64,000 nt of DNA from NCBI GenBank assembly GCA_022495995.1, contig JAFEMH010001359.1:124001-188000 (forward strand), read 5' to 3'. The notes below the pieces were generated by a model, which searched no databases, had not been told where the DNA came from, and worked only from the letters and a program-made list of their open reading frames with translations. The position numbers and the translations under genes were made by a program. Of the stretch, positions 1 through 64,000 are shown piece by piece; the stretch's first letter is position 1, and each line of letters opens with the position of its first letter. Source of the stretch: Adenophora triphylla var. japonica. Taxonomy: Eukaryota; Streptophyta; Magnoliopsida; Asterales; Campanulaceae.

Positions 1-986
1 GGGTAGGCCATTTCTGTGCCCTTCAGACTGTTTGATTTCCCCTTTTGTTCCAAAGCAAACCAAGCAACTTTATGAGCTATGCTTGATAATATGACAATAT
101 AATATGAGTATAATGGGAGGATCACATGGCTTTAGTGGCCAAATGTGATGAATCACATATTTTTGGCCACTTTGAAGTAGCCATCACCTCCTAACTCGAT
201 GTAAATGCGTAAAGATTGAAACTTTATTGATCCTAATGTGACTAAATGTCCAGATCTGAGGTGGGGAGAAGTGAATATTGAAGATTCACTTCTCCACCAC
301 CTTTATCATGCAAAAATCCCGATTTTTACATAATATTAAATCAAATATGCATGCAAGGTAGTATGAATGTATTAAAAGGCTATTTAAAGAGGGAGAAGGG
401 TTTAGTGGCTACCTGTTGTAGTCCACAAGGTGAGATCACCAGTAGTATGGTGTCCACCCCTTCTACACACCAACAAAGGAAGCTTCTTTGGATCTTGACC
501 TTGAAGTGTGTGTGTGTGTGAGGAGGGAGGTGAGTGTGTGTGTGTGTGAGAGAGAGAGAGAGACTCTTTTTGGGCAGAGTTTCCCCTCTATTATACTGAT
601 CCTCCCCAAATCCTCTCTTCAAGTCCTCCCAAATGATCAGCCATGCCTTGTATTTATAGGCAGGCTGATGGGAAGGCCTTTGTCGTCCGAACGGGCAGGT
701 TAAACCGCCTTAGTGTCTTCCCATGTCGGACGACAGCGTACACCTTTTTGGCATATTGGGCCGAATGCCTGGCAGGCCCAATGGGTTGGATGTCTAGTGG
801 GATATTTGGACTTAATATTGCATTTTAGCAATTATATAAGCCCAAAAATCAATTAAAGTGGACCCAAACATGAGTTCGGATCGGGGTACTCACACTCCCC
901 ACAACTATTAATAACTCCTTTTCAATAGGAACAACTCCGCCCATAACTCTCCACAATAACTAAAATCAGTTTTTTCTAATTGAGCA
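1..986. other. Non-coding repeat flank, no gene seen
   Basis: I see no coding sequence. The stretch is probably LTR or 3' untranslated sequence of a retroelement, because it adjoins the 3' side of the minus-strand Athila fragment and carries no protein similarity of its own. It contains a GT/GA microsatellite near 505-563. Short open frames here overlap that microsatellite and are not credible genes. LTR ends could not be placed. Confidence 0.35.
505..563. repeat. GT/GA microsatellite
   Basis: Runs of GT at about 505-520 and 532-548 are separated by a short purine-rich spacer and pass directly into a GA run that ends at about 563. It is an ordinary simple-sequence repeat. Confidence 0.9.
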
Positions 987-994
987 CTTAAAAT

Positions 995-1607
995 CAAGGT
1001 TCTAAAAATCGCTAGGCGGCTCCTAGGCGGCGAGGCCGGGCCTAGCGCCTAGAGCGCCTAGGCGGGGCCGAGCCGGGCCTAGGCAGGGCCGCGAATTTAC
1101 ACACATTTTTATATATATTCCATAGTTTCTGTCCATACATAATACATAGTGACAAATTCAAATATATATTCCATAGGCGGGGCCGAGAATTTTGACACAA
1201 GGTTATAGAGCATATGAAAATTATAAATGTATTTCATCATCCACAACATAAACTAAGGTTAAGTCAAATTCAACCATGTGTTATTTGTTTATATTTTCAA
1301 TCCTTATAAAACGACGTCATTTAAGGGTAAAAAAATAAAAAAAAATTAAAAAAAAAAAAAAAATAAAAAAATTAAAAAAAATAAATAAAAAAAATAAAAA
1401 AATTAAAATTATTAAAAAAATATTACTTAGACCGCCTAGGCCCGCCTATATCCGCCTAGGCCCGCCTAAATCCGCCCAGACCGCCTGGTCCGCCTAGAAC
1501 GCCTAGGACCGCCTAGGACCGCCTAGACCGCCTAACGCCTAATTGACCTCCTAGAGAAAAGTCGCGGCGCCTGGGTACGGCCGCCTAGCCCGATTTTTAG
1601 ACCACCG
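995..1607. mobile_element. hAT-like non-autonomous DNA transposon with 8-bp target duplication
   Basis: The element starts CAAGGTTCTAAAAATCG and ends with the inverted counterpart CGATTTTTAGACCACCG, so TCTAAAAATCG is shared by both termini. Next to each end are clusters of CCTAGGCGG-type short repeats in opposite orientation. The 8-bp sequence CTTAAAAT flanks both sides (987-994 and 1608-1615), which matches the target duplication length of hAT transposons. The middle (about 1320-1420) is A/T-rich and non-coding, and there is no transposase, so it must have been moved in trans. Superfamily assignment rests on duplication length and terminal CA only. Confidence 0.7.
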
Positions 1608-1615
1608 CTTAAAAT

Positions 1616-3860
1616 GAATAAAAGAGCTAATAAAAATGATTTTAGTGAGGTTGGGACGTCATCTCTTTTTATATTCCGAAATTGCTCATGACGTGCCCAC
1701 GCTTTATGCTGAACTAGCTTCTGTTCTTCCAGAAGCCATAAAATCAAGTATTAAGCCCATTTTGGTCATCTCCACCCATTCTCCTACAATAATAAAATTT
1801 CCATCAAAATTCAATAAGTCAATCATAATTAAATATTAAAAATATGGAAAATTATGATAAATAATATGTTCAATAAGCATATTATCAAATTTCCCCACAC
1901 TTGAACAATGCTTGCCCTCAAGCATTTGGTTCTCAAAAATATTTTTACCATCGTTCCAACTTACATGTTTTCTCACTTTTTCACAATACATTAAGAACTA
2001 TACCTCAAATACTTAAATTTAGAAGGAACAAGATATTGCCACAAAGAAGAGTAATGTCCCACAAATCTGAACAACAATCCATTACCTTTGATAATTTTTA
2101 TAGGATTCAAATGCATTGAGTATTGCACCCTCGGGATCACTCATTACACTCAAGGTGTTTATGGTGTAAAGTTTATACTCTCAAGTCAATGTATAGAAGA
2201 TTTTAAACCATAGGTTTACAAATTATCATGTCCTTTCTCCCGGAAACAAGCTGAGATGCAAAAAATCTATAAATGATTAGAAGGGTGTGAGATGGGTTGA
2301 AACGGGGCCAATGTGAGGTGTGGTAAAAAGATGTTTAGGTTAATGGAACCGAAGCAACCATGCGAAACGCTCATTGTTAACAATATCGGAAAAAAAAACT
2401 GCTTCAACTTGATGTAGGCATCCAATCAAAATCTTTATTTCTTCTTTGAGTCCCTTCTTCCCATCATGCTTTGATTTCCTTGCTTCTTCTCTTTCTCCTC
2501 TCTTATTGGTGTTTTATATTTTTATTTTATTTTTAAATGAGAGACAAAGAGTAGTTTTTATTGACAAATTTTTAGGAGAAGAGGTAATGTAAAATATCAG
2601 ACCAGTGATGCTCCTGTATTAACAACTAGCAGTCATTCGAGTTGAACACAAAGAGATAATAAGAATATTCCACATAATTCTTCGATTAAGGGTTCAAAAA
2701 GTGGGATAATGTAAACAAAGAAGGGGGAATAAGGCTTGTCCTGTGGTGAGAAAAGAAAAGGCTAAGGCTCAAATTGGTTCAATAGGGGATGTAAATTAAG
2801 GTAGGCTTTCAGAAAGAAAGGTCAAGATAAGCAAATGGGTTAGATCCTAAACACCCTCATTTGATTTATTGCATTCAACTCGACCAAGGAGAAGTAACGT
2901 AGACTTGCATAACCAAGCAAGTTCTAGAAAATTTAACGATGCATGACCACACACATTGAAGAAAAAGAGCATGATATTATTTGTATGCTCATGGCCCAAA
3001 TCTCACCAATATAGGGTTGTGTGTTAGACACATGCATTTGAATCCTATGAAATTTATAAAAAGTAATGGGTTGGTTGGTAGTGAGTGAGTGAGTGAGAAT
3101 TAAACTATTTACACCAATAACTTGCTTCCCTTTGTTTATCTCTTTCAGAAATAATGCTTAATGTATTGTGAAAAAGTGATAATTCATGGAACCCAAAAGT
3201 CAGAAAAGAGTATTTTTGAAGAAATTAGTACAGTAGGAACCCCTCTCCCACACTTAAACTGAACATTGTCCTCAATGTCAAATTAAACAGATGCTATAAA
3301 AAGAAAATGAGAAGTGAGAAACTCCCATGACAATGTAGAGCAATCCAGAAAATGACATCTTCCGTTGTAGCAGAGGGCATGGTGGAGTGAACTTCACATG
3401 TGTATGGAATGCATTTCTTCGTATCAATCATATTTAGCTGCTGAATATCTAAGAAGAGAAAGGTAGTGGTGTTAACTCTTAGAGCCTTGGAACAACCTGT
3501 AGAGTAAAAATAATAAGAAACAACATTCTCTCAAAATTTTATTTTATTTTATTTTTAATTTATTTTTAATTTTTTTTTAGAAATCGTAACAAAGAAAAAC
3601 TTAATAAAAAAGTTACATAAGACTTTTATGATTTGGGCATGATCACGTATTTTTATGCACATTAGTCTCCTGTAACTAAACTCTTTATTTAAAACAAGAC
3701 TCGGTTTCTCACAAGACATGATCACGCCTTATGAAAATTAGTCTTGTGACCATACTTAAGACTAAAATAACTAAACATTAAAAACGGTAAGTAAAAATTC
3801 ATTGGGTTGCCTCCAAAAAAGCGCATTTCTTTAAAGTATTTGGCTAGACCTAGCTGCAAT
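1616..3860 (-). other. Non-coding 3' region of Athila-type retroelement
   Basis: There is no gene in this stretch. Read on the minus strand it follows the integrase stop at 3861. The segment 3262-3279 (reverse complement GACATTGAGGACAATGTT) and the purine-rich run next to it (3240-3250) match the post-polyprotein signature typical of plant Athila-type elements. A second, similar signature (reverse complement of the CCCCACACTTG and CCCTCAAGCA segments) lies at about 1890-1925. The rest is A/T-rich and contains a large imperfect inverted repeat, listed separately. Confidence 0.5.
1930..3235. repeat. Large imperfect inverted repeat
   Basis: Segments of 1930-2350 reappear in reverse complement, in mirrored order, at about 2800-3235. 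For example CTTTTTCACAATACATTAAG near 1975 pairs with CTTAATGTATTGTGAAAAAG near 3158, and ATAGGATTCAAATGCATTGA near 2101 pairs with a block near 3040-3060. Further pairs occur near 2218/2970 and 2328/2845. The arms have clearly diverged and the loop is about 450 bp. The boundaries were found by eye and are approximate. Confidence 0.55.
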
Positions 3861-5057
3861 TCAGGCTGAGTAACTTGGAACATCTAAATCCATGGTTTCA
3901 AGATTTTGAATCGGGAAAACATCGTAAAAGGGTTTCAAATGATGACCATTCACTTTGAAAATCTTGTTAGTATCCAAACTCTTGATTTCCACTGCACTAT
4001 GAGAAAACACATTAGTAACAACAAAAGGCCCTAACCATCTAGAACGCAATTTACCGGGAAAAAGTTTCAACTTTAATTGAAAAAGTAAAACTTTTTCACC
4101 AACATGAATTTCTTTCCTAGAAATCATACGATCATGAAAGGCCTTCGTTTTCTCCTTGTAAATTTTTGAATTCTCATATGCTTCATTACAAATTTCCTCA
4201 AACTTTTGCAGCTGCAATTTTCTTAAAGCACCATTCATTCCCATATTGCATTGCTTAATCGCCCAATATGCTTCATGTTCTAACTCAACGGGAAGGTGAC
4301 AAGGTTTACCAAATACTAAGCGATAAGGAGACATACCTATCGGGGTTTTGTAAGCTGTTCGATAAGTCCACAATGCATCATCAAGTCGCATACTCCAATC
4401 CTTTCAATTTGGGTTGACAATTTTCTCAAGTATAGACTTGATTTCTCTGTTGGAAACCTCAGCTTGACCACTTGTTTGTCTTCATCAAAGATTCCACAAC
4501 CTTAGTGCAAAAATGAGTTCCCCGATCGCTTATTATGGCCCTTGGTGTCTCGAACCTAACAAAAATGTGAGATTTGACAAAATCTACAACAACTTTAGCA
4601 TCGTTAGTTCGGGTAGTTTTCGCTTCTACAAATTTTGACTCATAATCAACTGCAAGAAGAATGTAAACATTACTGTTGGAAGAAGGAAAATTGGACCCAT
4701 AAAATATATACCCCATACATCAAATATTTCACAAATGAGGATAGGGGTAAGGGGCATTTGATCTCTACATCCTAAACTTCCTATTTTCTGACATTGTTCA
4801 CAAGTTTTACAAAAATGTATGAATCATGGAACAAACTTGGCCAGAATAATCCACATTCCAAAATCTTACGAGATGTTCTCCTGGGACCAAAATGGCCCCC
4901 ACATGCTTATGAATGACAAAACGTTAGATGGACTGTACCTCATGCTCACTAACACACCTTCTAATAACTTGGTCAGAGCAAAATTTCCATAAGTAAGGAT
5001 CATCCCAAAATAATTTTTAGCATATTTTTTAATCTTATCTTTTTCAGCTCTAGACAA
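3861..5057 (-). pseudogene. Athila-type integrase (degenerate)
   Basis: This is the integrase part of a Ty3/gypsy polyprotein, which inserts the cDNA copy into host DNA. The C-terminal segment (frame 4391 to 3861) holds the motifs [20 protein letters not shown] and [18 protein letters not shown], a hallmark of Athila/Tat-type integrases, followed by a WLGPFVV module. The catalytic-core segment (4716-4459) shows FVEAKTTRTNDAKVVVDFV and the second acidic position in ISDRGTHF. The N-terminal segment (5057-4866) is barely recognisable. The segments lie in different frames separated by stops, so it is dead. No chromodomain is seen. Confidence 0.85.
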
Positions 5058-5081
5058 ATCACCTGGTAATGTCTTAGTAAC

Positions 5082-5872
5082 TTAATAGTTAGAAATATCG
5101 GCATACCATGGTTTTGTATTATAAAGAGAAAAGAGATGCTCATCTGGGAAATCATCTTTCAATGGTGATGGTCTTTTACTTATGACTAATCTGCTGAGAT
5201 GGTCTGCAACACAGTTTTCTGAGCCTTTCTTATCACGAATCTCTAAGTCAAATTCATGTAGCAAGAGTATCCAACGAATGAGCCTTGGTTTGCCTCCTTC
5301 TTCGATAACAAATACTTGATAGTTGCATGGTCTGAGTAAACAATCACTTTAGCACCAAGTAAATAAGAACGGAATTTTTCTATAGCAAAAACTATAGATA
5401 AAAGTTCTTTCTCAGTTGTGGAGTAGTTGGACTGTGCACTTTCAAGTGTTCTTGAGGCATAGTGAATAACATGGTGGGCTCTTCCAACTCTTTGTCCCAA
5501 AACAGCACCAATTGCATAATTGTTGGCATCGTACATGATTTCGAATGGAAGATTCCAGTCTGGTGGCCTGATAATTGGCACTGATGTCAACATGTCTTTT
5601 AGTTTTTCAAATGTAGCTTTGCAAGCTTCATCAAACTCGAAAATTAATTCCTTCTGCAACAACTTACACAATGGATGTGTAATCTTGGAAAAATCCTTGA
5701 TAAAGCGTCGATAAAATCCTAAATGTCCAAGAAAAGAATGCACTTCCCGCACACAACGGGGTAAAGATTTGATAATATCTATCTTAGCTTTATCAACTCC
5801 TTGGCCTCCCGCCTCACGGGCTAGCGCAGTGCACTCCTTGGTATTGACTGTTGCAGTAGAGTGGACTGCCAT
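5082..5872 (-). pseudogene. Athila-type RT thumb/connection and RNase H (degenerate)
   Basis: The 5872-5243 frame encodes the RT thumb (EVHSFLGHLGFYRRFIKDFS), then an RNase H domain with FEIMYDANNYAIGAVLGQ (first catalytic Asp), ESAQSNYSTTEKELLSIVFA (catalytic Glu) and [16 protein letters not shown] (Asp). A frameshift then leads to the 5264-5082 frame with the RNase H end ([20 protein letters not shown]). The order RT-RNase H-integrase is that of Ty3/gypsy. Its role was to degrade the RNA template during reverse transcription. The frame break shows it is non-functional. Confidence 0.88.
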
Positions 5873-6420
5873 TTTTGACCATTAGAAGATACAACATGCC
5901 CAAGAATAATGCCTTGATCAACCATAAAATGACATTTTTCATAGTTTAACACGAGATTCTTTTCTATGCAACGATTTAAAACTTTTGCAAGATTAGAAAG
6001 ACATGCATCAAAAGAATCTCCGTAAACTGTGAAATCATCCATAAATACCTCCATAATATTCTCTACTAAATCTGAAAAGATACTCACCATACACCTTTAA
6101 AATGTGGCAGGAGCGTTGCAAAGTCCAAATGGCATTCGCCGAAATGCAAAAGTTCTGAATGGACATGTGAATGTCGTCTTATCTTGGTCTTCCGGTGCGA
6201 CCATGATTTGATGAAAACCTGAAAAACCATCAAGACATCAATAATGTGTACAACCTCCAACCTCTCAAGCATTTGATCTATGAAAGGGAGTGGGAAATGA
6301 TCTTTTCTTGTTGATGAGTTCAACTTTTGTAATCTATGTATACCCGCCACCCGTTTTGCCCACGAGTGGTCACCAACTCACCATCTGGATTTTTAATCGC
6401 AGTGATTCCCATTTATGCAT
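5821..6420 (-). pseudogene. Athila-type reverse transcriptase fragment
   Basis: The fingers/palm motif TRKDHFPLPFIDQMLERL (6350-6084 frame) is preceded, in another frame up to about 6420, by residues resembling AIKNPDGELVTTRGQNGWRV. The catalytic box is EVFMDDFTVYGDSFDACL (6090-5821 frame), where FMDD stands for the YxDD motif, as usual in Athila. At least two frameshifts break the domain. Sequence homologous to gag or protease is missing upstream, where the element abuts another LTR near 6430-6475, so only the back half of the polyprotein survives. Confidence 0.87.
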
Positions 6421-6474
6421 TTGAAAGTAATGTCTGCATTGCAAATGATGCTTATATTTAAACATAAATATTTA

Positions 6475-7356
6475 AATTAAAGCAGTAAAGTGATATTCGA
6501 AAGGAGATCGTACCAACGTTGGTTTGTGTCTATCTTCCGCGGGGGAGTGTGTTTGGTTTGAGGGTGAATAGGGTTTTTGGGACATCGGGGGTCGATTAGG
6601 ACGGACTGGGATTGATCGGGATCGACCGGAATCGCTTCGAAAGGACTTTCGAGTGCTTTGGGAGGGATTTGGAGCACCTCGGGAAGGCTCGAGAGGCCTC
6701 AAGAAGGATCGGAAGAGGTCGGGATTGCCTCGAAATGGCTCGGGATTGCTCGAGATGCCTCGAGATGGACCGGGATTGCCTAGGGAATGACCGGGTTTGA
6801 TCGGAATCGCTTTGGGAGGACTTCGGAGCGTCTAAGGAGGGCTTTGGAGCACCTTGAGAAGGCTCGAGAGGCCTCGGGAAGGACCAGAAGAGGTCGGGAC
6901 ACCTTGGGGAGTTGCCTGACGACTGGGGGAAGAGAGGAGATAGTTGAGGTGTGAATGAAATGAGAGAGGGAGCCTTCTATTTATAGGCCTAAAAAAACTA
7001 CAATATGGTCCGTTCGAACCTTTGTGTCATTACCAGTTTTTTGGGTTTTCTGGATTTCAGGGAATATTGTGGACTTTTTGGGGATTTTGCTATCATTTTG
7101 GCGTGTTGACACAAGTGTCCATACAGACCATTATTACTTTGCAAAGTGGTCCGTACGGACCACTATGTCAACTGGCCATTTTTTGTTATTCCTGCAAAGT
7201 CATTGAGTTCCCTTTTATCCCTGAAAGGTCATCCCTTGGTTTGGATGGTGGTTTTAGACTTTTTGGACGTTACGGGTCATCAGGATCAAGAGTGCATGAG
7301 TCCAGGGTGTTTCCCATACGCTCGAATAGAGAGTGGTCCGGATTGGGCTACTTAAA
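6475..7356 (-). mobile_element. Truncated 3' LTR of Tat element Y
   Basis: The sequence resembles the U3/R part of the INNER element's LTR at 35,890-36,891: the ACGTTGG..CTTCCGCGGGG block near 6520, purine-rich GGAxxxCTCGGGA repeats, a TATA box (minus strand, 6977-6985) and palindromic boxes. It ends at 7356 next to a polypurine-like GAGGGGCTTC on the minus strand, the same junction as in the other Tat elements here. The R/U5 end is missing at the left, where Athila sequence begins. It is clearly older and more diverged than the INNER and OUTER LTRs. Confidence 0.7.
6977..7161 (-). promoter_or_regulatory. LTR promoter of element Y: TATA plus palindromic boxes
   Basis: The TATA-like CTATTTATA lies at 6977-6985. 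Upstream on the minus strand come GGTCCGTTCGAACC (7007-7020, degenerate, 21 bp from the TATA), GTGTCCATACAGACC (7115-7129, degenerate) and the perfect palindrome GGTCCGTACGGACC (7148-7161). The last two are about 32 bp apart. The layout matches the better preserved LTR promoters of INNER and OUTER. Confidence 0.65.
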
Positions 7357-8219
7357 GAAGCCCCTCGGGGACGTCACTTATGAAGGAAGTTGGGTCGTCG
7401 ATAAAGATAAGGGTCCCGATCTGGACCGCTTGTTGGGAGAGAGAAGATGACCGTGTCGATCGGATGGCTATGGATGTGGTGGTGTCCTGAGGTGACCGCT
7501 TGGGCCAGATGGTTGTGGACGTGGTGGTGTCCTCTGATGGGGATGAGAGCGTTCGTGCCTTGAGAGGAAGGCTTTTGAGTGAGATTTATGGAAGGCGTTC
7601 GTGCCTTGAGTGGGAGGTGTTTGTGCCTTTGAGTTTTTTGGGAGGCGTGCGTGCCTTGAGTTTGTCTTCAGGAGGCGTTTGTGCCTGGAGTTTGTCTTTT
7701 GGAGGCGTTTGTGCCTTGAGTTTATCTTTGGGATGCGTTTGTGCCTTGGGTTTGTCTTTGGGAGGCGTTTGTGCCTTGGGTTTGTCTTTGGGAGCCATTT
7801 GTACCTTGGGTGTCGGACTTATGTTGACGGCTGGGATTTGTTGTTGTTGGGGACATGTGTTCTTTGTACGGGTTTATAATGATTTCCGTTTGAATTTTTT
7901 GTTCGATGGGAAAAAGTTCGGGCTTACGATGACTGTCGGGGAAATGATTCGTTTGTACGGTCTTAAACTGATGGTCGTTTGCCTTTTGTCTGCTGAGGAT
8001 AGGGGGTTCGGGCTTACATTGATGGCCGAAATTATTTTTGTGCCGTTTAGTTGGCGAGATCCGGGCTTACGATGATGGCCGGGATTTGTTTTTTTTAAGG
8101 CATTTGCGCCTTGGGATCTGTGTTTCGAAAGCGTTTGTGCCTTGGGATTCGGACTTACGATGACGGTCGGGATTAATTTTGTTGGAAAATTTCCGTGTAG
8201 GAACGGACTTTTAATGGGG
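7357..8219. repeat. Tandem-repeat spacer inside the 3' LTR of element Y
   Basis: A 30-bp unit of the form GGAGGCGTTTGTGCCTTGGG + TTTGTCTTTG is repeated from about 7585 to 7812. It is followed by looser repeats of a CGGGCTTACGATGACGGCCGGG type up to about 8180. INNER and OUTER carry related wording (GGCGTTT, GTGCCTTG, CTTAC..TGACTGCCGG) at the same place, so this is the repeat-rich spacer between the antisense genes and the 3' LTR. The long open frames here are read through repeats and are not genes. Confidence 0.75.
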
Positions 8220-8585
8220 AATTTTTGTGAAATGTGCCGTGTTTTTGTGACGGACTTTTGTGGTGTGTGCCGTGTTTTATGACGGATTTTTGTTTGAAAA
8301 ATGTGTCGTATAGGGACGGACCCTTGTTGAAAATGTGTCGTATAGGGACGGACCTTTTTGTTGAAAAATTTTGTATAGGGACGGACCCTTTTGTTTTTGA
8401 TAATGTGTGTGGGGACGGACCCTCTTGTTTTTGAAAATGTGTGTGGGGATGGACCCTTGAAAAATGTGTTTTGTAGGGACGGAACCTTTTATGAAACTTT
8501 GTGTTATGTAGGGACGGACCTTATTGTTGAAAATTTTTGTGTAGGGACGGACCCTTTTGTTTTTTAAAATGTGTGTGGGGACGGA
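8220..8585. repeat. Repeats homologous to PMD intron 1 (element Y)
   Basis: About ten copies of wording like TGTGTCGTATAGGGACGGAC and TGCCGTGTTTTGTGACGG occur here. The same wording fills intron 1 of the PMD-like genes in INNER (40,080-40,530) and OUTER (57,265-57,600). This suggests that element Y also carried an antisense PMD-like gene, of which only the intron-1 repeats remain; exon 1, expected between the array and this stretch, is not seen. The sequence stops abruptly at 8585 where a different repeat begins. Confidence 0.6.
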
Positions 8586-9318
8586 TGTCACGACCCTAAC
8601 CTAGGCACATTTTGGTCACACGTGAAGCACGTGGGGTTGGGCTTGTATTGCATCTCATCCTTTGTTTGTTGGCATTTGAAATGATTACGTGTTCATTTTG
8701 AGATTTGTGATGAACTATATGAAGTTAGATGTTATTAAAGTGATTTTTATCATATAATGTCTAAATAAAGGAAATGGGAGTTTTGTGTAGTAAAGTGATA
8801 ACACTTGAAATTTTGAATTAAAAGTGTTATGAAAGTATGAGGAGCTTAGGTGTAATTATAAGTTTAAGGTAGTGGTTTGTAGTTGTTTGAAACCTCGAGG
8901 AGCTAGAATGAAAAATTGTTATATAAATATCCTTCTTAGCTTCTTTAAGAAGCCAAAATTTCCCTCAGTCTTCTATCTTCTCTCCCTACGTTCTAGAAAG
9001 CTTAAACCCTAGTTTAACTTCTAAAAATCCCAGAAATTCATCCCTTGAGTTGTTGTTGATTCCGACTTCAAATTCTTGCTAAGGGAGTTGTATAGAGCAA
9101 GAAGAGCCGATCATAGCTTCCTTTTATTTGATAAAATTTGGTAAGTTGTTATGATTCTTTCAAATAACTGTTCATCATATGTATTATGATGTTGCGAATC
9201 AGTTTGGTAAAGGTTGGACCATTCACTTGGGGTTTGGAATGAAAAGAAAATAAGTGGTTGAAGAAACATGTTAAAAGGTGATATAATGGGTTGAATTGAA
9301 TTGGGAACTTGTTATATA

Positions 9319-9613
9319 CTCCCTCCGTCCACATACTTACTTCACACTTTCTATTTTGGGCGTCCAAATACATACTTCACACTTTGTTCTTTTACTTAAA
9401 ATGGAAAGTTTATATCATTAAAATGTTAACCCTATCCCACTCATTCTCTCTCCTACATTATTTTAATACTCACAACACCATTATAATTTACTATTCTCTC
9501 CACTCATTCTCTCTCCTATTTTACTTTCACACTCACAACACTTTCAATATAATACTCCCTCCTTAATTTACATGAGTACAGTAAGTGTGAACTACTTATG
9601 TGGATGGAGGGAG
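9319..9613. mobile_element. Stowaway MITE 1
   Basis: The termini are CTCCCTCCGTCCACATA and its inverse, flanked by TA on both sides (9317-9318, 9614-9615). The inverted match extends for about 30 bp (left ..ACTTACTTCACACTT, right inverted ..AAGTAGTTCACACTT). Length is about 295 bp and there is no coding capacity. These are the hallmarks of the Stowaway (Tc1/mariner-type) family in plants. Confidence 0.92.
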
Positions 9614-9762
9614 TATATGTTATGGGGTAGGAAGGGAGTATATTAGGGTCTAAAACGTGGTTATATACTGTTATGGGATGACCTTGCAGTGGCTGAACTA
9701 AGAGCTTGAGTTGTTGTTTGTTGCTGCTAATGTTGCAGCTGCAAATGCAGTTTCTGGGCTTA

Positions 9763-9902
9763 GGCACGACTCGTGCCCTGTAGAACGAGTCGTAACCATG
9801 ATGTGTGAAGTCGTACGACACTTCATGCCTGATGGGGACAAGTCGTGACCAACCTGGGACGACAGTTTCTGATGGGGGTGTAATAGGGCACGAGTCGTGC
9901 CC
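9763..9902. repeat. Cluster of short perfect palindromes
   Basis: Three perfect palindromes fall within 140 bp: GGCACGACTCGTGCC (9763-9777), GTCGTACGAC (9810-9819) and GGGCACGAGTCGTGCCC (9886-9902). Further AGTCGT half-copies lie between them. They belong to the unclassified LTR-like repeat. A cluster of related palindromes in a non-coding LTR suggests protein-binding sites, but I have no direct evidence. Confidence 0.6.
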
Positions 9903-10528
9903 TACCCTGCAGCCCTTGAACAGTTTTTAAAGCTTTGAATACCTATTCTATTGGTATATAATTGAATACTCTTTAACTACGCTTCTAGTACAACTTTAGT
10001 ACTACACTATGGAACTTGAAATAGTCCAAATGGATAATGGAAAATGCTTTAAATATTGTCTCGAAAAGGGTTGAGAGGCAATTGTGAAACTTGAACCAAC
10101 GTTGATAAAACTTGGTATTTGAACTTGGAACCTTTAGAGAAGGTGTTTAATGTTGTATGATGAATGCGTAGGGCTACTTATATGATATTGTACCCTTACG
10201 TGGTGACCTGTATAGGGTTATTTGTTCTTATAGTGCATAAAATGTATAGTGCACTACTTCATTGGTTTGGACATGAGTGGTAATACCCTGTTACTGGATT
10301 ATATATTGTGGAATGACTATGTAGGACTTATGTGATACTTTGTGCCATAAGTGTTTACATGTTCATAGTTGGTTGTGCACATAGTGTTTAAATACGTGTT
10401 GCAATGTTTCATTTGTTGAGCATGAGTATTAATACCATGTCATTAGATGATTGTTATTCAATAGTGTTGAAATATATGTGCACTATTGTGATTGGTTTAA
10501 CATGAGTTGCAGTACCATGTTATATATA

Positions 10529-10815
10529 CTCCCTCCATCCCAATCTAAATGTCCCAACTTTCTTTTTTGGGCGTCCCATTTAAAATGTCTCAACCCAAAA
10601 AAGGAAAGTTTTTATTACTATTCCACCCACTCATTCTCTCTCCTACTTTACTTTTACACTCATAACATTCTCTCTCCTAACTATTCCCCCCACTCATTCT
10701 CTCTCCTATTTAATTTTTCATACTCACAACATTTAAACTTTTCTCTTTCCTACATCACTTTCCTTAATTCCCGTGCCGAACCCATTTTGGGACATTTAGA
10801 TTGGGACGGAGGGAG
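10529..10815. mobile_element. Stowaway MITE 2
   Basis: Termini are CTCCCTCCATCCCAATC and the inverted CTCCCTCCGTCCCAATC, continuing as TAAATGTCCCAA on both sides, with TA duplications at 10,527-10,528 and 10,816-10,817. Length is about 287 bp and it is non-coding. It shares the family terminus with MITE 1 but has a different subterminal sequence, so it belongs to another subfamily. Confidence 0.92.
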
Positions 10816-10957
10816 TATATGTGTTGATGTCCCATGGGGTGGACTTAATTTCAAGTATCTGTTATGTGCTTGAATATGGTTGTATCAGCTGAGATGCGGG
10901 GGTATAGGGAATACGATCACTTATGAGAAGATATTTCATAAGTGTGAATGTGTGGGG

Positions 10958-12733
10958 TGCCCAAGATCGCGGCTCCTTTTCTTGTTTTTATGTTGGAACC
11001 GCTTTCTCGTGTAAGGGGTCACCGCCTCACATCGTTTTGAAGACATCCGGTGTAAATTGAAAAACGGAGTCGCCACACCATTTTGATTTCCTCAAAACTT
11101 TGAAAAAAAGGATTTGGGTCCGGAGGTTAAGTTATCCCTTGGGAAGAACGTTTGGCATTCACCCAAGGAGCCTTGCCGAAGCAAGTCTTCCAAGATCCGA
11201 CTTTCGTGCTTGCCTTTGTGCTTTCGTGTGTGGGATGTGTTTTGATAAAGGGGGGAGGATGTGCCAAGTGGTCTTCCGAATGTATAAACCATGAGTTGGT
11301 TATCGCTTGGGATTCCTAGGATTTTGATATGTTCGGGACTTTGATCCCGTGCTCATCTTGGACTTGCGATCATCATTATGAGACCTTGAGTCACATGTGA
11401 TCGATATAGGGACACCTTTTTTATAGTCCAAGAGTGAGACTCTTTAGAAAGAAAGGACCTTTGCCCATCAATCCTACATCTTGAGACGATTTGAGCTTGA
11501 TAGGGACATTTGTGCTCGTCTCAAGTGATGATCGGAGATGTAGGGGCTCAAGTTCATCCTTTTCTAAAGGAATTTCCGGCTATGGCATCTTTATGTGGAG
11601 GAAATGATGTAAAGATATGACCTTTATACCATTACACCCCAAGAGATGCTTCAAGTACCAAAGGGGACTAAGGGGAGGGGTATAAAGATTGGATCTTTAT
11701 ACTCATCCTATGTATTTTTGTGCCTTATGAAGGTCACTAGGCAATTCTTGGAGAGTGATCCAACCATGAGGGACATGGGGAATGCATTTTTTAAAGTACA
11801 GATGACATTTTTATGCTAACATATGTAATGAACATTATGCAAGCTAAGACTAGGACTGTAAAGGGAGGATCTTTATGGCTTTCCTATATCCTTTAAGAAC
11901 TATTTAGGAGGACAATCCTTGGAAGCAAGGTCTATGGGGAGGGGGATGACATTCATGAATAAAGATGACATTTTTAATGTAAAAGATGACATTTTTATAT
12001 GGAAAAGATGACATTTTCACATCATCATGTGAGAGATCCACCCTAGAACAAGCCATTTATGGTCTTATTGTTCATCCTTGGGATGGATCCTCCATGAATC
12101 CCATGTGATAAGGGAATGGGGGATATTATGATCTACATGAATAAAGACTTGATTTTTATAACAATAAATCAAATAAAAAGCAAGTAGATAGCAATATAAA
12201 TAGCAAGAAGCAATATAACAAGTATGACAAGTATATTTTAACGAGAAAAGGAGGAGAGGTTACCAATGGTGGTGTTCCTCTATCTCCCTTGAAGGTTTCC
12301 TAAGGAAGGAGCAACTTTGGAAGGATTTTGGAGAGGAGGGAGGTGATTTTGGGAGGTTTCACCTTTCTGGAAATTCGTGGCTATATTTTGACAGAGTGAC
12401 AGTGCTCAAAATTCCCCCTTTCAAAATGAATAGAGGAGGCCTCTATTTATAGGCAGATTTGTGCTTCTTAATGAAGCCGTGCGGCTGTAACCTTTGGCTA
12501 ATGAAGCCGTGCGGTCTTATCCATTAGTGACTCAGCTTATTTCTAGAACCATGCAAGGTGACATTCTAGAAGCTCTTTCTAACGAGGGACTACGTGGAAT
12601 TTTAATTCCTAACAAGTCCTTCACCCCTTTGAAGGTTTGGGAAAGTTCTCAAATTGCCCCTGAACTTTAGAAAAGTGTGGGGAACTGTCGGGAAACTTAA
12701 CCGAAAGGCATGAGCCAAATTTGGGTACTTTCA
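10958..12733 (-). mobile_element. 3' LTR of Tat element Z
   Basis: On the minus strand the LTR starts TGAAAGTACCC at 12,733, right after the polypurine-like GAGGGGCTTC (12,734-12,743), and ends near 10,958. Inside, CGGAGTCGCCACACC (about 11,065) and GTCCGGAGGTTAAGTTATCCC (about 11,118) correspond in order to the U5 region of the INNER and OUTER LTRs, though strongly diverged. Length is about 1.78 kb. The left end (TGCCCAAGATCG) is inferred from the TG rule and no target duplication could be tested. Confidence 0.65.
12443..12516 (-). promoter_or_regulatory. Z LTR promoter: TATA plus pair of AGCCGTGCGGCT boxes
   Basis: CTATTTATA (12,443-12,451) is a minus-strand TATA box. Upstream of it are AGCCGTGCGGCT (12,475-12,486) and AGCCGTGCGGTC (12,505-12,516), starting 30 bp apart and each preceded by TAATGA. 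The nearest box is 23 bp from the TATA. The arrangement copies the LTRs of INNER and OUTER while the box sequence differs. Confidence 0.65.
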
Positions 12734-13660
12734 GAAGCCCCTCGGCAACGTCACTTGCAGGGCGAGTGGGGTTGTCGATAAAAAAGGATTCTCTGGCGAA
12801 CTGCCGAGACGGATTGGGTGACCAAGGTGGTCGAGTGGCTGAACCTTTGGAAGGCTACCTATGTATCCCGAAAGAATCAAGCCATGATCGTAGTTCGGAA
12901 AAGATCCGCTGGGGAAAGGGGTGTCATATGTGATGAATTGGATGTGAACCTAAAGTAGGCTACCTACGTATCTCGGGGGAATCAAGCCAGGTCATAGTTC
13001 GTAAAAGATCCGCTGGGGAATGGCGAAGAGAAACTGATCCCTTGCTAGGAAGATGGAAGGAAAGTGACCTAGGTGGTTAAATGGCTGATCCTACTGGGGA
13101 TATGTCGGATAAAGGGAATGACCAATGTGGTCAGATATCTGGGCCTTTATGAGGGGCTACTTCACCACTGAGGAGTGATGAAAGACAGGGTGACCATTGT
13201 GGTCGGATGGCTGGACCTTTATGAAAAATTCATGCACCACTGCCGAGTGATGAATGAAAAGGGTGACCAATGTGGTCGGATGGCTGGACCTTTATGAAAG
13301 GCTCATGCACCACTGAGGAGTGGTGAATGAAAAGGGTGACCAATGTGGTCGGATGGCTGGACCTTTATGAAAGGCTACCAACGTATCCCGGGGGAATCAA
13401 GCCTTGGTCGTAGTTCAAGTCTTGCTAGATGGTTATGAACGATGTCTAGGATCCTTGAGGTTTTACGATTAATGGAGGAGTCACCTGATTGACAATTAAT
13501 GGAGGTTGTCACCTGATTTGACAATTAATGGAGGTTGTCACCTGATTGACAATTAATGGAGGTTGTCACCTGATTGACAATTAATGGAGGTTGTCGCCTG
13601 ATTGACAATTAATGGAGGTTGTCACCTGATTGACAATTAATGGAGGTTGTCGCCTAGCGT
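12734..13660. repeat. Tandem arrays next to the Z 3' LTR (73-bp and 28-bp units)
   Basis: From the polypurine tract inward: a non-repeated lead containing GACCAAGGTGGTC (12,820-12,832); a 73-bp unit repeated at 13,192, 13,265 and 13,338, each starting with GACCAxTGTGGTC; and a 28-bp unit (ACAATTAATGGAGGTTGTCA + CCTGATTG) repeated about seven times to about 13,655. INNER and OUTER have arrays at the same location. No gene is present. Confidence 0.85.
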
Positions 13661-13832
13661 TATTCCGTTATAACGGAAGTAACGGAGGCGTCTCGAGAGG
13701 AAAGTTTATTCTCCTTAGAGATAACGGATATCCTTGGGAAACAGTGTTACTCTGGTTAAGAGATCACGGGAATTGCATGCCTAAGTGGAAAGTCGAGGGG
13801 CAAAAGTGTAAATTCAGCTCAGAGCGAATGAG

Positions 13833-13901
13833 GCCGCATGGCAAGAGATGAGGCAAAAGAGCTCGTCCGGCTAGAAGTTTAATTTTACCAGATTATTTAA
13901 A
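13833..13901 (+). promoter_or_regulatory. Upstream region of Z PMD-like gene: degenerate box pair
   Basis: GCCGCATGGC (13,833-13,842) is one mismatch from the inverse of the Z box (GCCGCACGGC), and GCTCGTCCGGCT (13,861-13,872) is a looser match. They lie about 29 bp apart. A TATA-like TTTAAA follows at 13,896-13,901 and the ATG at 14,016. Taken alone the match is weak; the spacing and position make it more convincing. Confidence 0.45.
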
Positions 13902-14015
13902 CAGCATTGAAACGGGCAAAGGCACCATTGTTGCCTTGTTTCTGCCGAGGAGAAGAGAGAGAGTAGAGAGAGAATTTTTCAAAATTCTTCAATTCCCTTG
14001 CCTCTACAGCTCGAG

Positions 14016-17000
14016 ATGGATCCGGAGGGGAATATTGTACCTAGGCAAGCGCGGAGGACTTTGTCGGAGGCTGCTAGGAGGAGGAGGAGGGAGTTCGTTC
14101 GAACCGAACGAAAGTATGACTTCAACACACCTCCTTCTGAGCTCTATCCCGGGAGGAGGGACACTACCAGAAACAGGTGTTTTAGCGACGGAAAAAACAG
14201 CGACGGAAGCATTCCGTCGCTATTTAGCTGCGGAAATTAAGATTTAGCGGCGGAATTATTTTGGCGTCAAATTTAGCGACGGAATTTAATTCCGACGCTA
14301 AATTCCTACGCTAAAATGAATATTCCTCGAATATTCGTTTAATTACCGCCACTATTTTGGCGCTTGATTTATCGACGGAATATTCCGCCGCTATTTCTTT
14401 ATCAGCGACGGAATTATTCCGCCGGTGAATTTTTATTTTATCTTATTTTTTTATTGATCAGCGGCGGAAATATTCCATCGGTGAAAATAAAATATTTTTT
14501 ATTTTTTTTTGATATATTATAACGACGGAATATTCCGTCGCTGATAAATTAATTTTTTTAAATTTATTAGCGTCGAAAATATTCCGACATAAATCGACGA
14601 AACCTCAATCTATTGGGGTAAGCATTCTTGATTTACTTGATTTTGTCAATTTTGATTGATTTAGGGCTTGACCCGATATTTTAGGAATTTTTTGAATTTT
14701 TCTATGATTTTTGTTGATGATTTTGGAAATTTGGTGATTAACCTATGAGGCTAAGGACATAAATGAACATGCATGCACAATTTATTTGAAAACAATATGA
14801 GAATGACCCTTTTTTTTCGAAAATAAAGTTATAAAAATAATGTCTAAAATGTGACGGAGTCCTTGCATGTGCTAGAACTAGGTCAATTTCTGATCATGGA
14901 TGGGAAAACAAGATTTTGGACGATGAAAAGGATTCATGCAATGCCATTTTGAAAAATTAATGCTTATGTGCAAAGAATTTTTGTGAAAATTGGACTTTTG
15001 TACCTGAGAGAGCAATGTGCTCGGGATGACGTGATTCAAATGATGAAAGACACGTTTTCTAGGCAAAGGATGCTAGAAATCTCTTATGAATGCTTTTCTT
15101 TGAAAATATGTGCACTTTTGAATATATGCATGCTTTTGAGATGAGATGAGGGACTGACACATTTTTTTGTGTTTTTCTGCAGGAGAACAAGTCGAGGGGA
15201 CCTTCTGAGGTGGCTGTGAAGTTGTGGGATAGGATGCCCAACTTTGAGAAGGATGGGGTGAATCCCAAGCAGCTGGTGATGGCTACCGGCCTTGATCTTT
15301 TCATTGATGCTATCAGTAGAGGTATCCATGTGACCTCTAATAGCAAGGGGCTGGTCCAGGACCTTTCATAGTTCAGGTGGGACACCACTCACAGCTTTCA
15401 TCTTAGCTGGGGGGAGATTACGGTGACTCCGGCCAATTTTACTGCTATCACTGGCTTGCAGTTCACTGGGAGGCCTGTGACCTGGAGAGATCACATCACT
15501 GCAGAAGAGTTTAGAGCTTTGGTAGGTTTTGACCTCCGTCCTAAGGGGCTTGGGATGGAGACGAGGTATGTTAAGGTGGCGGTTCTGGAGTGTATGCAGG
15601 GGTTTACCGCCAATGAGGTGACTGCCCACCAGCTCGCGAGAGCTTTTCTGTGGTTGATGCTGTCAGTCACCATTTTTGCGAACTCTGGGACACTGGCAAT
15701 GCTTTGCCTGCTTGAATCTTTGGAGAATTTGGATGAGGTTGGGGCGGTCTCTTGGGGTGAGGCCGAATTGGCTGAGTTATACTTCTCTTTGGACCTGTAC
15801 AGCTGGAATAAGGTTGCTTCTATGGACTATTTTTCTTTTGCTCTTGAGGTACTCTCACTTTTCTTTTCTCTCTTTTACTTTTCTGTCTTGAGATTTTTAT
15901 GAGAGAAATGACCCTTTTGTTTTTGAACATGCAGGTCTGGTTTGCGAGGTGATTGGGTTCTTTCTTTAGAACCAACAGAGTGATCTGGAGATCTTCCCGG
16001 CCATGATTCGCTGGAGGGGAGAGGCTAGAGACAAGTTCACCGGGAAGACCCGGATCACTTTTGATTACAAGATGGTGAGACCAGTTATCAACATGGATGG
16101 TCACGAGGGAGTGGATTTCTATCCTTGGGGGAGGTACCCGAAGGTTTTGCTAGGGGATGCCTTGGAGGCGACCAGGCAGAGGAGGTGGCTGACGGGGCTG
16201 ACTTGTGATGTTATTTACTTGGGGGATCGCTTCTCCAGGCAGCATGGCCATGTCCCTCCTTTGGATGCCATCACTCCTCATGACCCTCCACCGCTTATGC
16301 TGCAGCCTAGGAAATGATCAGCGGATGAGATAGCGAGGTATCAGGCCGGTGTGGCAGCCGAGGAGTACTTCGACTTTGCTACCCCGTATGCCACCTTTGT
16401 GGAGTAGCGGTTGAGGACACCGCAGAAGCTAGTGAAGATGGCTGTCACTTAGGGGTACGGGGAAGCAGAGCCGACTGATCCGCCTATGCCTCCTGCTCAT
16501 CTCTCCTATGTGGTGAACGGGGTACCGAGGAGGTTCATGGTGCCTGTTCCTGACACGAGGGAGCCCCAGTATACTCTGCCACCTGACAGCACTGTAAGTA
16601 TCTCTTGGTTCCTTCTCTTTTCGGATTTCTTTGCTTTCTGCGATTTTGGATTTTTCTCGAGATTTTCTGAGTTTTTCTTTTCTTTTCTCGCAGGTTCCAG
16701 CTCGTACCTATGATGGTTTGGTACGACAGAACAGAGGTTGGAGGGATGTGTGTCGGTCCCTTCTGAGGAAGCTGGCCTGCGCTTCCAGGGCTGGGGCAAA
16801 CTTGCAGGAGCCCGTGTGCAAGAGAAGGCACGTTGGGAGCACAGCCTCTACCTCGTCAGCCTCGGAGTATCAGACCTCCTCTACCAGCGCTATGCCTCAG
16901 GGACAGGGGCCCAACACGAGCATTCTGGAGCAGCTGGCAGAGTATGAGCATGTGGATGTCAATCTATCTGACGTGAGTGATGATGAGGACTTGATGAGGG

Positions 17001-17050
17001 ATCCTAGCTTCTACGAGCTAAGCAGTGACGACGAGGAGTCGGAGGCTTAG
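14016..17050 (+). pseudogene. Plant-mobile-domain-like gene, four exons (element Z, antisense to element)
   Basis: Proposed exons: 14,016 to about 14,630 (interrupted by a CACTA-like insertion), 15,183-15,848, 15,935-16,593 and 16,694-17,050, with GT..AG borders (GTACTC, GCAG, GTAAGT, GCAG). Exon 2 contains RWDTTHSFHLSWGEITVTP and TGLQFTGRPVTW, resembling the plant mobile domain (PMD, found in transposons and in host MAIN/MAIL proteins). The C-terminus is acidic (DVSDDEDLMRDPSFYELSSD). At least four in-frame stops in exons 2-3 mark it as decayed. It lies head-to-tail with the DUF7745-like gene downstream. Biochemical function is unknown. Confidence 0.72.
14162..14610 (+). mobile_element. CACTA-like terminal fragment inside exon 1
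   Basis: The sequence starts CACTACCAGAAACAGG, which resembles the En/Spm (CACTA) terminus, followed by many subterminal copies of TTTAGCGACGGAA and its inverse TTCCGTCGCT up to about 14,600. It interrupts exon 1 of the Z PMD-like gene, whose end (AATCTATTGGG then GTAAGC) resumes after it. The opposite terminus (TAGTG) and a 3-bp duplication are not visible, so it appears truncated on the right. Confidence 0.55.
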
Positions 17051-17579
17051 GGTTCCTTAGGTTGACCTAGGAAGAGAGAAACAAACAATGAACACTTTTT
17101 ATGCACAAATTTGTTTATTTTTCGTTTTATTTGGGCGCCAAGGAGGCGAGGACAATGTATTAATATTTTATTTGCTTTTCTTATTTATGCTTAATGTTTT
17201 TTGCATATTACTTGAGCCTCGGGACAGATTTTTTGCTTGGAAATGGGGCTGAAACTGGGCCAAAATGGTTTGTGATGGCATGTAATTGTATGGATGGTGT
17301 TTGGGCATGTTTTTATGCAGGTTTCATTGAGAAAGTGGGGTGAGAAATCCACTTGGGCAACAGCAAGAGCTGCTGTAGATTTTTTTTTGCAGAGGCAAAA
17401 GACGCCGTCCGGCCAGGTCCTGAGCAAATGTAGCCGTGCGGCTGGAAGTTTTGTCTGAACTGATTTTTTTTCAAATAAAATTAAGGGATGGCCTTTTCAT
17501 TTCATTTTCACCCTAGACTTGTCCAAACTGATCCCAAAGCATATTTTTGACCAAGAATCATCAACTTTGATCACTTGCC
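17051..17579 (+). promoter_or_regulatory. Spacer and promoter of Z DUF7745-like gene with box pair
   Basis: This is the 529-bp space between the two antisense genes. CGCCGTCCGGCC (17,403-17,414) and AGCCGTGCGGCT (17,432-17,443) lie 29 bp apart; the second is identical to the Z LTR box. An A/T-rich TATA-like AAATAAAA follows at 17,473-17,480 and the ATG at 17,580. Nothing else is recognisable. Confidence 0.55.
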
Positions 17580-18969
17580 ATGGAGAAACCCGCCAGATTG
17601 CAAAAGGGGAAAAGAGACCGTTTTCTGTCCGATCTTCGATCTTAGATGAGACACAACTTTCAATCTAACAAGGGGCTGTTCGATACCACCTTCAAGATCA
17701 AATCTTTATGGCATTTGAAGGATCTCCCGCCCGATTGGGACCTTTTGAGAGCAGCAGCAAAGTTTTGGGACGTCCAGAGACATGTTTACTGTTTTTCTTA
17801 CAATGAACTCGTCCCAACCTTTGAAGACTTCCGGGCATTGATTGAGGGTCCAGAAATTGAGGCCGTATTGATTCCTCTGACCGGAGGCATGCCAGTGGCG
17901 GTAAAGTTGGCATCTTTTCTGCAAATTTCTCTGGAGAGGCCGAGGGGATGATGGTAGCTCCTGACAGGATTGACCTTTCTGATATCCCGGGCAGGTTTGG
18001 GTTCCGGATATGGCTACGACCCCGGTGCTATGGATGCCTTTATCCTCTGCGTGTTCTCATCTCTGTTCACTGCCGAGTCCGTAGGGGTATGCCATGGTGG
18101 CCTTTTGAACATGGTCGGGGATTGCAGGGCTGGGAAGGACATCGTCCCACTGGTTTTGGGCGAGACTTTGCATGGCATCGACAGGATGGCTAGGGGAGAC
18201 CATTTTATGAGGTCTGGGAGCCCAACAGTGCTGACTTTATGGTTACAGGAGAGGCTTGGGGATTTGCCGGGGGCTTCGCCTAGTCAGTGCCCTTGGGTGA
18301 TTTCTCAGAGGGGGGCACCTAGGCAACAGGACCAGGGTAGCTGGGAGCTGATGATGGCTAGGTTATCCACCTCAGACATTCACTGGTGGGTGCCTCATTG
18401 GAGATTGCAGACTCGGAGGACATTTCAGGAGTCCTACATAGTGAGGTTTCCGGGGCTGTCTCTGTCGTCCTTTTACATCCCTTGCTTAGTGTCCAGGCAG
18501 TTTGGGATTTTACAGGAGCCTCTCGATGATTGGAAGGACATCAGTACCGTGGAGGTAGTGCCTTTTGACATGAGGGATCCAGCCATCTTCTCATTTTTCT
18601 CGAGGGCTTGGACATACGCTGCTTTCCCACCTAGGGCCATTCTCAAGAGCAGGAAGAGTACCATACTGACCACGACCTACTTGGACTGGTACGAGAAGGA
18701 GATGGGGGCGACTCAGGTCATTTTGGGAGAGAGACGTCAGGCTTTGTTGGGGGCTGACTATGACTCAAGCAGGACTCTGAGGGAGACTGAGGCCAAGGGT
18801 AGTTCCCATAACCAGTCGGGTGACCTTATCAGGGATATGGAGGCTCGATATGAGAGGTTATCGGAGGTCGCTTCCCTTACTGAGGCTCAAAGGGAGGAGA
18901 TACGGGCTCGTGCTAGGGTAGAGAAGGAACTTATTGACACAGATTTGGTGGAGGCTCCAGTGAGGATAC
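17580..18969 (+). pseudogene. DUF7745-like gene, 3' end cut by element A (element Z)
   Basis: Single-exon gene. Recognisable block: DWDLLRAAAKFWDVQRHVYC followed by FSYNELVPTFEDFRALI, like the FWD..CFxF..DLVPTxEEY motif of DUF7745/plant-mobile proteins. Further on are GKDIVPLVLGETLHGIDRMA and HWWVPHW. A stop soon after the chosen ATG and a pair of compensating frameshifts near 17,935 and 17,998 show decay. The C-terminal segment (LTEAQREEIRARARVEKEL) is cut at 18,969 by the LTR of element A. The function is unknown. Compared with the INNER copy it has lost roughly the last 40 codons. Confidence 0.75.
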
Positions 18970-19316
18970 TGTAAGTACCCAAATCCGGATCGTCAAAATC
19001 CGTTAAAAGTTAACCGGAACCCGTTAAGTTCCCCGTTCTCGAGTCAACGAGACATCCCGGGACTGCCCCGTGCATCCCGACATCAAAGCGTACTCAACAC
19101 ACGTTATCACACGTAAAAGTACAGCTTTCCCCGAAAAACGTACTTTTCGGGGTCTTCCGGGATTCGATTTCCCGTTTTCGAGCGTCTCGACCTTCCGGAG
19201 GTCATAACTCCCTTATACGAACTCCGTTTTGGGCCCACCACATATCAAATCGAATGCGAGAACAAGATCTACACAAATAACTTGTTCAATCAGGAAAAAT
19301 AGCCAATTTCAGGAAC

Positions 19317-19534
19317 AGTCCGGCCGGACTCTTTCTGCAGCTTAAATACATGTCCAAAACGTGTCAAACTCAAGGCCAAATGACCAAAATATCCCCAAAT
19401 GCAAGAGAGGTCCGGCCGGACTCTTTCCGCAAGGCAGAAACCCATCAGGTTAAGCAACATTTCTTCCTCTCCACACAAAATACTTCCTCCCCAAGTTAAT
19501 TTCCCCTCCCCCAAGTTTTATCCTCCTATAAATA
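19317..19534 (+). promoter_or_regulatory. A LTR promoter: GTCCGGCCGGAC boxes and TATA
   Basis: Two perfect or near-perfect palindromes occur: AGTCCGGCCGGACT (19,317-19,330) and GGTCCGGCCGGACT (19,409-19,422). Each is followed by CTCTTTCxGCA, the same flank (CTCTTTGCA) that borders the OUTER/INNER box. A TATA box TATAAATA lies at 19,527-19,534. The box core is GGCC here, instead of GTAC in OUTER/INNER. Confidence 0.65.
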
Positions 19535-20024
19535 TAACCCCTCCCCATTCATTTTGATACACAATTTTCTCCCCTCTCTTCCCCTACAAACAAAACTCTA
19601 GTTCCTCTTCCGCTCTTCGGGGACCCTCGTGCTACTCATCGGCGGAATTCTCTACTCTTCGGGGGCCCTCGTGCTACTCGTCGGTAGATTCTGATCCTCA
19701 AGCTAAACCGACACAAGTCGAAACGCTGCCCAAATCCCTAGGTTTCTAAGTACCAAATAAAAGGGGAAACTCTGCCCAAACACTTTCGAAACACCTTTCA
19801 AACACCTTTCCGTATCCCGTATATGCCCACCGAGCCAAAGGAGCCAAACCTAGCCATAGGTAGCTCCCTCTCTCACTCTCAAAATGTAGACGTCACCGTC
19901 TAACGTGGTCCGATACGTTTTAGTCCCTGATCCTCTTCTCTTCCCGTAAGAGAAGTAATCTCGGGTTAAAAAGGCGTTCTGACCCCGTTTCGTTTACTTT
20001 TATGTCATTTACCAATTCCGGATC

Positions 20025-20780
20025 GTTTGATCCGTCGATCGTCATTTAAATTCCTGTCATTTACAATTCCTGGATTGTTTGATCCGTCGAACGTCCTTTA
20101 CTTTCATGCAACTTTACAACTCCGAGCCGTTTTGGCTCGTCGATCGTACTTTACAATTTCGAGCTGTTTGGCTCGTCGATCGTACTTTACAATTCTGAGT
20201 CGTTTGGCTCGTCGATCGTCATTTACAACACCGAGCCATTTTGGCTCGTCGATCGTACTTTCCAATTCCGGATCGTTTGATTCTGTTGATACCGCACTTT
20301 AAATACTGTCATTTACAAAGTCCGACCCGTTTGGATCGTGATAGTATTTACTTTTCAAAGTCCGAGTCGCAACCCGATTCGTTGATTGCATATCATTTAA
20401 TACGTTTTTTCCGTAAAATCGTTAACAATGTAATGCCCGGTTCAAAACCGGAGTTCGACCTTCGAACTCTCTTTCAAAATGCGCGAAATGACGTTTGGCA
20501 TCCGAACGCTCATCTTCAAACTAAAAGCCGAATTTTGACATTCAAAATCATTTAATACGCTTTTTCTAGTAAAAATCGTTAACAATGACTCGCCTGGTTC
20601 AAAAACCGGAGTTCGACCTTCGAACTCCTTTTCAAACTCAAAACCGACATTTGCCACGCAAACGCTCATTTCCGTCTCAAAACCGACGTTTGCCATGCAA
20701 ACACTCATTTCCGTCTCAAAACCGACGTTTGCCACGCAAACGCTCATTTCCGTCTCAAACCGACGTTTGTCATTCAAATG
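20025..20780. repeat. Short tandem repeats within A LTR
   Basis: At 20,025-20,300 a unit of about 40 bp repeats, containing GAGCC(N5)GGCTCGTCGATCG-type wording. At 20,640-20,770 a 39-bp unit with GACGTTTGCCACGCAAACGC is repeated about three to four times. The long frames on either strand through these repeats are not genes. Confidence 0.75.
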
Positions 20781-21241
20781 CTCGTCTTTTCAAACAAAGT
20801 CACCTAATCAACGTTTGACATTCAAACCAAGATTAAGCTTGTCATTCAAGCCCCCATTTCAAAACACACACCCACCCACACACACGATTTCGAGAAAGGT
20901 AGAAAGACTCGTTATACGAGGCGTTTTGGGTGATCTCAAAATACTCTTCCCGAAACGTAACGTGACCTCCGAACCTAACAATCTCTGGTACTAAATAGCT
21001 TTTTACTCATTTTTGCTACCAATAAAAATGATCCCCTATTTTCAAAGCCTTTTTCTAAGTTTTTGCTATCAATAAAAACGACACCATTTTCACAAAAGCC
21101 GTTTCTCAACGTTTGGGATCAAAATACAAAACCGCGTGGAGACTCCTCATTTTCCTTCCCATGAAGCGAGGTCTCAGACACCAACCCTCCGCGAAAGACA
21201 ACCGTGTTTCGCGTTCGCACGAAATCCCGGGTAATTTCAGT

Positions 21242-21259
21242 TGGCGACTCCGCCGGGGA
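21242..21259 (+). other. Primer-binding site (tRNA-Arg) of element A
   Basis: TGGCGACTCCGCCGGGGA begins 3 bp after the LTR end. It is complementary, with one mismatch, to the 3' end of plant tRNA-Arg (..TCCCCAGCGGAGTCG plus CCA), the primer type used by Ogre/Tat elements. This fixes the LTR boundary and element orientation. Confidence 0.85.
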
Positions 21260-22371
21260 ATAGCGATACTTTTTTCAAAACTACCGTTGTTTTCTAAAAA
21301 GCCTTCCGTGGGTCAAACTTTCGTTTACCCTTCCTCGTTTTCGTGTGCGTGTGTTACTTTAAACCTCGAACGGTTTTTTTCAAAGGCATTACATTGTCGA
21401 CTTTTCAAAATCATACCATGTTTGTGCATCCCCATTCATGTTTGATTTTCATTGCTATCTTTTGAACTGCGCATCATAATGCTTTAAAACACATTCTGAA
21501 AAATCTCTGTTTTACTCAGAAAAAAAGAATTTTAGTGACCGCACACTACTCGCACTTGCTGCCTCGGTACACTGCACACTACGACCCGTAACCCGGGATG
21601 GCCTTATCAGTTGCACCTCGGTTGGTCTGCCAGACACCTTTCGAGGGCGCACAGGGTCGTCCCAAACAGCCCATCCTAGCCCGTGTAAGCCATGCACTCT
21701 TTGTGTCACACTTTGTCCAAACCCCGTTTGGTTTTTGGCTAAGTTCGTGTCATAAAGCCTAAGTGTATGTTTTTTACGCCGGGTTCCGCCACGAGTCAAG
21801 CTCGAGAGGTTGAGACCGAAGGTCGTTCCCGACCCGAAGTCTTGAGCTTTTCAGCCTTGACTTTGACGCGGAGCTCTGCCGAAAAATATACCTGAAGGTT
21901 CAAGGTGACACCGTGTCACCAAACCTCACCGTACGCATCGTGCCAGCCACAACTTGGCCAACGCCAAAAGCTAAGGTCCCTCGTGCAAAGCGAGTCAGGA
22001 GAGGTCATGCCAAAATTTTGGCATGATCCCCGCCTTAACTTAAGGACGTTGACTTCGACTGTGGCCCGTGCGTCACATACGTTGGAAGTTTGCGTGATCA
22101 GCTAGCCTTAAGTTCACTTTTTCCTTTGTCGGTGGAACTCGCTTGCCTTATAGGACCTCACTCGGGATTGTCCGTCCCGAGAAAGATGATCTACAAATGG
22201 AAACGAGGGGCCTATAAGCGTAGTGACGAGATCCACTGATTAGAGCTCTAGGATTAGTTGCAAAAAAGAAGACACGCTCTTTTCCAACCATTTAGGACTC
22301 TGAGAAAAATGTGTTTTCAGTAAACTTAAACAACAATTGCATGGTCCCATCTCGGGAATCTTTAAAATAGT

Positions 22372-24298
22372 GACCTTCGCGGTCCTACTCTCAATCGCGA
22401 CCTTTCGTGGTCCGATATCTCATATCTTGACCCCTCGCGGTCCAACTTTCAATCGCGACCTTCCGTGGTCCGATGTCTCATATCTTGACCCCTCGCGGTC
22501 CAACTTTCAATCGCGACCTTCCGTGGTCCGATGTCTCATATCTTGACCCCTCGCGGTCCTACTCTCAATCGCGACCTTTCGTGGTCCGATATCTCATATC
22601 TTGACCCCTCGCGGTCCTACTCTCAATCGCGACCTTCCGTGGTCCGATATCTCATATCTTGACCCCTCGCGGTCCTACTTTCAATTGCGACCTTCCGTGG
22701 TCCGATATCTCATATCTCGACCCCTCGTGGTCCAATCCTTAATCGCGACCTTCCGTGGTCCGATGTCTCACATCTCGACCCCTCGTAGTCCAATCCTCAA
22801 TCGCGACCTTCCGTGGTTCGATGTCTCATATCTCGACCCCTCGCGGTCCAACTTTCAATCGCGACCTTCCGTGGTCCGATGTCTCATATCTCGACCCCTC
22901 GCGGTCCAACTCTCAATCGCGACCTTCCGTGGTCCGATATCTCGTATCTCGACCCCTCGCGGTCCAACTCTCAATCGCGACCTTCCGTGGTCCGATGTCT
23001 CATATCTAGACCTTCGTGGTCCAACCCTCAATCGCGACCCTCACGGTCCGATTTCAAATCTCAAATCTCGACCTTCGCGGTCCACTCCTCAATCGCGACC
23101 CTCACGGTCCGATTTCAAATCTCATATCTTGACCTTCGCGGTCCACTCCTCGATCGCGACCCTCACGGTCCGATTTCAAATCTCATATCTTGACCCCTCG
23201 CGGTCCAATCCTCAATCGCGACCCTCACGGTCCGATTTCAAATCTCAAATCGCGACCTTCGCGGTCCAATCCTCAATCGAGACCTTCGCGGTCCGATCTC
23301 AAATAATCAATCCCGACCTTCGCGGTCCGATCTCCGATCTCCAATCGAGACCTTCGCGGTCCGATCACAAATAGTCGATCCCGACCTTCGCGATCCGATC
23401 TCCGATCTCCAATCGAGACCTTCGCGGACCGATCTCAAATAGTTGATCCCGACCTTCGTGGTCCGATCTTCGATCTCCAATCGAGACCTTCGCGGTCCGA
23501 TCTCCACACTCCTATCGAGACCTTCGCGGTCCGATCTCAAATAGTCGATCCCGACCCCTCGTGGTCCAATCCCCAATCGAGACCTTCGCGGTCTGATCCC
23601 AAATAGTCGATCCCGACCCCTCGTGGTCCAATCCTCAATCGAGACCTTCGCGGTCCGATCCCAAATAGTCGATCCAGACCTTCGCGGTCCGATCTCCGAT
23701 CTCCAATCGAGACCTTCGCGGTCCGATCTCAAATAGTTGATCCCGACCTTCGCAGTCCGATCTCCGATCTCCAATCGAGACCTTCGCGATCCTATCTCAA
23801 ATAGTCAATCCCGACTTTCGCTGTCCGATCTCCGATCTCCAATCGAGACCTTCGCGGTCCGATCTCAAATAGTCAATCCCGACCTTCGCGGTCCGATCTC
23901 CGATCTCCAATCGAGACCTTCGCAGTCCGATCTCAAATAGCTAATCCCGACCTTAGCGGTCTGATCTCCGATCTCCAATCGAGACCTTCGCGGTCCGATC
24001 TCAAATAGTCGATCCCGACCTTCGCGGTCCGATCTCCGATCTCCAATCGAGACCTTCGCGGTCCGATCTCAAATCGAGACCTTCGCGGTCCGATCTCAAA
24101 TAGTCGATCCCGACCTTCGCGGTCCGATCTCCGATCTCCAATCGAGACCTTCGCGGTCCGATCTCAAGTAGTTGATCCCGACCTTTGCGGTTCGATCTCC
24201 GATCTCCAATTGAGACCTCCGCGGTCCGATCTTAAATATTCAATCCCGACCTTTCACGGTCAAATCTTTATTCTCGACCTTTCACGGTCCAATTTTCG
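22372..24298. repeat. 58/68-bp tandem array in leader of element A
   Basis: The array is about 1.9 kb and lies between the primer-binding site and gag. The first third repeats a 58-bp unit (for example CAACTTTCAATCGCGACC at 22,443 and 22,501). The last half repeats a 68-bp unit with TCGAGACCTTCGCGG and TCTCCGATCTCCAA. Nearly every half-unit carries GACC(N5-6)GGTC, such as GACCTTCGCGGTC. OUTER lacks this array in its roughly 1.3-kb leader, so it expanded specifically in A. The 257-aa open frame through it is periodic and not a gene. Confidence 0.92.
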
Positions 24299-24462
24299 AG
24301 CCTTAAAGCCTTGAGCCACATACCCCTTCCGAAAACTAAGCCATACCTTTCGTTTCCTGCAGCAAACAGAGAGTGGTTCAGAATTCCGGGTCAGCGCCTC
24401 GCCAGAATTACAGTTACGGCAGCATCAGACAGTTCCTCAGTTCCCTCAGCCAGACTTTCCGA

Positions 24463-25000
24463 CATGTCAGACTCACCGAGAAATCGTGACGGGAACGGAA
24501 CCCCGCCACCGGTAACAGATATGACACCGGAAGAAGCCATCCGGCCCTGTGAGGTTCACAAGAAACAGAAAAAGGATCAGCAGAATTTCAGGGTACAACT
24601 TCTGAATGAGCGAGGTATAGCAGCTATCCCCCAGCCAGATGCTACTTTCGTCCTAATCGAGGACGACGATCCTTCACGATCAACTCCCCAAACCTTCGAC
24701 CAGGTTCCTCCACCGTCCAGCTACGGGAATCCTTCAAATCAAGGAAACAGCCGACCGGGGCTTCATACTGCCACCTCTCAAAGCAACCCTGTCATATACG
24801 GCCAAGCCAGTACTACCCCTTTCACTCAATGCAACCAGCGCAGCGCTGGATCCTCTCAAACAGATCCCAATATCCCTCAAAATCCTCCCAGGTTCACTTC
24901 CTTCTCTCAATATGCTCAGTCATCAAGTTTCGTCCCCGTGACTTTTCCGACCCATTTCTTCGGACAACTTGTATCTGCTCCAGCCGCTCCATGGCCTTAA
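24463..25000 (+). pseudogene. gag N-terminal region of element A (truncated)
   Basis: Start chosen at the ATG giving MSDSPRNRDGNGTPPP, because OUTER has MTGSTDNSEGNGTPP at the same place. The segment RGIAAIPQPDATFVLIEDDD parallels RGTVAVPQPDGTFVLIEDEE in OUTER. It is the proline- and glutamine-rich gag N-terminus, predicted to build the cytoplasmic virus-like particle. The frame ends at 25,000 before the conserved gag domain, and no protease, RT or integrase follows. Confidence 0.75.
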
Positions 25001-25806
25001 ATCCCTCCACTTCCACCAGTATCATTGGCACAAACTGATCACTGCCTCGGTCTGCGGTATGGAACTCAGAAGTTAACATAAGATGGAAAGCTTGAGCGTC
25101 CTGGCAATTCAGCAACAAAAGAGCAGCTAGAGTAGGGGCTACATATTCTCGAGATCTGTCAATTGTGTTTTGGTCAACCTTCGTAGGTTCTAGTACTTTC
25201 CTCGTTCAATCAAGTCCGCCTCGGACATTGTAGTTAATCTTAAAGTTTCTATAAATAAGTGTCTTTTTTCTCTTCTTGCAAGACTTGAGACATTATTTGC
25301 ACACCTACATTACAACTAATGAAATGGTTATATCCTAAATGATCACTTGCATTGCTCAACACATAATCTCTGGAAATAACTAATGTTCTGATTAATCGGT
25401 GTGAGAAAGTCAACTGGTGCCCTCCCCATACACTTTCCTTACCCCACAAAGGCCTCCATCAAGCCACACACTTCCCAAAACATGTCTCCACCATCACCTT
25501 GACCAAGTCAACGACGGCGGCAATATCAAGGAACAACAAAAGGTCACTCAACATCGGAAGATTGACCCCATGTCGACAACAACCTCGGAGCTCGCCTTCG
25601 CCCTCGTGCGCATCGAGAAAGTTCAAGCAGGAGCTTGCCTTCGTCCTCAAGAACTTAAAAAAAAAAAAAAAAGAGAGAAAAGTTCAAACAAGAACTTCAA
25701 AAAACAAAAAGAAAAAAAGAAAAAAAGAAAGAGAAAAGTTCAAAGCAAGAACTTCAAAAAAAAAAGTGAGGCGAAGGACCCAGCACCTCCAATCAAAAGC
25801 TTGACA
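25001..25806 (+). other. Post-pol spacer of element A joined directly after gag remnant
   Basis: There is no gene here. The part from about 25,440 (CATCAAGCCACACACTTC, then TCACCTTGACCAAGTCAACG) is homologous to the spacer that follows integrase in OUTER (about 33,700-33,870), ending in the same A-rich and GAGAGAAA-type low-complexity stretch. Thus gag remnant and post-integrase spacer lie within 0.5 kb: the polymerase region of A is deleted. OUTER is inserted right after this at 25,812. Confidence 0.65.
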
Positions 25807-25811
25807 GATGG

Positions 25812-27274
25812 TGTAAGTACCCCAATCTGGATCACCCTCTTCCCAGTACACAGGAAACACCGCAGACTCACAAACGCAGTCTCGAAGACCTATGGCACTC
25901 AAAACCCTCAGCCAAACCAAGGGAGGAACTTTTCTGGGATAAAAAGGGACAAAGGACCACTTGGGAATTTTCAGGAAATCAGAAAAGCATTTAAGGTCCG
26001 TACGGACCTTTTTGTTTCAATGATTACTAAATCCCCGTAAAGTCCACAATATTCCCTCAAATCCCGGAGAACATCATTACCCCCCCTGCATGGTTGGTCC
26101 GTACGGACCTCTTTGCATGCTGAGAAGGTCCGTACGGACCTTATTGCATCTAAAAACCATCATGGCTGAATCTTCTTCATCATCACAGATTCCCTCAAAT
26201 CGAGGAAAACCAAAAACTTAGATTACCTAGAAGGTCCGTACGGACCTTCTTGCAGTTTTCTGGCACTATAAATAGAGGGTTCCCCCTCCCTCATTTTCAC
26301 ACACCTCCCTTTTCTCTCCTCTCCCCCCAGCCTTCAGGCTCCCCTCTAAGACCCTTCGGGGCAATCCCGGCCCCTACCAGATCCTTCTGAGGCCTTCCAA
26401 GCTCCCTCGTGGTGCTCCGAAGCCTCTCCGAGCACTCCCGCGATGCTCCCGCGCTGCCCCGAGGCACTCTCGAGGTACTCTGAGGCCCCTCATGGTACTC
26501 CGAGGCCTTGCCTGGTCTTTCCCAAGGTGTCCCGGCTCTTTCCGAGTCAAATCGGTAGCTTGAACGCACGCCGAAACTCTGCCCGAGTGACTCCTGCCAT
26601 CCCAACGCACGCCGAAACTCTGCCCGAGAAATCCCTGCGATCCCAACGCACGCCGAACCTCTGCCCGAACGCCGCCTACAATCTCAACTCACGCCGAAAC
26701 TCTGTCCGCGAGACAACCGCCCCTCCCGGGCAATCCCGGTCCGTGCCGGAACACTATTCCATCCTCAAACACTATTCCCCAGCGGAAGACAGACACGAAC
26801 CAACATTGGTAAGGCTTCCTTCCATTACTATTTTAATATATTTCAATACGTAGTGTACAATGTAGACATCCGATACAGCATGCATTTTTAAAAAAGCACA
26901 CACACACACACACAACAGTTAAAGAATATTAGGGGTATCCGAAAGACTCGTTTTTACGAGGCGACTCGGGTGAGCTCTAAGATTCTAATATTCTCTTCCC
27001 GAGGAGTCATCTGACCTCCGAACTTAAAATCTCATCACACAAAAACAGTTTATTTCTAAACTGATGCCCTTTTTCAATGTTTTGGGCTTAATAAAAACGG
27101 CGTGGCGACTCTACAATTGCGAAAACAACGGCGAGACACCTCCAACGCGCTAAAACGGAATAAAGCCAGAAGCCGGGGCGCGAACGCGCTGCCTCTAGGA
27201 TCCGGGCGACCTTCCCGAAAGTGATAAATGCGAGATGCCGGAGCCCGCGCGCGAGCCGGATCCGGGTAATTTCA
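25812..27274 (+). mobile_element. OUTER 5' LTR
   Basis: Length is 1,463 bp, TG..CA bounded. It contains U3 with four palindromic boxes, TATAAATAG at 26,267, a region of degenerate GAGGCxCTC / ACGCCGAAACTCTGCCCGAG short repeats (26,400-26,720), an AC run (26,898-26,914) and the conserved U5 block with GGCGTGGCGACTCTAC (27,099-27,114). It is about 50 bp longer than the 3' LTR because of differing numbers of the short repeats. Confidence 0.93.
25995..26275 (+). promoter_or_regulatory. OUTER 5' LTR promoter: four GGTCCGTACGGACC boxes and TATA
   Basis: Perfect 14-bp palindromes occur at 25,995-26,008, 26,096-26,109, 26,127-26,140 and 26,233-26,246. The middle two start 31 bp apart. TATAAATAG follows at 26,267-26,275, 20 bp after the last box. 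Boxes are flanked by CTTTTT/CTCTTTGCA/CTTATTGCA/CTTCTTGCA. Each core contains CCGTAC on both strands, which also matches the consensus core of plant SBP/SPL factors. Confidence 0.85.
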
Positions 27275-27276
27275 GT

Positions 27277-27294
27277 TGGCGACTCTGCTGGGGA
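27277..27294 (+). other. Primer-binding site (tRNA-Arg) of OUTER
   Basis: TGGCGACTCTGCTGGGGA follows the LTR end after 2 bp. It matches the complement of the 3' end of plant tRNA-Arg with one difference (T for C). This is the typical Ogre/Tat primer and sets first-strand synthesis at the 5' LTR. Confidence 0.9.
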
Positions 27295-28584
27295 CGTTTT
27301 GTTTTAAAATCTTTTTAAACAAAACAAAAGATTTTTAAAAAACAATGATGAGGGTCAAACTTTCATTTTACCCCTTTATTTAACTGTTGTGTGTGTGTGC
27401 ACGTGCTTTACTTTTTATTTTACAAAAAAAAAAAAATACAAAAAAATGCATCAATATACATCTGTGCATACATTTAAAATTCTTCAAAAACTTCTGTTTT
27501 ACTCGTAAAAGAATTTTAGAGACCGCACACTACTCGACCGCTTTGCCTCGGTTACACCGCACGCTACGCGCACCGCCTCGGTTACACTGCACACTACAAC
27601 CCTCAACCCGGGGTGGTCTCAGTTGCAGTCCGTTTGGTCTTCCTAGGCCTCTCGGATGCGCATGGGATCATTCCAAACATCCCATCCTAGCCAAGCGTCA
27701 ACCCTGCACGTTTGAGTCTTGAGTCACACTCTGTCCCGGACTCGATTGGTTTTTACCCGGTCAGGTGTCATACGGCTGGATACATATACCATGCCGGCCA
27801 TTTTTCTGAGTCAAGGCTCGGAACTCAAGATCCCTTGCGCAAGCAAAGCGATGAAAGGTCATGCTAAAATCTTGACCTGATCTTGATTTCCGAAGCTACA
27901 CCCAGACGATGTTCCGTCCCGGATATACATCCATGCTCACATGACACCATGTCATCACGCCTTTGATACGTCAGCCATGACGATATGACCCAGCCAACGC
28001 CTAACGTCACAGATCCCTTGCGCAAGCAAGGTAAAGAGAGGTCATGCCGAACTCTTGACCTGTTCTTGACTCAGTGGCCGGCTCGGTTCACTATTCACAT
28101 AGCTAACGCATCAAAACGAACATGACAGGCTCGGTCCTTAGGTTCGATTTTTCTTTTAGGCCGGTGGAAACCTCTTGCCCTATAGGACCCTCGCCCGGGG
28201 CTGTCCACCCTGGGATGTCGAAATACAGGTGCAAAATGAGGGGCTTATAGCCGCACAGATGGTCTCCACTGACCCAGGATCTAGCATAGTTGCGAAAAAG
28301 AAGAGCAATCTTTTCCAACCTACCTAGGACTCTGAGAAAACATGTTTTAAGTAAATTAAAACAACAAAAAAAAATAAAAAATATAAAAGAAGCGGAAACC
28401 GCATGCCACGTGAGCTTTCCCCCTTTTATCCCGAGAGGCCATTCCTGTGTCTAAACCTTGCCCGTCACCCCCTCCAGCGAACCGAGAGTGGTTGAGAATA
28501 CCCGGGAGCCGCCTTTTCAGTATCGAGGTCACAAGGTCCGACAGCCCTTCCAGTTCAATGGTCCGCACCGTCCGCTACTCCCCC
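27295..28584 (+). other. OUTER leader between primer-binding site and gag
   Basis: No convincing gene is present. The leader has repeated wording: CACCGCCTCGGTTACAC-type segments near 27,545-27,600 and two CCCTTGCGCAAGCAA blocks (about 27,832 and 28,015), each followed by GGTCATGC..CTTGACCTG. The same order occurs in INNER (52,640 to 51,800 on the minus strand), and A has similar segments before its array. This is probably the untranslated leader with packaging or translation signals. Confidence 0.6.
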
Positions 28585-31500
28585 ATGACGGGATCAACAG
28601 ATAACAGTGAGGGAAACGGAACCCCGCCACTAAGGAACCTCCAGACAATGGAGGAGGTGCTGCGAGCCTTCGAAACCATCAAGAAGCGCCAAGAAGAGCA
28701 GCAAGCCTGGATCGTAGACACCTTGCGTCTTCGAGGAACCGTTGCAGTTCCCCAACCTGACGGAACCTTTGTTCTCATAGAGGACGAAGAAATACCGGCT
28801 CCCCCGGTTTCTCAAAGCTACCAGCAGGTCCCGCCCCCGCCAAGCTACGAGATCCCAGCAACGCAAAGCAGCTCTCGCTCAAAGCTCCTCATGCGTCGGG
28901 CCAAGCGGCTCCGACATGCCCGCCTCGGCACGGTCGGCTTTCCCGGCTCTGCACATCAAGCTCAGTACCAATAGCACACATACGTGCCTGCTCCGCCAGA
29001 TCCCAATGCATCTCGGTATCCCCCAGGATTCAATCCTCTGCCTCTATACGAGCCTCGCAGCCATAATCAGAAGTCCCCATGCCTACCGGGGACAGGCATC
29101 CCGAGCGGATATCCCGACATATCAAGCTTGCCACCTGCTAGTCTGCCACTTGGGGCTAATGAATCATTTCCCCAATTCCCAAACACAACCCTTAGCGGAC
29201 CTGGCAATCACGCCCCTAACTTCAGCACTCCAGGGTATGGGTTGGTATACACTCAACTACCTCCCCAAGACTCCCGAATGGCGATCCCATCAGCCAATCC
29301 ACCTCCATCTTCGGTTTCTATCCCCGAAAACGGTAACCCGCCTCAACCTGCCGATCCCCACATGGCTTGGCTGATCGAGCAAATGAAGGACATGCAAGGC
29401 AAGCTAGCCAGTTCTCGGAAGGACTCCCTCCTGCCCACTGATCCAAGCAAAGTAGTCCCGCTCCCTCCGAAATTCAGGATGCCGGAAATGGAAAAGTTTG
29501 ACGGGACAGAATGCCCAAAAACCCACATCGACACCTATGTCCTGGGTATGAGAGCCAAAGGGGCAACCCCTCAACAGATGGCGGATCACTTTCAGCATTC
29601 TCTCAAATCCACAGCGCTAAGGTGGTTCCTCAATGTAAAAGCAGAAAACCGCTCCACGTGGGATCAAATCAGCGAGATCTTCCTAGAGAAGTACCGCGCC
29701 AACCTCGAGTGGGAAACGAACCGCCACGATCTGCAAGCCACCGAACAAAAGGATGACGAACCAGTGGGTGAGTTCTACAAAAGATGGAACTGGAAGCTTA
29801 GTGAGATAATGGATCCACTTTCCAAAGAAGAGCAGATGGACATCTTCCATTCCTGCCTCAAGCCATCTTTGAGGACCTTGATCAGCCACCATTTCTATCC
29901 AGATCTCCGTGCCATGGTCAATGCCGGAACAAAGTTTGAGAAGACTCTGAGTCTTCAAAAGACAACAGCAGCCCCTGCCTCGTCTTACCGCTATCGGATA
30001 AACCTGGCAACTTCAACTCCTGCCCTGAACAAAGGAAAAGAAGCAGCCGGAATGGTACACTACATTCAGAACGGAGCTCAAGTAAACCGCGATCAAGCAG
30101 CCCCAAGGAATAATAATCCCCCTCGCTTCCCACAGTTCTAGCATCTCGACAATCTCGAAATGCCCCTGGGCCAAGTATTTGAAGCTTTGGTAAAGCGAAA
30201 TCTTCTCAAACCTCTCGAGATTTTCCAACCAAAGACCCCCAAACCCAACATGGACATGAGCAAGCACTGCGCCTTCCACAACTACCCTGGCCACACCACC
30301 GACAATTGCTTCGTACTAAAGCAGGTGGTCCAGGGGCTAATTGAAGAAGGAAAGTTGGAACGCCCCCGTGGCCCTAATACCATCGGAAATCCATTCCCCC
30401 GAAATGATAAGGTGAACTCAATAGCCTTTGACGAAACTCCAAGCGAGAGCAGATCCCCTGCAATTTCCGAAACTGTCAGCATGCTGTCTCGCTATGACTG
30501 GGAGCGTGAAACCAGAGTCAAAAGGTCTCGTGACCGGGAATTCAGACAAGAACGCCCAAGGGCAACTGTCTCCCTACGATCTTTGCCCCGACCAAGGCAT
30601 ACAAATGGATGGATCGAACGCTCCCCAGAGGAGACTGAGTCAAACGGTAGCACAGGAAGCGGTCTAGCCTTCACAGATGATGACTTGCCGATATGTGAGA
30701 ATCGACACAACGAAGCCCTCCTCATCCTCATAAAAATAGAGATGTTCTTCCTCCCGAACGTCTTGATTGATAACGGCTCCGCAGTCAACATCATCGCTTT
30801 GAGCACACTGGAATAACTCCATATCGACCGCTCCCTGATAAGGCCTTTACCCCGGGTAATCCGAGCCTACGACTCCACTGCACGACCAATCGTAGGGGTC
30901 ATCAATCTAAGGATCCAATTCGATGCACAACTGGAGTCGGTAGAGTTTCGAGTCGTGGAAATCAAACCAACCTTCTCTGCCTTGTTGGGACGACCTTGGA
31001 TACATCAGATGAAAGCAGTATCATCTACTCTTCACCAATGCGTGAAATTCATCAACGCCAATGGAGTGATCGAGGTGATCCGCGGAAGCAGTACAATGGC
31101 AAGTGCTTGGCCAGCAAGCTACGACCCAGAAGAAGGTCCCGACATGACCGAATACTCTTCTCCAGATAAGTCTCCTACCCTGTCCCGCTACGAAGTGGAT
31201 CCTTACATCCACGCTCTAAGCCGCGACGAGCTGGAAATCGAAGAGCTCATGGGTCAGGATGACAACTCTGATATATGCGACTGTGAAGAATGCTTAAGGG
31301 AAGATCAAGAAATGGACGCCCAGATGGAGATTGATCGAGGAGTAGACCCTTACTTCATCGAAAACCCTCTTGCAAACTGGCTCATCACCGATCCATTGGT
31401 ACAGGACAACCCTCTGGCCGACACTCTCGGATCTCACGGGGACAGCCATCACAGCATAGTCCAATTCAACATTCCGGTATCAGACCTAGATGAACATTGG

Positions 31501-31917
31501 CGCAACCTCCTCCAAGGCCTAATCAGGGAAGGAGAGATAGCATGCCCTCTCGAATCAGACATTGTAAATGTCGTCCAAGCAAAGATCCCAGATAAAGAGG
31601 CGGATTCTATGAAAATGATCAACATCAGCAAGAATCAACTCCGAATCAGCGAATGCTTCGCCCTCTTAGAAGTAGCCCTCGGCGACTTCTATCATCAAAG
31701 ACCCCCAAGGACTGGTAGCAACACTAATGGAGGGACATCATCAGGGGAGCAACCAAAAACCTCCGCGATCTTGTTTGAAGTCGAACCACATGCGAGCTAT
31801 TTTCCGGGACTCGTACCAATGGAAGATTGGCCACCAGAGCCATCACCACTCCCTCTAGAGCTACAGCCGGCCAAGAGTAATGAAGCCTGGTCCAATCCCT
31901 CGTCGCCTATAGTCTAG
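28585..31917 (+). pseudogene. OUTER gag-protease, one frame with three in-frame stops
   Basis: A single reading frame runs throughout, broken by TAG at 28,972, TAG at 30,139 and TAA at 30,814. Domains in order: proline-rich N-terminus; retrotransposon gag domain (MEKFDGTECPKTHIDTYV .. ALRWFLNV .. FYKRWNWKLSEIMD, about 29,480-29,960); a Tat-type zinc knuckle CAFHNYPGHTTDNC (about 30,270); retropepsin-like protease with VLIDNGSAVNII (about 30,765) and the conserved ALLGRPWIH (about 30,980). A long acidic tail follows. The start at 28,585 is chosen because MTGSTDNSEGNGTPP is conserved in A. Other upstream starts are possible. Confidence 0.88.
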
Positions 31918-32180
31918 CTTCGAGTCTTGTTGTCTGTGAATTCACATCTTTTGAGTCTTTTGACGGCTTTACGCCCAACGATTGTGAGTCTTTGATCAAC
32001 AATGTACAGTCTCCATGCTTTCAATAAAAGGTCCGACCTTTCTAAAAAATCCTTTCATTGTATCTTTAACAAATGATGAGTTAACTAATCAAAACAGTTA
32101 ATAACAATTCATCTATACAAAAAGGCAAACACATTAATTGAATAAATGCATCAAGCAAACATTTAAGCATGTTGTCAAAC
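31918..32180 (+). other. Intron-like spacer between protease and RT position
   Basis: The stretch is A/T-rich with stops in all frames, between the protease frame and the short pre-RT segment at about 32,180-32,265. It is conserved in wording with INNER at about 48,735-48,960 (for example ATCTTTAACAAATGATGAGTTAACTAA against ATCTTTAACAACTGATAAATTAACTAA). Ogre elements are known to carry an intron at this position that is spliced to join gag-pro with RT. Splice sites are not proven here. Confidence 0.55.
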
Positions 32181-32254
32181 GAGAGAAAAACCGGGCCCAA
32201 GCTACCGAGGAGGTTTTAATCACAGCGATTTGCAAGATTGCTGAGGAGCCAAAT

Positions 32255-32285
32255 AGACGCAAGTCCACAGCCATTTCCAGCATAA
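32255..32285 (+). other. Deletion junction removing RT and both RNase H domains
   Basis: Up to about 32,265 the sequence follows INNER's pre-RT segment (GCATGTTGTCAAACGAGAGA, ACCGAGGAGGTTTTAA, GAGGAGCCAAA). From about 32,275 (CATAACGAGATCTTCCAATACC) it follows INNER's segment just before integrase (46,690 minus strand). About 2 kb coding for RT, RNase H and aRNase H is absent between them. Confidence 0.8.
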
Positions 32286-33546
32286 CGAGATCTTCCAATA
32301 CCTCAAGAACGGGGAAACCGCCTTCATGAATGAGGAAGGCCAACACAGAGAAGGGGTCAAAGCCAAGAGCATCATGGCCCTAAAACGCCTTGCCTCTCAC
32401 TTTGTCATCCTTGGGGACATGCTGTACAAGAAACGCTACCAAGGACCACTCCTACGCTGCATCAGCCAGGAAGAAGCAAGCGAGTTCATGAACGAAGTCC
32501 ACAATGGGGCTTGCAGTCCCCACATGAACGCTAGAGCCCTGATGCAAATCATTCTCAGGATGGGCTACTACTGGATCTCCATGGAGGCAGATTGCATCCA
32601 CTTTGTCTGAAGCTGCGACAAGTGTCAACGGTTCTCCAACCTCAATCATCTACCTCCCCACGATCTCTACTGCATGACTACGCCTTGGCCTTTTGCCACT
32701 TGGGGAATTGACGTCATCGGAAAAATCGCTCCGCCAGGCAGCAACGGTCACGAGTTCATCTTAGTAGCCATCGACTACTTCACCAAATGGGTCGAAGCCA
32801 AGTCCTACAAGATACTCACCTCCAAGAAGGTCGCGCATTTCCTCAAGGAAAACATCATCTGCCGATACGGCATCCTAAATGAGGTCATATCAGACAACGA
32901 TTCACACTTCGAGGGGGAATTCGATAGACTGCTGACCGAATTCAAGATCACACGCCACAAATCTTCTCCCTACCGGCCACAAACGAACGGCGCCGTGGAA
33001 GCAGCAAACAAGACCCTCGAACGGATCATCCAAAAAATGACCAAAGGAATTGATTGGCCCGAGAAGCTGCACCTTGCACTTTGGGGCTACCGAACATCAG
33101 TCAGAACAGCCACGGGAGAAACCCCATTCGCACTAACATACGGGATGGAAGCCGTCCTTCCCATTGAATTGGAAATTCCCTCACTCCGAGTGCTGCTAGA
33201 AAATGACGTCAACGAAGTCGAATGGCTCCGAAGCCGACATGACGAATTGGCTCTGCAAGACGAACGACGACTAAAGGCCATGAAACACATCCGAGCCTAC
33301 CAAAGCAGGATGGCTAGAGCTTTCGACAAGAAAGTCAAGTCCCGAGACATCAGGGAAGGTGACCTTGTACTCAAAGAAAAGCCTCCCACTCGAACCAACC
33401 CACTGGGAAAATGGGAACCAACATGGATCGGCCCTTTCGTGGTTCAAAAGATCTTCTCCGGAGGTGCCATGAAGCTGACAGACCTAGACGGCAATCCCTT
33501 CATGAATCCAGTCAACGGAAGCAAACTTCAACGATACTTCGCCTAA
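32281..33546 (+). pseudogene. OUTER integrase (nearly intact, one stop)
   Basis: Same frame as gag-protease. The zinc-binding HHCC module is visible: VHNGACSPHMN then SCDKC, interrupted by TGA at 32,608 where INNER reads Arg. The DDE catalytic core is complete: WGIDVIGKIAP (Asp), VISDNDSHFEGEF (Asp) and RPQTNGAVEAANKTLERI (Glu). The GPF-type C-terminal module GKWEPTWIGPFVV closes the protein, which ends QRYFA. There is no chromodomain, consistent with the Tat group. One CGA-to-TGA change would account for the only break. Confidence 0.92.
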
Positions 33547-34391
33547 AGAAGAACAACTGTGCATCTATTGGCACTCCATGTAGTGTCGAACTACGCAGAC
33601 CTGAGCCCTCTAGTCCAGGGGAACGTAGGCAACCTTAATTGGTCCGGTCTAAAAACACACAAAAAAGTCAAAAGTTTGAATGTCAATCAAGACCTCCATC
33701 AAGCTACGCACTTTTCAAGAGCACTCCCCCAACGTCACCTTGACTAAGTCAAACGACGGCGAAAACATCAAAGAACATCCGAAGGTCACTCAACGTCAAA
33801 CGACTGACCCATGTCTGCTTCCAAGTCAGGGGCTTGTCTTTGCCCTCACGCACTTCAAAAAAAAAAAAAAGAGAGCTCGAGCAAGGGCTCACAAAAAAAA
33901 GAGAGCTCGAGCAAGGGCTCATATATAAAATAAAAAAAAAGCTCAAACAGAAGCTGCAAAAAAGAGGTCAAAAGCCGGACGCCAATAAAGGGCAAGGAAG
34001 CTACGGAAAAGACCGTCAAAACGACTTGTCAGGGGATCATCCGACCTCTCAAATACAAAGCCCAAGCAAAGGGGATTGCCGTCAGGGCCCAGGCCGCCTC
34101 AGTTCGCAAATGCAAAGTCCAAAGATGGACACCGCCAAGGTTCACAAAATACACAAAAGCGAACAAGAGATCATGCGTCTCAACAAAGCTTTAAAAGTAA
34201 ATCACAAATCACTAACGGTTACAACATTTCTTGATGAGTTCAAGCACGGTCTACTCTCAAGTTCACAACATGCTAAAAGACAGCTTAATACATTTAACAA
34301 ATAATGTGTTTGCAATGCAATGAATGGATACCTAGGAGGTCATTCCGCGCCATCTGCGCTTGTCCCCTCGCCATTCTTCCCTTTTTTTCCC
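33547..34391 (+). other. OUTER spacer between integrase and antisense gene
   Basis: No gene is present. It is the convergent intergenic region: integrase ends at 33,546 and the antisense DUF7745-like gene ends at 34,392 from the other side. It contains A-rich runs and two AGAGCTCGAGCAAGGGCTC copies (about 33,882 and 33,902), also found in INNER at about 45,030-45,085. It may hold the 3' ends of both transcripts. Confidence 0.6.
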
Positions 34392-35484
34392 TCATCCACG
34401 GTGAGTCTTCTTTCGCTCCACGCGAACCAACTCTGCGCCTCTCAGTCCGAGATTAGGGGTCCTCCTCGTAGAGTCAAACAATCCAGCAGCTCTCAGGGCT
34501 TCATTCACCCGTGCTTCGGCTTGGATCTCCTCCCTGCGAGTCTGTAAAAGAGGACCTCTCCCCGTCAGTCGGTCAACTCTAGTCTCGTAGTCAAACAAAG
34601 TGTCTCCCGTCACATCCTGAGGGTCAGACCAGGCTTCGGCACTCCTAAGGCAATAGCTACTACGGCACCCAAGTCCCAAAATCACTCCGCGCCTGCTCCC
34701 CAAAGCCGCTTGGGACTGCCCAACACGCTGCTCATACCAGGCCAAGTACTGAGTCGTCAATACGACACTCTCCCGACGTCTAAGGAGCACCACAGGAGGG
34801 AAAGCGGAATACTTCCATACCCTCAGAAAATACAAGAAAGCACCTGGAGCTGCCATACAAAGAGGAGCTATCTCCGCAGTAGCAAGGTCATCCCAGCCCA
34901 ACAAAGGCTCCTGCTTCATCCCAAACTGCCGGGAAACAAGTGACGGAATATAGAAAGAGGACCAAGATAAACCTGGAACTCTGACAACATAGGACCCTTC
35001 CTGAAAGGCCCTCCTAGTCTCAATCCCCCAGTACGGAACCCACCAATGGATCTGATGCGTACCAAGCCGTGCCATCCATCTCTCCCAGGCGGACTGATCC
35101 ATATCCAACACAAGAGGTCGCTGAGCAAATGACCCCGGGCTAAACGATGTCGGAGCCTCGAGCATGGCCTGAAGTCTCTCTCGCAGCCACAAGGTGAGCA
35201 AAGCAGGGCTTCCCCCTCTCATGAACCGATCCCCAGTCGCCAGACGATCAATACCATGAAGAGTCTCCCCCAGCACCAACGGGACAATATCCTCTCCAGC
35301 TCTGCAGTGCCCAACCACATCTAGCAAAGCGCCATCGCAAACCCCAAGGGAGCTGACCATGAAGAGCGTCGCTATCACGCACAAGGAAAATGCATCCCAA
35401 GAGACATCACTCTCGTCATCAACCATGAACCGCTTCGGCAGCACAGAAATATCAATATGACCCGAATCAAGGATCATGCCCTGC
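34392..35484 (-). pseudogene. OUTER DUF7745-like gene, C-terminal part (split by INNER)
   Basis: An open frame continues the N-terminal part at 54,291-54,670. It encodes MILDSGHIDISVLPKRFMVD, GEDIVPLVLGETLHGIDRLA, IHWWVPYW and SSFYIPSLVSRQFGM, then a charged C-terminus (LLQTRREEIQAEARVNEALR) ending ERKKTHRG. The INNER copy continues about 17 residues further, so the last stop may be premature. The frame is otherwise intact over about 360 codons, implying recent activity before INNER inserted. Function unknown. Confidence 0.82.
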
Positions 35485-36891
35485 TGAAATAGCCCGGATC
35501 CGAGAGGCAGCGCGTTCGCGCCCCGGCATCTGGCATCTTTCGCGTTGGAGCGGTGTCTCGCCGTTTGTTTTCGCATTTGTAGAGTCGCCACGCCGTTTTT
35601 ATTAAGCCCAAAACATTGAAAAAGGGCATCAGTTTAAAGATAATTTTAAAACTGTTTTTGTGTGATGAGATTTTGAGTTCGGAGGTCAGATGACTCCTCG
35701 GGAAGAGAATATTAGAATATTAGAGCTCACCCAAGTCGCCTCGTAAAACGAGTCTTTCGGATACCCCTAATATCCTTTAAATGTTGTGTGTGTGTGTGTG
35801 TGCTTTTAAAAATGCATGCTGTATCGAATGTCTACATTGTATGTTATGTATGGAAATGTATTGAAATAGTAATGGAAGGAAGCCTTACCAATGTTGGTTC
35901 GTGTCTGTCTTCCGCTGGGGAATAGTGTTTGAGGTCGGAGTAGCATTCCGGTACGGATCGGGATTGCCCGGGAGGACCGGTTGTCTCGGACGGAGTTTCG
36001 GCGTGAGTTGATGTTGCGAGGCTGCGTTCGGGCGAGAGGTTCGGCGTGCGTGGAGATCGTCGGGATCACTCGGGCAGAGGTTCGGCGTGCGTTGGGGTGG
36101 CAGGAGTCACTCGGGCAGAGTTTCGGCGTGATTTGGGATCGCCGGTTTGACTCGGAAAGAGCCGGGACACCGTGGAAAGACCAGGCAAGGCCTCGAAGTA
36201 CCACGAGGGGCCTCAGAGTACCTCGAGAGTGCCTCGGGGCAGCGCGGGAGCGTCGCGGGAGCGCTCGGGAGGCTTCGGAGCACCACGAGGGGACTCGGAA
36301 GGCCTCGGAAGGATCCGAAAGGGGCGGGAATGCCTCGGAAGGACTTAGAGGGGAAGCCGGAAGGCCTAGGGAGGAAGAGAGAAGTGGGAGGTGTGTGAAA
36401 ATGAGGAGGGGAGCCCTCTATTTATAGTGCCGAGATTTGGTGCAAAGAGGTTCGTACGGACCTCCACAGTAATCCGAGACTTTTGGTTTTCCTCGATTTG
36501 AGGGAATGCGTGATGATGGAGGAATATTTGCAATTATGATGTTCCACTGTGCAATAAGGTCCGTACGGACCAAGTTGACATGCAAAGAGGTTCGTACGGA
36601 CCAACTCTGCGGGGGTAATCATTTTCCCGGGATTTGAGGGAATATTGTGGACTTTAAGATGATTCGGTAATTATTAAAGCAAAGAGGTCCGTACGGACCA
36701 TTATTGCTTTTCCAATTTCCTGAAAATTCCCAAAAGGTCCTTTTGTCCCTTTTTATCCCAGAAAGGCTCCTCCCTTGGTTTGGGTGGGGGTTTTGAGAGG
36801 GTTTTGAGTGCCAGAGGTCGTCGAGCCTGCGTTGATGAGTCTGCGGTGTTTCCCGTGTGTTTGAAAGGGGTGATCCAGTTGGGGTACTTAC
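35485..36891 (-). mobile_element. INNER 3' LTR
   Basis: It is about 1.41 kb and matches 52,872-54,285 almost word for word. It borders the polypurine-like GAGGGGCTTC (minus strand, 36,892-36,901). The first bases read CGTAAGTACCCC instead of TGTAAGTACCCC, so one terminal base is changed or lost. It has a TATA at 36,418-36,426 and four boxes upstream, two of them with a C-to-T type change (GGTTCGTACGGACC). Confidence 0.92.
36418..36699 (-). promoter_or_regulatory. INNER 3' LTR promoter: TATA plus four boxes
   Basis: CTATTTATA at 36,418-36,426. Boxes: GGTTCGTACGGACC (36,449-36,462), GGTCCGTACGGACC (36,558-36,571), GGTTCGTACGGACC (36,589-36,602) and GGTCCGTACGGACC (36,686-36,699). The middle pair starts 31 bp apart. 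The TATA-proximal box is 22 bp from the TATA. Confidence 0.82.
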
Positions 36892-37630
36892 GAAGCCCCT
36901 CGACGACGTCACTTATGAAAGAAGTGGGGTCGCCGATAAGATAAGGGTCCTAATCGATCGCGTCTTTGGGAGATAAAGTGGCCAGGGAGGTCGGTGTGAG
37001 GACGTGGTGGTGTCCTATTGTGTGACCGCATAGGTCAGTAGGCTGGACCCTGTGATAGGATTCCTACGTATCCCTGGCGGGAATCAAGCCTGGTCGTAGT
37101 TCGAGTATGGGGTGAGTGTTTTGTGAATGCGGGCGTGGTGGTGCCCTGAAGTGTTGCGTGACCGCCGAGGTCAGTGGTGAGGACGTGGTGGTGTCCTGGG
37201 TGACCGCATGGGTCGATGGCTGGACCCTGTGATAGGATTCCTACGTATCCCTGGCGGGAATTAAGCCTGGTCGTAGTTCAGAGGTCGTGAAATCTGTGAG
37301 TGCGGGCGTGGTGGTGCCCTGAAGTGTTGTGTGACCGCCGAGGTCAATGGTAAGGACATGGTGGTGTCCTAAGATGTGGTGACCGCCGAGGTCAATTGTG
37401 AGGACGTGGTGGTGTCCTGGGATGTGGTGACCGCCGAGGTCAATTGTGAGGACGTGGTGGTGTCCTGGGATGTGGTGACCGCCGAGGTCAAATTGTGAGG
37501 ACGTGGTGGTGTCCTGGGATGGAAATTTTACGATTTTCCTAATCGGGTGGTTTAAGGCCTTTCGGGCCGGAGATAGTGATTTAAGAGGTTTATACGGTCT
37601 TCCGGACCGAGTGGTTTAAAGCCTTCCGGG
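36892..37630. repeat. 48-bp repeats with GACC(N5)GGTC next to INNER 3' LTR
   Basis: Tandem and dispersed copies of GACCGCCGAGGTC (37,160; 37,333; 37,381; 37,429; 37,477) and GACCGCATGGGTC (37,202) occur, each followed by AGGACGTGGTGGTGTCCT, itself an inverted repeat AGGAC..GTCCT. The last copies are 48 bp apart. No gene. The GAATCAAGCCTGGTCGTAGTTC wording is shared with Z (about 13,395) and OUTER (minus, about 59,830). Confidence 0.8.
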
Positions 37631-37639
37631 CTGTGAGGA

Positions 37640-38105
37640 CTTGAATCGTCCTTTTGAATGTGGTTGCGCCACGCGTGAGGACTTTGAATCGTCTTCTGGC
37701 GGCGGTTTCGGTGCCACGCGGGAGGACTTTGAATCGTCTTCTGGCGGCTATGGATGCCACGCTGGAGGACTTTGAATCATCTTCTAGCGGCGGTTGGTGC
37801 CACGCTGGAGGACTTTGAATCGTCTTCTGGTGGTGGTTGGGTGCCACGCGGGAGGACTTTGAATCGTCTTCTGGCGGCGGTTGGTGCCACGCTGGAGGAC
37901 TTTGAATCGTCTTCTGGCGGCGGTTGGTGCCACGCTGGAGGACTTTGAATCGTCTTCTGGCGGCGGTTGGTGCCACGCGGGAGGACTTTGAATCGTCTTC
38001 TGGCGGCGGTTGGTGCCACGCGGGAGGACTTTGAATCGTCTTCTGGCGGCAGTTTGTGCCACGCTGGAGGGCTTTGAATCGTCTTCTGGCGGCGGTTGTG
38101 GAGGC
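37640..38105. repeat. 43-bp tandem array (INNER)
   Basis: About ten copies of a 43-bp unit built around GAGGACTTTGAATCGTCTTC and TGGCGGCGGTTGGTGCCACG. Register is clear, for example GCCACG at about 37,798, 37,842, 37,885, 37,928, 37,971 and 38,014. Long frames on both strands through it are periodic and not genes. OUTER has a homologous array with a 40-bp period. Confidence 0.92.
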
Positions 38106-38229
38106 ATGGCTGCCTTGAGCTCGTGCTTTGTCTGTTGGGGATTTATCGTGGCCTTGTAGGGGCTTGCAAGGATTCCCTTTTTTTGACTTGCTGGGGAAGG
38201 AGCTCGGGCTTACTTTGATGGCCGGTGCT

Positions 38230-38620
38230 TGTGTTGTCGATGAGTGGGCAAGGATGCTGGTTGGTGATTGCTTCACCATTTGGCGTTTTGGAGGCGTTTC
38301 GTGCCTTGGGATTTGTACTCGGAGGTGTTGGCTCCTTCTTGCGCTTGTTTTGCCGTTGAGTGGGCAAGGATGATGGCTGGTGATTGCTTCACCATTTGGC
38401 GTTTTGGAGGCGTTTCGTGCCTTGGGATTTGTACTCGGAGGTGTTGGCTCCTTCTTGCGCTTGTTTTGCCGTTGAGTGGGCAAGGATGCTGGCTGGTGAT
38501 TGCTTCACCATTTGGCATTTTGGAGGCGTTTCGTGCCTTGGGATTTGTTACTCGGAGGTGTTGGCTCCTTCTTGCGCTTGTTTTGCCGTTGAGTGGGCAA
38601 GGATGATGGCCGGTGCTGGG
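38230..38620. repeat. 116-bp tandem array (INNER)
   Basis: Three and a half copies of a 116-bp unit begin GTGGGCAAGGATG at about 38,245, 38,360, 38,477 and 38,594. It contains GGCGTTTCGTGCCTTGGGAT. OUTER has a single equivalent stretch (about 58,740-58,860), so the amplification is INNER-specific. Confidence 0.9.
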
Positions 38621-38689
38621 GATATGCAGTCTTGTACGACTTCCCTTTGACTTGTTGGGGGAGGAGCTCGGGCTTACTTTGATGGCCGG

Positions 38690-39325
38690 TGCTTGCGTTG
38701 CCGTTGAAGTGGGCTAGGTTCGGGCTTACACTGACTGCCGGTGCTTGAATTGCTGGGGATGCATGACCTTGTAGGGGCCCTTTCTGCTGAGAAGATGACT
38801 TCGGACCTCTTTTGAGGGCCAGTGGTTGAGTTGCCGTTGAGCGTTTTGGAGGCGTCTTGTGCCTTGATATTCGTGCTGGGAGGTGTTGGCTCCTTCTTGA
38901 ATTGCCGTTGAGTGGGCGAGGTTCGGACTTACACTGACTGCCGGTGCTTGCGTTGCCGTTGGAGTGGGCGAGGTTCGGACTTACACTGACTGCCGGTGGT
39001 TGAATTGCCGTTGAAGTGGGCTAGGATCGGTCTTATACTGACGACCGGTGGTTGCGTTGCCGTTGGAGTGGGCGAGGCTCGGGCTTACACTGACTGCCGG
39101 TGGTTGAATTGCCGTTGAAGTGGGCGAGGACCGGTCTTACATTGACGGCCGGTGGTTGAATTGGCGTTGAAGTGGGCGAGGTTCGGTCTTACACTGACTG
39201 CCGGGGATTGAATTGCCGTTGGAGTGGGCGAGGTCCGGTCTTACATTGGCGGCCGGGGATTGAATTGCCGTTGGAGTGGGCGTGGTTCGGTCTTACACTG
39301 ACTGCCGGTGGTTGAATTGAAGGGT
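38690..39325. repeat. ~52-bp tandem array (INNER)
   Basis: Around ten diverged copies of a unit near 52 bp, with GAATTGCCGTTGAAGTGGGC and CTTACACTGACTGCCGGTGG. OUTER has the same unit at 58,350-58,640. No coding potential beyond periodic frames. Confidence 0.88.
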
Positions 39326-39426
39326 TAGGGACCATTCTGCACTTGGATTTGCTGGAAAAGGCCTTAGGACAGCCAGGGGCAAAGATTATAAGGGCAGGAA
39401 AGTAATTTGGCCACCCCTTGCAAAGA

Positions 39427-39511
39427 GGTCCGTACGGACCAACCTGGTTGCAAAGAGGTCCGTGGACCACTTTGGTTTTTTACAGTTCCCAGGTTTTGAC
39501 CGGGTTAAATG
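39427..39511 (+). promoter_or_regulatory. Promoter of INNER PMD-like gene with box pair
   Basis: GGTCCGTACGGACC at 39,427-39,440, and GGTCCGTGGACC at 39,457-39,468 (the box lacking two core bases, still an inverted repeat), start 30 bp apart. Both are preceded by TTGCAAAGA. The TATA-like GTTAAATG at 39,504-39,511 is 35 bp downstream and the ATG is at 39,628. The OUTER gene shows the same spacing (35 bp). Confidence 0.72.
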
Positions 39512-39627
39512 CTGGAGCCTTTCCCCATTTCTTCTTCTTCCGTGCGTGAACCAGAGAGAGAGAAGGAGAGCAAAAAAAACCTCCATTGTTAACCAAAATC
39601 CTCCATTTTTGCTTTGAATTGCTTGCG

Positions 39628-42583
39628 ATGGCGGAAGGATCTCGAAGGAATCGTCGACAACGTAGTCAAGAAGTGGTCGAGCAACGGATGGAGCTCCAAA
39701 GAAATTGGATTTCGTTTGTTCCATCTTCGAAGAACCCGGATGTCTTGTATCCGAATCCGGAGGTGCACAATCGTCGTTCTAGGAACGTCGGGGAGGTAAG
39801 AAATCCGTTCCGTTTTGATTCCCTGCTTGAATTTTTGAATGCTAGAACTAGGTTTTAGTTTTTCGCATTTTTGAATTTTTATTTTTATTTTATGCCTTTT
39901 TGTGAAATTCTTGATGAATTGTTGAAAATGGACATGTAAAAATTGTGAGTATGTGTATTTTGTGCAGAAATGTGTAGATTAGCTTTTATTTGTGAAAATA
40001 AAGTGCCTCTCTAATGAAATGCATGCTTTGGTGTTTTGTACCGTATGCTATTTATGTATGTACATTATGAGAAAAGTTTGTCGTGTAGTGACAATTTTCG
40101 TGAAAAAATGTGACATGTGCCGTGTTTTGTGACGGGTTTTGTCTAAAAGTACGTGCCGTGTAGGGACGGATTTTTTTGAAAAATGTGTTATGCATATGTG
40201 TCGTGCCGTGTGTGCCATGTTTTTGGGTGACAGACTTTGTGGGGAAAATATGTGCAGTATGTGCCGTGTTTTTGTGACGGTTTTTTTTGAAAATGTGTCT
40301 TGTAGTGCTTGATCCCTCTGTTGAGAAAATGTGTACAGTGTGTGCCGTGTTTTTGTGACGGACTGCATGGGAAAAATTACATGTATAATGTATGTGAAAA
40401 TTATGTGCAACATCTGCCGTGTTTTGTGACGGGTTATATGTGAAAAATATGTGCAATGTGTGCCGTGTTTTGTGACGGGTTATTTCCATGGCTTTCCGTG
40501 TTGGGACGGACTTTTGTGCCTTTTGTTTTATATTAAGTACTGTGATTGACGTACCTTTCTTTGTGTTTACTGCGGGATGCGGGGCTTATGGCGGGAAGGC
40601 CAAGAGGATGAAGACTCGGGGATCGCTCGAGAGGCATTGTTGAGTTGTGGCGGCGGATGCCCGATATTTACGTGGATGGTAGGCCGAGTCCCGGGAGAGG
40701 CTGGTCTACGCTTCGGCACAGGTGTGTTTGTAGAGAACACAGGCCGGAGTTTCGATACGAGGAAGAACAAGAGCGTCTTCCTTGGCCTTTCGAGTATTGG
40801 TGGGATACCACCCACACCTTCCATCCGAGTTGGGGAGAGGTGACGGTGACGCCGACCGACTTTCTTTGCGATCACCGGGCTTTCCTTGAAGGAGGGCCGG
40901 TGCGGTGGAGAGATATGATCTCCGATCTTTGTGTTGACCGAGCTGTGGGCTTTGAGCCTCGTCCTCGCGGGGGCACAGGGATGCTTTGTATAGCGACGTG
41001 GAGCCGAGGATCACGGCCGGCATTGGGGCCTATGTCAGGGTACCGGCCGGGTGACGGCGGAGCGGTAGCGCGCTCCTTTTTGTGGTATGCATTGTCCAGA
41101 GACTTTGTTCTCGAACCACGCGGCTACGGCTCCCTTTGCTGTTGGAGAGCTTGATTGATCTGGATAGAGTTTGTGACATCGCTTGGGGCGAGCGAGGCTT
41201 GGCCGAGCTCTACTTCTCTTTGGACCGGTTTAGCGGGGGTGTGGCAGTTCATTGGCTGTTTTGACTTTCGCTTTGGAGGTATGAGTTTATTCTTTGTTTT
41301 GATTTAGCAACTTGTCGCTTCTCCGTTTTCTTTTGCACCGAGCCTTTTCTGTTTTTGTCACAGTGTGGTTCTATGAGGTTTTTCGGTGTTTCCCGTGGGA
41401 TAGAGATCCACAGAGGCCGCATTCTTGCGTACCGCTATCTTTGAAATTTGGGCTCGTACGGCGAGGAAGAGGAGGACCAGCGGGGAAGCTCACCATCGCC
41501 TACGGGGATGTGCGGGAGCGTCACGGAGAGGGGTAGCCCGGAGGGGTTTGTTTTGTTCCCGTGGGCTCGGTATGAGGGTGATGAGTTCGAGGGCTCCCGA
41601 GGTGACGGCGCGACGGAAGATCTTTGCGGGGCGACCTGCGATGTTATGTATACGGGGAGCGGGTCTTACGCGGCATGGCCCCGGTGTGCTTCCCGTGGCT
41701 CCGAGGGACCCTCCTTTTGGGATGCTTGATTCCCGGGACATGGATGTGCTTGACTTTGAGAGGTACCTTGGCGGTGTGGGCGCCGAGGAGTTCATTTTGT
41801 ATGGAGAGGAGTACGGGGCCTTCGTGAGGAGGAAGCTGAGGACGCCGCAGTGCGCGAGGAGAGAGAGGCTGGCCCGCAAGCTCCCCCAGAGGTTCCGATG
41901 CCGGGGCCGGATTTCACGTATGTCCGTGGGGACGGGTCGAGGCGGAGGGTGTCTGTACCCGTTTCTGAGCAGGCTTCCGCTGCATACCGAGTGGACCCCG
42001 ATAGATCGGTGAGTGTGCTTACTCTTTTCCATCTTGTCATCTTTTCTGTATTTTTCTCTTTTTGTTGTTGAGTATAACTTTTTTGCTGAGCTTTTCCTTG
42101 GCTGCTTGCTTGTGCAGGTCCCGGGGAGAGCCTATGATATGCTGACTCACCGTTATGTGGCGATGAGGTCGTTTGCGAAGAAGATGGCGTCGAAGATGTC
42201 TTGCCGGTCTTCGCGACGCGTGCCGGCGTACCCGGCTATGCCTTCGAGGCATTACGCAGACGTTCCTCCACCGAGAGCCGAGCCGGAGCCACGGCGGGAG
42301 GGACCTTCGAGGGCGGCATAGCATGGATGCGGGACGTCTTCGGGAGCTCGAGGCGGCAACCCTTTTATCGATTCTTCCCTCCTCGGGATGCACGGGGTGA
42401 GGATCCTCGAGCCTTCTTTCTTCGATCCTTTCGTCGGATTTGATCCTTCGGATTATTTTGAGTGGCGGCCTCGGCGAGGCTCGGTACTCGATGACGAGGA
42501 CGTGGCGGGCGAGTTCACGGGGATGCCCGACTTCTCTCTTGATGATCTTGGCGAGGATGATGATGATCGAAGAGTCGGATTAG
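39628..42583 (+). pseudogene. PMD-like gene, four exons (INNER, antisense to element)
   Basis: Exons: 39,628-39,795; about 40,570-41,278; 41,364-42,008; 42,120-42,583. Donors are GTAAG, GTATG and GTGAG; acceptors of exons 3 and 4 are CACAG and TGCAG. Exon 1 encodes a basic, Arg/Gln-rich start (MAEGSRRNRRQRSQEVVEQR). Exon 2 carries the PMD block in shifted frames (WWDTTHTFHPSWGEVTVTPT). Exon 4 encodes YDMLTHRYVAMRSFAKKMAS and an acidic end finishing EESD. Several frameshifts in exons 2-4 make this copy non-functional. The intron positions match OUTER and Z. Confidence 0.78.
40080..40530. repeat. CCGT..ACGG repeats in PMD intron 1 (INNER)
   Basis: About nine copies of GTGCCGTGTTTTGTGACGG or GCCGTGTAGGGACGGA type sit within intron 1. 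Each has CCGT and ACGG separated by 6-9 bases, which are the two halves of the promoter box core CCGTACGG. The same repeats occur in intron 1 of OUTER and in element Y. Confidence 0.75.
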
Positions 42584-42909
42584 GGTCCATTTGCTTTCCC
42601 TCTTTCCATATCTTCTTTTTTTTGTTTAGCAACGGACATTTGATGTACCTATAATAAAACACTCGTATTTGCATGGCAAACGGCATTTTATTTTAGGATG
42701 TAATGTCATTTTTGTGATTCCAGGAATTGTCCTAGAAATTGTTGCTATTATTTTTTATTTTGTGCATGCCACGTGGTGAGTGCGTTTGTGGGTAGTGTAT
42801 GTTTCTTGGGAATGGCTTTGGCCGGTGTTTGGGCGATTTGGAGCAAGGTCCTGCGAGGACGGTGGTTGTTGTACCATTTCTTTGGGGAAATGGGTCATGG
42901 TTGCAAGGA
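42584..42909 (+). other. Spacer between INNER PMD-like and DUF7745-like genes
   Basis: Non-coding. It starts with a likely 3' untranslated region (CTATAATAAAACACTC near 42,650, a possible polyadenylation signal AATAAA) and runs into the promoter of the next gene. The OUTER equivalent is 54,832-55,165. Confidence 0.6.
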
Positions 42910-42981
42910 GGTCCGTACGGACATACTTAGCATGCAAAGAGGTCCGTACGGACCAACCTTGCTTTGGGAAGGAGATAAATG
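42910..42981 (+). promoter_or_regulatory. Promoter of INNER DUF7745-like gene with box pair
   Basis: GGTCCGTACGGACA (42,910-42,923) and GGTCCGTACGGACC (42,941-42,954) start 31 bp apart. The second is preceded by TGCAAAGA. The TATA-like GATAAATG (ATAAATG from 42,975) begins 20 bp after the second box. ATG at 43,073. Confidence 0.75.
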
Positions 42982-43072
42982 CTTTCCGATTAATGCGGTT
43001 CTTCCCATTTCCCCATTTGCAGCCATTTTCGAGCTTTCTTCCCCATTTTCTCTAGGAACCTCCATTTTTGCC

Positions 43073-44593
43073 ATGGATTCTTCGTAAGTCCCTAGAATTT
43101 TGCCGAGGCTTTCGCAGGAGAGGCAAGCACACTTCCTTGAGCAGCTGAAAATGTGGATGCGGCGCCGTATGAGGCATCAGAGACGGGCTTTCGAGGTAAG
43201 GTTTCGTCTTTGCTCGATTTGGTCTTTTAAGGAGTTGGTTCCTGATTGGGATTTGTTGCGGGCTGCCGCGAAGTTCTGGGATGTTAGGAGGCATGTGTAT
43301 TGTTTCTCCTATAATGAAATGGTGCCCACTTTTGAGGATTTTCGGGATTTGATTGGAGGACCGGAGGTGGAGGCCATCTCGCTTCCTTTGATGGGTGGTT
43401 CTGCGGTGAGCGTGAAGCTTGCAGGCTTTCTTCGTACTTCGTTGGAAGAAGTGCAGGGCATGATCCTTGATTCGGGTCATATCGACATTTCTGAGCTGCC
43501 GGAGCGGTTCATGGTTGATGATGAGTGATGTCTCTTGGGACGCATTTGCCTTGTGCGTGATGGCGGCGCTTTTCTGGTCGGCTCCCTTGGCATTTGCGAT
43601 GGTGCTTTGCTAGATGTGGTTGGGCAGCTGCGAGCGGAGATGATATTGTCCCGTTGGTCTTTGGGGAGACTCTTCATGGTATCGGCCGTACAGCGACTAG
43701 GGATCGGTTCATGAGAGGGGGAAGCCCCGCTTTGCTCACCTTGTGGGCTGCGAGAGAGACTTCGGGCCATGCCCGAGGCTCCGGCGTCGTTTAGCCCGTG
43801 GTCATTTGCTCGGCTGACCTCTTGTGTTGGATATGGATCGATCCGCACAGGAGAGATGGATGGCACGGCTTGGTACGCATCGAGATCCGCTGGTGGGTTC
43901 CTTGCGTGGAGGATTGAGACTAGGAGGATCTTGCGGGGAAGGGTCCTACGTTGTCGAGTTCCGAGGTTTGTCTTGGTCCTCCTTCTATATTCCGTCGCTT
44001 GTTTCCGGCGGTTTGGGATGAAGCGAGGAGCCTTTGTTGGGGTGGGATGACCTTGCTACTGCGGAGGTAGTTCCTCTTTGTATGGCGGCTTCGGGTGCCT
44101 TCTTGTATTTTACGAGGGTATGGAAGTATTCCGCTTTCCCTCTGTGGTACTCCTTAGGCGTCGGGGAGCGTCGTATTGACGACTCGGTACGGCACAGTAT
44201 GAGCGGCGTGTTGGGCGATCCCAAGTGGCTTTGGAAAGCGGGCGTGTAGCGATTGCAGGACCCGGTTGCCGTAGTAGCTATTGCCTTAGGAGTGCGAAGC
44301 ACAGTCGACCCTTTGGATGTGACGGGAGACACTTTGTTTGACTACGAGACTAGAGTTGACCGGCCCGACGGGGAGAGGTCCTCTTTTACGGACTCGCGGG
44401 GAGGAGATCCGAGCCGAAGCACGGGCGAATGAAGCCACGAGAGCTGCTTGGATTGTTTGACTCTACGGGGAGGACCCACGATCTCGGAGCGAGAGACGCA
44501 GAGTTGGTTCACGTGGAGCGAAAGAAGACTCGCCGGGGACGAGGGAAGAAAGGAAAGAATGGCGAGGGGACAAGCGCAGATGGCGCGGAATGA
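43073..44593 (+). pseudogene. DUF7745-like gene (INNER, antisense to element)
   Basis: Single exon. The start MDSS is followed by a TAA-type break, then by an open frame 43,100-43,528 with FLEQLKMWMRRRMRHQRRAF (basic), DWDLLRAAAKFWDVRRHVYC, FSYNEMVPTFEDFRDLIGG and MILDSGHIDISELPERFMVD. After that several frameshifts occur, although all blocks seen in OUTER (GETLHGI, SAGGF/HWWVP region, FYIPSLVS) can be traced up to the terminal ERKKTRRGRGKKGKNGEG and TGA at 44,593. It is a dead copy. DUF7745-type proteins have no established biochemical role. Confidence 0.8.
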
Positions 44594-45485
44594 CCTCCTA
44601 GGTATCCATTCATTGCATTGCAAACACATTATTAGTTAAATGTATTAAGCTGTCTTTTAGCATGTTGTGAACTTGAGAGTAGACCGTGCTTGAACTCATC
44701 AAGAAATGTTGTAACCGTTAGTGATTTGTGATTTACTTTTAAAGCTTTGTCGAGACGCAAGATCTCTTGTTTGCCTTTGTTTCTTTTGTGCACCTTGGCG
44801 GCGTCTGTCTTTGAACCTTTCTGTTGCATTTGCGGACTGAAGCAGTGTGGGCCATGACGGCAATCCCTTTTGCTTAGGCTTTGTGCTTGGCTGAGAGGTT
44901 GAATGCTCCCTTGACAAGTCGTTTTGACGGTCTTTTCCGTAGCTTCCTTGCCTCTTGTTGGCGTCGGGCTCTTGACCTCTTTTTGTAGCTTCTGCTTGAG
45001 CTTCTTTTATTTATTGTTTTTTTTGTGAGCCCTTGCTCGAGCTCTCTTTTTTTTATTTTTTTTTGTGAGCCCTTGCTCGAGCTCTCTTCTTTTTCTTTTT
45101 TTTGAAGCGCGTGAGGGCGAAGACAAGCCCCTGGCTTGGAAGCAGACATGAGTCAGTCGTTTGATGTTGAGTGACCCTCGGATGTCCTTTGATGTTGCCG
45201 CCGTCGTTTGACTTGGTCAAGGTGACTGTTGGGGCGTGTTCTTGAAAAGTGCGTAGCTTGATGGAGGTCTTGATTGACATTCAAACTTTTGACTTTTTGT
45301 GTATTTTTAGACCGGACCAATTAAGGTTGCCTACGTTCCCCGGACTAGAGGGCTCGGGTGCACGTAGTTCGACACTACATGGAGTGCCAAGAGATGCACA
45401 GTTGTTCTTCTTCGGGCGAAGTATCTGCGAAGTTTGCTTCCGTTATTTGGATTCATGAAGGGATTGCCGTCTAGGTACATTAGCT
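44594..45485 (-). other. INNER spacer between integrase and antisense gene
   Basis: No gene is present. It is homologous to OUTER 33,547-34,391 in reverse orientation, with the same GAGCCCTTGCTCGAGCTCTC copies (about 45,028 and 45,068), T-rich runs and the AAAGCTTTG..CAAGATCTC segment near 44,740. It is the convergent end of two transcription units. Confidence 0.6.
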
Positions 45486-46700
45486 TCATGGCGCCTCAGG
45501 AGAAGATCTTTTGAACCACAAAAGGGCCGATCCATGTTGGTTCCCATTTTCCCAGTGGGTTGGTTCGAGTGGGAGGCTTTTCTTTGAGTACAAGGTCGCC
45601 TTCCACGATGTCTCGGGATTTGACTTTCTTGTCGAAAGCTCTAGCCATCTGCTTTGATAGGCTCGGGCGTGTTCCATGGCCTTTAGTCGTCGCTCGTCTA
45701 GCGAGCCAATTCGTCGTGTCGGCTTCGGAGCCATTCAACTTCGTTGATGTCATTTTCAGCGGCACTCGGAGTGAGGAATTTCCGGCTCGATGGGAAGGCT
45801 GCTTCCATCCCGTATGTCGGGGCAAATGGGGTTTCTCCGTGGCTGATTACGGCGATGTGCGGTAGCCCCAAAGTGCAAGGTGCGGCTTCTCGGGCCAATC
45901 TCGTCCTCGGGTGGTCATTTTTCGGATGATCCGTTCGAGGGTTTTGTTTCTTTGCTTCCACGGCGCCGTTTGTTTGTGGCCGGTAGGGAGAAGATTTGTG
46001 GCGTGTGATCTTGAATTCAGCCGGCTGATGCAGTCGAATTCCCCCTCGAAGTGTGAACCATTGTACGATATGACCTCATTTGGGATGCCGTATCGGCGAG
46101 ATGATGTTTTCCTTGAGGAAATGCGCGACCTTCTTGGAGGTGAGTACCTTGTAGGACTTGGCTTCGACCCATTTGGTGAAGTAGTCGATGGCTACTAAGA
46201 TGAACTCGTGACCGATTCTTTGCTGGCGGAGCGATTTTCCCGATGACGTCAATTCCCCAAGTGGCAAATGGCCAAGGTGTAGTCATGCGGTAGAGATCGT
46301 GAGGAGGTAGATGATTGAGGTTGGAGAACCGTTGGCACTTGTCGCGGCTTCGGACAAAGTGGATGCAATGCGCCTCCATGGAGATCCGGTAGTAGCCCAT
46401 CACGAGAATGATTTGCATCGGGGCTCTGGCGTTCATGTGGGGACCGCAAGCCCCATTGTGGACTTCGTTCATGAACTTGTTTGCTTCTTCTTGGGCGATG
46501 CGGCGTAGGAGTGGCCCGTGGTAGCGTTTCTTGTATAGCATGTCCCCGAGGATGACGAAGTGAGAGGCGAGGCGTTTTAGGGCCATGATGCTCTTGGTTT
46601 TGACCCCTTACGTGTGTGGGTCTTCCTTGTTCATGAAGGTGGTTTTCCCGTTCTTGAGGTATTGGAAGATCTGGTTATACCATGGCTCATTGACGGGCTT
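45486..46700 (-). pseudogene. INNER integrase (frame-broken)
   Basis: N-terminal module: MALKRLASHFVILGDMLYKK, VHNGACGPHMN, then RSRDKC, where the first zinc-ligand Cys is Arg. The core starts TWGIDVIGKIAP (first Asp) but shifts frame afterwards; the frame 46,267-46,079 carries HEFILVAIDYFTKWVEAKSY. The C-terminal part (45,825-45,496) shows MARAFDKKVKSRDIVEGDLV and GKWEPTWIGPFVV. At least three frameshifts relative to OUTER. Confidence 0.88.
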
Positions 46701-46807
46701 AGGTTACGGTTCGATCTCACAACGGTAGGCGGGAATTTCCTTTCGCCCGACTTTGAAGGGTTTGATTGCTTTTCCTTCGGGGATTTCTACAAGGGAAGCC
46801 AAGGTGG

Positions 46808-47170
46808 CTAAGGCATCTGCAAACTGTTTCGGTCTCTTGGCAAGTAGTGGAAGGTGACCTCTTCGAATTGTGTGATGAGGTCTTCCATGCGGGCATGGTA
46901 TTTTTGCAAGCACAGGTCTATGGTTTTCCACTTGTTGGAGACTTGGTTGATGATCAAGGTGAGTCCCCATAAACTTCTAGTTTGGACATTCCTCTCGAGT
47001 GCGGCTTGTAGTCCGGCGGCGCGAGCTTCATATTCGGCGGCATTGTTGGTTACCTCGAAATTGAGCTTTATAGCAATTGGGGTGTGCTCGTCCTTGGGAT
47101 CTACCAAGAGCATACCGATGCCGTTTCCCTTTTTGTTGGCTGCTCCGTCGAAGAACGGTTGCCATCGGTT
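46808..47170 (-). pseudogene. INNER second (archaeal-type) RNase H
   Basis: FFDGAANKKGNGIGMLLVDP (first Asp), FEVTNNAAEYEARAAGLQAA (Glu) and, in a shifted frame near 46,970, YGDS-LIINQVSNKWK (Asp). This motif set is that of the additional aRNase H domain described in plant Tat elements, placed between the standard RNase H and integrase. It diagnoses the lineage. One frameshift separates the third motif. Confidence 0.85.
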
Positions 47171-47657
47171 TCGCCTTCGATTGCGAAGATTCCCTCGTCT
47201 GGAAATTGTGGTTCGGGGCCTCGAGCCTCGTCGGTTGGGAAATCGGCCGGTTGTTCGGCCATGGCCCGTCCTTTGATTGACTTTTGGTTTACGTACTTGA
47301 TGTCAAATTCCGCTAGGAAGAAAGACCATTTGGCGAGCCTCATTGACGAGAGATGGTTTGTCGAAGAGGTACTTGGTGGGTCCATTTTGGAAACCAAGTG
47401 TGCGTGTGCGGCGCATGTAGTGCCGTAGTTTCCCGACAACCCATACCGGAGGCTGCGCGAGTTTTCTCGAGGGCGAGTAATTGAGTTCGCTGCCTTGAAA
47501 CTTTCGGCGACGAAGTAGATGGCGTTTTCAACTCGTGACTCCTTCTTTTCTTGACGAGCATGGCTCCAGCTGCGGTGTCGGTCACGGTTAGGTATAGCAA
47601 CGGTGGCTTTTCCTCGTGGGGAGGACGAGAGAATCGGAGGACTCACAAGGTATGCTT
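47171..47657 (-). pseudogene. INNER RNase H (gypsy-type, degenerate)
   Basis: Frames here contain residues resembling RNase H: SHARQEKKESRVENAIYFVA, and the end RLAKWSFFLAEFDIKYVNQK followed by SIKGRAMAEQPADFP. Several frame breaks occur and catalytic residues cannot all be read in one frame. Placement after the RT thumb and before the aRNase H is the Tat order. Confidence 0.75.
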
Positions 47658-48686
47658 TTATTTTTCAAAGGCATCTTGGCATTCGAGTTCCATTCGATGT
47701 CGGCGTTCTTCTTCATCGGTTTGAAGATTGGCTCGCACATAGAGGTCAATTGGTTGACGAAGCGGCGATATATTGCGTAGGCGGCCCATGAAGCTTTTCA
47801 CCTCTGTACGAGTTTGCGGTGGTCTCATTTCGATGATAGCCTTGATCTTTTGAGGATCAACCTCGATGCCTCTCTCGGTGACCATGTATCCCAAAACCTT
47901 GCCTCGGCTAACCCCAAATGTGCATTTGGCGGGGTTAAGCCTCATTGAGTGTTTTCGGAGGCGATTGAAGAATTTTCTCGGAGTGCAGTGAGGTGTTGTC
48001 CATCGATCCCTTTGAGTGAATGATCATGTCATCGACGTACACTTCGATCTCCTTGTGGATCATATCGTGGAAGAGGGCGGTTCTTTGCCGTTGGTAGAGT
48101 AACCCAGCGTTCTTTAGTCCGAACGGCATTGCGTGTAGCGATAGGTTCCCCGGGGGGTAGTGAAAGCTGTCTTTTCTTGGTCTTCTTCGGCCATCTTGAT
48201 TTGATTGTAGCCGGCAAAACCGTCCACGAAGGACTTGACTTCGAAATTGGCTGTAGTGTCTACCAACATGTCGATGTTGGGTAGTGGAAAATCGTCCTTG
48301 GGACTTGCTTTGTTGAGATCTCGGAAGTCCACGCAACAACGTACTTTTCCATTGGCCTTGGTGACCGTGACGATATTGGAGAGCCATGTGGGGTACTCGA
48401 TCACCCTGATGAAGCCGACGCGGAGCATTTTTTCGATCTCCTCTTTGACTTGTAAAGACCATTCCGGCTTGATTCGGCGTAGCTTTTGCTTGATGGGCTT
48501 AGCCTCGGGATTTAAGGGAATCCGGTGTTCCACAATGTTAGGATCTAATCCGGGCATGTCTCGGTAAGACCAAGCGAACACGTCCACGAACTCTTTGAGC
48601 GGTGCGATCAATGCGTCTTGCTGCATGCCGGTGAAGAAACTTCCGATTTGCGTCTCTTTTGGCTCTTCGGCGGTTCCCAAATTCAC
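47658..48686 (-). pseudogene. INNER reverse transcriptase (frame-broken)
   Basis: The frame from 48,686 encodes KQKLRRIKPEWSLQVKEEIE, VRCCVDFRDLNKASPKDDFP and VDGFAGYNQIKMAEEDQEKT. After a frameshift near 48,130 the next frame gives AMPFGLKNAG and the catalytic EVYVDDMIIHSK (YVDD). A further shift leads to MRLNPAKCTFGVSRGKVLGY and the thumb VKSFMGRL. All RT blocks are present in order. OUTER lacks this region altogether. Confidence 0.9.
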
Positions 48687-48719
48687 TTTGGTTAAAACCT
48701 CCTCGGCGGCTTGGGCCCG

Positions 48720-48970
48720 GTTTTCTCTCGTTTGACAACATGCTTAAAGATGTGCTTAATGTATTGTTCGTTTAATGTGTATGCTTCTTTATCAAGTGAA
48801 TCGTTATTAGCTGTTTGTGTGTTAGTTAATTTATCAGTTGTTAAAGATGCAATGAGAGGATACTCGGACAGATCGAGGCATTCATTAAGAGCATACGGGA
48901 ATACATTATTGGCAATGAGTTCGTAATCTTACGGCGTGAGGCCATCGAGATGACTCGAGAGACTCAAATT
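48720..48970 (-). other. INNER intron-like spacer upstream of RT
   Basis: A/T-rich and non-coding, it is the counterpart of OUTER 31,918-32,180, ending near CATCTTTAAGCATGTTGTC. Its conservation as a non-coding block at a fixed place suggests an Ogre-type intron. Splice sites are unproven. Confidence 0.5.
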
Positions 48971-49137
48971 CAAAGCTAATGGACTCGGGATGAGTTTTGA
49001 CACTAGACTCTAGGACTCGAGGGGTCGAGACCAAGTTGTTCGATCATGTCCTTTTTTTGGCGGTGGAGTCGGAGAAGGTGGCCCGGTTATTGAGTGGCAA
49101 TGAGCTTGATAGGAGATGGGGCTTGAAGGGCTTTATG

Positions 49138-50480
49138 TCACCGTTCCCGATCATTGCTATCACGAGTTATCGAAACAAAATCGATTAGATCGGCATCTCG
49201 ATTTCTTCTTTGAAGCGAGTGGAGCGGTGGCTCGTCCCAAGCATCGTCTGCGGAGTCTTTTGCTTTTGTCTTGGGCATTACTAGCTCGAATGCGAGACTC
49301 GTCCCGTTTGTTGAAGGCGGGAGTGTTGACGAGAGAGTTTTCGAATTCTTCCGCCAAAGAGGAGTTTTCGAACCAAAATTCATTGTGAATAGTGGTGGTT
49401 GTGGATCCGGCGAGGCGGTGTGTCGAGAAATGCTCTTCGGACGGGATTTGGCTTGAGGCCTACGAATCTTGCCGGGTTCTGCTGGAGCTTGTCCATGGTT
49501 GTAGGCCGGCTTTGTTTGGCGGCGATCGGCTCTGTTCCCTTTTACGGATCTTCTTCCAAGTTGCCGGCCTTCTTTGTGAAGTACTTGGTCATGTCGAAGG
49601 CTGTAGGACGAAGATCGGAGATTGCGTGCAAGCCTCTTTTGTTATACGTGGAGCGTTTTCGTGCGGCTCGCTTGTCCTCCGCAATGTGTTCGGGAGTAGG
49701 AGAGTATCCCGAGGCCGTGCGGGGTATTCTATTCTTTGATATTGATGATACATTGGGTGCCACTGATGGCATTTTCCCAAAGCCGAGCCCCAGGGATGTA
49801 GTTCATGTGCTTCATCATTTTCATCGGGGAGGGATCTTGTCCCAAATCAAAGGCGGAGTCTATGTGGCATACTTGGGCCTTTGGGCTTTCGATGGTGAAT
49901 CCTGTTAGCATCATGCCATCATCGTCGGGTTTGATCTCTAAGACCGGGACGCCGTTTGTTTCGGTCCTTTCGTTGACTATGCTATCACCGTAGATGATGG
50001 TAAGATCTGTTCCTTGGACGAACTTTACGCAGCGATGGAGAGTGGATGCCACCCCATTGATGCGGGTGTAGCCAAGGGCGTCCCAAAATGGCGGTGAAGG
50101 TGATCGGGATGTCGATGACTTGGAAATCCGTTGGGACCATTTGTTTTCCGAACCACAAATTCAAGGTGGCTATTCCCAAGGCTGGGCGGGACGTTGAGTC
50201 GTATGCCTTGATTGCACGAGTCGAGGGTTTTAGATCGGTTGCTTTGATCCCTAGCAAATCCATCATTTTGGGTGGAAGGACGTTCATGGATGATCCCCCA
50301 TCTACCAAGACCCGTGGGAGACGACGCTCGTCCGGTTGAAGCTGTTATGTAGAGAGGCTCATTGTGAGTCGGCCCCAAATTTTGGAAGGTCGAGCTACGT
50401 GAAAGTGATGATATTCTTTGTAATTGACGTTGCCAATCATACGAAGCTGCTTCATCGGGTGTCACTGTGATGGGAACCAT
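49138..50480 (-). pseudogene. INNER protease and downstream linker (frame-broken)
   Basis: The frame from 50,308 reads MVDGGSSMNVLPPKMMDLLG, with the retropepsin-type D-G-G active site, followed by YDSTSRPALGIATLNLWFGK and TAILGRPWLH. A frameshift then joins SIVNERTETNGVPVLEIKPD and PSPMKMMKHMNYIPGARLWE (50,052-49,729). The homologous stretch at 63,080-63,600 beyond OUTER has the same blocks. The remainder to 49,138 is an acidic/basic linker in shifted frames. Confidence 0.8.
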
Positions 50481-51314
50481 AGTGCAGGCCGAGGCTTTCT
50501 TCCAACTTGAGCTTGTGCGGGTAAGATGAAGTGAGTAGGGACCAGAGTGAGATGTTAGCTTTGAGTGCGCTTGAGTGTGTCAAGACGGGATCTTCAACCT
50601 TTGGGTCCAAGATTTCGGCTTCTTTGGCGTAGGGCCCCTTTTCAATTCGTGGCTCGGGTATGGGCTGGCCTTTTGTCTGTCCGTGGAGGATTCATTTGGG
50701 ATTTGGCCGGAACGTGTCGAGAACATTCACCTCTGGACTTATGGTTTTGCTTGTCTCTCCCGTTTACGTAGTGGGAGGAGCACGATTGGCGTAAGGCCGA
50801 GGCTTGCGCATTTCAATTCGTTCACTTTGTCATGGCTTTCTTGAAGCATCAATAGTGGCTTTGAGATCTTCCCAAGACGGGGTTGGATTATCTGGACCTT
50901 CGGGCCTTCGGTGGCGGTGCGAAGCTTCGTCCCGGTGATCATGGAGCGAGACATTGCCATGGCCTTGTGCGAGCTAGGCTTCTTTGGAGTAGATGACATA
51001 GTAGTCAAACTTTCCTGAGGGTTCTCCAAGGGTTCCGACTGTGGGATCACCGGATTCGTACCTCTTTTTAGTTTTTGTTGAGAAGATAGCTTCTTCTTTC
51101 GTCGAGGACGGCCCTCGTTCATTGCATCCTGGAATTCCATTTCCGGACAAGAACTGCTGTCGCGAGCGTCCCACGAGATGTGTTCGTTGTTCGGCGGTGG
51201 TACCGGGACCTCGGGAGGCTGGATGGGTAGGCTTTCCTCTGGAAGGTCTTGTGGTCTTACGTCATAAGCTGCATGGCTCGTACGAGGGTAACGAGGTTGA
51301 CTTACGGGAGACAA
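50481..51314 (-). pseudogene. INNER gag-protease linker
   Basis: The frame 51,314-50,739 encodes a low-complexity, Pro/Lys/Ser-rich protein with RRKKKLSSQQKLKRGTNPVI and ENPQESLTTMSSTPKKPSSH. It corresponds to the linker ahead of protease. I find no gag domain (no equivalent of ALRWFLNV or FYKRWNWKL as in OUTER) and no zinc knuckle. Confidence 0.6.
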
Positions 51315-51429
51315 TGAGAGATGTTAGAGGCTGTAGGAGCGATTATGACTTGGGAAGCCCCGAGGTAGTTGGGTGGCTAATGTTCCGAAGTGGTGCATGG
51401 CACCTTCGATCCGAGCTTGTTGCTCACCT

Positions 51430-51662
51430 TGACGTTTCTCAATAGCCATGAGGACCTACCAAACTTCTTCCAATGTTGGGAAATTTCTTGGGGTAAGGTC
51501 CCGTTCTCATCGTTGTTATCCACCGACTTGGCCATGGGGAATTGACGGACCGTCCCGGTGACAGAGTGGGAAGGAGGTAGGACCTTGCTGTTTTGACACT
51601 GGGAGACGGGTTCCGGGTACTCTCGACCACTCTGTTAGGTGGAGGGGTGACGGGCAAGGTTT
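51430..51662 (-). pseudogene. INNER gag N-terminal remnant
   Basis: In shifted frames the minus strand reads MAKSVDNNDENGTLPQEISQ, parallel to MTGSTDNSEGNGTPP of OUTER and MSDSPRNRDGNGTPP of A, then residues like the coiled EEVLRAFETIKKRQEEQQ block of OUTER. It then stops and passes directly into linker sequence, so most of gag is deleted. Confidence 0.6.
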
Positions 51663-52851
51663 AGACACAGGAATGGCCTAACGGGATAAAAGGGGGAAAG
51701 CTCACGTGGCATGCGGTTTCCGTTTCTTTTATTTTCTGATTTTTTTTTGTTGTTTTAATTTACTTAAAACATGTTTTTTTCAGAATCCTAGGTAGGTTGG
51801 AAAAGATTGCTCTTCTTTTTCGCAACTATGCTAGATCCTGGGTCAGTGGAGACCATCTGTGCGGCTATAAGCCCCTCGTTTTGCACCCGTATTTCGACAT
51901 CCCGGGGTGGACGGCCCGGGCGAGGGTCCTATAGTGCAAGCGGTTTCCACCGGCCTAAAAGAAAAATCGAACCTAAGGACCGAGCCTGTCATGTTCGTTT
52001 TGATGCGTTAGCCATGTGAATAGTGAACCGAGCCGGCCACTGAGTCAAGATCAAGTCAAGAGTTCGGCATGACCTCTCTTTACCTTGCTTGCGCAAGGGA
52101 TCTGTGACGTTAGGCGTTGGCTGGTCATATTGTCATGGCTGACGTATCAAGGCGTGATGACATGGTGTCATGTGAGCATTGATGTATATCCGGGACGGAA
52201 CATCGTGCAGGTGTAGCTTCGGAAATCAAGATCGAGTCAAGATTTTAGCATGACCTTTCATCGCTTTGCTTGCGCAAGGGATCTTGAGTTCCGAGCCTTG
52301 ACTCGAAAAATGGCCGGCATGGTATATGTATCCAGTGCCGTATGACACGGACTAGGTAAAAACCAACCGAGTCCGGACGAGTGTGACTCAAGACTCAAAC
52401 GTGCGGGGTTGACGCTTGGCTAGGATGGGATGTTTGGAATGATCTCGTGCGCGTCCAAGAGGCCTAGGAAGGCCTAACGGACTGCAACCTGAGACCACTC
52501 CGGGTTGAGGGTTGTAGTGTGCGGTGTATCCGGCGGCGGTGCGCGTAGCGTGCGGTGTAACCGAGGCGGCAGTGTGAGTAGTGTGCGGTGTAACCGAGGC
52601 GGCGGTGCGCGTAGTGTGCGGTCTCTAAAATTCTTTTAGAGTAAAACGAAGCTTTTGACGAATTTTAAATGTATGCACAGATGTATATTGATGCATTTTT
52701 TTTGTATTTTTATTTATTTTTTGTAAAATAAAAAAGTAAAGCACGTGCACACACACACAACAGTTGAAGAAAGGGGTAAAATGAAAGTTTGACCCTCATC
52801 ATCGTTTTAAAAAACTTTTGTTTTGTTTAAAAAGATTTTAAAACAAAAAGA
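51663..52851 (-). other. INNER leader between primer-binding site and gag remnant
   Basis: Non-coding and collinear with the OUTER leader. The TTGCGCAAGGGATC blocks (about 52,091 and 52,272), the GTGTGCGGTGTAACCGAGG repeats (about 52,520-52,620) and GTGTGTGTGCACGTGC-type wording (about 52,745) appear in the expected order. No gene. Confidence 0.65.
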
Positions 52852-52869
52852 TCCCCAGCAGATTCGCCA
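52852..52869 (-). other. Primer-binding site (tRNA-Arg) of INNER
   Basis: The minus strand reads TGGCGAATCTGCTGGGGA, starting 2 bp from the LTR end. It matches the tRNA-Arg site of OUTER with one change (C to A at position 7). Confidence 0.88.
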
Positions 52870-52871
52870 AC

Positions 52872-54285
52872 TGAAATAGCCCGGATCCGAGAGGCAGCGC
52901 GTTCGCGCCCCGGCATCTGGCATCTTTCGCGTTGGAGCGGTGTCTCGCCGTTTGTTTTCGCATTTGTAGAGTCGCCACGCCGTTTTTATTAAGCCCAAAA
53001 CATTGAAAAAGGGCATCAGTTTAAAGATAATTTTAAAACTGTTTTTGTGTGATGAGATTTTGAGTTCGGAGGTCAGATGACTCCTCGGGAAGAGAATATT
53101 AGAATATTAGAGCTCACCCGAGTCGCCTCGTAAAACGAGTCTTTCGGATACCCCTAATATCCTTTAAATGTTGTGTGTGTGTGTGTGTGCTTTTAAAAAT
53201 GCATGTTGTATCGGATGTCTACATTGTATGCTATGTATGGAAATGTATTGAAATAGTAATGGAAGGAAGCCTTACCAATGTTGGTTCGTGTCTGTCTTCC
53301 GCTGGGGAATAGTGTTTGAGGTCGGAGTAGCGTTCCGGTACGGATCGGGATTGCTTCGGGAAGGACCGGTTGTCGGCGGACAGAGTTTCGGCGTGAGTTG
53401 ATGTTGCAGGCTGCGTTCGGGCAGATGTTCGGCGTGCGTGGGGATCGTCGGGATCACTCGGGCAGAGGTTCGGCGTGCGTTGGGGTGGCAGGAGTCACTC
53501 GGGCAGAGTTTCGGCGTGATTTGGGATCGCCGGTTTGACTCGGAAAGAGCCGGGACACCGTGGAAAGACGAGGCAAGGCCTCGGAGTACCACGAGGGGCC
53601 TCAGAGTACCTCGAGAGTGCCTCGGGGCAGCGCGGGAGCGTCGCGGGAGCGCTCGGGGAGGCTTCGGAGCACCACGAGGGGGATCGGAAGGCCTCGGAAG
53701 GATCCGAAAGGGGCCGAGAATGCCTCGGAAGGACTTAGAGGGGAAGCCAGAAGGCCTAGGGAGGAAGAGAGAAGTGGGAGGTGTGTGAAAATGAGGAGGG
53801 GTAGCCCTCTATTTATAGTGCCAGATTTGGTGCAAAGAGGTCCGTACGGACCTCCCTGGTAATCCAGACTTTTGGTTTTCCTCGATTTGAGGGAATATGT
53901 GATGATGGAGGAATATTTGCAATTATGATGTTCCCTGTGCAATAAGGTCCGTACGGACCAAGTTGACATGCAAAGAGGTCCGTACGGACCAACTCTGCAG
54001 GGGGGTAATCATTTTCCCCGGGATTTGAGGGAATATTGTGGACTTTAAGAGGATTCAGTAATTATTAATGCAAAGAGGTCCGTACGGACCATTATTGCTT
54101 TTCCAATTTCCTGAAAATTCCCAAAAGGTCCTTTTGTCCCTTTTTATCCCAGAAAGGCTCCTCCCTTGGTTTGGCTGGGGGTTTTGAGAGGGTTTTGAGT
54201 GCCAGAGGTCGTCGAGACTGCGTTGATGAGTCTGCGGTGTTTCCCGTGTGTTTGGAAGGGGGTGATCCAGATTGGGGTACTTACA
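52872..54285 (-). mobile_element. INNER 5' LTR
   Basis: It is 1,414 bp, from GGGGTACTTACA (plus strand end, 54,285) to TGAAATAGCCCGG (52,872). It is the same length as the OUTER 3' LTR. It contains the TATA at 53,809-53,817, four intact boxes, the short GAGGCCTCGG-type repeats, an AC/GT run (53,172-53,190) and the U5 block GTAGAGTCGCCACGCC. Confidence 0.94.
53809..54090 (-). promoter_or_regulatory. INNER 5' LTR promoter: TATA plus four boxes
   Basis: CTATTTATA at 53,809-53,817. Perfect GGTCCGTACGGACC at 53,839-53,852, 53,946-53,959, 53,977-53,990 and 54,077-54,090. The middle pair starts 31 bp apart and the proximal box is 21 bp from the TATA. Each is flanked by TGCAAAGA or GCAATAA on the left. 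Confidence 0.86.
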
Positions 54286-54290
54286 CCTGC

Positions 54291-54670
54291 ACTTCTCCCA
54301 ACGAAGTACGAAGAAAACCTGCAAGCTTCACGCTCACAGCAGCGCTACCAATCAAGGGAAGCGAGATGGCCTCCACCTCCGGTCCTCCAATCAAAGCCCA
54401 AAAATCCTCAAAGGTAGGCACTACCTCGTTGTAGGAGAAGCAATACACATGCCTCCTAACATCCCAGAACTTCGCGGCAGCCCGCAACAAATCCCAATCA
54501 GGAACCAACTCCTTAAAAGACCAAACCGAGCAAAGTCGAAACCTTACCTCGAAAGCCCGCCTCTGATGCCTCATACGGCGTCGCATCCACGTTTTCAGCT
54601 GCTCAAGGAAGTGTGCTTGCCGCTCCTACGAAATCCTTGGCAAAATTCTTGGAACGTACGAAGAATCCAT
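54291..54670 (-). pseudogene. OUTER DUF7745-like gene, N-terminal part (split by INNER)
   Basis: ATG at 54,670; residues MDSSYVPRILPRIS, then one TAG (CAG in INNER), then FLEQLKTWMRRRMRHQRRAF, DWDLLRAAAKFWDVRRHVYC, FSYNEVVPTFEDFWALIGG and LAGFLRTSLGEVQ at the insertion border. The reading continues in the C-terminal part at 35,484 on the far side of INNER. The basic N-terminus followed by the DUF7745-like block is shared by all copies. Start supported by the same ATG position in INNER. Confidence 0.82.
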
Positions 54671-54756
54671 GGCAAAAATGGAGGTTCCTAGAGAAAATGG
54701 GGAAGAAAGCTCGAAAATGGCTGCAAATGGGGAATGGGGAAAGTCCATAATCGGAA

Positions 54757-54831
54757 AGCATTTATTTCCTTCCCAAAAGCAAGGCTGGTCCGTACGGACC
54801 TCTTTGCAACCAAGGTCTGTCCGTACGGACC
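54757..54831 (-). promoter_or_regulatory. Promoter of OUTER DUF7745-like gene with box pair
   Basis: GGTCCGTACGGACC (54,787-54,800) and TGTCCGTACGGACC (54,818-54,831) start 31 bp apart. The TATA-like ATAAATG (minus strand, 54,759-54,765) is 21 bp from the nearer box, the same distance as in the LTRs. The ATG lies at 54,670. Confidence 0.75.
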
Positions 54832-55165
54832 TTATTGCATATTGGCCCCACTTTCTTAGCAAACTGGCCAATAACCACTGTCCCCAGCAGGACCTTGCTC
54901 CAAACTGCCCAAACACTGGCCAAAGCCATTTCCGGCAAGCATACACTACCCACAAACACTCTCTCAGCTCACGTGGCATGCACAAAAAAAAATAATAATA
55001 GCAACAATTCCTAGGACAATTCCCGGGAATCACAAATACGACATTACATCTTAAAATAAAATACTTTTGCCATGCAAATACAAGTGTTTTATTACAGGTA
55101 CCCATGAATGTCTGTTGCTAAACAAAAAAAAAAGGGGATATGGAAAGAGGGAAAGCAAATGAATC
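54832..55165 (-). other. Spacer between OUTER PMD-like and DUF7745-like genes
   Basis: Non-coding. Collinear with INNER 42,584-42,909. Likely contains the PMD 3' untranslated region (CAAGTGTTTTATTACAGG, giving a minus-strand TAATAAAAC signal near 55,088). Confidence 0.6.
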
Positions 55166-58046
55166 CTAATCCGACTCCTCAGCATCATCATCACTGACAT
55201 CCTCAAGCGAGAAGTCGGGCATCCCGGTAAACTCGCCAGTCACACCCTCATCATCGGAGTACTGAGCCCCCTCCTGAGGCTGGTACTCAAGATACTCAGA
55301 AGGATCGAAGCCGAAAAAAGGGTCAAAATAGGCATGCCCTGACGAACCCTCACCCTGTGCATCCGGCGGAGGAAAGAACTGATGAAGGGTCTGCGGTCTC
55401 TGAGCTCCCGAGGACGTCCCGGCATCCATGCTATGCCGCCCCCGCGAAGGTCCCTCCTGCTGTGGCTCCGGCTTGGCTCTCGGTGGAGGAACATCTACAG
55501 AATGCCTCGAAGGCATCGGCTCGTACGCCGGCACACGTCGCGAAGACCGGCAAGACAGCCTCGACGCCATCTTCTTCGCGAAGGACCTCATCGCCACATA
55601 ACGGCGGGTCAACATGTCATAGGCTCTCACCGGGACCTGCACAAGCAAACAGCCAAAGAAACGCTCAGCAATACAGTCATACTCAACAACAAAAATAGAA
55701 AAATACAGAAAAGATGCCAAGATGGAAAAGAGTAAGCACACTCACCGGCATGTCAGGATCCACTTGGTAGGCAGCAGGAGCCTGCTCAGGGACGGGTACA
55801 GACACCCTCCTCCTCGATGAATCCCCACGAACATACGTGAAATCCGGCCCGGGCACCTAACCTGCGGGGACCCCCGCGGACCAGCCTCCCTCTCCCTCGC
55901 CAACACCTGTGGCGTCCTCAACTTCCTCCTCACGAAGGCTCCATACTCCTCTCGATACAAGGCAAACTCATGGGCACTCACGCCGCCCAAATACCTCTCA
56001 AACTCCAATACATCCATATCCCAGGAATCCAACATCCCGAAAGGCGGGTCCCTCGGAGCCAAGGGAAGCATACCCGGGCCATGCTGCCAAAATACCCGCT
56101 CTCCTGTGTACATGACGTCGCAGGTCGTGCCCCGCAAAGATCTTCCGCCGCGCCGTCACCACAGGAGCCCCTCGAACTCATCGCCTCGTACCGAACCCAG
56201 GGATACAGAACAAATGCCTCCGGGCTATCTCTCTCCAAATGTGCCTCGCACCTCCCCGTAGGAAATGGTGAGCTTACCCCCGCCGGGTCCTCCTCTTCTC
56301 GCCGGGCGTGCCCACCTAACATAGCGGGATAGGCCGCTACGGCCCTGTGATCTCTATCCCACGGGAAGCACCGAAAGATCTCGTAGAACCACACCTGCGA
56401 CAAAAGCAGAAAAGGCTCAATGCAAGAGAAAACAGAGAAAATGACAGGTTGCTAATCAAAAACAGCAATGAACTCATACCTCCAAAGCAAAATCAAAACA
56501 GGCCAAAGAACCTGCCACACCCCCGCCGAACCGGTCCAAGGAGAAGTAAAGCTCGGCTAGGCCCGCCTCGCCCCAAGCTATGTCACAAACTCCCTCCAAG
56601 TCAATCAAGCTCTCCAAGAGAGCAAAAGAAGCCATCGCCGCATGGTTCGAGAACAAAGTCTCGGAAAGGGCAAACCACGTAAAGGAGCGCGCCAAGCCCG
56701 CCGTCACCCGGCCGGTACCCCGACGCAGGCCCCAATACCGGCCGTAATCCTCGTCTCGCATCGCCGTACAAAGATCCCTGTGTCCCTACGAGGAAGAGGC
56801 GCAAAGCCCAAAGCAGCTCGCCGCCCGTCCTCGGCAATCTTATCCCTCCACCGCACCGGCCTTCCTTTCAAGGAAAGCCCGTGATAGCAAAGAAAATCAG
56901 GGCGTCACCGTCACCTCGCCCCACCTCAGATGGAAGGTGTGGGTGGTATCCCACCAATACTCAGAAAGGCCCAGGAAGACGCTCTTGTTCTTCCTCGTGT
57001 CAGAAACCCCGGCCAAGTTCTCCACGAACACGCCCAGGCCGGAAGCATAGACCAGCCTCCTAGGGCTCGGCCCGCCATCCATAGAGAAATTCGGCATCTG
57101 CTGCCACAACTCGACCACAACCTCGAGCGATCCTCGAGCCTTCATCTTCTTGGCTTTCCCACCAAAAGCCCTCATCCCGCAGTAAACACAAAGAAAGGTA
57201 CGTCGCCACAAGCATTTAATACCAAAGCATAAAAAAAAAAGTCTGTCACCAAACACGACACACATTGCACATAATTTTCACATGTAACCCGTCACAAAAC
57301 ACGACATGCGTTACACATAATTTTTCCCATGCAGTCCGTCACAAAACACGGCACACACTGTACAAATTTTCTCAAAAAGATCAAGCACTACCCGACACAT
57401 TTTCAAAAGACCCGTCACAAACGGCACCCATTGCACATGTTCTCCCCACAAAGTCCGTCACCAAAAACACGGCACACACTGCATAACACATTTTCAAAAG
57501 AAAAGTTCGTCCCTACACGGCACATACTTTCAGACAAGACCCGTCACAAAACACGGCACATGTCACATTTTTTTACAAAATTTGTCACTACATGACAATT
57601 TTTCTCACAATGTACATACATAAATAGCATAAGGTACAAAACACCAAAGCATGCATTTCCATAGAGAGGCACTTTATTTTCACAAATAAGAGCTAATCTA
57701 CACATTTCTGCACAAAATTCACATACCCACAATTTTTACATGCTCAATTTCAACAATTCATCAAGAATTTCACAAAAAGCATGGCAAATAATAAAAGCCC
57801 CAAATATGCGAAAAAATAAAACCTAGTTCTAGCATTCAAAAATTCAAACAAGGAGTCAAAACGAAATTGATTTCTTACCTCCCCGACGTTCCTTACTCGC
57901 CGGTTATGCACCTCCAGATTCGGATACAACACATCCGGGTTCTTCGAAGAAGGCACAAAGGAGATCCAATTTCTTTGAAGCTCCATCCTTTGTTCGATCA
58001 CATCTCGACCCCGTTGGCGACGTCCCCTCCTTGATCCTTCCGCCAT
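55166..58046 (-). pseudogene. PMD-like gene, four exons (OUTER, antisense to element)
   Basis: Exons: 58,046-57,879; about 57,183-56,480; 56,394-55,746; 55,636-55,166. Donors GTAAG, GTATG, GTGAG; acceptors GCAG for exons 3 and 4. The acceptor of exon 2 is unclear (ACTGCGGGATGAG). Exon 1: MAEGSRRGRRQRGRDVIEQR. Exon 2: WWDTTHTFHLRWGEVTVTP. Exon 4 is fully open: YDMLTRRYVAMRSFAKKMAS to MPDFSLEDVSDDDAEESD, an acidic tail shared with Z. Frameshifts affect exons 2 and 3. It lies upstream of, and parallel to, the DUF7745-like gene. Confidence 0.8.
57265..57600. repeat. CCGT..ACGG repeats in PMD intron 1 (OUTER)
   Basis: Copies such as CCCGTCACAAAACACGGCAC and GTCCCTACACGGCAC recur roughly every 40-60 bp. 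Inverted, they equal the INNER intron wording. Each has CCGT and ACGG separated by 6-9 bases. Confidence 0.75.
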
Positions 58047-58162
58047 CGCAAGCAATTCAAGCTAAGAAATGGGAGAATTTGGGCAACAATGGAGTTTTTT
58101 TTCTCCTTCTCTCTCTCTCAGATTTTCGCAAAATGAAGAAGAAGAAATGAAGGGGGCCTCAG

Positions 58163-58251
58163 GTTTTAAACCCAGTCAAAATCTGGGAACTGTAAAATTC
58201 ATACTTGGTCCGTACGGACCTCTTTACATCCCAGGTTGGTCCGTACGGACC
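58163..58251 (-). promoter_or_regulatory. Promoter of OUTER PMD-like gene with box pair
   Basis: GGTCCGTACGGACC at 58,207-58,220 and 58,238-58,251, starting 31 bp apart. The TATA-like GTTTAAAAC (minus strand, 58,163-58,171) lies 35 bp from the nearer box. The ATG is at 58,046. Confidence 0.78.
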
Positions 58252-58349
58252 TTCTTGCAACGAGGGGCCAAATTACTTTTCTGCCCTTATAATCTTTGAC
58301 CCTGACTGTCCAAAGGCCTATTTCAAAGAGATTCAATGCGCTTGGTCCT

Positions 58350-58960
58350 TAACCCAAAGAATTCAACCACCGGCCGTCGTTGTAAGCTCCTGACTTCGCC
58401 CACTCAACGGCAATTCAACCACCGGCCGTCGTGTAAGCCCGACTTCGCCCACTCAACGGTAATTCAACCACCGGCCGTCAGTGTAAGCCCGGACTTCGCC
58501 CACACAACGGCAATTCAACCACCGGCCGTCAGTGTAAGCCCGGACTTCGCCCACTCAACGGCAATTCAACCACCGGCCGTCAGTGTAAGCCCGGACCTCG
58601 CCCACTCCAGCGGAAACTCAAGCACTGGCCATCAAAGTAAGCCCGAGCTCCTTCCCCAACAAGTCAAAAGGGAAGTCGTACAAGACTACATATCCCCAGC
58701 ACCGGCCGTCATCATAAGCCCGGACTTCGCCTACTAAACGGTAAAACAAGCGCAAAAGGAGCCAGCACCTCCCAGCACTTATCCCAAGGCACGAAATGCC
58801 TCCAAAACGCCAAACGGTGAAGCAACGACCGGCCATCATCCTTGCCCGCTCAACGGCAACTCAAACATCGGCCATCAAAGTAAGCCCGAAGTCACAAGGC
58901 CACGATGATCCCCAACAGACGAACACCGGCGGTCATCGTAAGTCCAACCTTCTCCCCAGC
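58350..58960. repeat. ~52-bp tandem array (OUTER)
   Basis: Five to six copies of CAATTCAACCACCGGCCGTC plus AGTGTAAGCCCGGACTTCGC to about 58,640, followed by more diverged versions and one copy of the unit that forms INNER's 116-bp array (58,740-58,860). Collinear in reverse with INNER 38,240-39,325. Confidence 0.88.
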
Positions 58961-59028
58961 AGATAAAGCACGAGGCATCTACACCTCTCGCAATCAAAGC
59001 TCAAGGCAGCCATGCCTCCACAACCACA

Positions 59029-59560
59029 GCCAGAAGACGATTCAAGTCCTCACGCATGGCAAACCGCAGCCAGAAGACGATTCAAGTCCTCACGCATGGC
59101 GAACCGCAGCCAGAAGACGATTCAAATCCTCACGCATGGCAAACCGCAGCCAAAAGACGATTCAAGTCCTCACGCATGGCAAACCGCAGCCAGAAGACGA
59201 TTCAAGTTCTCACGCATGGCAAACCGCAGCCAGAAGACGATTCATGTCCTCACGCATGGAAAACCGCAGCCAGAAGACGATTCAAGTCCTCACGCATGGC
59301 AAACCGCAGCCAGAAGACGATTCAAGTCCTCACGCATGGCAAACCGCAGCCAGAAGACGATTCAAGTCCTCACGCATGGTAAACCGCAAATTTAAGACGA
59401 TTCAAGTCCTCACGCATGGCAAACCACGCCGAAGACGATTCAAGTCCTCATACATGACACACCCGCAGCCAGAAGACGATTCAAGTCCTCACGCATGGCA
59501 AACCGCAGTCAGAAGACGATTCAAGTCCTCACACATTACTATCTCCAGCCTGGAAGGCTT
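59029..59560. repeat. 40-bp tandem array (OUTER)
   Basis: About thirteen copies of a 40-bp unit, TTCAAGTCCTCACGCATGGC plus AAACCGCAGCCAGAAGACGA. Homologous in reverse to INNER's 43-bp array but with different period and consensus. The 240-aa, 127-aa and similar frames are periodic translations of it. Confidence 0.93.
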
Positions 59561-59639
59561 TAAACCACTCGGTCCGGAAGACCGTATAAACCTCCCAAAT
59601 CACTATCTCCGGCCCGGAAGGCCTTAAACCACCCAATTT

Positions 59640-60023
59640 GGAAGATCGTAAAATTTCCATCTCAGGACGCCGTCACGTCCTCACAGTCGACCTCGGCGGT
59701 CACAAACCATCTTCTAGTAAGATTACACACCCTGGACACCACCACGTCCTTACCACTGACCTCGGCGGTCACACGATACTTCAGGGCACCACCACGCCCG
59801 CATACACTCACAATTTCACGACATCTGAACTACGATCAGGCTTGATTCCCGCCAGGGATACGTAGGAATCCTATCACAGGGTCCAGCCAATTGACCTAAA
59901 TGGTTACACAGCAGGACACCGCCACGTCCTCCCACCGACCTACACGGTCACTTCCTCTCTCAGCACGCGATCCAGATTAGGACCCTTATCTTATCGACGA
60001 CCCCACTTCCTCCGTAAGTGACG
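59640..60023. repeat. GACC(N5)GGTC repeats next to OUTER 3' LTR
   Basis: GACCTCGGCGGTC at 59,689-59,701 and 59,758-59,770, and GACCTACACGGTC at 59,937-59,949, alternate with AGGACACC..CACGTCCT wording. It is the counterpart of INNER 36,892-37,520 and of Z 12,820-13,350. Confidence 0.78.
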
Positions 60024-60038
60024 TCGTCGAGGGGCTTC
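60024..60038 (+). other. Polypurine tract of OUTER
   Basis: CGTCGAGGGGCTTC ends directly at the TG of the 3' LTR. The core GAGGGGCTTC is found at the same junction in INNER, Z and (with changes) Y, as expected for the plus-strand primer. Confidence 0.75.
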
Positions 60039-61452
60039 TGTAAGTACCCCAATCTGGATCACCCTCTTCCCAGTACACAGAAACACCGCACTCACAAACG
60101 CAGCCTCGAAGACCTATGGCACAACCCTCAAAAACCCTCACCAAACCAAGGGAGGAACTTTTCAGGATAAAAGGGACAAAAGGACCTCTTGGGAATTTTC
60201 AGGAAATCAGAAAAGCATTTAAGGTCCGTACGGACCTTTTTGTTTCAATGATTACTAAATCCCCTTAAAGTCCACAATATTCCCTCAAATCCCGGAGAAC
60301 ATCATTACCCCCCTGTATGGTTGGTCCGTACGGACCTCTTTGCATGCTGAGAAGGTCCGTACGGACCTTATTGCATCTAAAAGCCATCATGGCTGAATCT
60401 TCTTCATCATCACAGATTCCCTCAAATCGAGGAAAACCAAAAACTTAGATTACCTAGAAGGTCCGTACGGACCTTCTTGCAGTTTTCTGGCACTATAAAT
60501 AGAGGGTTCCCCCTCCCTCATTTTCACACACCTCCCTCTTCTCTCCTCTCCCCCCAGCCTTCAGGCTCCCCTCTAAGACCCTTCGGGGCAATCCCGGCCC
60601 CTTCCGGATCCTTCCGAGGCCTTCTGAGCTCCCTCGTGGTGCTCCGAAGCCTCTCCGAGCGCTCCCGCGCTGCCCCGAGGCACTCTCGAGGTACTCTGAG
60701 GCCCCTCGTGGTACTTCGAGGCCTTGCCTGGTCTTTCCCAAGGTGTCCCGGCTCTTTCCGAGTCAAACCGGTAGCTTGAACGCACGTCGAAATTCTGCCC
60801 GAGTGACTTCTGCCATCCCAACGCACGCCGAAACTCTGCCCGAGTAATCCCTGCGATCCCAACGCACGCCGAAACTCTGTCCGCAAACAACCGGCCCCTC
60901 CCGAAGCAATCCCGGTCCGTGTCGGAACACTATTCCATCCTCAAACACTATTCCCCAGCGGAAGACAGACACGAACCAACATTGGTAAGGCTTCCTTCCA
61001 TTACTATTTCAATATATTTCAATACGTAGTGTACAATGTAGACATCCGATACATCATGCATTTTTAAAAAAGCACACACACACACACACACAACATTTAA
61101 AGAATATTAGGGGTATCCGAAAGAATCGTTTTTACGAGGCAACTCGGGTGAGCTCTAAGATTCTAATATTCTCTTCCCGAGGAGTCATCTGACCTCCGAA
61201 CTCAAAATCTCATCACACAAAAACAATTTATTTCTAAACTGATGCCCTTTTTCAATGTTTTGGGCTTAATAAAAACGGCGTGGCGACACTACAATTGCGA
61301 AAACAACGGCGAGACACCTCCAACACGCTAAAACGGAATAAAGCCAGATGCCGGGGCGCGAACGCGCTGCCTCTCGGATCCGAGCGACCTTCCCGAAAGC
61401 GACAAATGCGAGATGCCAGGGCCCGGGCGCGAGCTGGATCCGGGTAATTTCA
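60039..61452 (+). mobile_element. OUTER 3' LTR
   Basis: It is 1,414 bp, TGTAAGTACCCC to GGGTAATTTCA, followed by the target duplication GATGG (61,453-61,457). It is nearly identical in wording to the 5' LTR and lacks some of its short R-region repeats. Confidence 0.94.
60223..60502 (+). promoter_or_regulatory. OUTER 3' LTR promoter: four boxes and TATA
   Basis: Perfect GGTCCGTACGGACC at 60,223-60,236, 60,323-60,336, 60,354-60,367 and 60,460-60,473. The middle pair starts 31 bp apart. TATAAATAG at 60,494-60,502 is 20 bp after the last box. Confidence 0.85.
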
Positions 61453-61457
61453 GATGG

Positions 61458-62739
61458 GCAAACAAAGTTAAAGCTCGAAGAATGGAGGTTATCGATAACA
61501 ATGGAGCGGTCAAAGCAAAGGAAAAAACACATCATAAGCCCTTACGCTACATTCGAATTCTTTCTCCCCCGGTGAAAGACGCTGACCAAGAAGCAATGGA
61601 ATCACAGAAGAAGACGTCAACAACGACTTGTCAAGGAATCACCTCGAGGCCCGTACCTCATCATCCAAACATCCCATCCGAGCCTTTTCACCAAAAGGAC
61701 CACAAATGTTCATACCCTTTTCCCAGAGCCAAGCACCGTTTCGCCAGAACTACGGCGACCTGAGCTCCTTACACTGAGGAGAACCTAGGCAAACAGAAAC
61801 GGTCCAGAGCATAAACACATACAAATCCCATAAACCCGGTCTCATCAATGACCTTCCCCATACACAGACCTTTCTTTCACACACAGCCAACTTTGATCCG
61901 CGACATCAGTTGACTTTCTTCTCACGGTTAATCAAGACATTTGTTCATATCGGGATTAATGGTTGAACAACCTGAACATTAACAAAGGGTTTAAAGCAAT
62001 CTTGTGATCATTATGGATAAAACATGTTTTCAGATGTCTCGACAAGTCTTCTTTTCTACGATAATAGGAAAATTAGAGGCTAAACACTGTCTTTCCGTCG
62101 CAAGAGCTTCCATACACTTCTCCAAATCTCTCTACGCTCATACTCTCCCAAAAGAGTCAAACCCAAAGCGAGTTTTGGTGCCTGCATTAAACTAGGCATC
62201 CACATAAAATCGGGATTCGTTCCCACTTCTCAAAAATACATCCTTGCGCGTATACATTACAAGCCATTCCTCTTATACACTTTGGTTGACCAATCGGAAA
62301 AAAAATCAAGGACGGTTGCCTCGTCAGGCCACATGGGGTTCAACTCAGATTGGGGCTGCATCCGATTCACTCTAGAATCCCCACAGATGACTAGCGATTC
62401 CTTCAAACTGGGGCTTCACCAAGTCATTTCTTCAGACTGGGGCTTTGCCACGCAAAGAGAGCTTGTTCATCCCACGGGTCTACTTTGAGTTTCGATTACT
62501 GGGGCTTGTCAGAAGCATCTTTTGGCATTATGATTTTAATCAGAACTGGGGCTTCTCAGATGCAACTTCGAAAGATCAAAATCTGAACCCTCATGACACC
62601 TGGGCAAAGCAGAAGAATAATGGCGCTTTTTCCACAACCCAGTGGTATCCTCCCACTTGCTTAAATAGCTACCAAAACACTTTTGGATACATCCCCAACA
62701 CATTTCCATACATACAACACAACACATCCCCATAAAAGG
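61458..62739 (+). other. Tat element debris right of OUTER
   Basis: No intact gene is present. The start (CAACAACGACTTGTCAAGGA near 61,619; ACTACGGCGACCTGAGC near 61,749) resembles the post-integrase spacer of OUTER (about 33,590 and 34,020), so this continues element A beyond the OUTER insertion. Around 62,330-62,560 a GACTGGGGCTT phrase recurs. Element A's missing 3' LTR is not seen. Confidence 0.5.
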
Positions 62740-63740
62740 CCAAAGCCAGAGCCGCAACCCGGTCAGCCCGCGCCCAAAGAAACAAGTTCCGGAAAGAAGG
62801 ACCCGATCCTCACTCAGCTCAAGCAAACCCAGGCGAACATTTCCCTTTGGTCCCTGCTCACGTCTTCATATCCTCACAAGCTCAAGCTAGAGGAAATTTT
62901 GGCCCGCACCATGGTCCCCGTGGACGCAACCCCAGACAAAGTAATTCAGATGATCGGCAACATTCACTATGGCAACATTATCACCTTCACAGATTTGGAC
63001 ATGCCAAAATTTGGGGCTGATCACAATGAGCTGCTTTACATCACAGTCCAGCTTGACGAGCGTCGCCTTCCCCGTGTGATTGGTATACGGAGGTTCCGGA
63101 ATGAATGTCTTGCCCACCAAGATGATGGACCTGCTTGACATCAAGCCCACAGATTTGAAGCCTTCAGTCCACACTGTCAAGGCCTATGACTCCACTTCCC
63201 GTACAGTTCTCGGGGTTGCTACTCTTAATATCTGGTTCGGCAAGCGGATGATTCCCACCGAATTCCAAGTGTTGGACATTCCAATCACTTTCACAGCCAT
63301 CCTGGGCGTCCCCGGCCGCATCGTATAAATGGCGTGGCATCCACCCTTCACCAATGCCTCAAGTTCATGTAAGGCAATGATCTAACCACAGTCTACGGCG
63401 ACAGCGTCACCACCGAGGGGACCAGCACCAACGACATTCCAGTGTAAGAAATCAAGCATAATGACGACATGGCATTAACTGGATTCACTCTAGAGACCTC
63501 CAAAATCCAAATATGCAGCGTGGACCTTCCTCTATTCTGGGACAAAATCCCTCCCGCCATGAAGATGATGAAACTCATGAACTTCATCCCAGGACTGGGG
63601 CTCGGCAAAAGGTTACAAGGCTAACACCAAGTCATCAAAGTCAAGGACCATACTATAGTCCAGAGGCTCGGTTATATGCCAACACCAGCCGACATCAGGA
63701 AAAACAAGAGGCTCGCCAGTACCAAGGTAGCAGCCCGTAA
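62740..63740 (+). pseudogene. Tat gag-protease fragment
   Basis: ANISLWSLLTSSYPHKLKLE, GNIHYGNIITFTDLDMPKFG and ADHNELLYITVQLDERRLPR match the pre-protease segment typical of Ogre/Tat polyproteins. After a frameshift near 63,080 comes protease, VYGGSGMNVLPTKMMDLLDI, in which the catalytic Asp (VDGGSS in INNER) is Tyr. PAMKMMKLMNFIPGLGLGK follows, as in INNER. Stops and frameshifts show it is dead. Its relation to element A is unclear. Confidence 0.8.
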
Positions 63741-63853
63741 AGGGGGAACCTCCTAAGGCATACCCAACATCCGACCTTACAGTTTCGACCTCACCCATCA
63801 AAGGAACTGACAATAGAATTGAGGGAACTGACAGAGGAGCTGATGAAGATGAG

Positions 63854-64000
63854 AAAGATTACCCATCTTTTCGTGAGATTACCCATCTCTTAGATAGATT
63901 ACCCATCTTTTCGTGAGATTACCCATCTCTTAGAGAGATTACCCATCTTTTCGTGAGATTTCCCATCTTTTCGTGAGATTACCCATGTCTTAGAGAGATT
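63854..64000. repeat. 20/40-bp tandem repeat at window end
   Basis: Alternating 20-bp units GAGATTACCCATCTTTTCGT and GAGATTACCCATCTCTTAGA repeat to the end of the window, so the array continues beyond it. Confidence 0.9.

Follow-up and report, generated by a model that had tools for sequence, protein, structure and literature searches.

Nested retrotransposons and their antisense genes

The window, the 64,000-nt stretch of Adenophora triphylla var. japonica DNA that was analysed, contains four long terminal repeats (LTRs) which belong to two nested elements, OUTER and INNER (Table 1). Read on its own strand, INNER has RT at 48.7-48.1 kb, then RNase H-like RVT_3 at 47.3-46.8 kb and integrase at 46.3-45.4 kb, which is the Ty3 order; RVT_3 and gag (PF03732) score above the Pfam cutoffs, RT and integrase below them. 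Both appear to be large Ty3/gypsy elements, 'Tat-like' by their organisation; of the dual RNase H that marks the Tat lineage, one RVT_3 match was obtained.

Each element carries an antisense PMD gene and an antisense DUF7745 gene, and promoters were assigned from TATA-like sequences and open reading frames (ORFs). The two parts of the OUTER DUF7745 gene match PF24924 below the Pfam cutoff (E=0.0014 on 54,286-54,670; E=0.0079 on 34,395-35,483). The dN/dS ratio is 0.16-0.51 in six of six antisense ORF rows (0.20-0.51 for the OUTER PMD gene against that of INNER, 0.16 and 0.50 for the OUTER DUF7745 parts) and 0.24 for the integrase; these values are rough: two of the PMD ORFs cover common positions in different frames, and no value was obtained for gag or protease.

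Table 1. Elements, antisense genes and box sites in the window
Feature	Position	Strand	Remarks
OUTER element	25,812-61,452	+
INNER element	35,484-54,285	-	inserted within the DUF7745 gene of OUTER
OUTER 5' LTR	25,812-27,274	+	starts TGTAAGTACCCC; PBS-like 18-mer at 27,277; 94.7% and 93.2% identity to the 3' LTR in two pieces
OUTER 3' LTR	60,039-61,452	+
INNER LTR, 3' in own orientation	35,484-36,891	-	96.8% identity to 52,871-54,284
INNER LTR, 5' in own orientation	52,871-54,285	-	PBS-like 18-mer, - strand, 52,852
OUTER antisense PMD gene	55,169-58,046	-	broken, presumed intron; PF10536 E=1.6e-08 on 56,900-57,277, 34.6 bits, just below cutoff of 34.9
INNER antisense PMD gene	39,600-42,651	+	broken, limits approximate; PF10536 E=0.0044 on 40,612-41,151, below cutoff; 83-84% identity to OUTER copy
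OUTER antisense DUF7745 gene, 5' part	54,286-54,670	-	remainder 34,395-35,483, separated by INNER
INNER antisense DUF7745 gene	43,073-44,539	+	frameshifted; PF24924 E=0.00014 on 43,088-43,525, below cutoff
Four boxes, OUTER 5' LTR	25,995-26,246		25,995; 26,096; 26,127; 26,233; TATAAATA follows the last box by 20 bp and the pair by 126 bp
Four boxes, OUTER 3' LTR	60,223-60,473		60,223; 60,323; 60,354; 60,460
Four boxes, INNER LTR	36,449-36,699		36,449; 36,558; 36,589; 36,686; TATA 22 bp from the nearest box and 131 bp from the pair
Four boxes, INNER LTR	53,839-54,090		53,839; 53,946; 53,977; 54,077; TATA 21 bp from the nearest box and 128 bp from the pair
31-bp pair upstream of OUTER PMD gene	58,207-58,251	-	gene ATG near 58,046
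30-bp pair upstream of INNER PMD gene	39,427-39,468	+	second box minus 2 core bases
31-bp pair upstream of OUTER DUF7745 gene	54,787-54,831	-	~117 bp before ATG 54,670
31-bp pair upstream of INNER DUF7745 gene	42,910-42,954	+
Boxes of older LTR D (~6.4-7.36 kb)	7,007-7,161		7,007 (2 mismatches), 7,116 (3), 7,148 (exact); last two 32 bp apart
Family E LTR pair	12,475-12,516	+	AGCCGTGCGGCT + AGCCGTGCGGTC at 30 bp spacing; distance to TATTTATA 23 bp
Family E PMD-promoter pair	13,833-13,872	+	29 bp; degenerate here, better preserved in copies L029-L031
Family E DUF7745-promoter pair	17,403-17,443	+	CCGTCCGG + CCGTGCGG, 29 bp apart
Family E antisense PMD gene	15,181-17,050	+	presumed exon 1 near 14,018; PF10536 E=5e-20 on 15,372-15,902, above cutoff
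Family E antisense DUF7745 gene	17,646-18,971	+	PF24924 E=0.0081, below cutoff
Family C LTR boxes	19,317-19,422		AGTCCGGCCGGACT + GGTCCGGCCGGACT at 92 bp spacing; TATAAATA at 19,527 follows the nearer box after 104 bp

A box common to LTRs and antisense promoters

A 14-bp palindrome, the box, is found at all these promoters. The 24 box coordinates of the first-pass annotation were all verified: 19 boxes are exact, four (36,449; 36,589; 42,910; 54,818) have one change, and that at 39,457 (GGTCCGTGGACC) has lost two core bases, as had been described. The window holds 28 matches of the 14-mer at up to three mismatches, against a mean of 1.55 and a maximum of 5 in 100 shuffles; genome-wide there are 47,555 exact copies and none of the reversed control. 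Within OUTER and INNER, sites with up to two mismatches are confined to the LTR U3 regions and to the stretches upstream of the two antisense genes, and the only extra match at three mismatches (28,560) lies in the gag region of OUTER. The core CCGTNCGG also occurs outside the pairs (687, 48,119, 49,715), a point against the operator reading proposed below. The conserved unit exceeds 14 bp, as T, G, C, A, A stand at -8 to -4 in 20-23 of 23 window boxes and A at -1 in every one, giving the extended consensus TGCAAAGA. Boxes are also present in an older LTR (D) which the first-pass annotation had overlooked, and its U3 outside the boxes is 60-63% identical to INNER and OUTER.

Pair spacing and box conservation

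The spacing reported earlier, 31 bp at every promoter but that of the decayed INNER PMD pair (30 bp), holds in the window; elsewhere in the genome, exact-box pairs at 30 bp are common. On contig 1, the box-selected loci of the family to which OUTER and INNER belong (family A) had a pair in 18 of 18 cases, at 31 bp (11) or 30 bp (7), and among 63 exact positions listed the 13 spacings below 60 bp were 30 bp (eight) or 31 bp (five). In the examined loci, pairs are enriched at promoters and their spacing does not vary freely. In the family A LTRs, the box adjacent to the TATA (20-22 bp) is unpaired, with the pair 126-131 bp away from the TATA; two of the four boxes in each LTR are without a partner, which counts against the explanation preferred below.

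The boxes have resisted change between INNER and OUTER. In the LTRs, 56 of 56 box bases are identical versus 87.6% outside (Fisher 7e-4; U3 alone 7.6e-5); the PMD promoter boxes agree at 26 of 26 bases, plus two gap columns, versus 75% (p=1e-3), and the DUF7745 promoter boxes at 28 of 28 versus 86% (p=0.017). Between the two LTRs of one element, the boxes were not significantly better conserved (p=0.88 and 0.077).

The pairs could be leftovers of a tandem duplication of about 31 bp, followed by copying between LTR and internal regions and functionless today. The boxes of one pair are direct repeats, box direction is uniform inside each element, and tandem repeats are plentiful in elements of the OUTER/INNER type, all of which fit such an origin. 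However, it is very unlikely, as spacer sequence differs among promoters and families while its length is nearly constant, the flanks have not resisted change as the boxes have, and the relative L032 has a 31-bp pair at a different place, in a stretch weakly alignable to the window LTRs.

A second family and the putative binding factor

The same window holds a second family, E, whose DUF7745 protein is 53% identical to that of OUTER over 312 aa; in the relative P0001 both PMD and DUF7745 score above the cutoff. Its near-palindrome AGCCGT(G/C/A)CGGCT, variable in the core centre (G, C or A), has the same register as the family A box and a similar 5' flank, and occurs in pairs 29-31 bp apart at the LTR, PMD and DUF7745 promoters. 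The window copy has two pairs, and 0 of 2000 shuffles yielded even one. Genome-wide, AGCCGTGCGGCT has 10,166 copies (control 39). Box-selected family E loci had a pair in nine of ten, every one at 31 bp, and when DUF7745 promoters were selected by protein, not by box, 14 of 15 had one (10 at 30 bp, 4 at 29 bp). Copies L029-L031 have pairs at all three promoters. Hence, across A and E, the two families with both antisense genes that were examined, the earlier interpretation is supported in part: a single site is common to the LTR and both antisense promoters, pairing is nearly constant in other copies and in the second family, and the cores resist change.

A perfect 14-nt palindrome in RNA can fold on itself or pair two molecules, and the boxes might act as hairpins in packaging, dimerisation or processing of genomic or antisense transcripts. 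This is scarcely credible. Being upstream of TATA-like elements, the sites presumably fall outside the transcripts starting there (though genomic RNA would still contain U3 at its 3' end), and family E boxes with central G or C are imperfect palindromes whose spacing is kept.

The SBP factors require GTAC, and host SBP/SPL factors had been suggested as the binders. Nearly all family A boxes have this core (two deviate, CGTCCGTGCGGACC and AGTCCGTGCGGACC), but a central A is present in just 9% of 58 family E boxes, which at equivalent places mostly read CCGTGCGG or CCGTCCGG; SBP/SPL binding is therefore disfavoured.

More generally, the boxes may be host transcription factor sites recruited by the elements, as has been proposed for box repeats in other plant LTRs, with the antisense proteins unrelated to them, and this is a real possibility if not the expected one. 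Pfam scans of the antisense products gave no recognised DNA-binding domain, which also counts against the operator reading proposed below; their structure model is of low confidence (mean pLDDT 33). Likewise, a third family, C, has LTR boxes, yet ~9 kb upstream of the 3' LTR gave no PMD or DUF7745 match in two copies. Family C boxes are 84-95 bp apart, not 31, in eight of 12 loci and single in the other four; GGTCCGGCCGGAC has 296 copies genome-wide (control 2). The available text of the Sirevirus study also likens its motifs to host stress-factor sites (PMC2829016). On the other side, the site differs between A and E, yet the outer bases agree across all three promoters of each family, a pattern not expected of one invariant host factor, and the family E boxes are unsuited to GTAC-binding factors.

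Proposed operator and its putative regulator

Judged from the arrangement of its sites, the box pair is probably a family-specific paired operator of Tat-like Ty3/gypsy retrotransposons, through which a dimeric regulator would tie sense and antisense transcription together. A sequence-specific factor would occupy each box, probably as a dimer given the dyad symmetry of the core, and two dimers may bind cooperatively side by side on one helix face (at 29-32 bp, roughly three turns) in the LTR U3 and upstream of both antisense genes. As the operator is shared by these promoters, one factor would set transcription of the sense genome and of the antisense genes jointly; we infer that activation or anti-silencing is the likelier direction. 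The regulator is perhaps encoded by the element, and the candidate tentatively favoured is one of its PMD-superfamily antisense products, alone or with a host partner, feeding back on both the LTR and the promoter it is expressed from.

Such an operator bears on two open questions: what antisense genes do in giant plant retrotransposons, and how PMD proteins act at the molecular level. Being short, family-specific, shared and abundant, it makes directly testable whether the antisense product sits on the box and whether swapping box and protein between A and E switches specificity. The tens of thousands of sites in a 2.48-Gb genome would moreover offer a large pool of binding sites, some perhaps close to host genes.

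Comparison with known systems

The closest precedents of a paired operator would appear to be the repeated motifs of Sireviruses and the VANC target motifs. The first-pass annotation knew of no description of such sites, which is only partly so, as palindromic motifs upstream of the LTR TATA and of an internal accessory gene have been described in Sireviruses, members of another superfamily (PMC2829016). In the available text of that study, the RM boxes are short palindromes, many per element, upstream of the LTR TATA and of the internal ENV gene, and vary in sequence between elements; their half-sites are CGG-CCG, the opposite order to CCG-NN-CGG here, and fixed pair spacing is not described for them there (PMC2829016). 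Similarly, several boxes, four per LTR, lie upstream of the TATA here, the nearest at 20-22 bp, and the extra copies before an internal accessory gene correspond to the pair upstream of each antisense gene. Sireviruses are Ty1/copia elements, whereas INNER has the Ty3 gene order, and their accessory gene is a sense ENV rather than antisense PMD genes.

The VANDAL elements are Mutator-like DNA transposons, whereas the box elements are retrotransposons with a putative binder. As far as the available text goes, VANDALs carry element-specific short non-coding motifs that differ among relatives, for example the tandemly repeated YAGTATTAY of VANC21, bound by the protein VANC, and co-evolution of motif and protein is proposed (PMC5735166). 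The A and E boxes are likewise family-specific motifs in non-coding regions. Hence, the pairs might serve an anti-silencing factor of this kind instead of a classical activator, its binding keeping the promoters unmethylated. Each family A box has two CpG sites, all of them identical between the OUTER 5' LTR and the INNER LTR at 52,871-54,285, and VANC proteins bind short repeated non-coding motifs which change together with the protein between families (PMC5735166). This reading is nonetheless unlikely, as Pfam scans of the broken antisense ORFs found no DUF1985 or DUF287 (the fitting matches were PMD and DUF7745 only) and the VANC motifs are, in that text, tandem repeats and not fixed-distance pairs.

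The Retand/Tat lineage resembles the present elements in its long region between pol and 3' LTR with antisense ORFs and tandem repeats, for which the available literature proposes a regulatory role, and gene23 of Grande has a demonstrated promoter of its own (PMC11963269, PMC7264820). According to the same texts, most antisense ORFs there encode TRP28, in contrast to PMD and DUF7745 here, and a common cis element for LTR and antisense promoter is not described in them (PMC11963269, PMC7264820). With E limits of 0.1 or 1, Pfam scans of the antisense ORFs did not list TRP28 (PF04195), a weak negative because these ORFs are broken.

Among host PMD proteins, loss of MAIN or MAIL1 lowers expression of genes with a common promoter motif (DOWN) and de-represses transposons, as the available parts of these studies report (PMC7156037, PMC9899485). 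The motif instance given there, CATGCAGTTT, is not the box palindrome, and the box flank ATGCAAAGA shares ATGCA only. The Retand/Grande literature, in its available text, also draws a comparison with retroviral accessory and HTLV antisense circuits, in which an accessory product is proposed to feed back on the LTR; the likeness to the box elements, where binding is putative, implies no homology. A full circuit of this type, in which the antisense PMD protein, as a sequence-specific dimeric DNA-binding regulator, would recognise the paired operator both at the LTR and at its own promoters, and in which specificity and operator have changed together between families, is somewhat doubtful. If true, PMD would add a new class to the known DNA-binding domains and could account for the DOWN-motif effect of MAIN and MAIL1 in the host.

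Nested elements and their antisense genes

Elements of one broad kind appear to be nested in the window, where family E (12.4-18.97 kb) hosts element C, element C hosts OUTER and OUTER hosts INNER. The last two are LTR retrotransposons of family A with LTRs of about 1.4 kb, and the pol domains of INNER follow the Ty3 order of RT, RNase H-like RVT_3 and integrase. The insertion point of INNER is some 500 bp away from the box pair that belongs to OUTER. Both elements have several different tandem arrays, with units of 40 to 232 bp, in the interval that separates their antisense genes from their 3' LTR, and some of these arrays are weakly similar to D.

Features of the window (positions in the 64,000-nt stretch)
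Feature	Position	Strand	Remark
OUTER	25,812-61,452	+	host of INNER
INNER	35,484-54,285	-	inside OUTER's antisense DUF7745 gene, opposite orientation
Element C	LTR from 18,970		OUTER's host
LTR D, older	6.4-7.36 kb
Family E	12.4-18.9 kb		CCGT(G/C)CGG cores in pairs
Family E core pair, LTR	12,477/12,507
Family E core pair, PMD promoter	13,834/13,863		degenerate
Family E core pair, DUF7745 promoter	17,405/17,434
Tandem array	37300-39319		INNER
Tandem array	58360-59650		OUTER
GTGCCGTGTTTTGTGACGGG-type repeat	40137-40585		INNER, presumed PMD intron
GTGCCGTGTTTTGTGACGGG-type repeat	57245-57567		OUTER, presumed PMD intron
GTGCCGTGTTTTGTGACGGG-type repeat	8177-8581		D
Further LTR-like end	560-894	-	TATTTATAG, single CCGAACGG about 27 bp upstream

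In both INNER and OUTER, antisense PMD and DUF7745-like genes sit between pol and the 3' LTR. Their PMD and DUF7745 matches are all under Pfam's cutoffs, and the PMD exon of family E is well over the cutoff. P0001, a public relative of the family E DUF7745 protein (48% identical, 80% of the query covered), has above-cutoff Pfam scores for both PMD and DUF7745; hence, the second, DUF7745-like gene also belongs to the PMD superfamily. The antisense genes of family E share 58-66% DNA identity with those of INNER and OUTER, and for the DUF7745 proteins of families A and E the identity is 53% across 312 aa. A codon comparison of INNER with OUTER gave dN/dS of 0.16-0.51 for the six antisense ORFs that yielded a value and 0.24 for integrase; these values are rough, since two of the PMD ORFs cover overlapping stretches in different frames, and the gag and protease queries yielded none. 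The predicted structure of the DUF7745-like protein has a mean pLDDT of 33. A search for relatives in viral_contigs gave 68 stretches that fit a pattern, none of which was confirmed. Of the 119 family E DUF7745 matches listed (best scores only), about 65 are stop-free when counted by hand, many with frames of about 503 aa, which suggests that family E was recently active.

Number, position and spacing of the family A boxes

The 24 boxes of the family A palindrome GGTCCGTACGGACC reported in the first-pass annotation, four per LTR and one pair per antisense gene, were all recovered in place; 19 are exact, four have one change and one is a 12-mer that lacks two core bases. The window gave 28 box matches against a mean of 1.55 in its shuffles, which, together with the dinucleotide shuffles of family E, speaks against a chance origin. 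INNER and OUTER hold no extra box at up to 2 mismatches, and a single one with 3 mismatches lies at 28,560. Beyond the boxes of families A and E, the core CCGTNCGG is rare on either strand of the window: LTR D has it at 7,151, and it recurs at 687, 48,119 and 49,715. The single CCGAACGG that precedes the TATA box at the LTR end near 687 has neither flank nor partner and was not counted as part of the box system.

The closest of the four boxes of an LTR lies 20-22 bp from the TATA box, and the box pair 126-131 bp from it (three LTRs measured). In both antisense genes the pair is upstream of the gene start, and an A/T run of at least 6 begins about 20 bp (DUF7745) or about 36 bp (PMD) past the second box, the PMD promoters having a nearer T-rich run besides. 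Boxes share one direction within an element. When the decayed box is excluded, C is found at -6 in 22 of 23 boxes and A at -5, -4 and -1 in all 23, which implies a unit of about 22 bp with a symmetric core and asymmetric surroundings. In a second box set from which the family A flank was also derived, each box was oriented by whichever flank matched best, so that flank agreement there is overstated.

Across the 2.48 Gb genome, GGTCCGTACGGACC has at least 47,555 copies and its reversed control none. Among the 63 distinct exact positions listed on contig 1, the 13 spacings shorter than 60 bp are either 30 bp (8) or 31 bp (5). A partner is present in 18 of 18 box-holding loci on this contig, at 31 bp in 11 and at 30 bp in 7; these loci were selected by at least one exact box, several overlap loci fetched earlier, and several of the partners are degenerate. 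Thus, the pairing that had been claimed at 31 bp for every promoter except the INNER PMD one holds as a near-constant feature, but its true value is 30-31 bp, as 30 bp also occurs between two exact boxes, and a strict 31-bp rule does not stand since 29-32 bp is observed. Locus L032, which in its best long matches shares 77-83% identity with the window elements, carries its pair at a different place in U3, in a stretch that aligns weakly to the window LTRs (about 65-67%), and the spacing is still 31 bp.

A different site in the same layout

The window copy of family E has no GGTCCGTACGGACC. Its stretch contains two exact core pairs, and 0 of 2000 dinucleotide shuffles of the same stretch gave one. 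The 12-mer AGCCGTGCGGCT has at least 10,166 genome copies (control 39), and nine of ten loci picked by it, that is, selected by the exact box, have a partner, always at 31 bp. In the fetched loci L029, L030 and L031, the pairs are spaced 31, 31 and 31 bp in the LTR and 31, 30 and 31 bp at the DUF7745 promoter, and CCGCCCGG/CCGTACGG lie 29 bp apart by eye count at the PMD promoter. The sample least affected by selection on the box comprises 15 DUF7745 promoters chosen by protein similarity from 119 scored matches (61,405 candidates), all among those listed as stop-free. With a box defined as an exact core CCGTNCGG, or a core with one change and a minimum of three matching flank bases out of four, 14 of the 15 have a pair (30 bp in 10, 29 bp in 4) and one has a single box. 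The family E core is preceded by the flank GC(A/T)AA(T/A)GA (58 boxes), the GC of which is at an equal distance from the core in families E and A; the core centre is A, rarely G, in family A and G, C or A in family E. Hence, the two families have a common architecture, register and orientation, and their outer bases are family-specific and alike at all three promoters.

Element C carries the boxes AGTCCGGCCGGACT and GGTCCGGCCGGACT, 92 bp apart, upstream of its TATA box, and GGTCCGGCCGGAC has at least 296 genome copies (control 2). Among 12 fetched family C loci, selected by the exact box with up to two changes allowed in the second, eight have two boxes 84-95 bp apart and four a single box. 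Two copies were read over approximately 9 kb before the 3' LTR; tblastn (E up to 1e-3) gave no match there to PMD, DUF7745, RT or integrase, and internal boxes at up to 2 mismatches are likewise lacking, so that over this part C looks non-autonomous, lacking antisense PMD genes and internal pairs. The joint lack of antisense genes and internal boxes favours a tie between the two. The spacing of the C boxes argues that not every element requires the 31-bp pair, and extension of the rule to family C was dropped. In L034, L035, L038, L039 and L043, the C palindrome belongs to a second sequence type and has other surroundings (TGAAGAAGG-GTCCGGCCGGAC).

Conservation of the boxes

When the OUTER 5' LTR is compared with the INNER LTR at 52,871-54,285, all 56 box bases agree, against 87.6% identity in the remainder (one-sided Fisher test, p=7e-4, and p=7.6e-5 within U3); the other INNER LTR gave 54/56 (p=0.016). 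Similarly, INNER and OUTER agree at 26/26 box bases (2 gap columns) against 75% elsewhere in the PMD promoter (p=0.001), and at 28/28 against 86% elsewhere in the DUF7745 promoter (p=0.017). Between the two LTRs of one element, box conservation is non-significant (INNER, p=0.88; OUTER, p=0.077), as expected from neutral decay after insertion. LTR D is 60-63% identical to INNER and OUTER outside the boxes, and its boxes match those of INNER at 37/42 bases (p=6e-4, 14 gap columns) and those of OUTER at 28/36 (p=0.03, 34 gap columns).

A probable paired operator and its candidate binders

These sequence patterns are probably best read as a paired operator common to the LTR and antisense promoters. 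The dyad symmetry of the core points to binding by a dimer, two sites 29-32 bp apart would lie on roughly one face of the DNA, and the location in U3 and upstream of the antisense starts suggests an operator of promoters. The first-pass annotation had proposed one regulon of this kind and had named the element's PMD/DUF7745-like proteins and host SBP/SPL factors as proteins to examine for binding; the shared operator is well supported by the sequence, although the 126-131 bp between the family A LTR pair and the TATA box slightly lowers confidence in it, and SBP/SPL binding is disfavoured because the family E cores are mostly CCGTGCGG or CCGTCCGG. The resemblance to the DOWN motif (ATGCA) is too short for use. 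As the site differs between families yet is uniform within each, an attractive idea is a regulator that carries its specificity along with the element. Candidates may be the two antisense PMD-superfamily proteins, which are element products expected from the pair-bearing promoters; that they have no recognised DNA-binding domain counts against such a role, as does the low-confidence structure model. MAIN and MAIL1, two PMD proteins of Arabidopsis, influence genes with a common promoter motif, and their direct recognition of this motif was proposed but not demonstrated (PMC7156037, PMC9899485).

Relation to known systems

Among the titles and abstracts listed from the open-licence literature, none gave an account of the palindrome or of a site common to LTR and antisense promoters; the literal palindrome and three shorter forms brought up a Streptomyces and an Aspergillus paper, and no paper on DUF7745 was found in that literature. 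Antisense ORFs are known in Retand and Grande, those of Grande having their own promoter (PMC11963269, PMC7264820), and a survey of LTR elements in plants gives PMD as the commonest additional domain (PMC9289625). The closest precedent is found in the repeated motifs of Sireviruses, which are palindromes located before the LTR TATA box and again before ENV (PMC2829016), and the closest case of a motif and an element protein changing together is that of the VANC motifs (PMC5735166).
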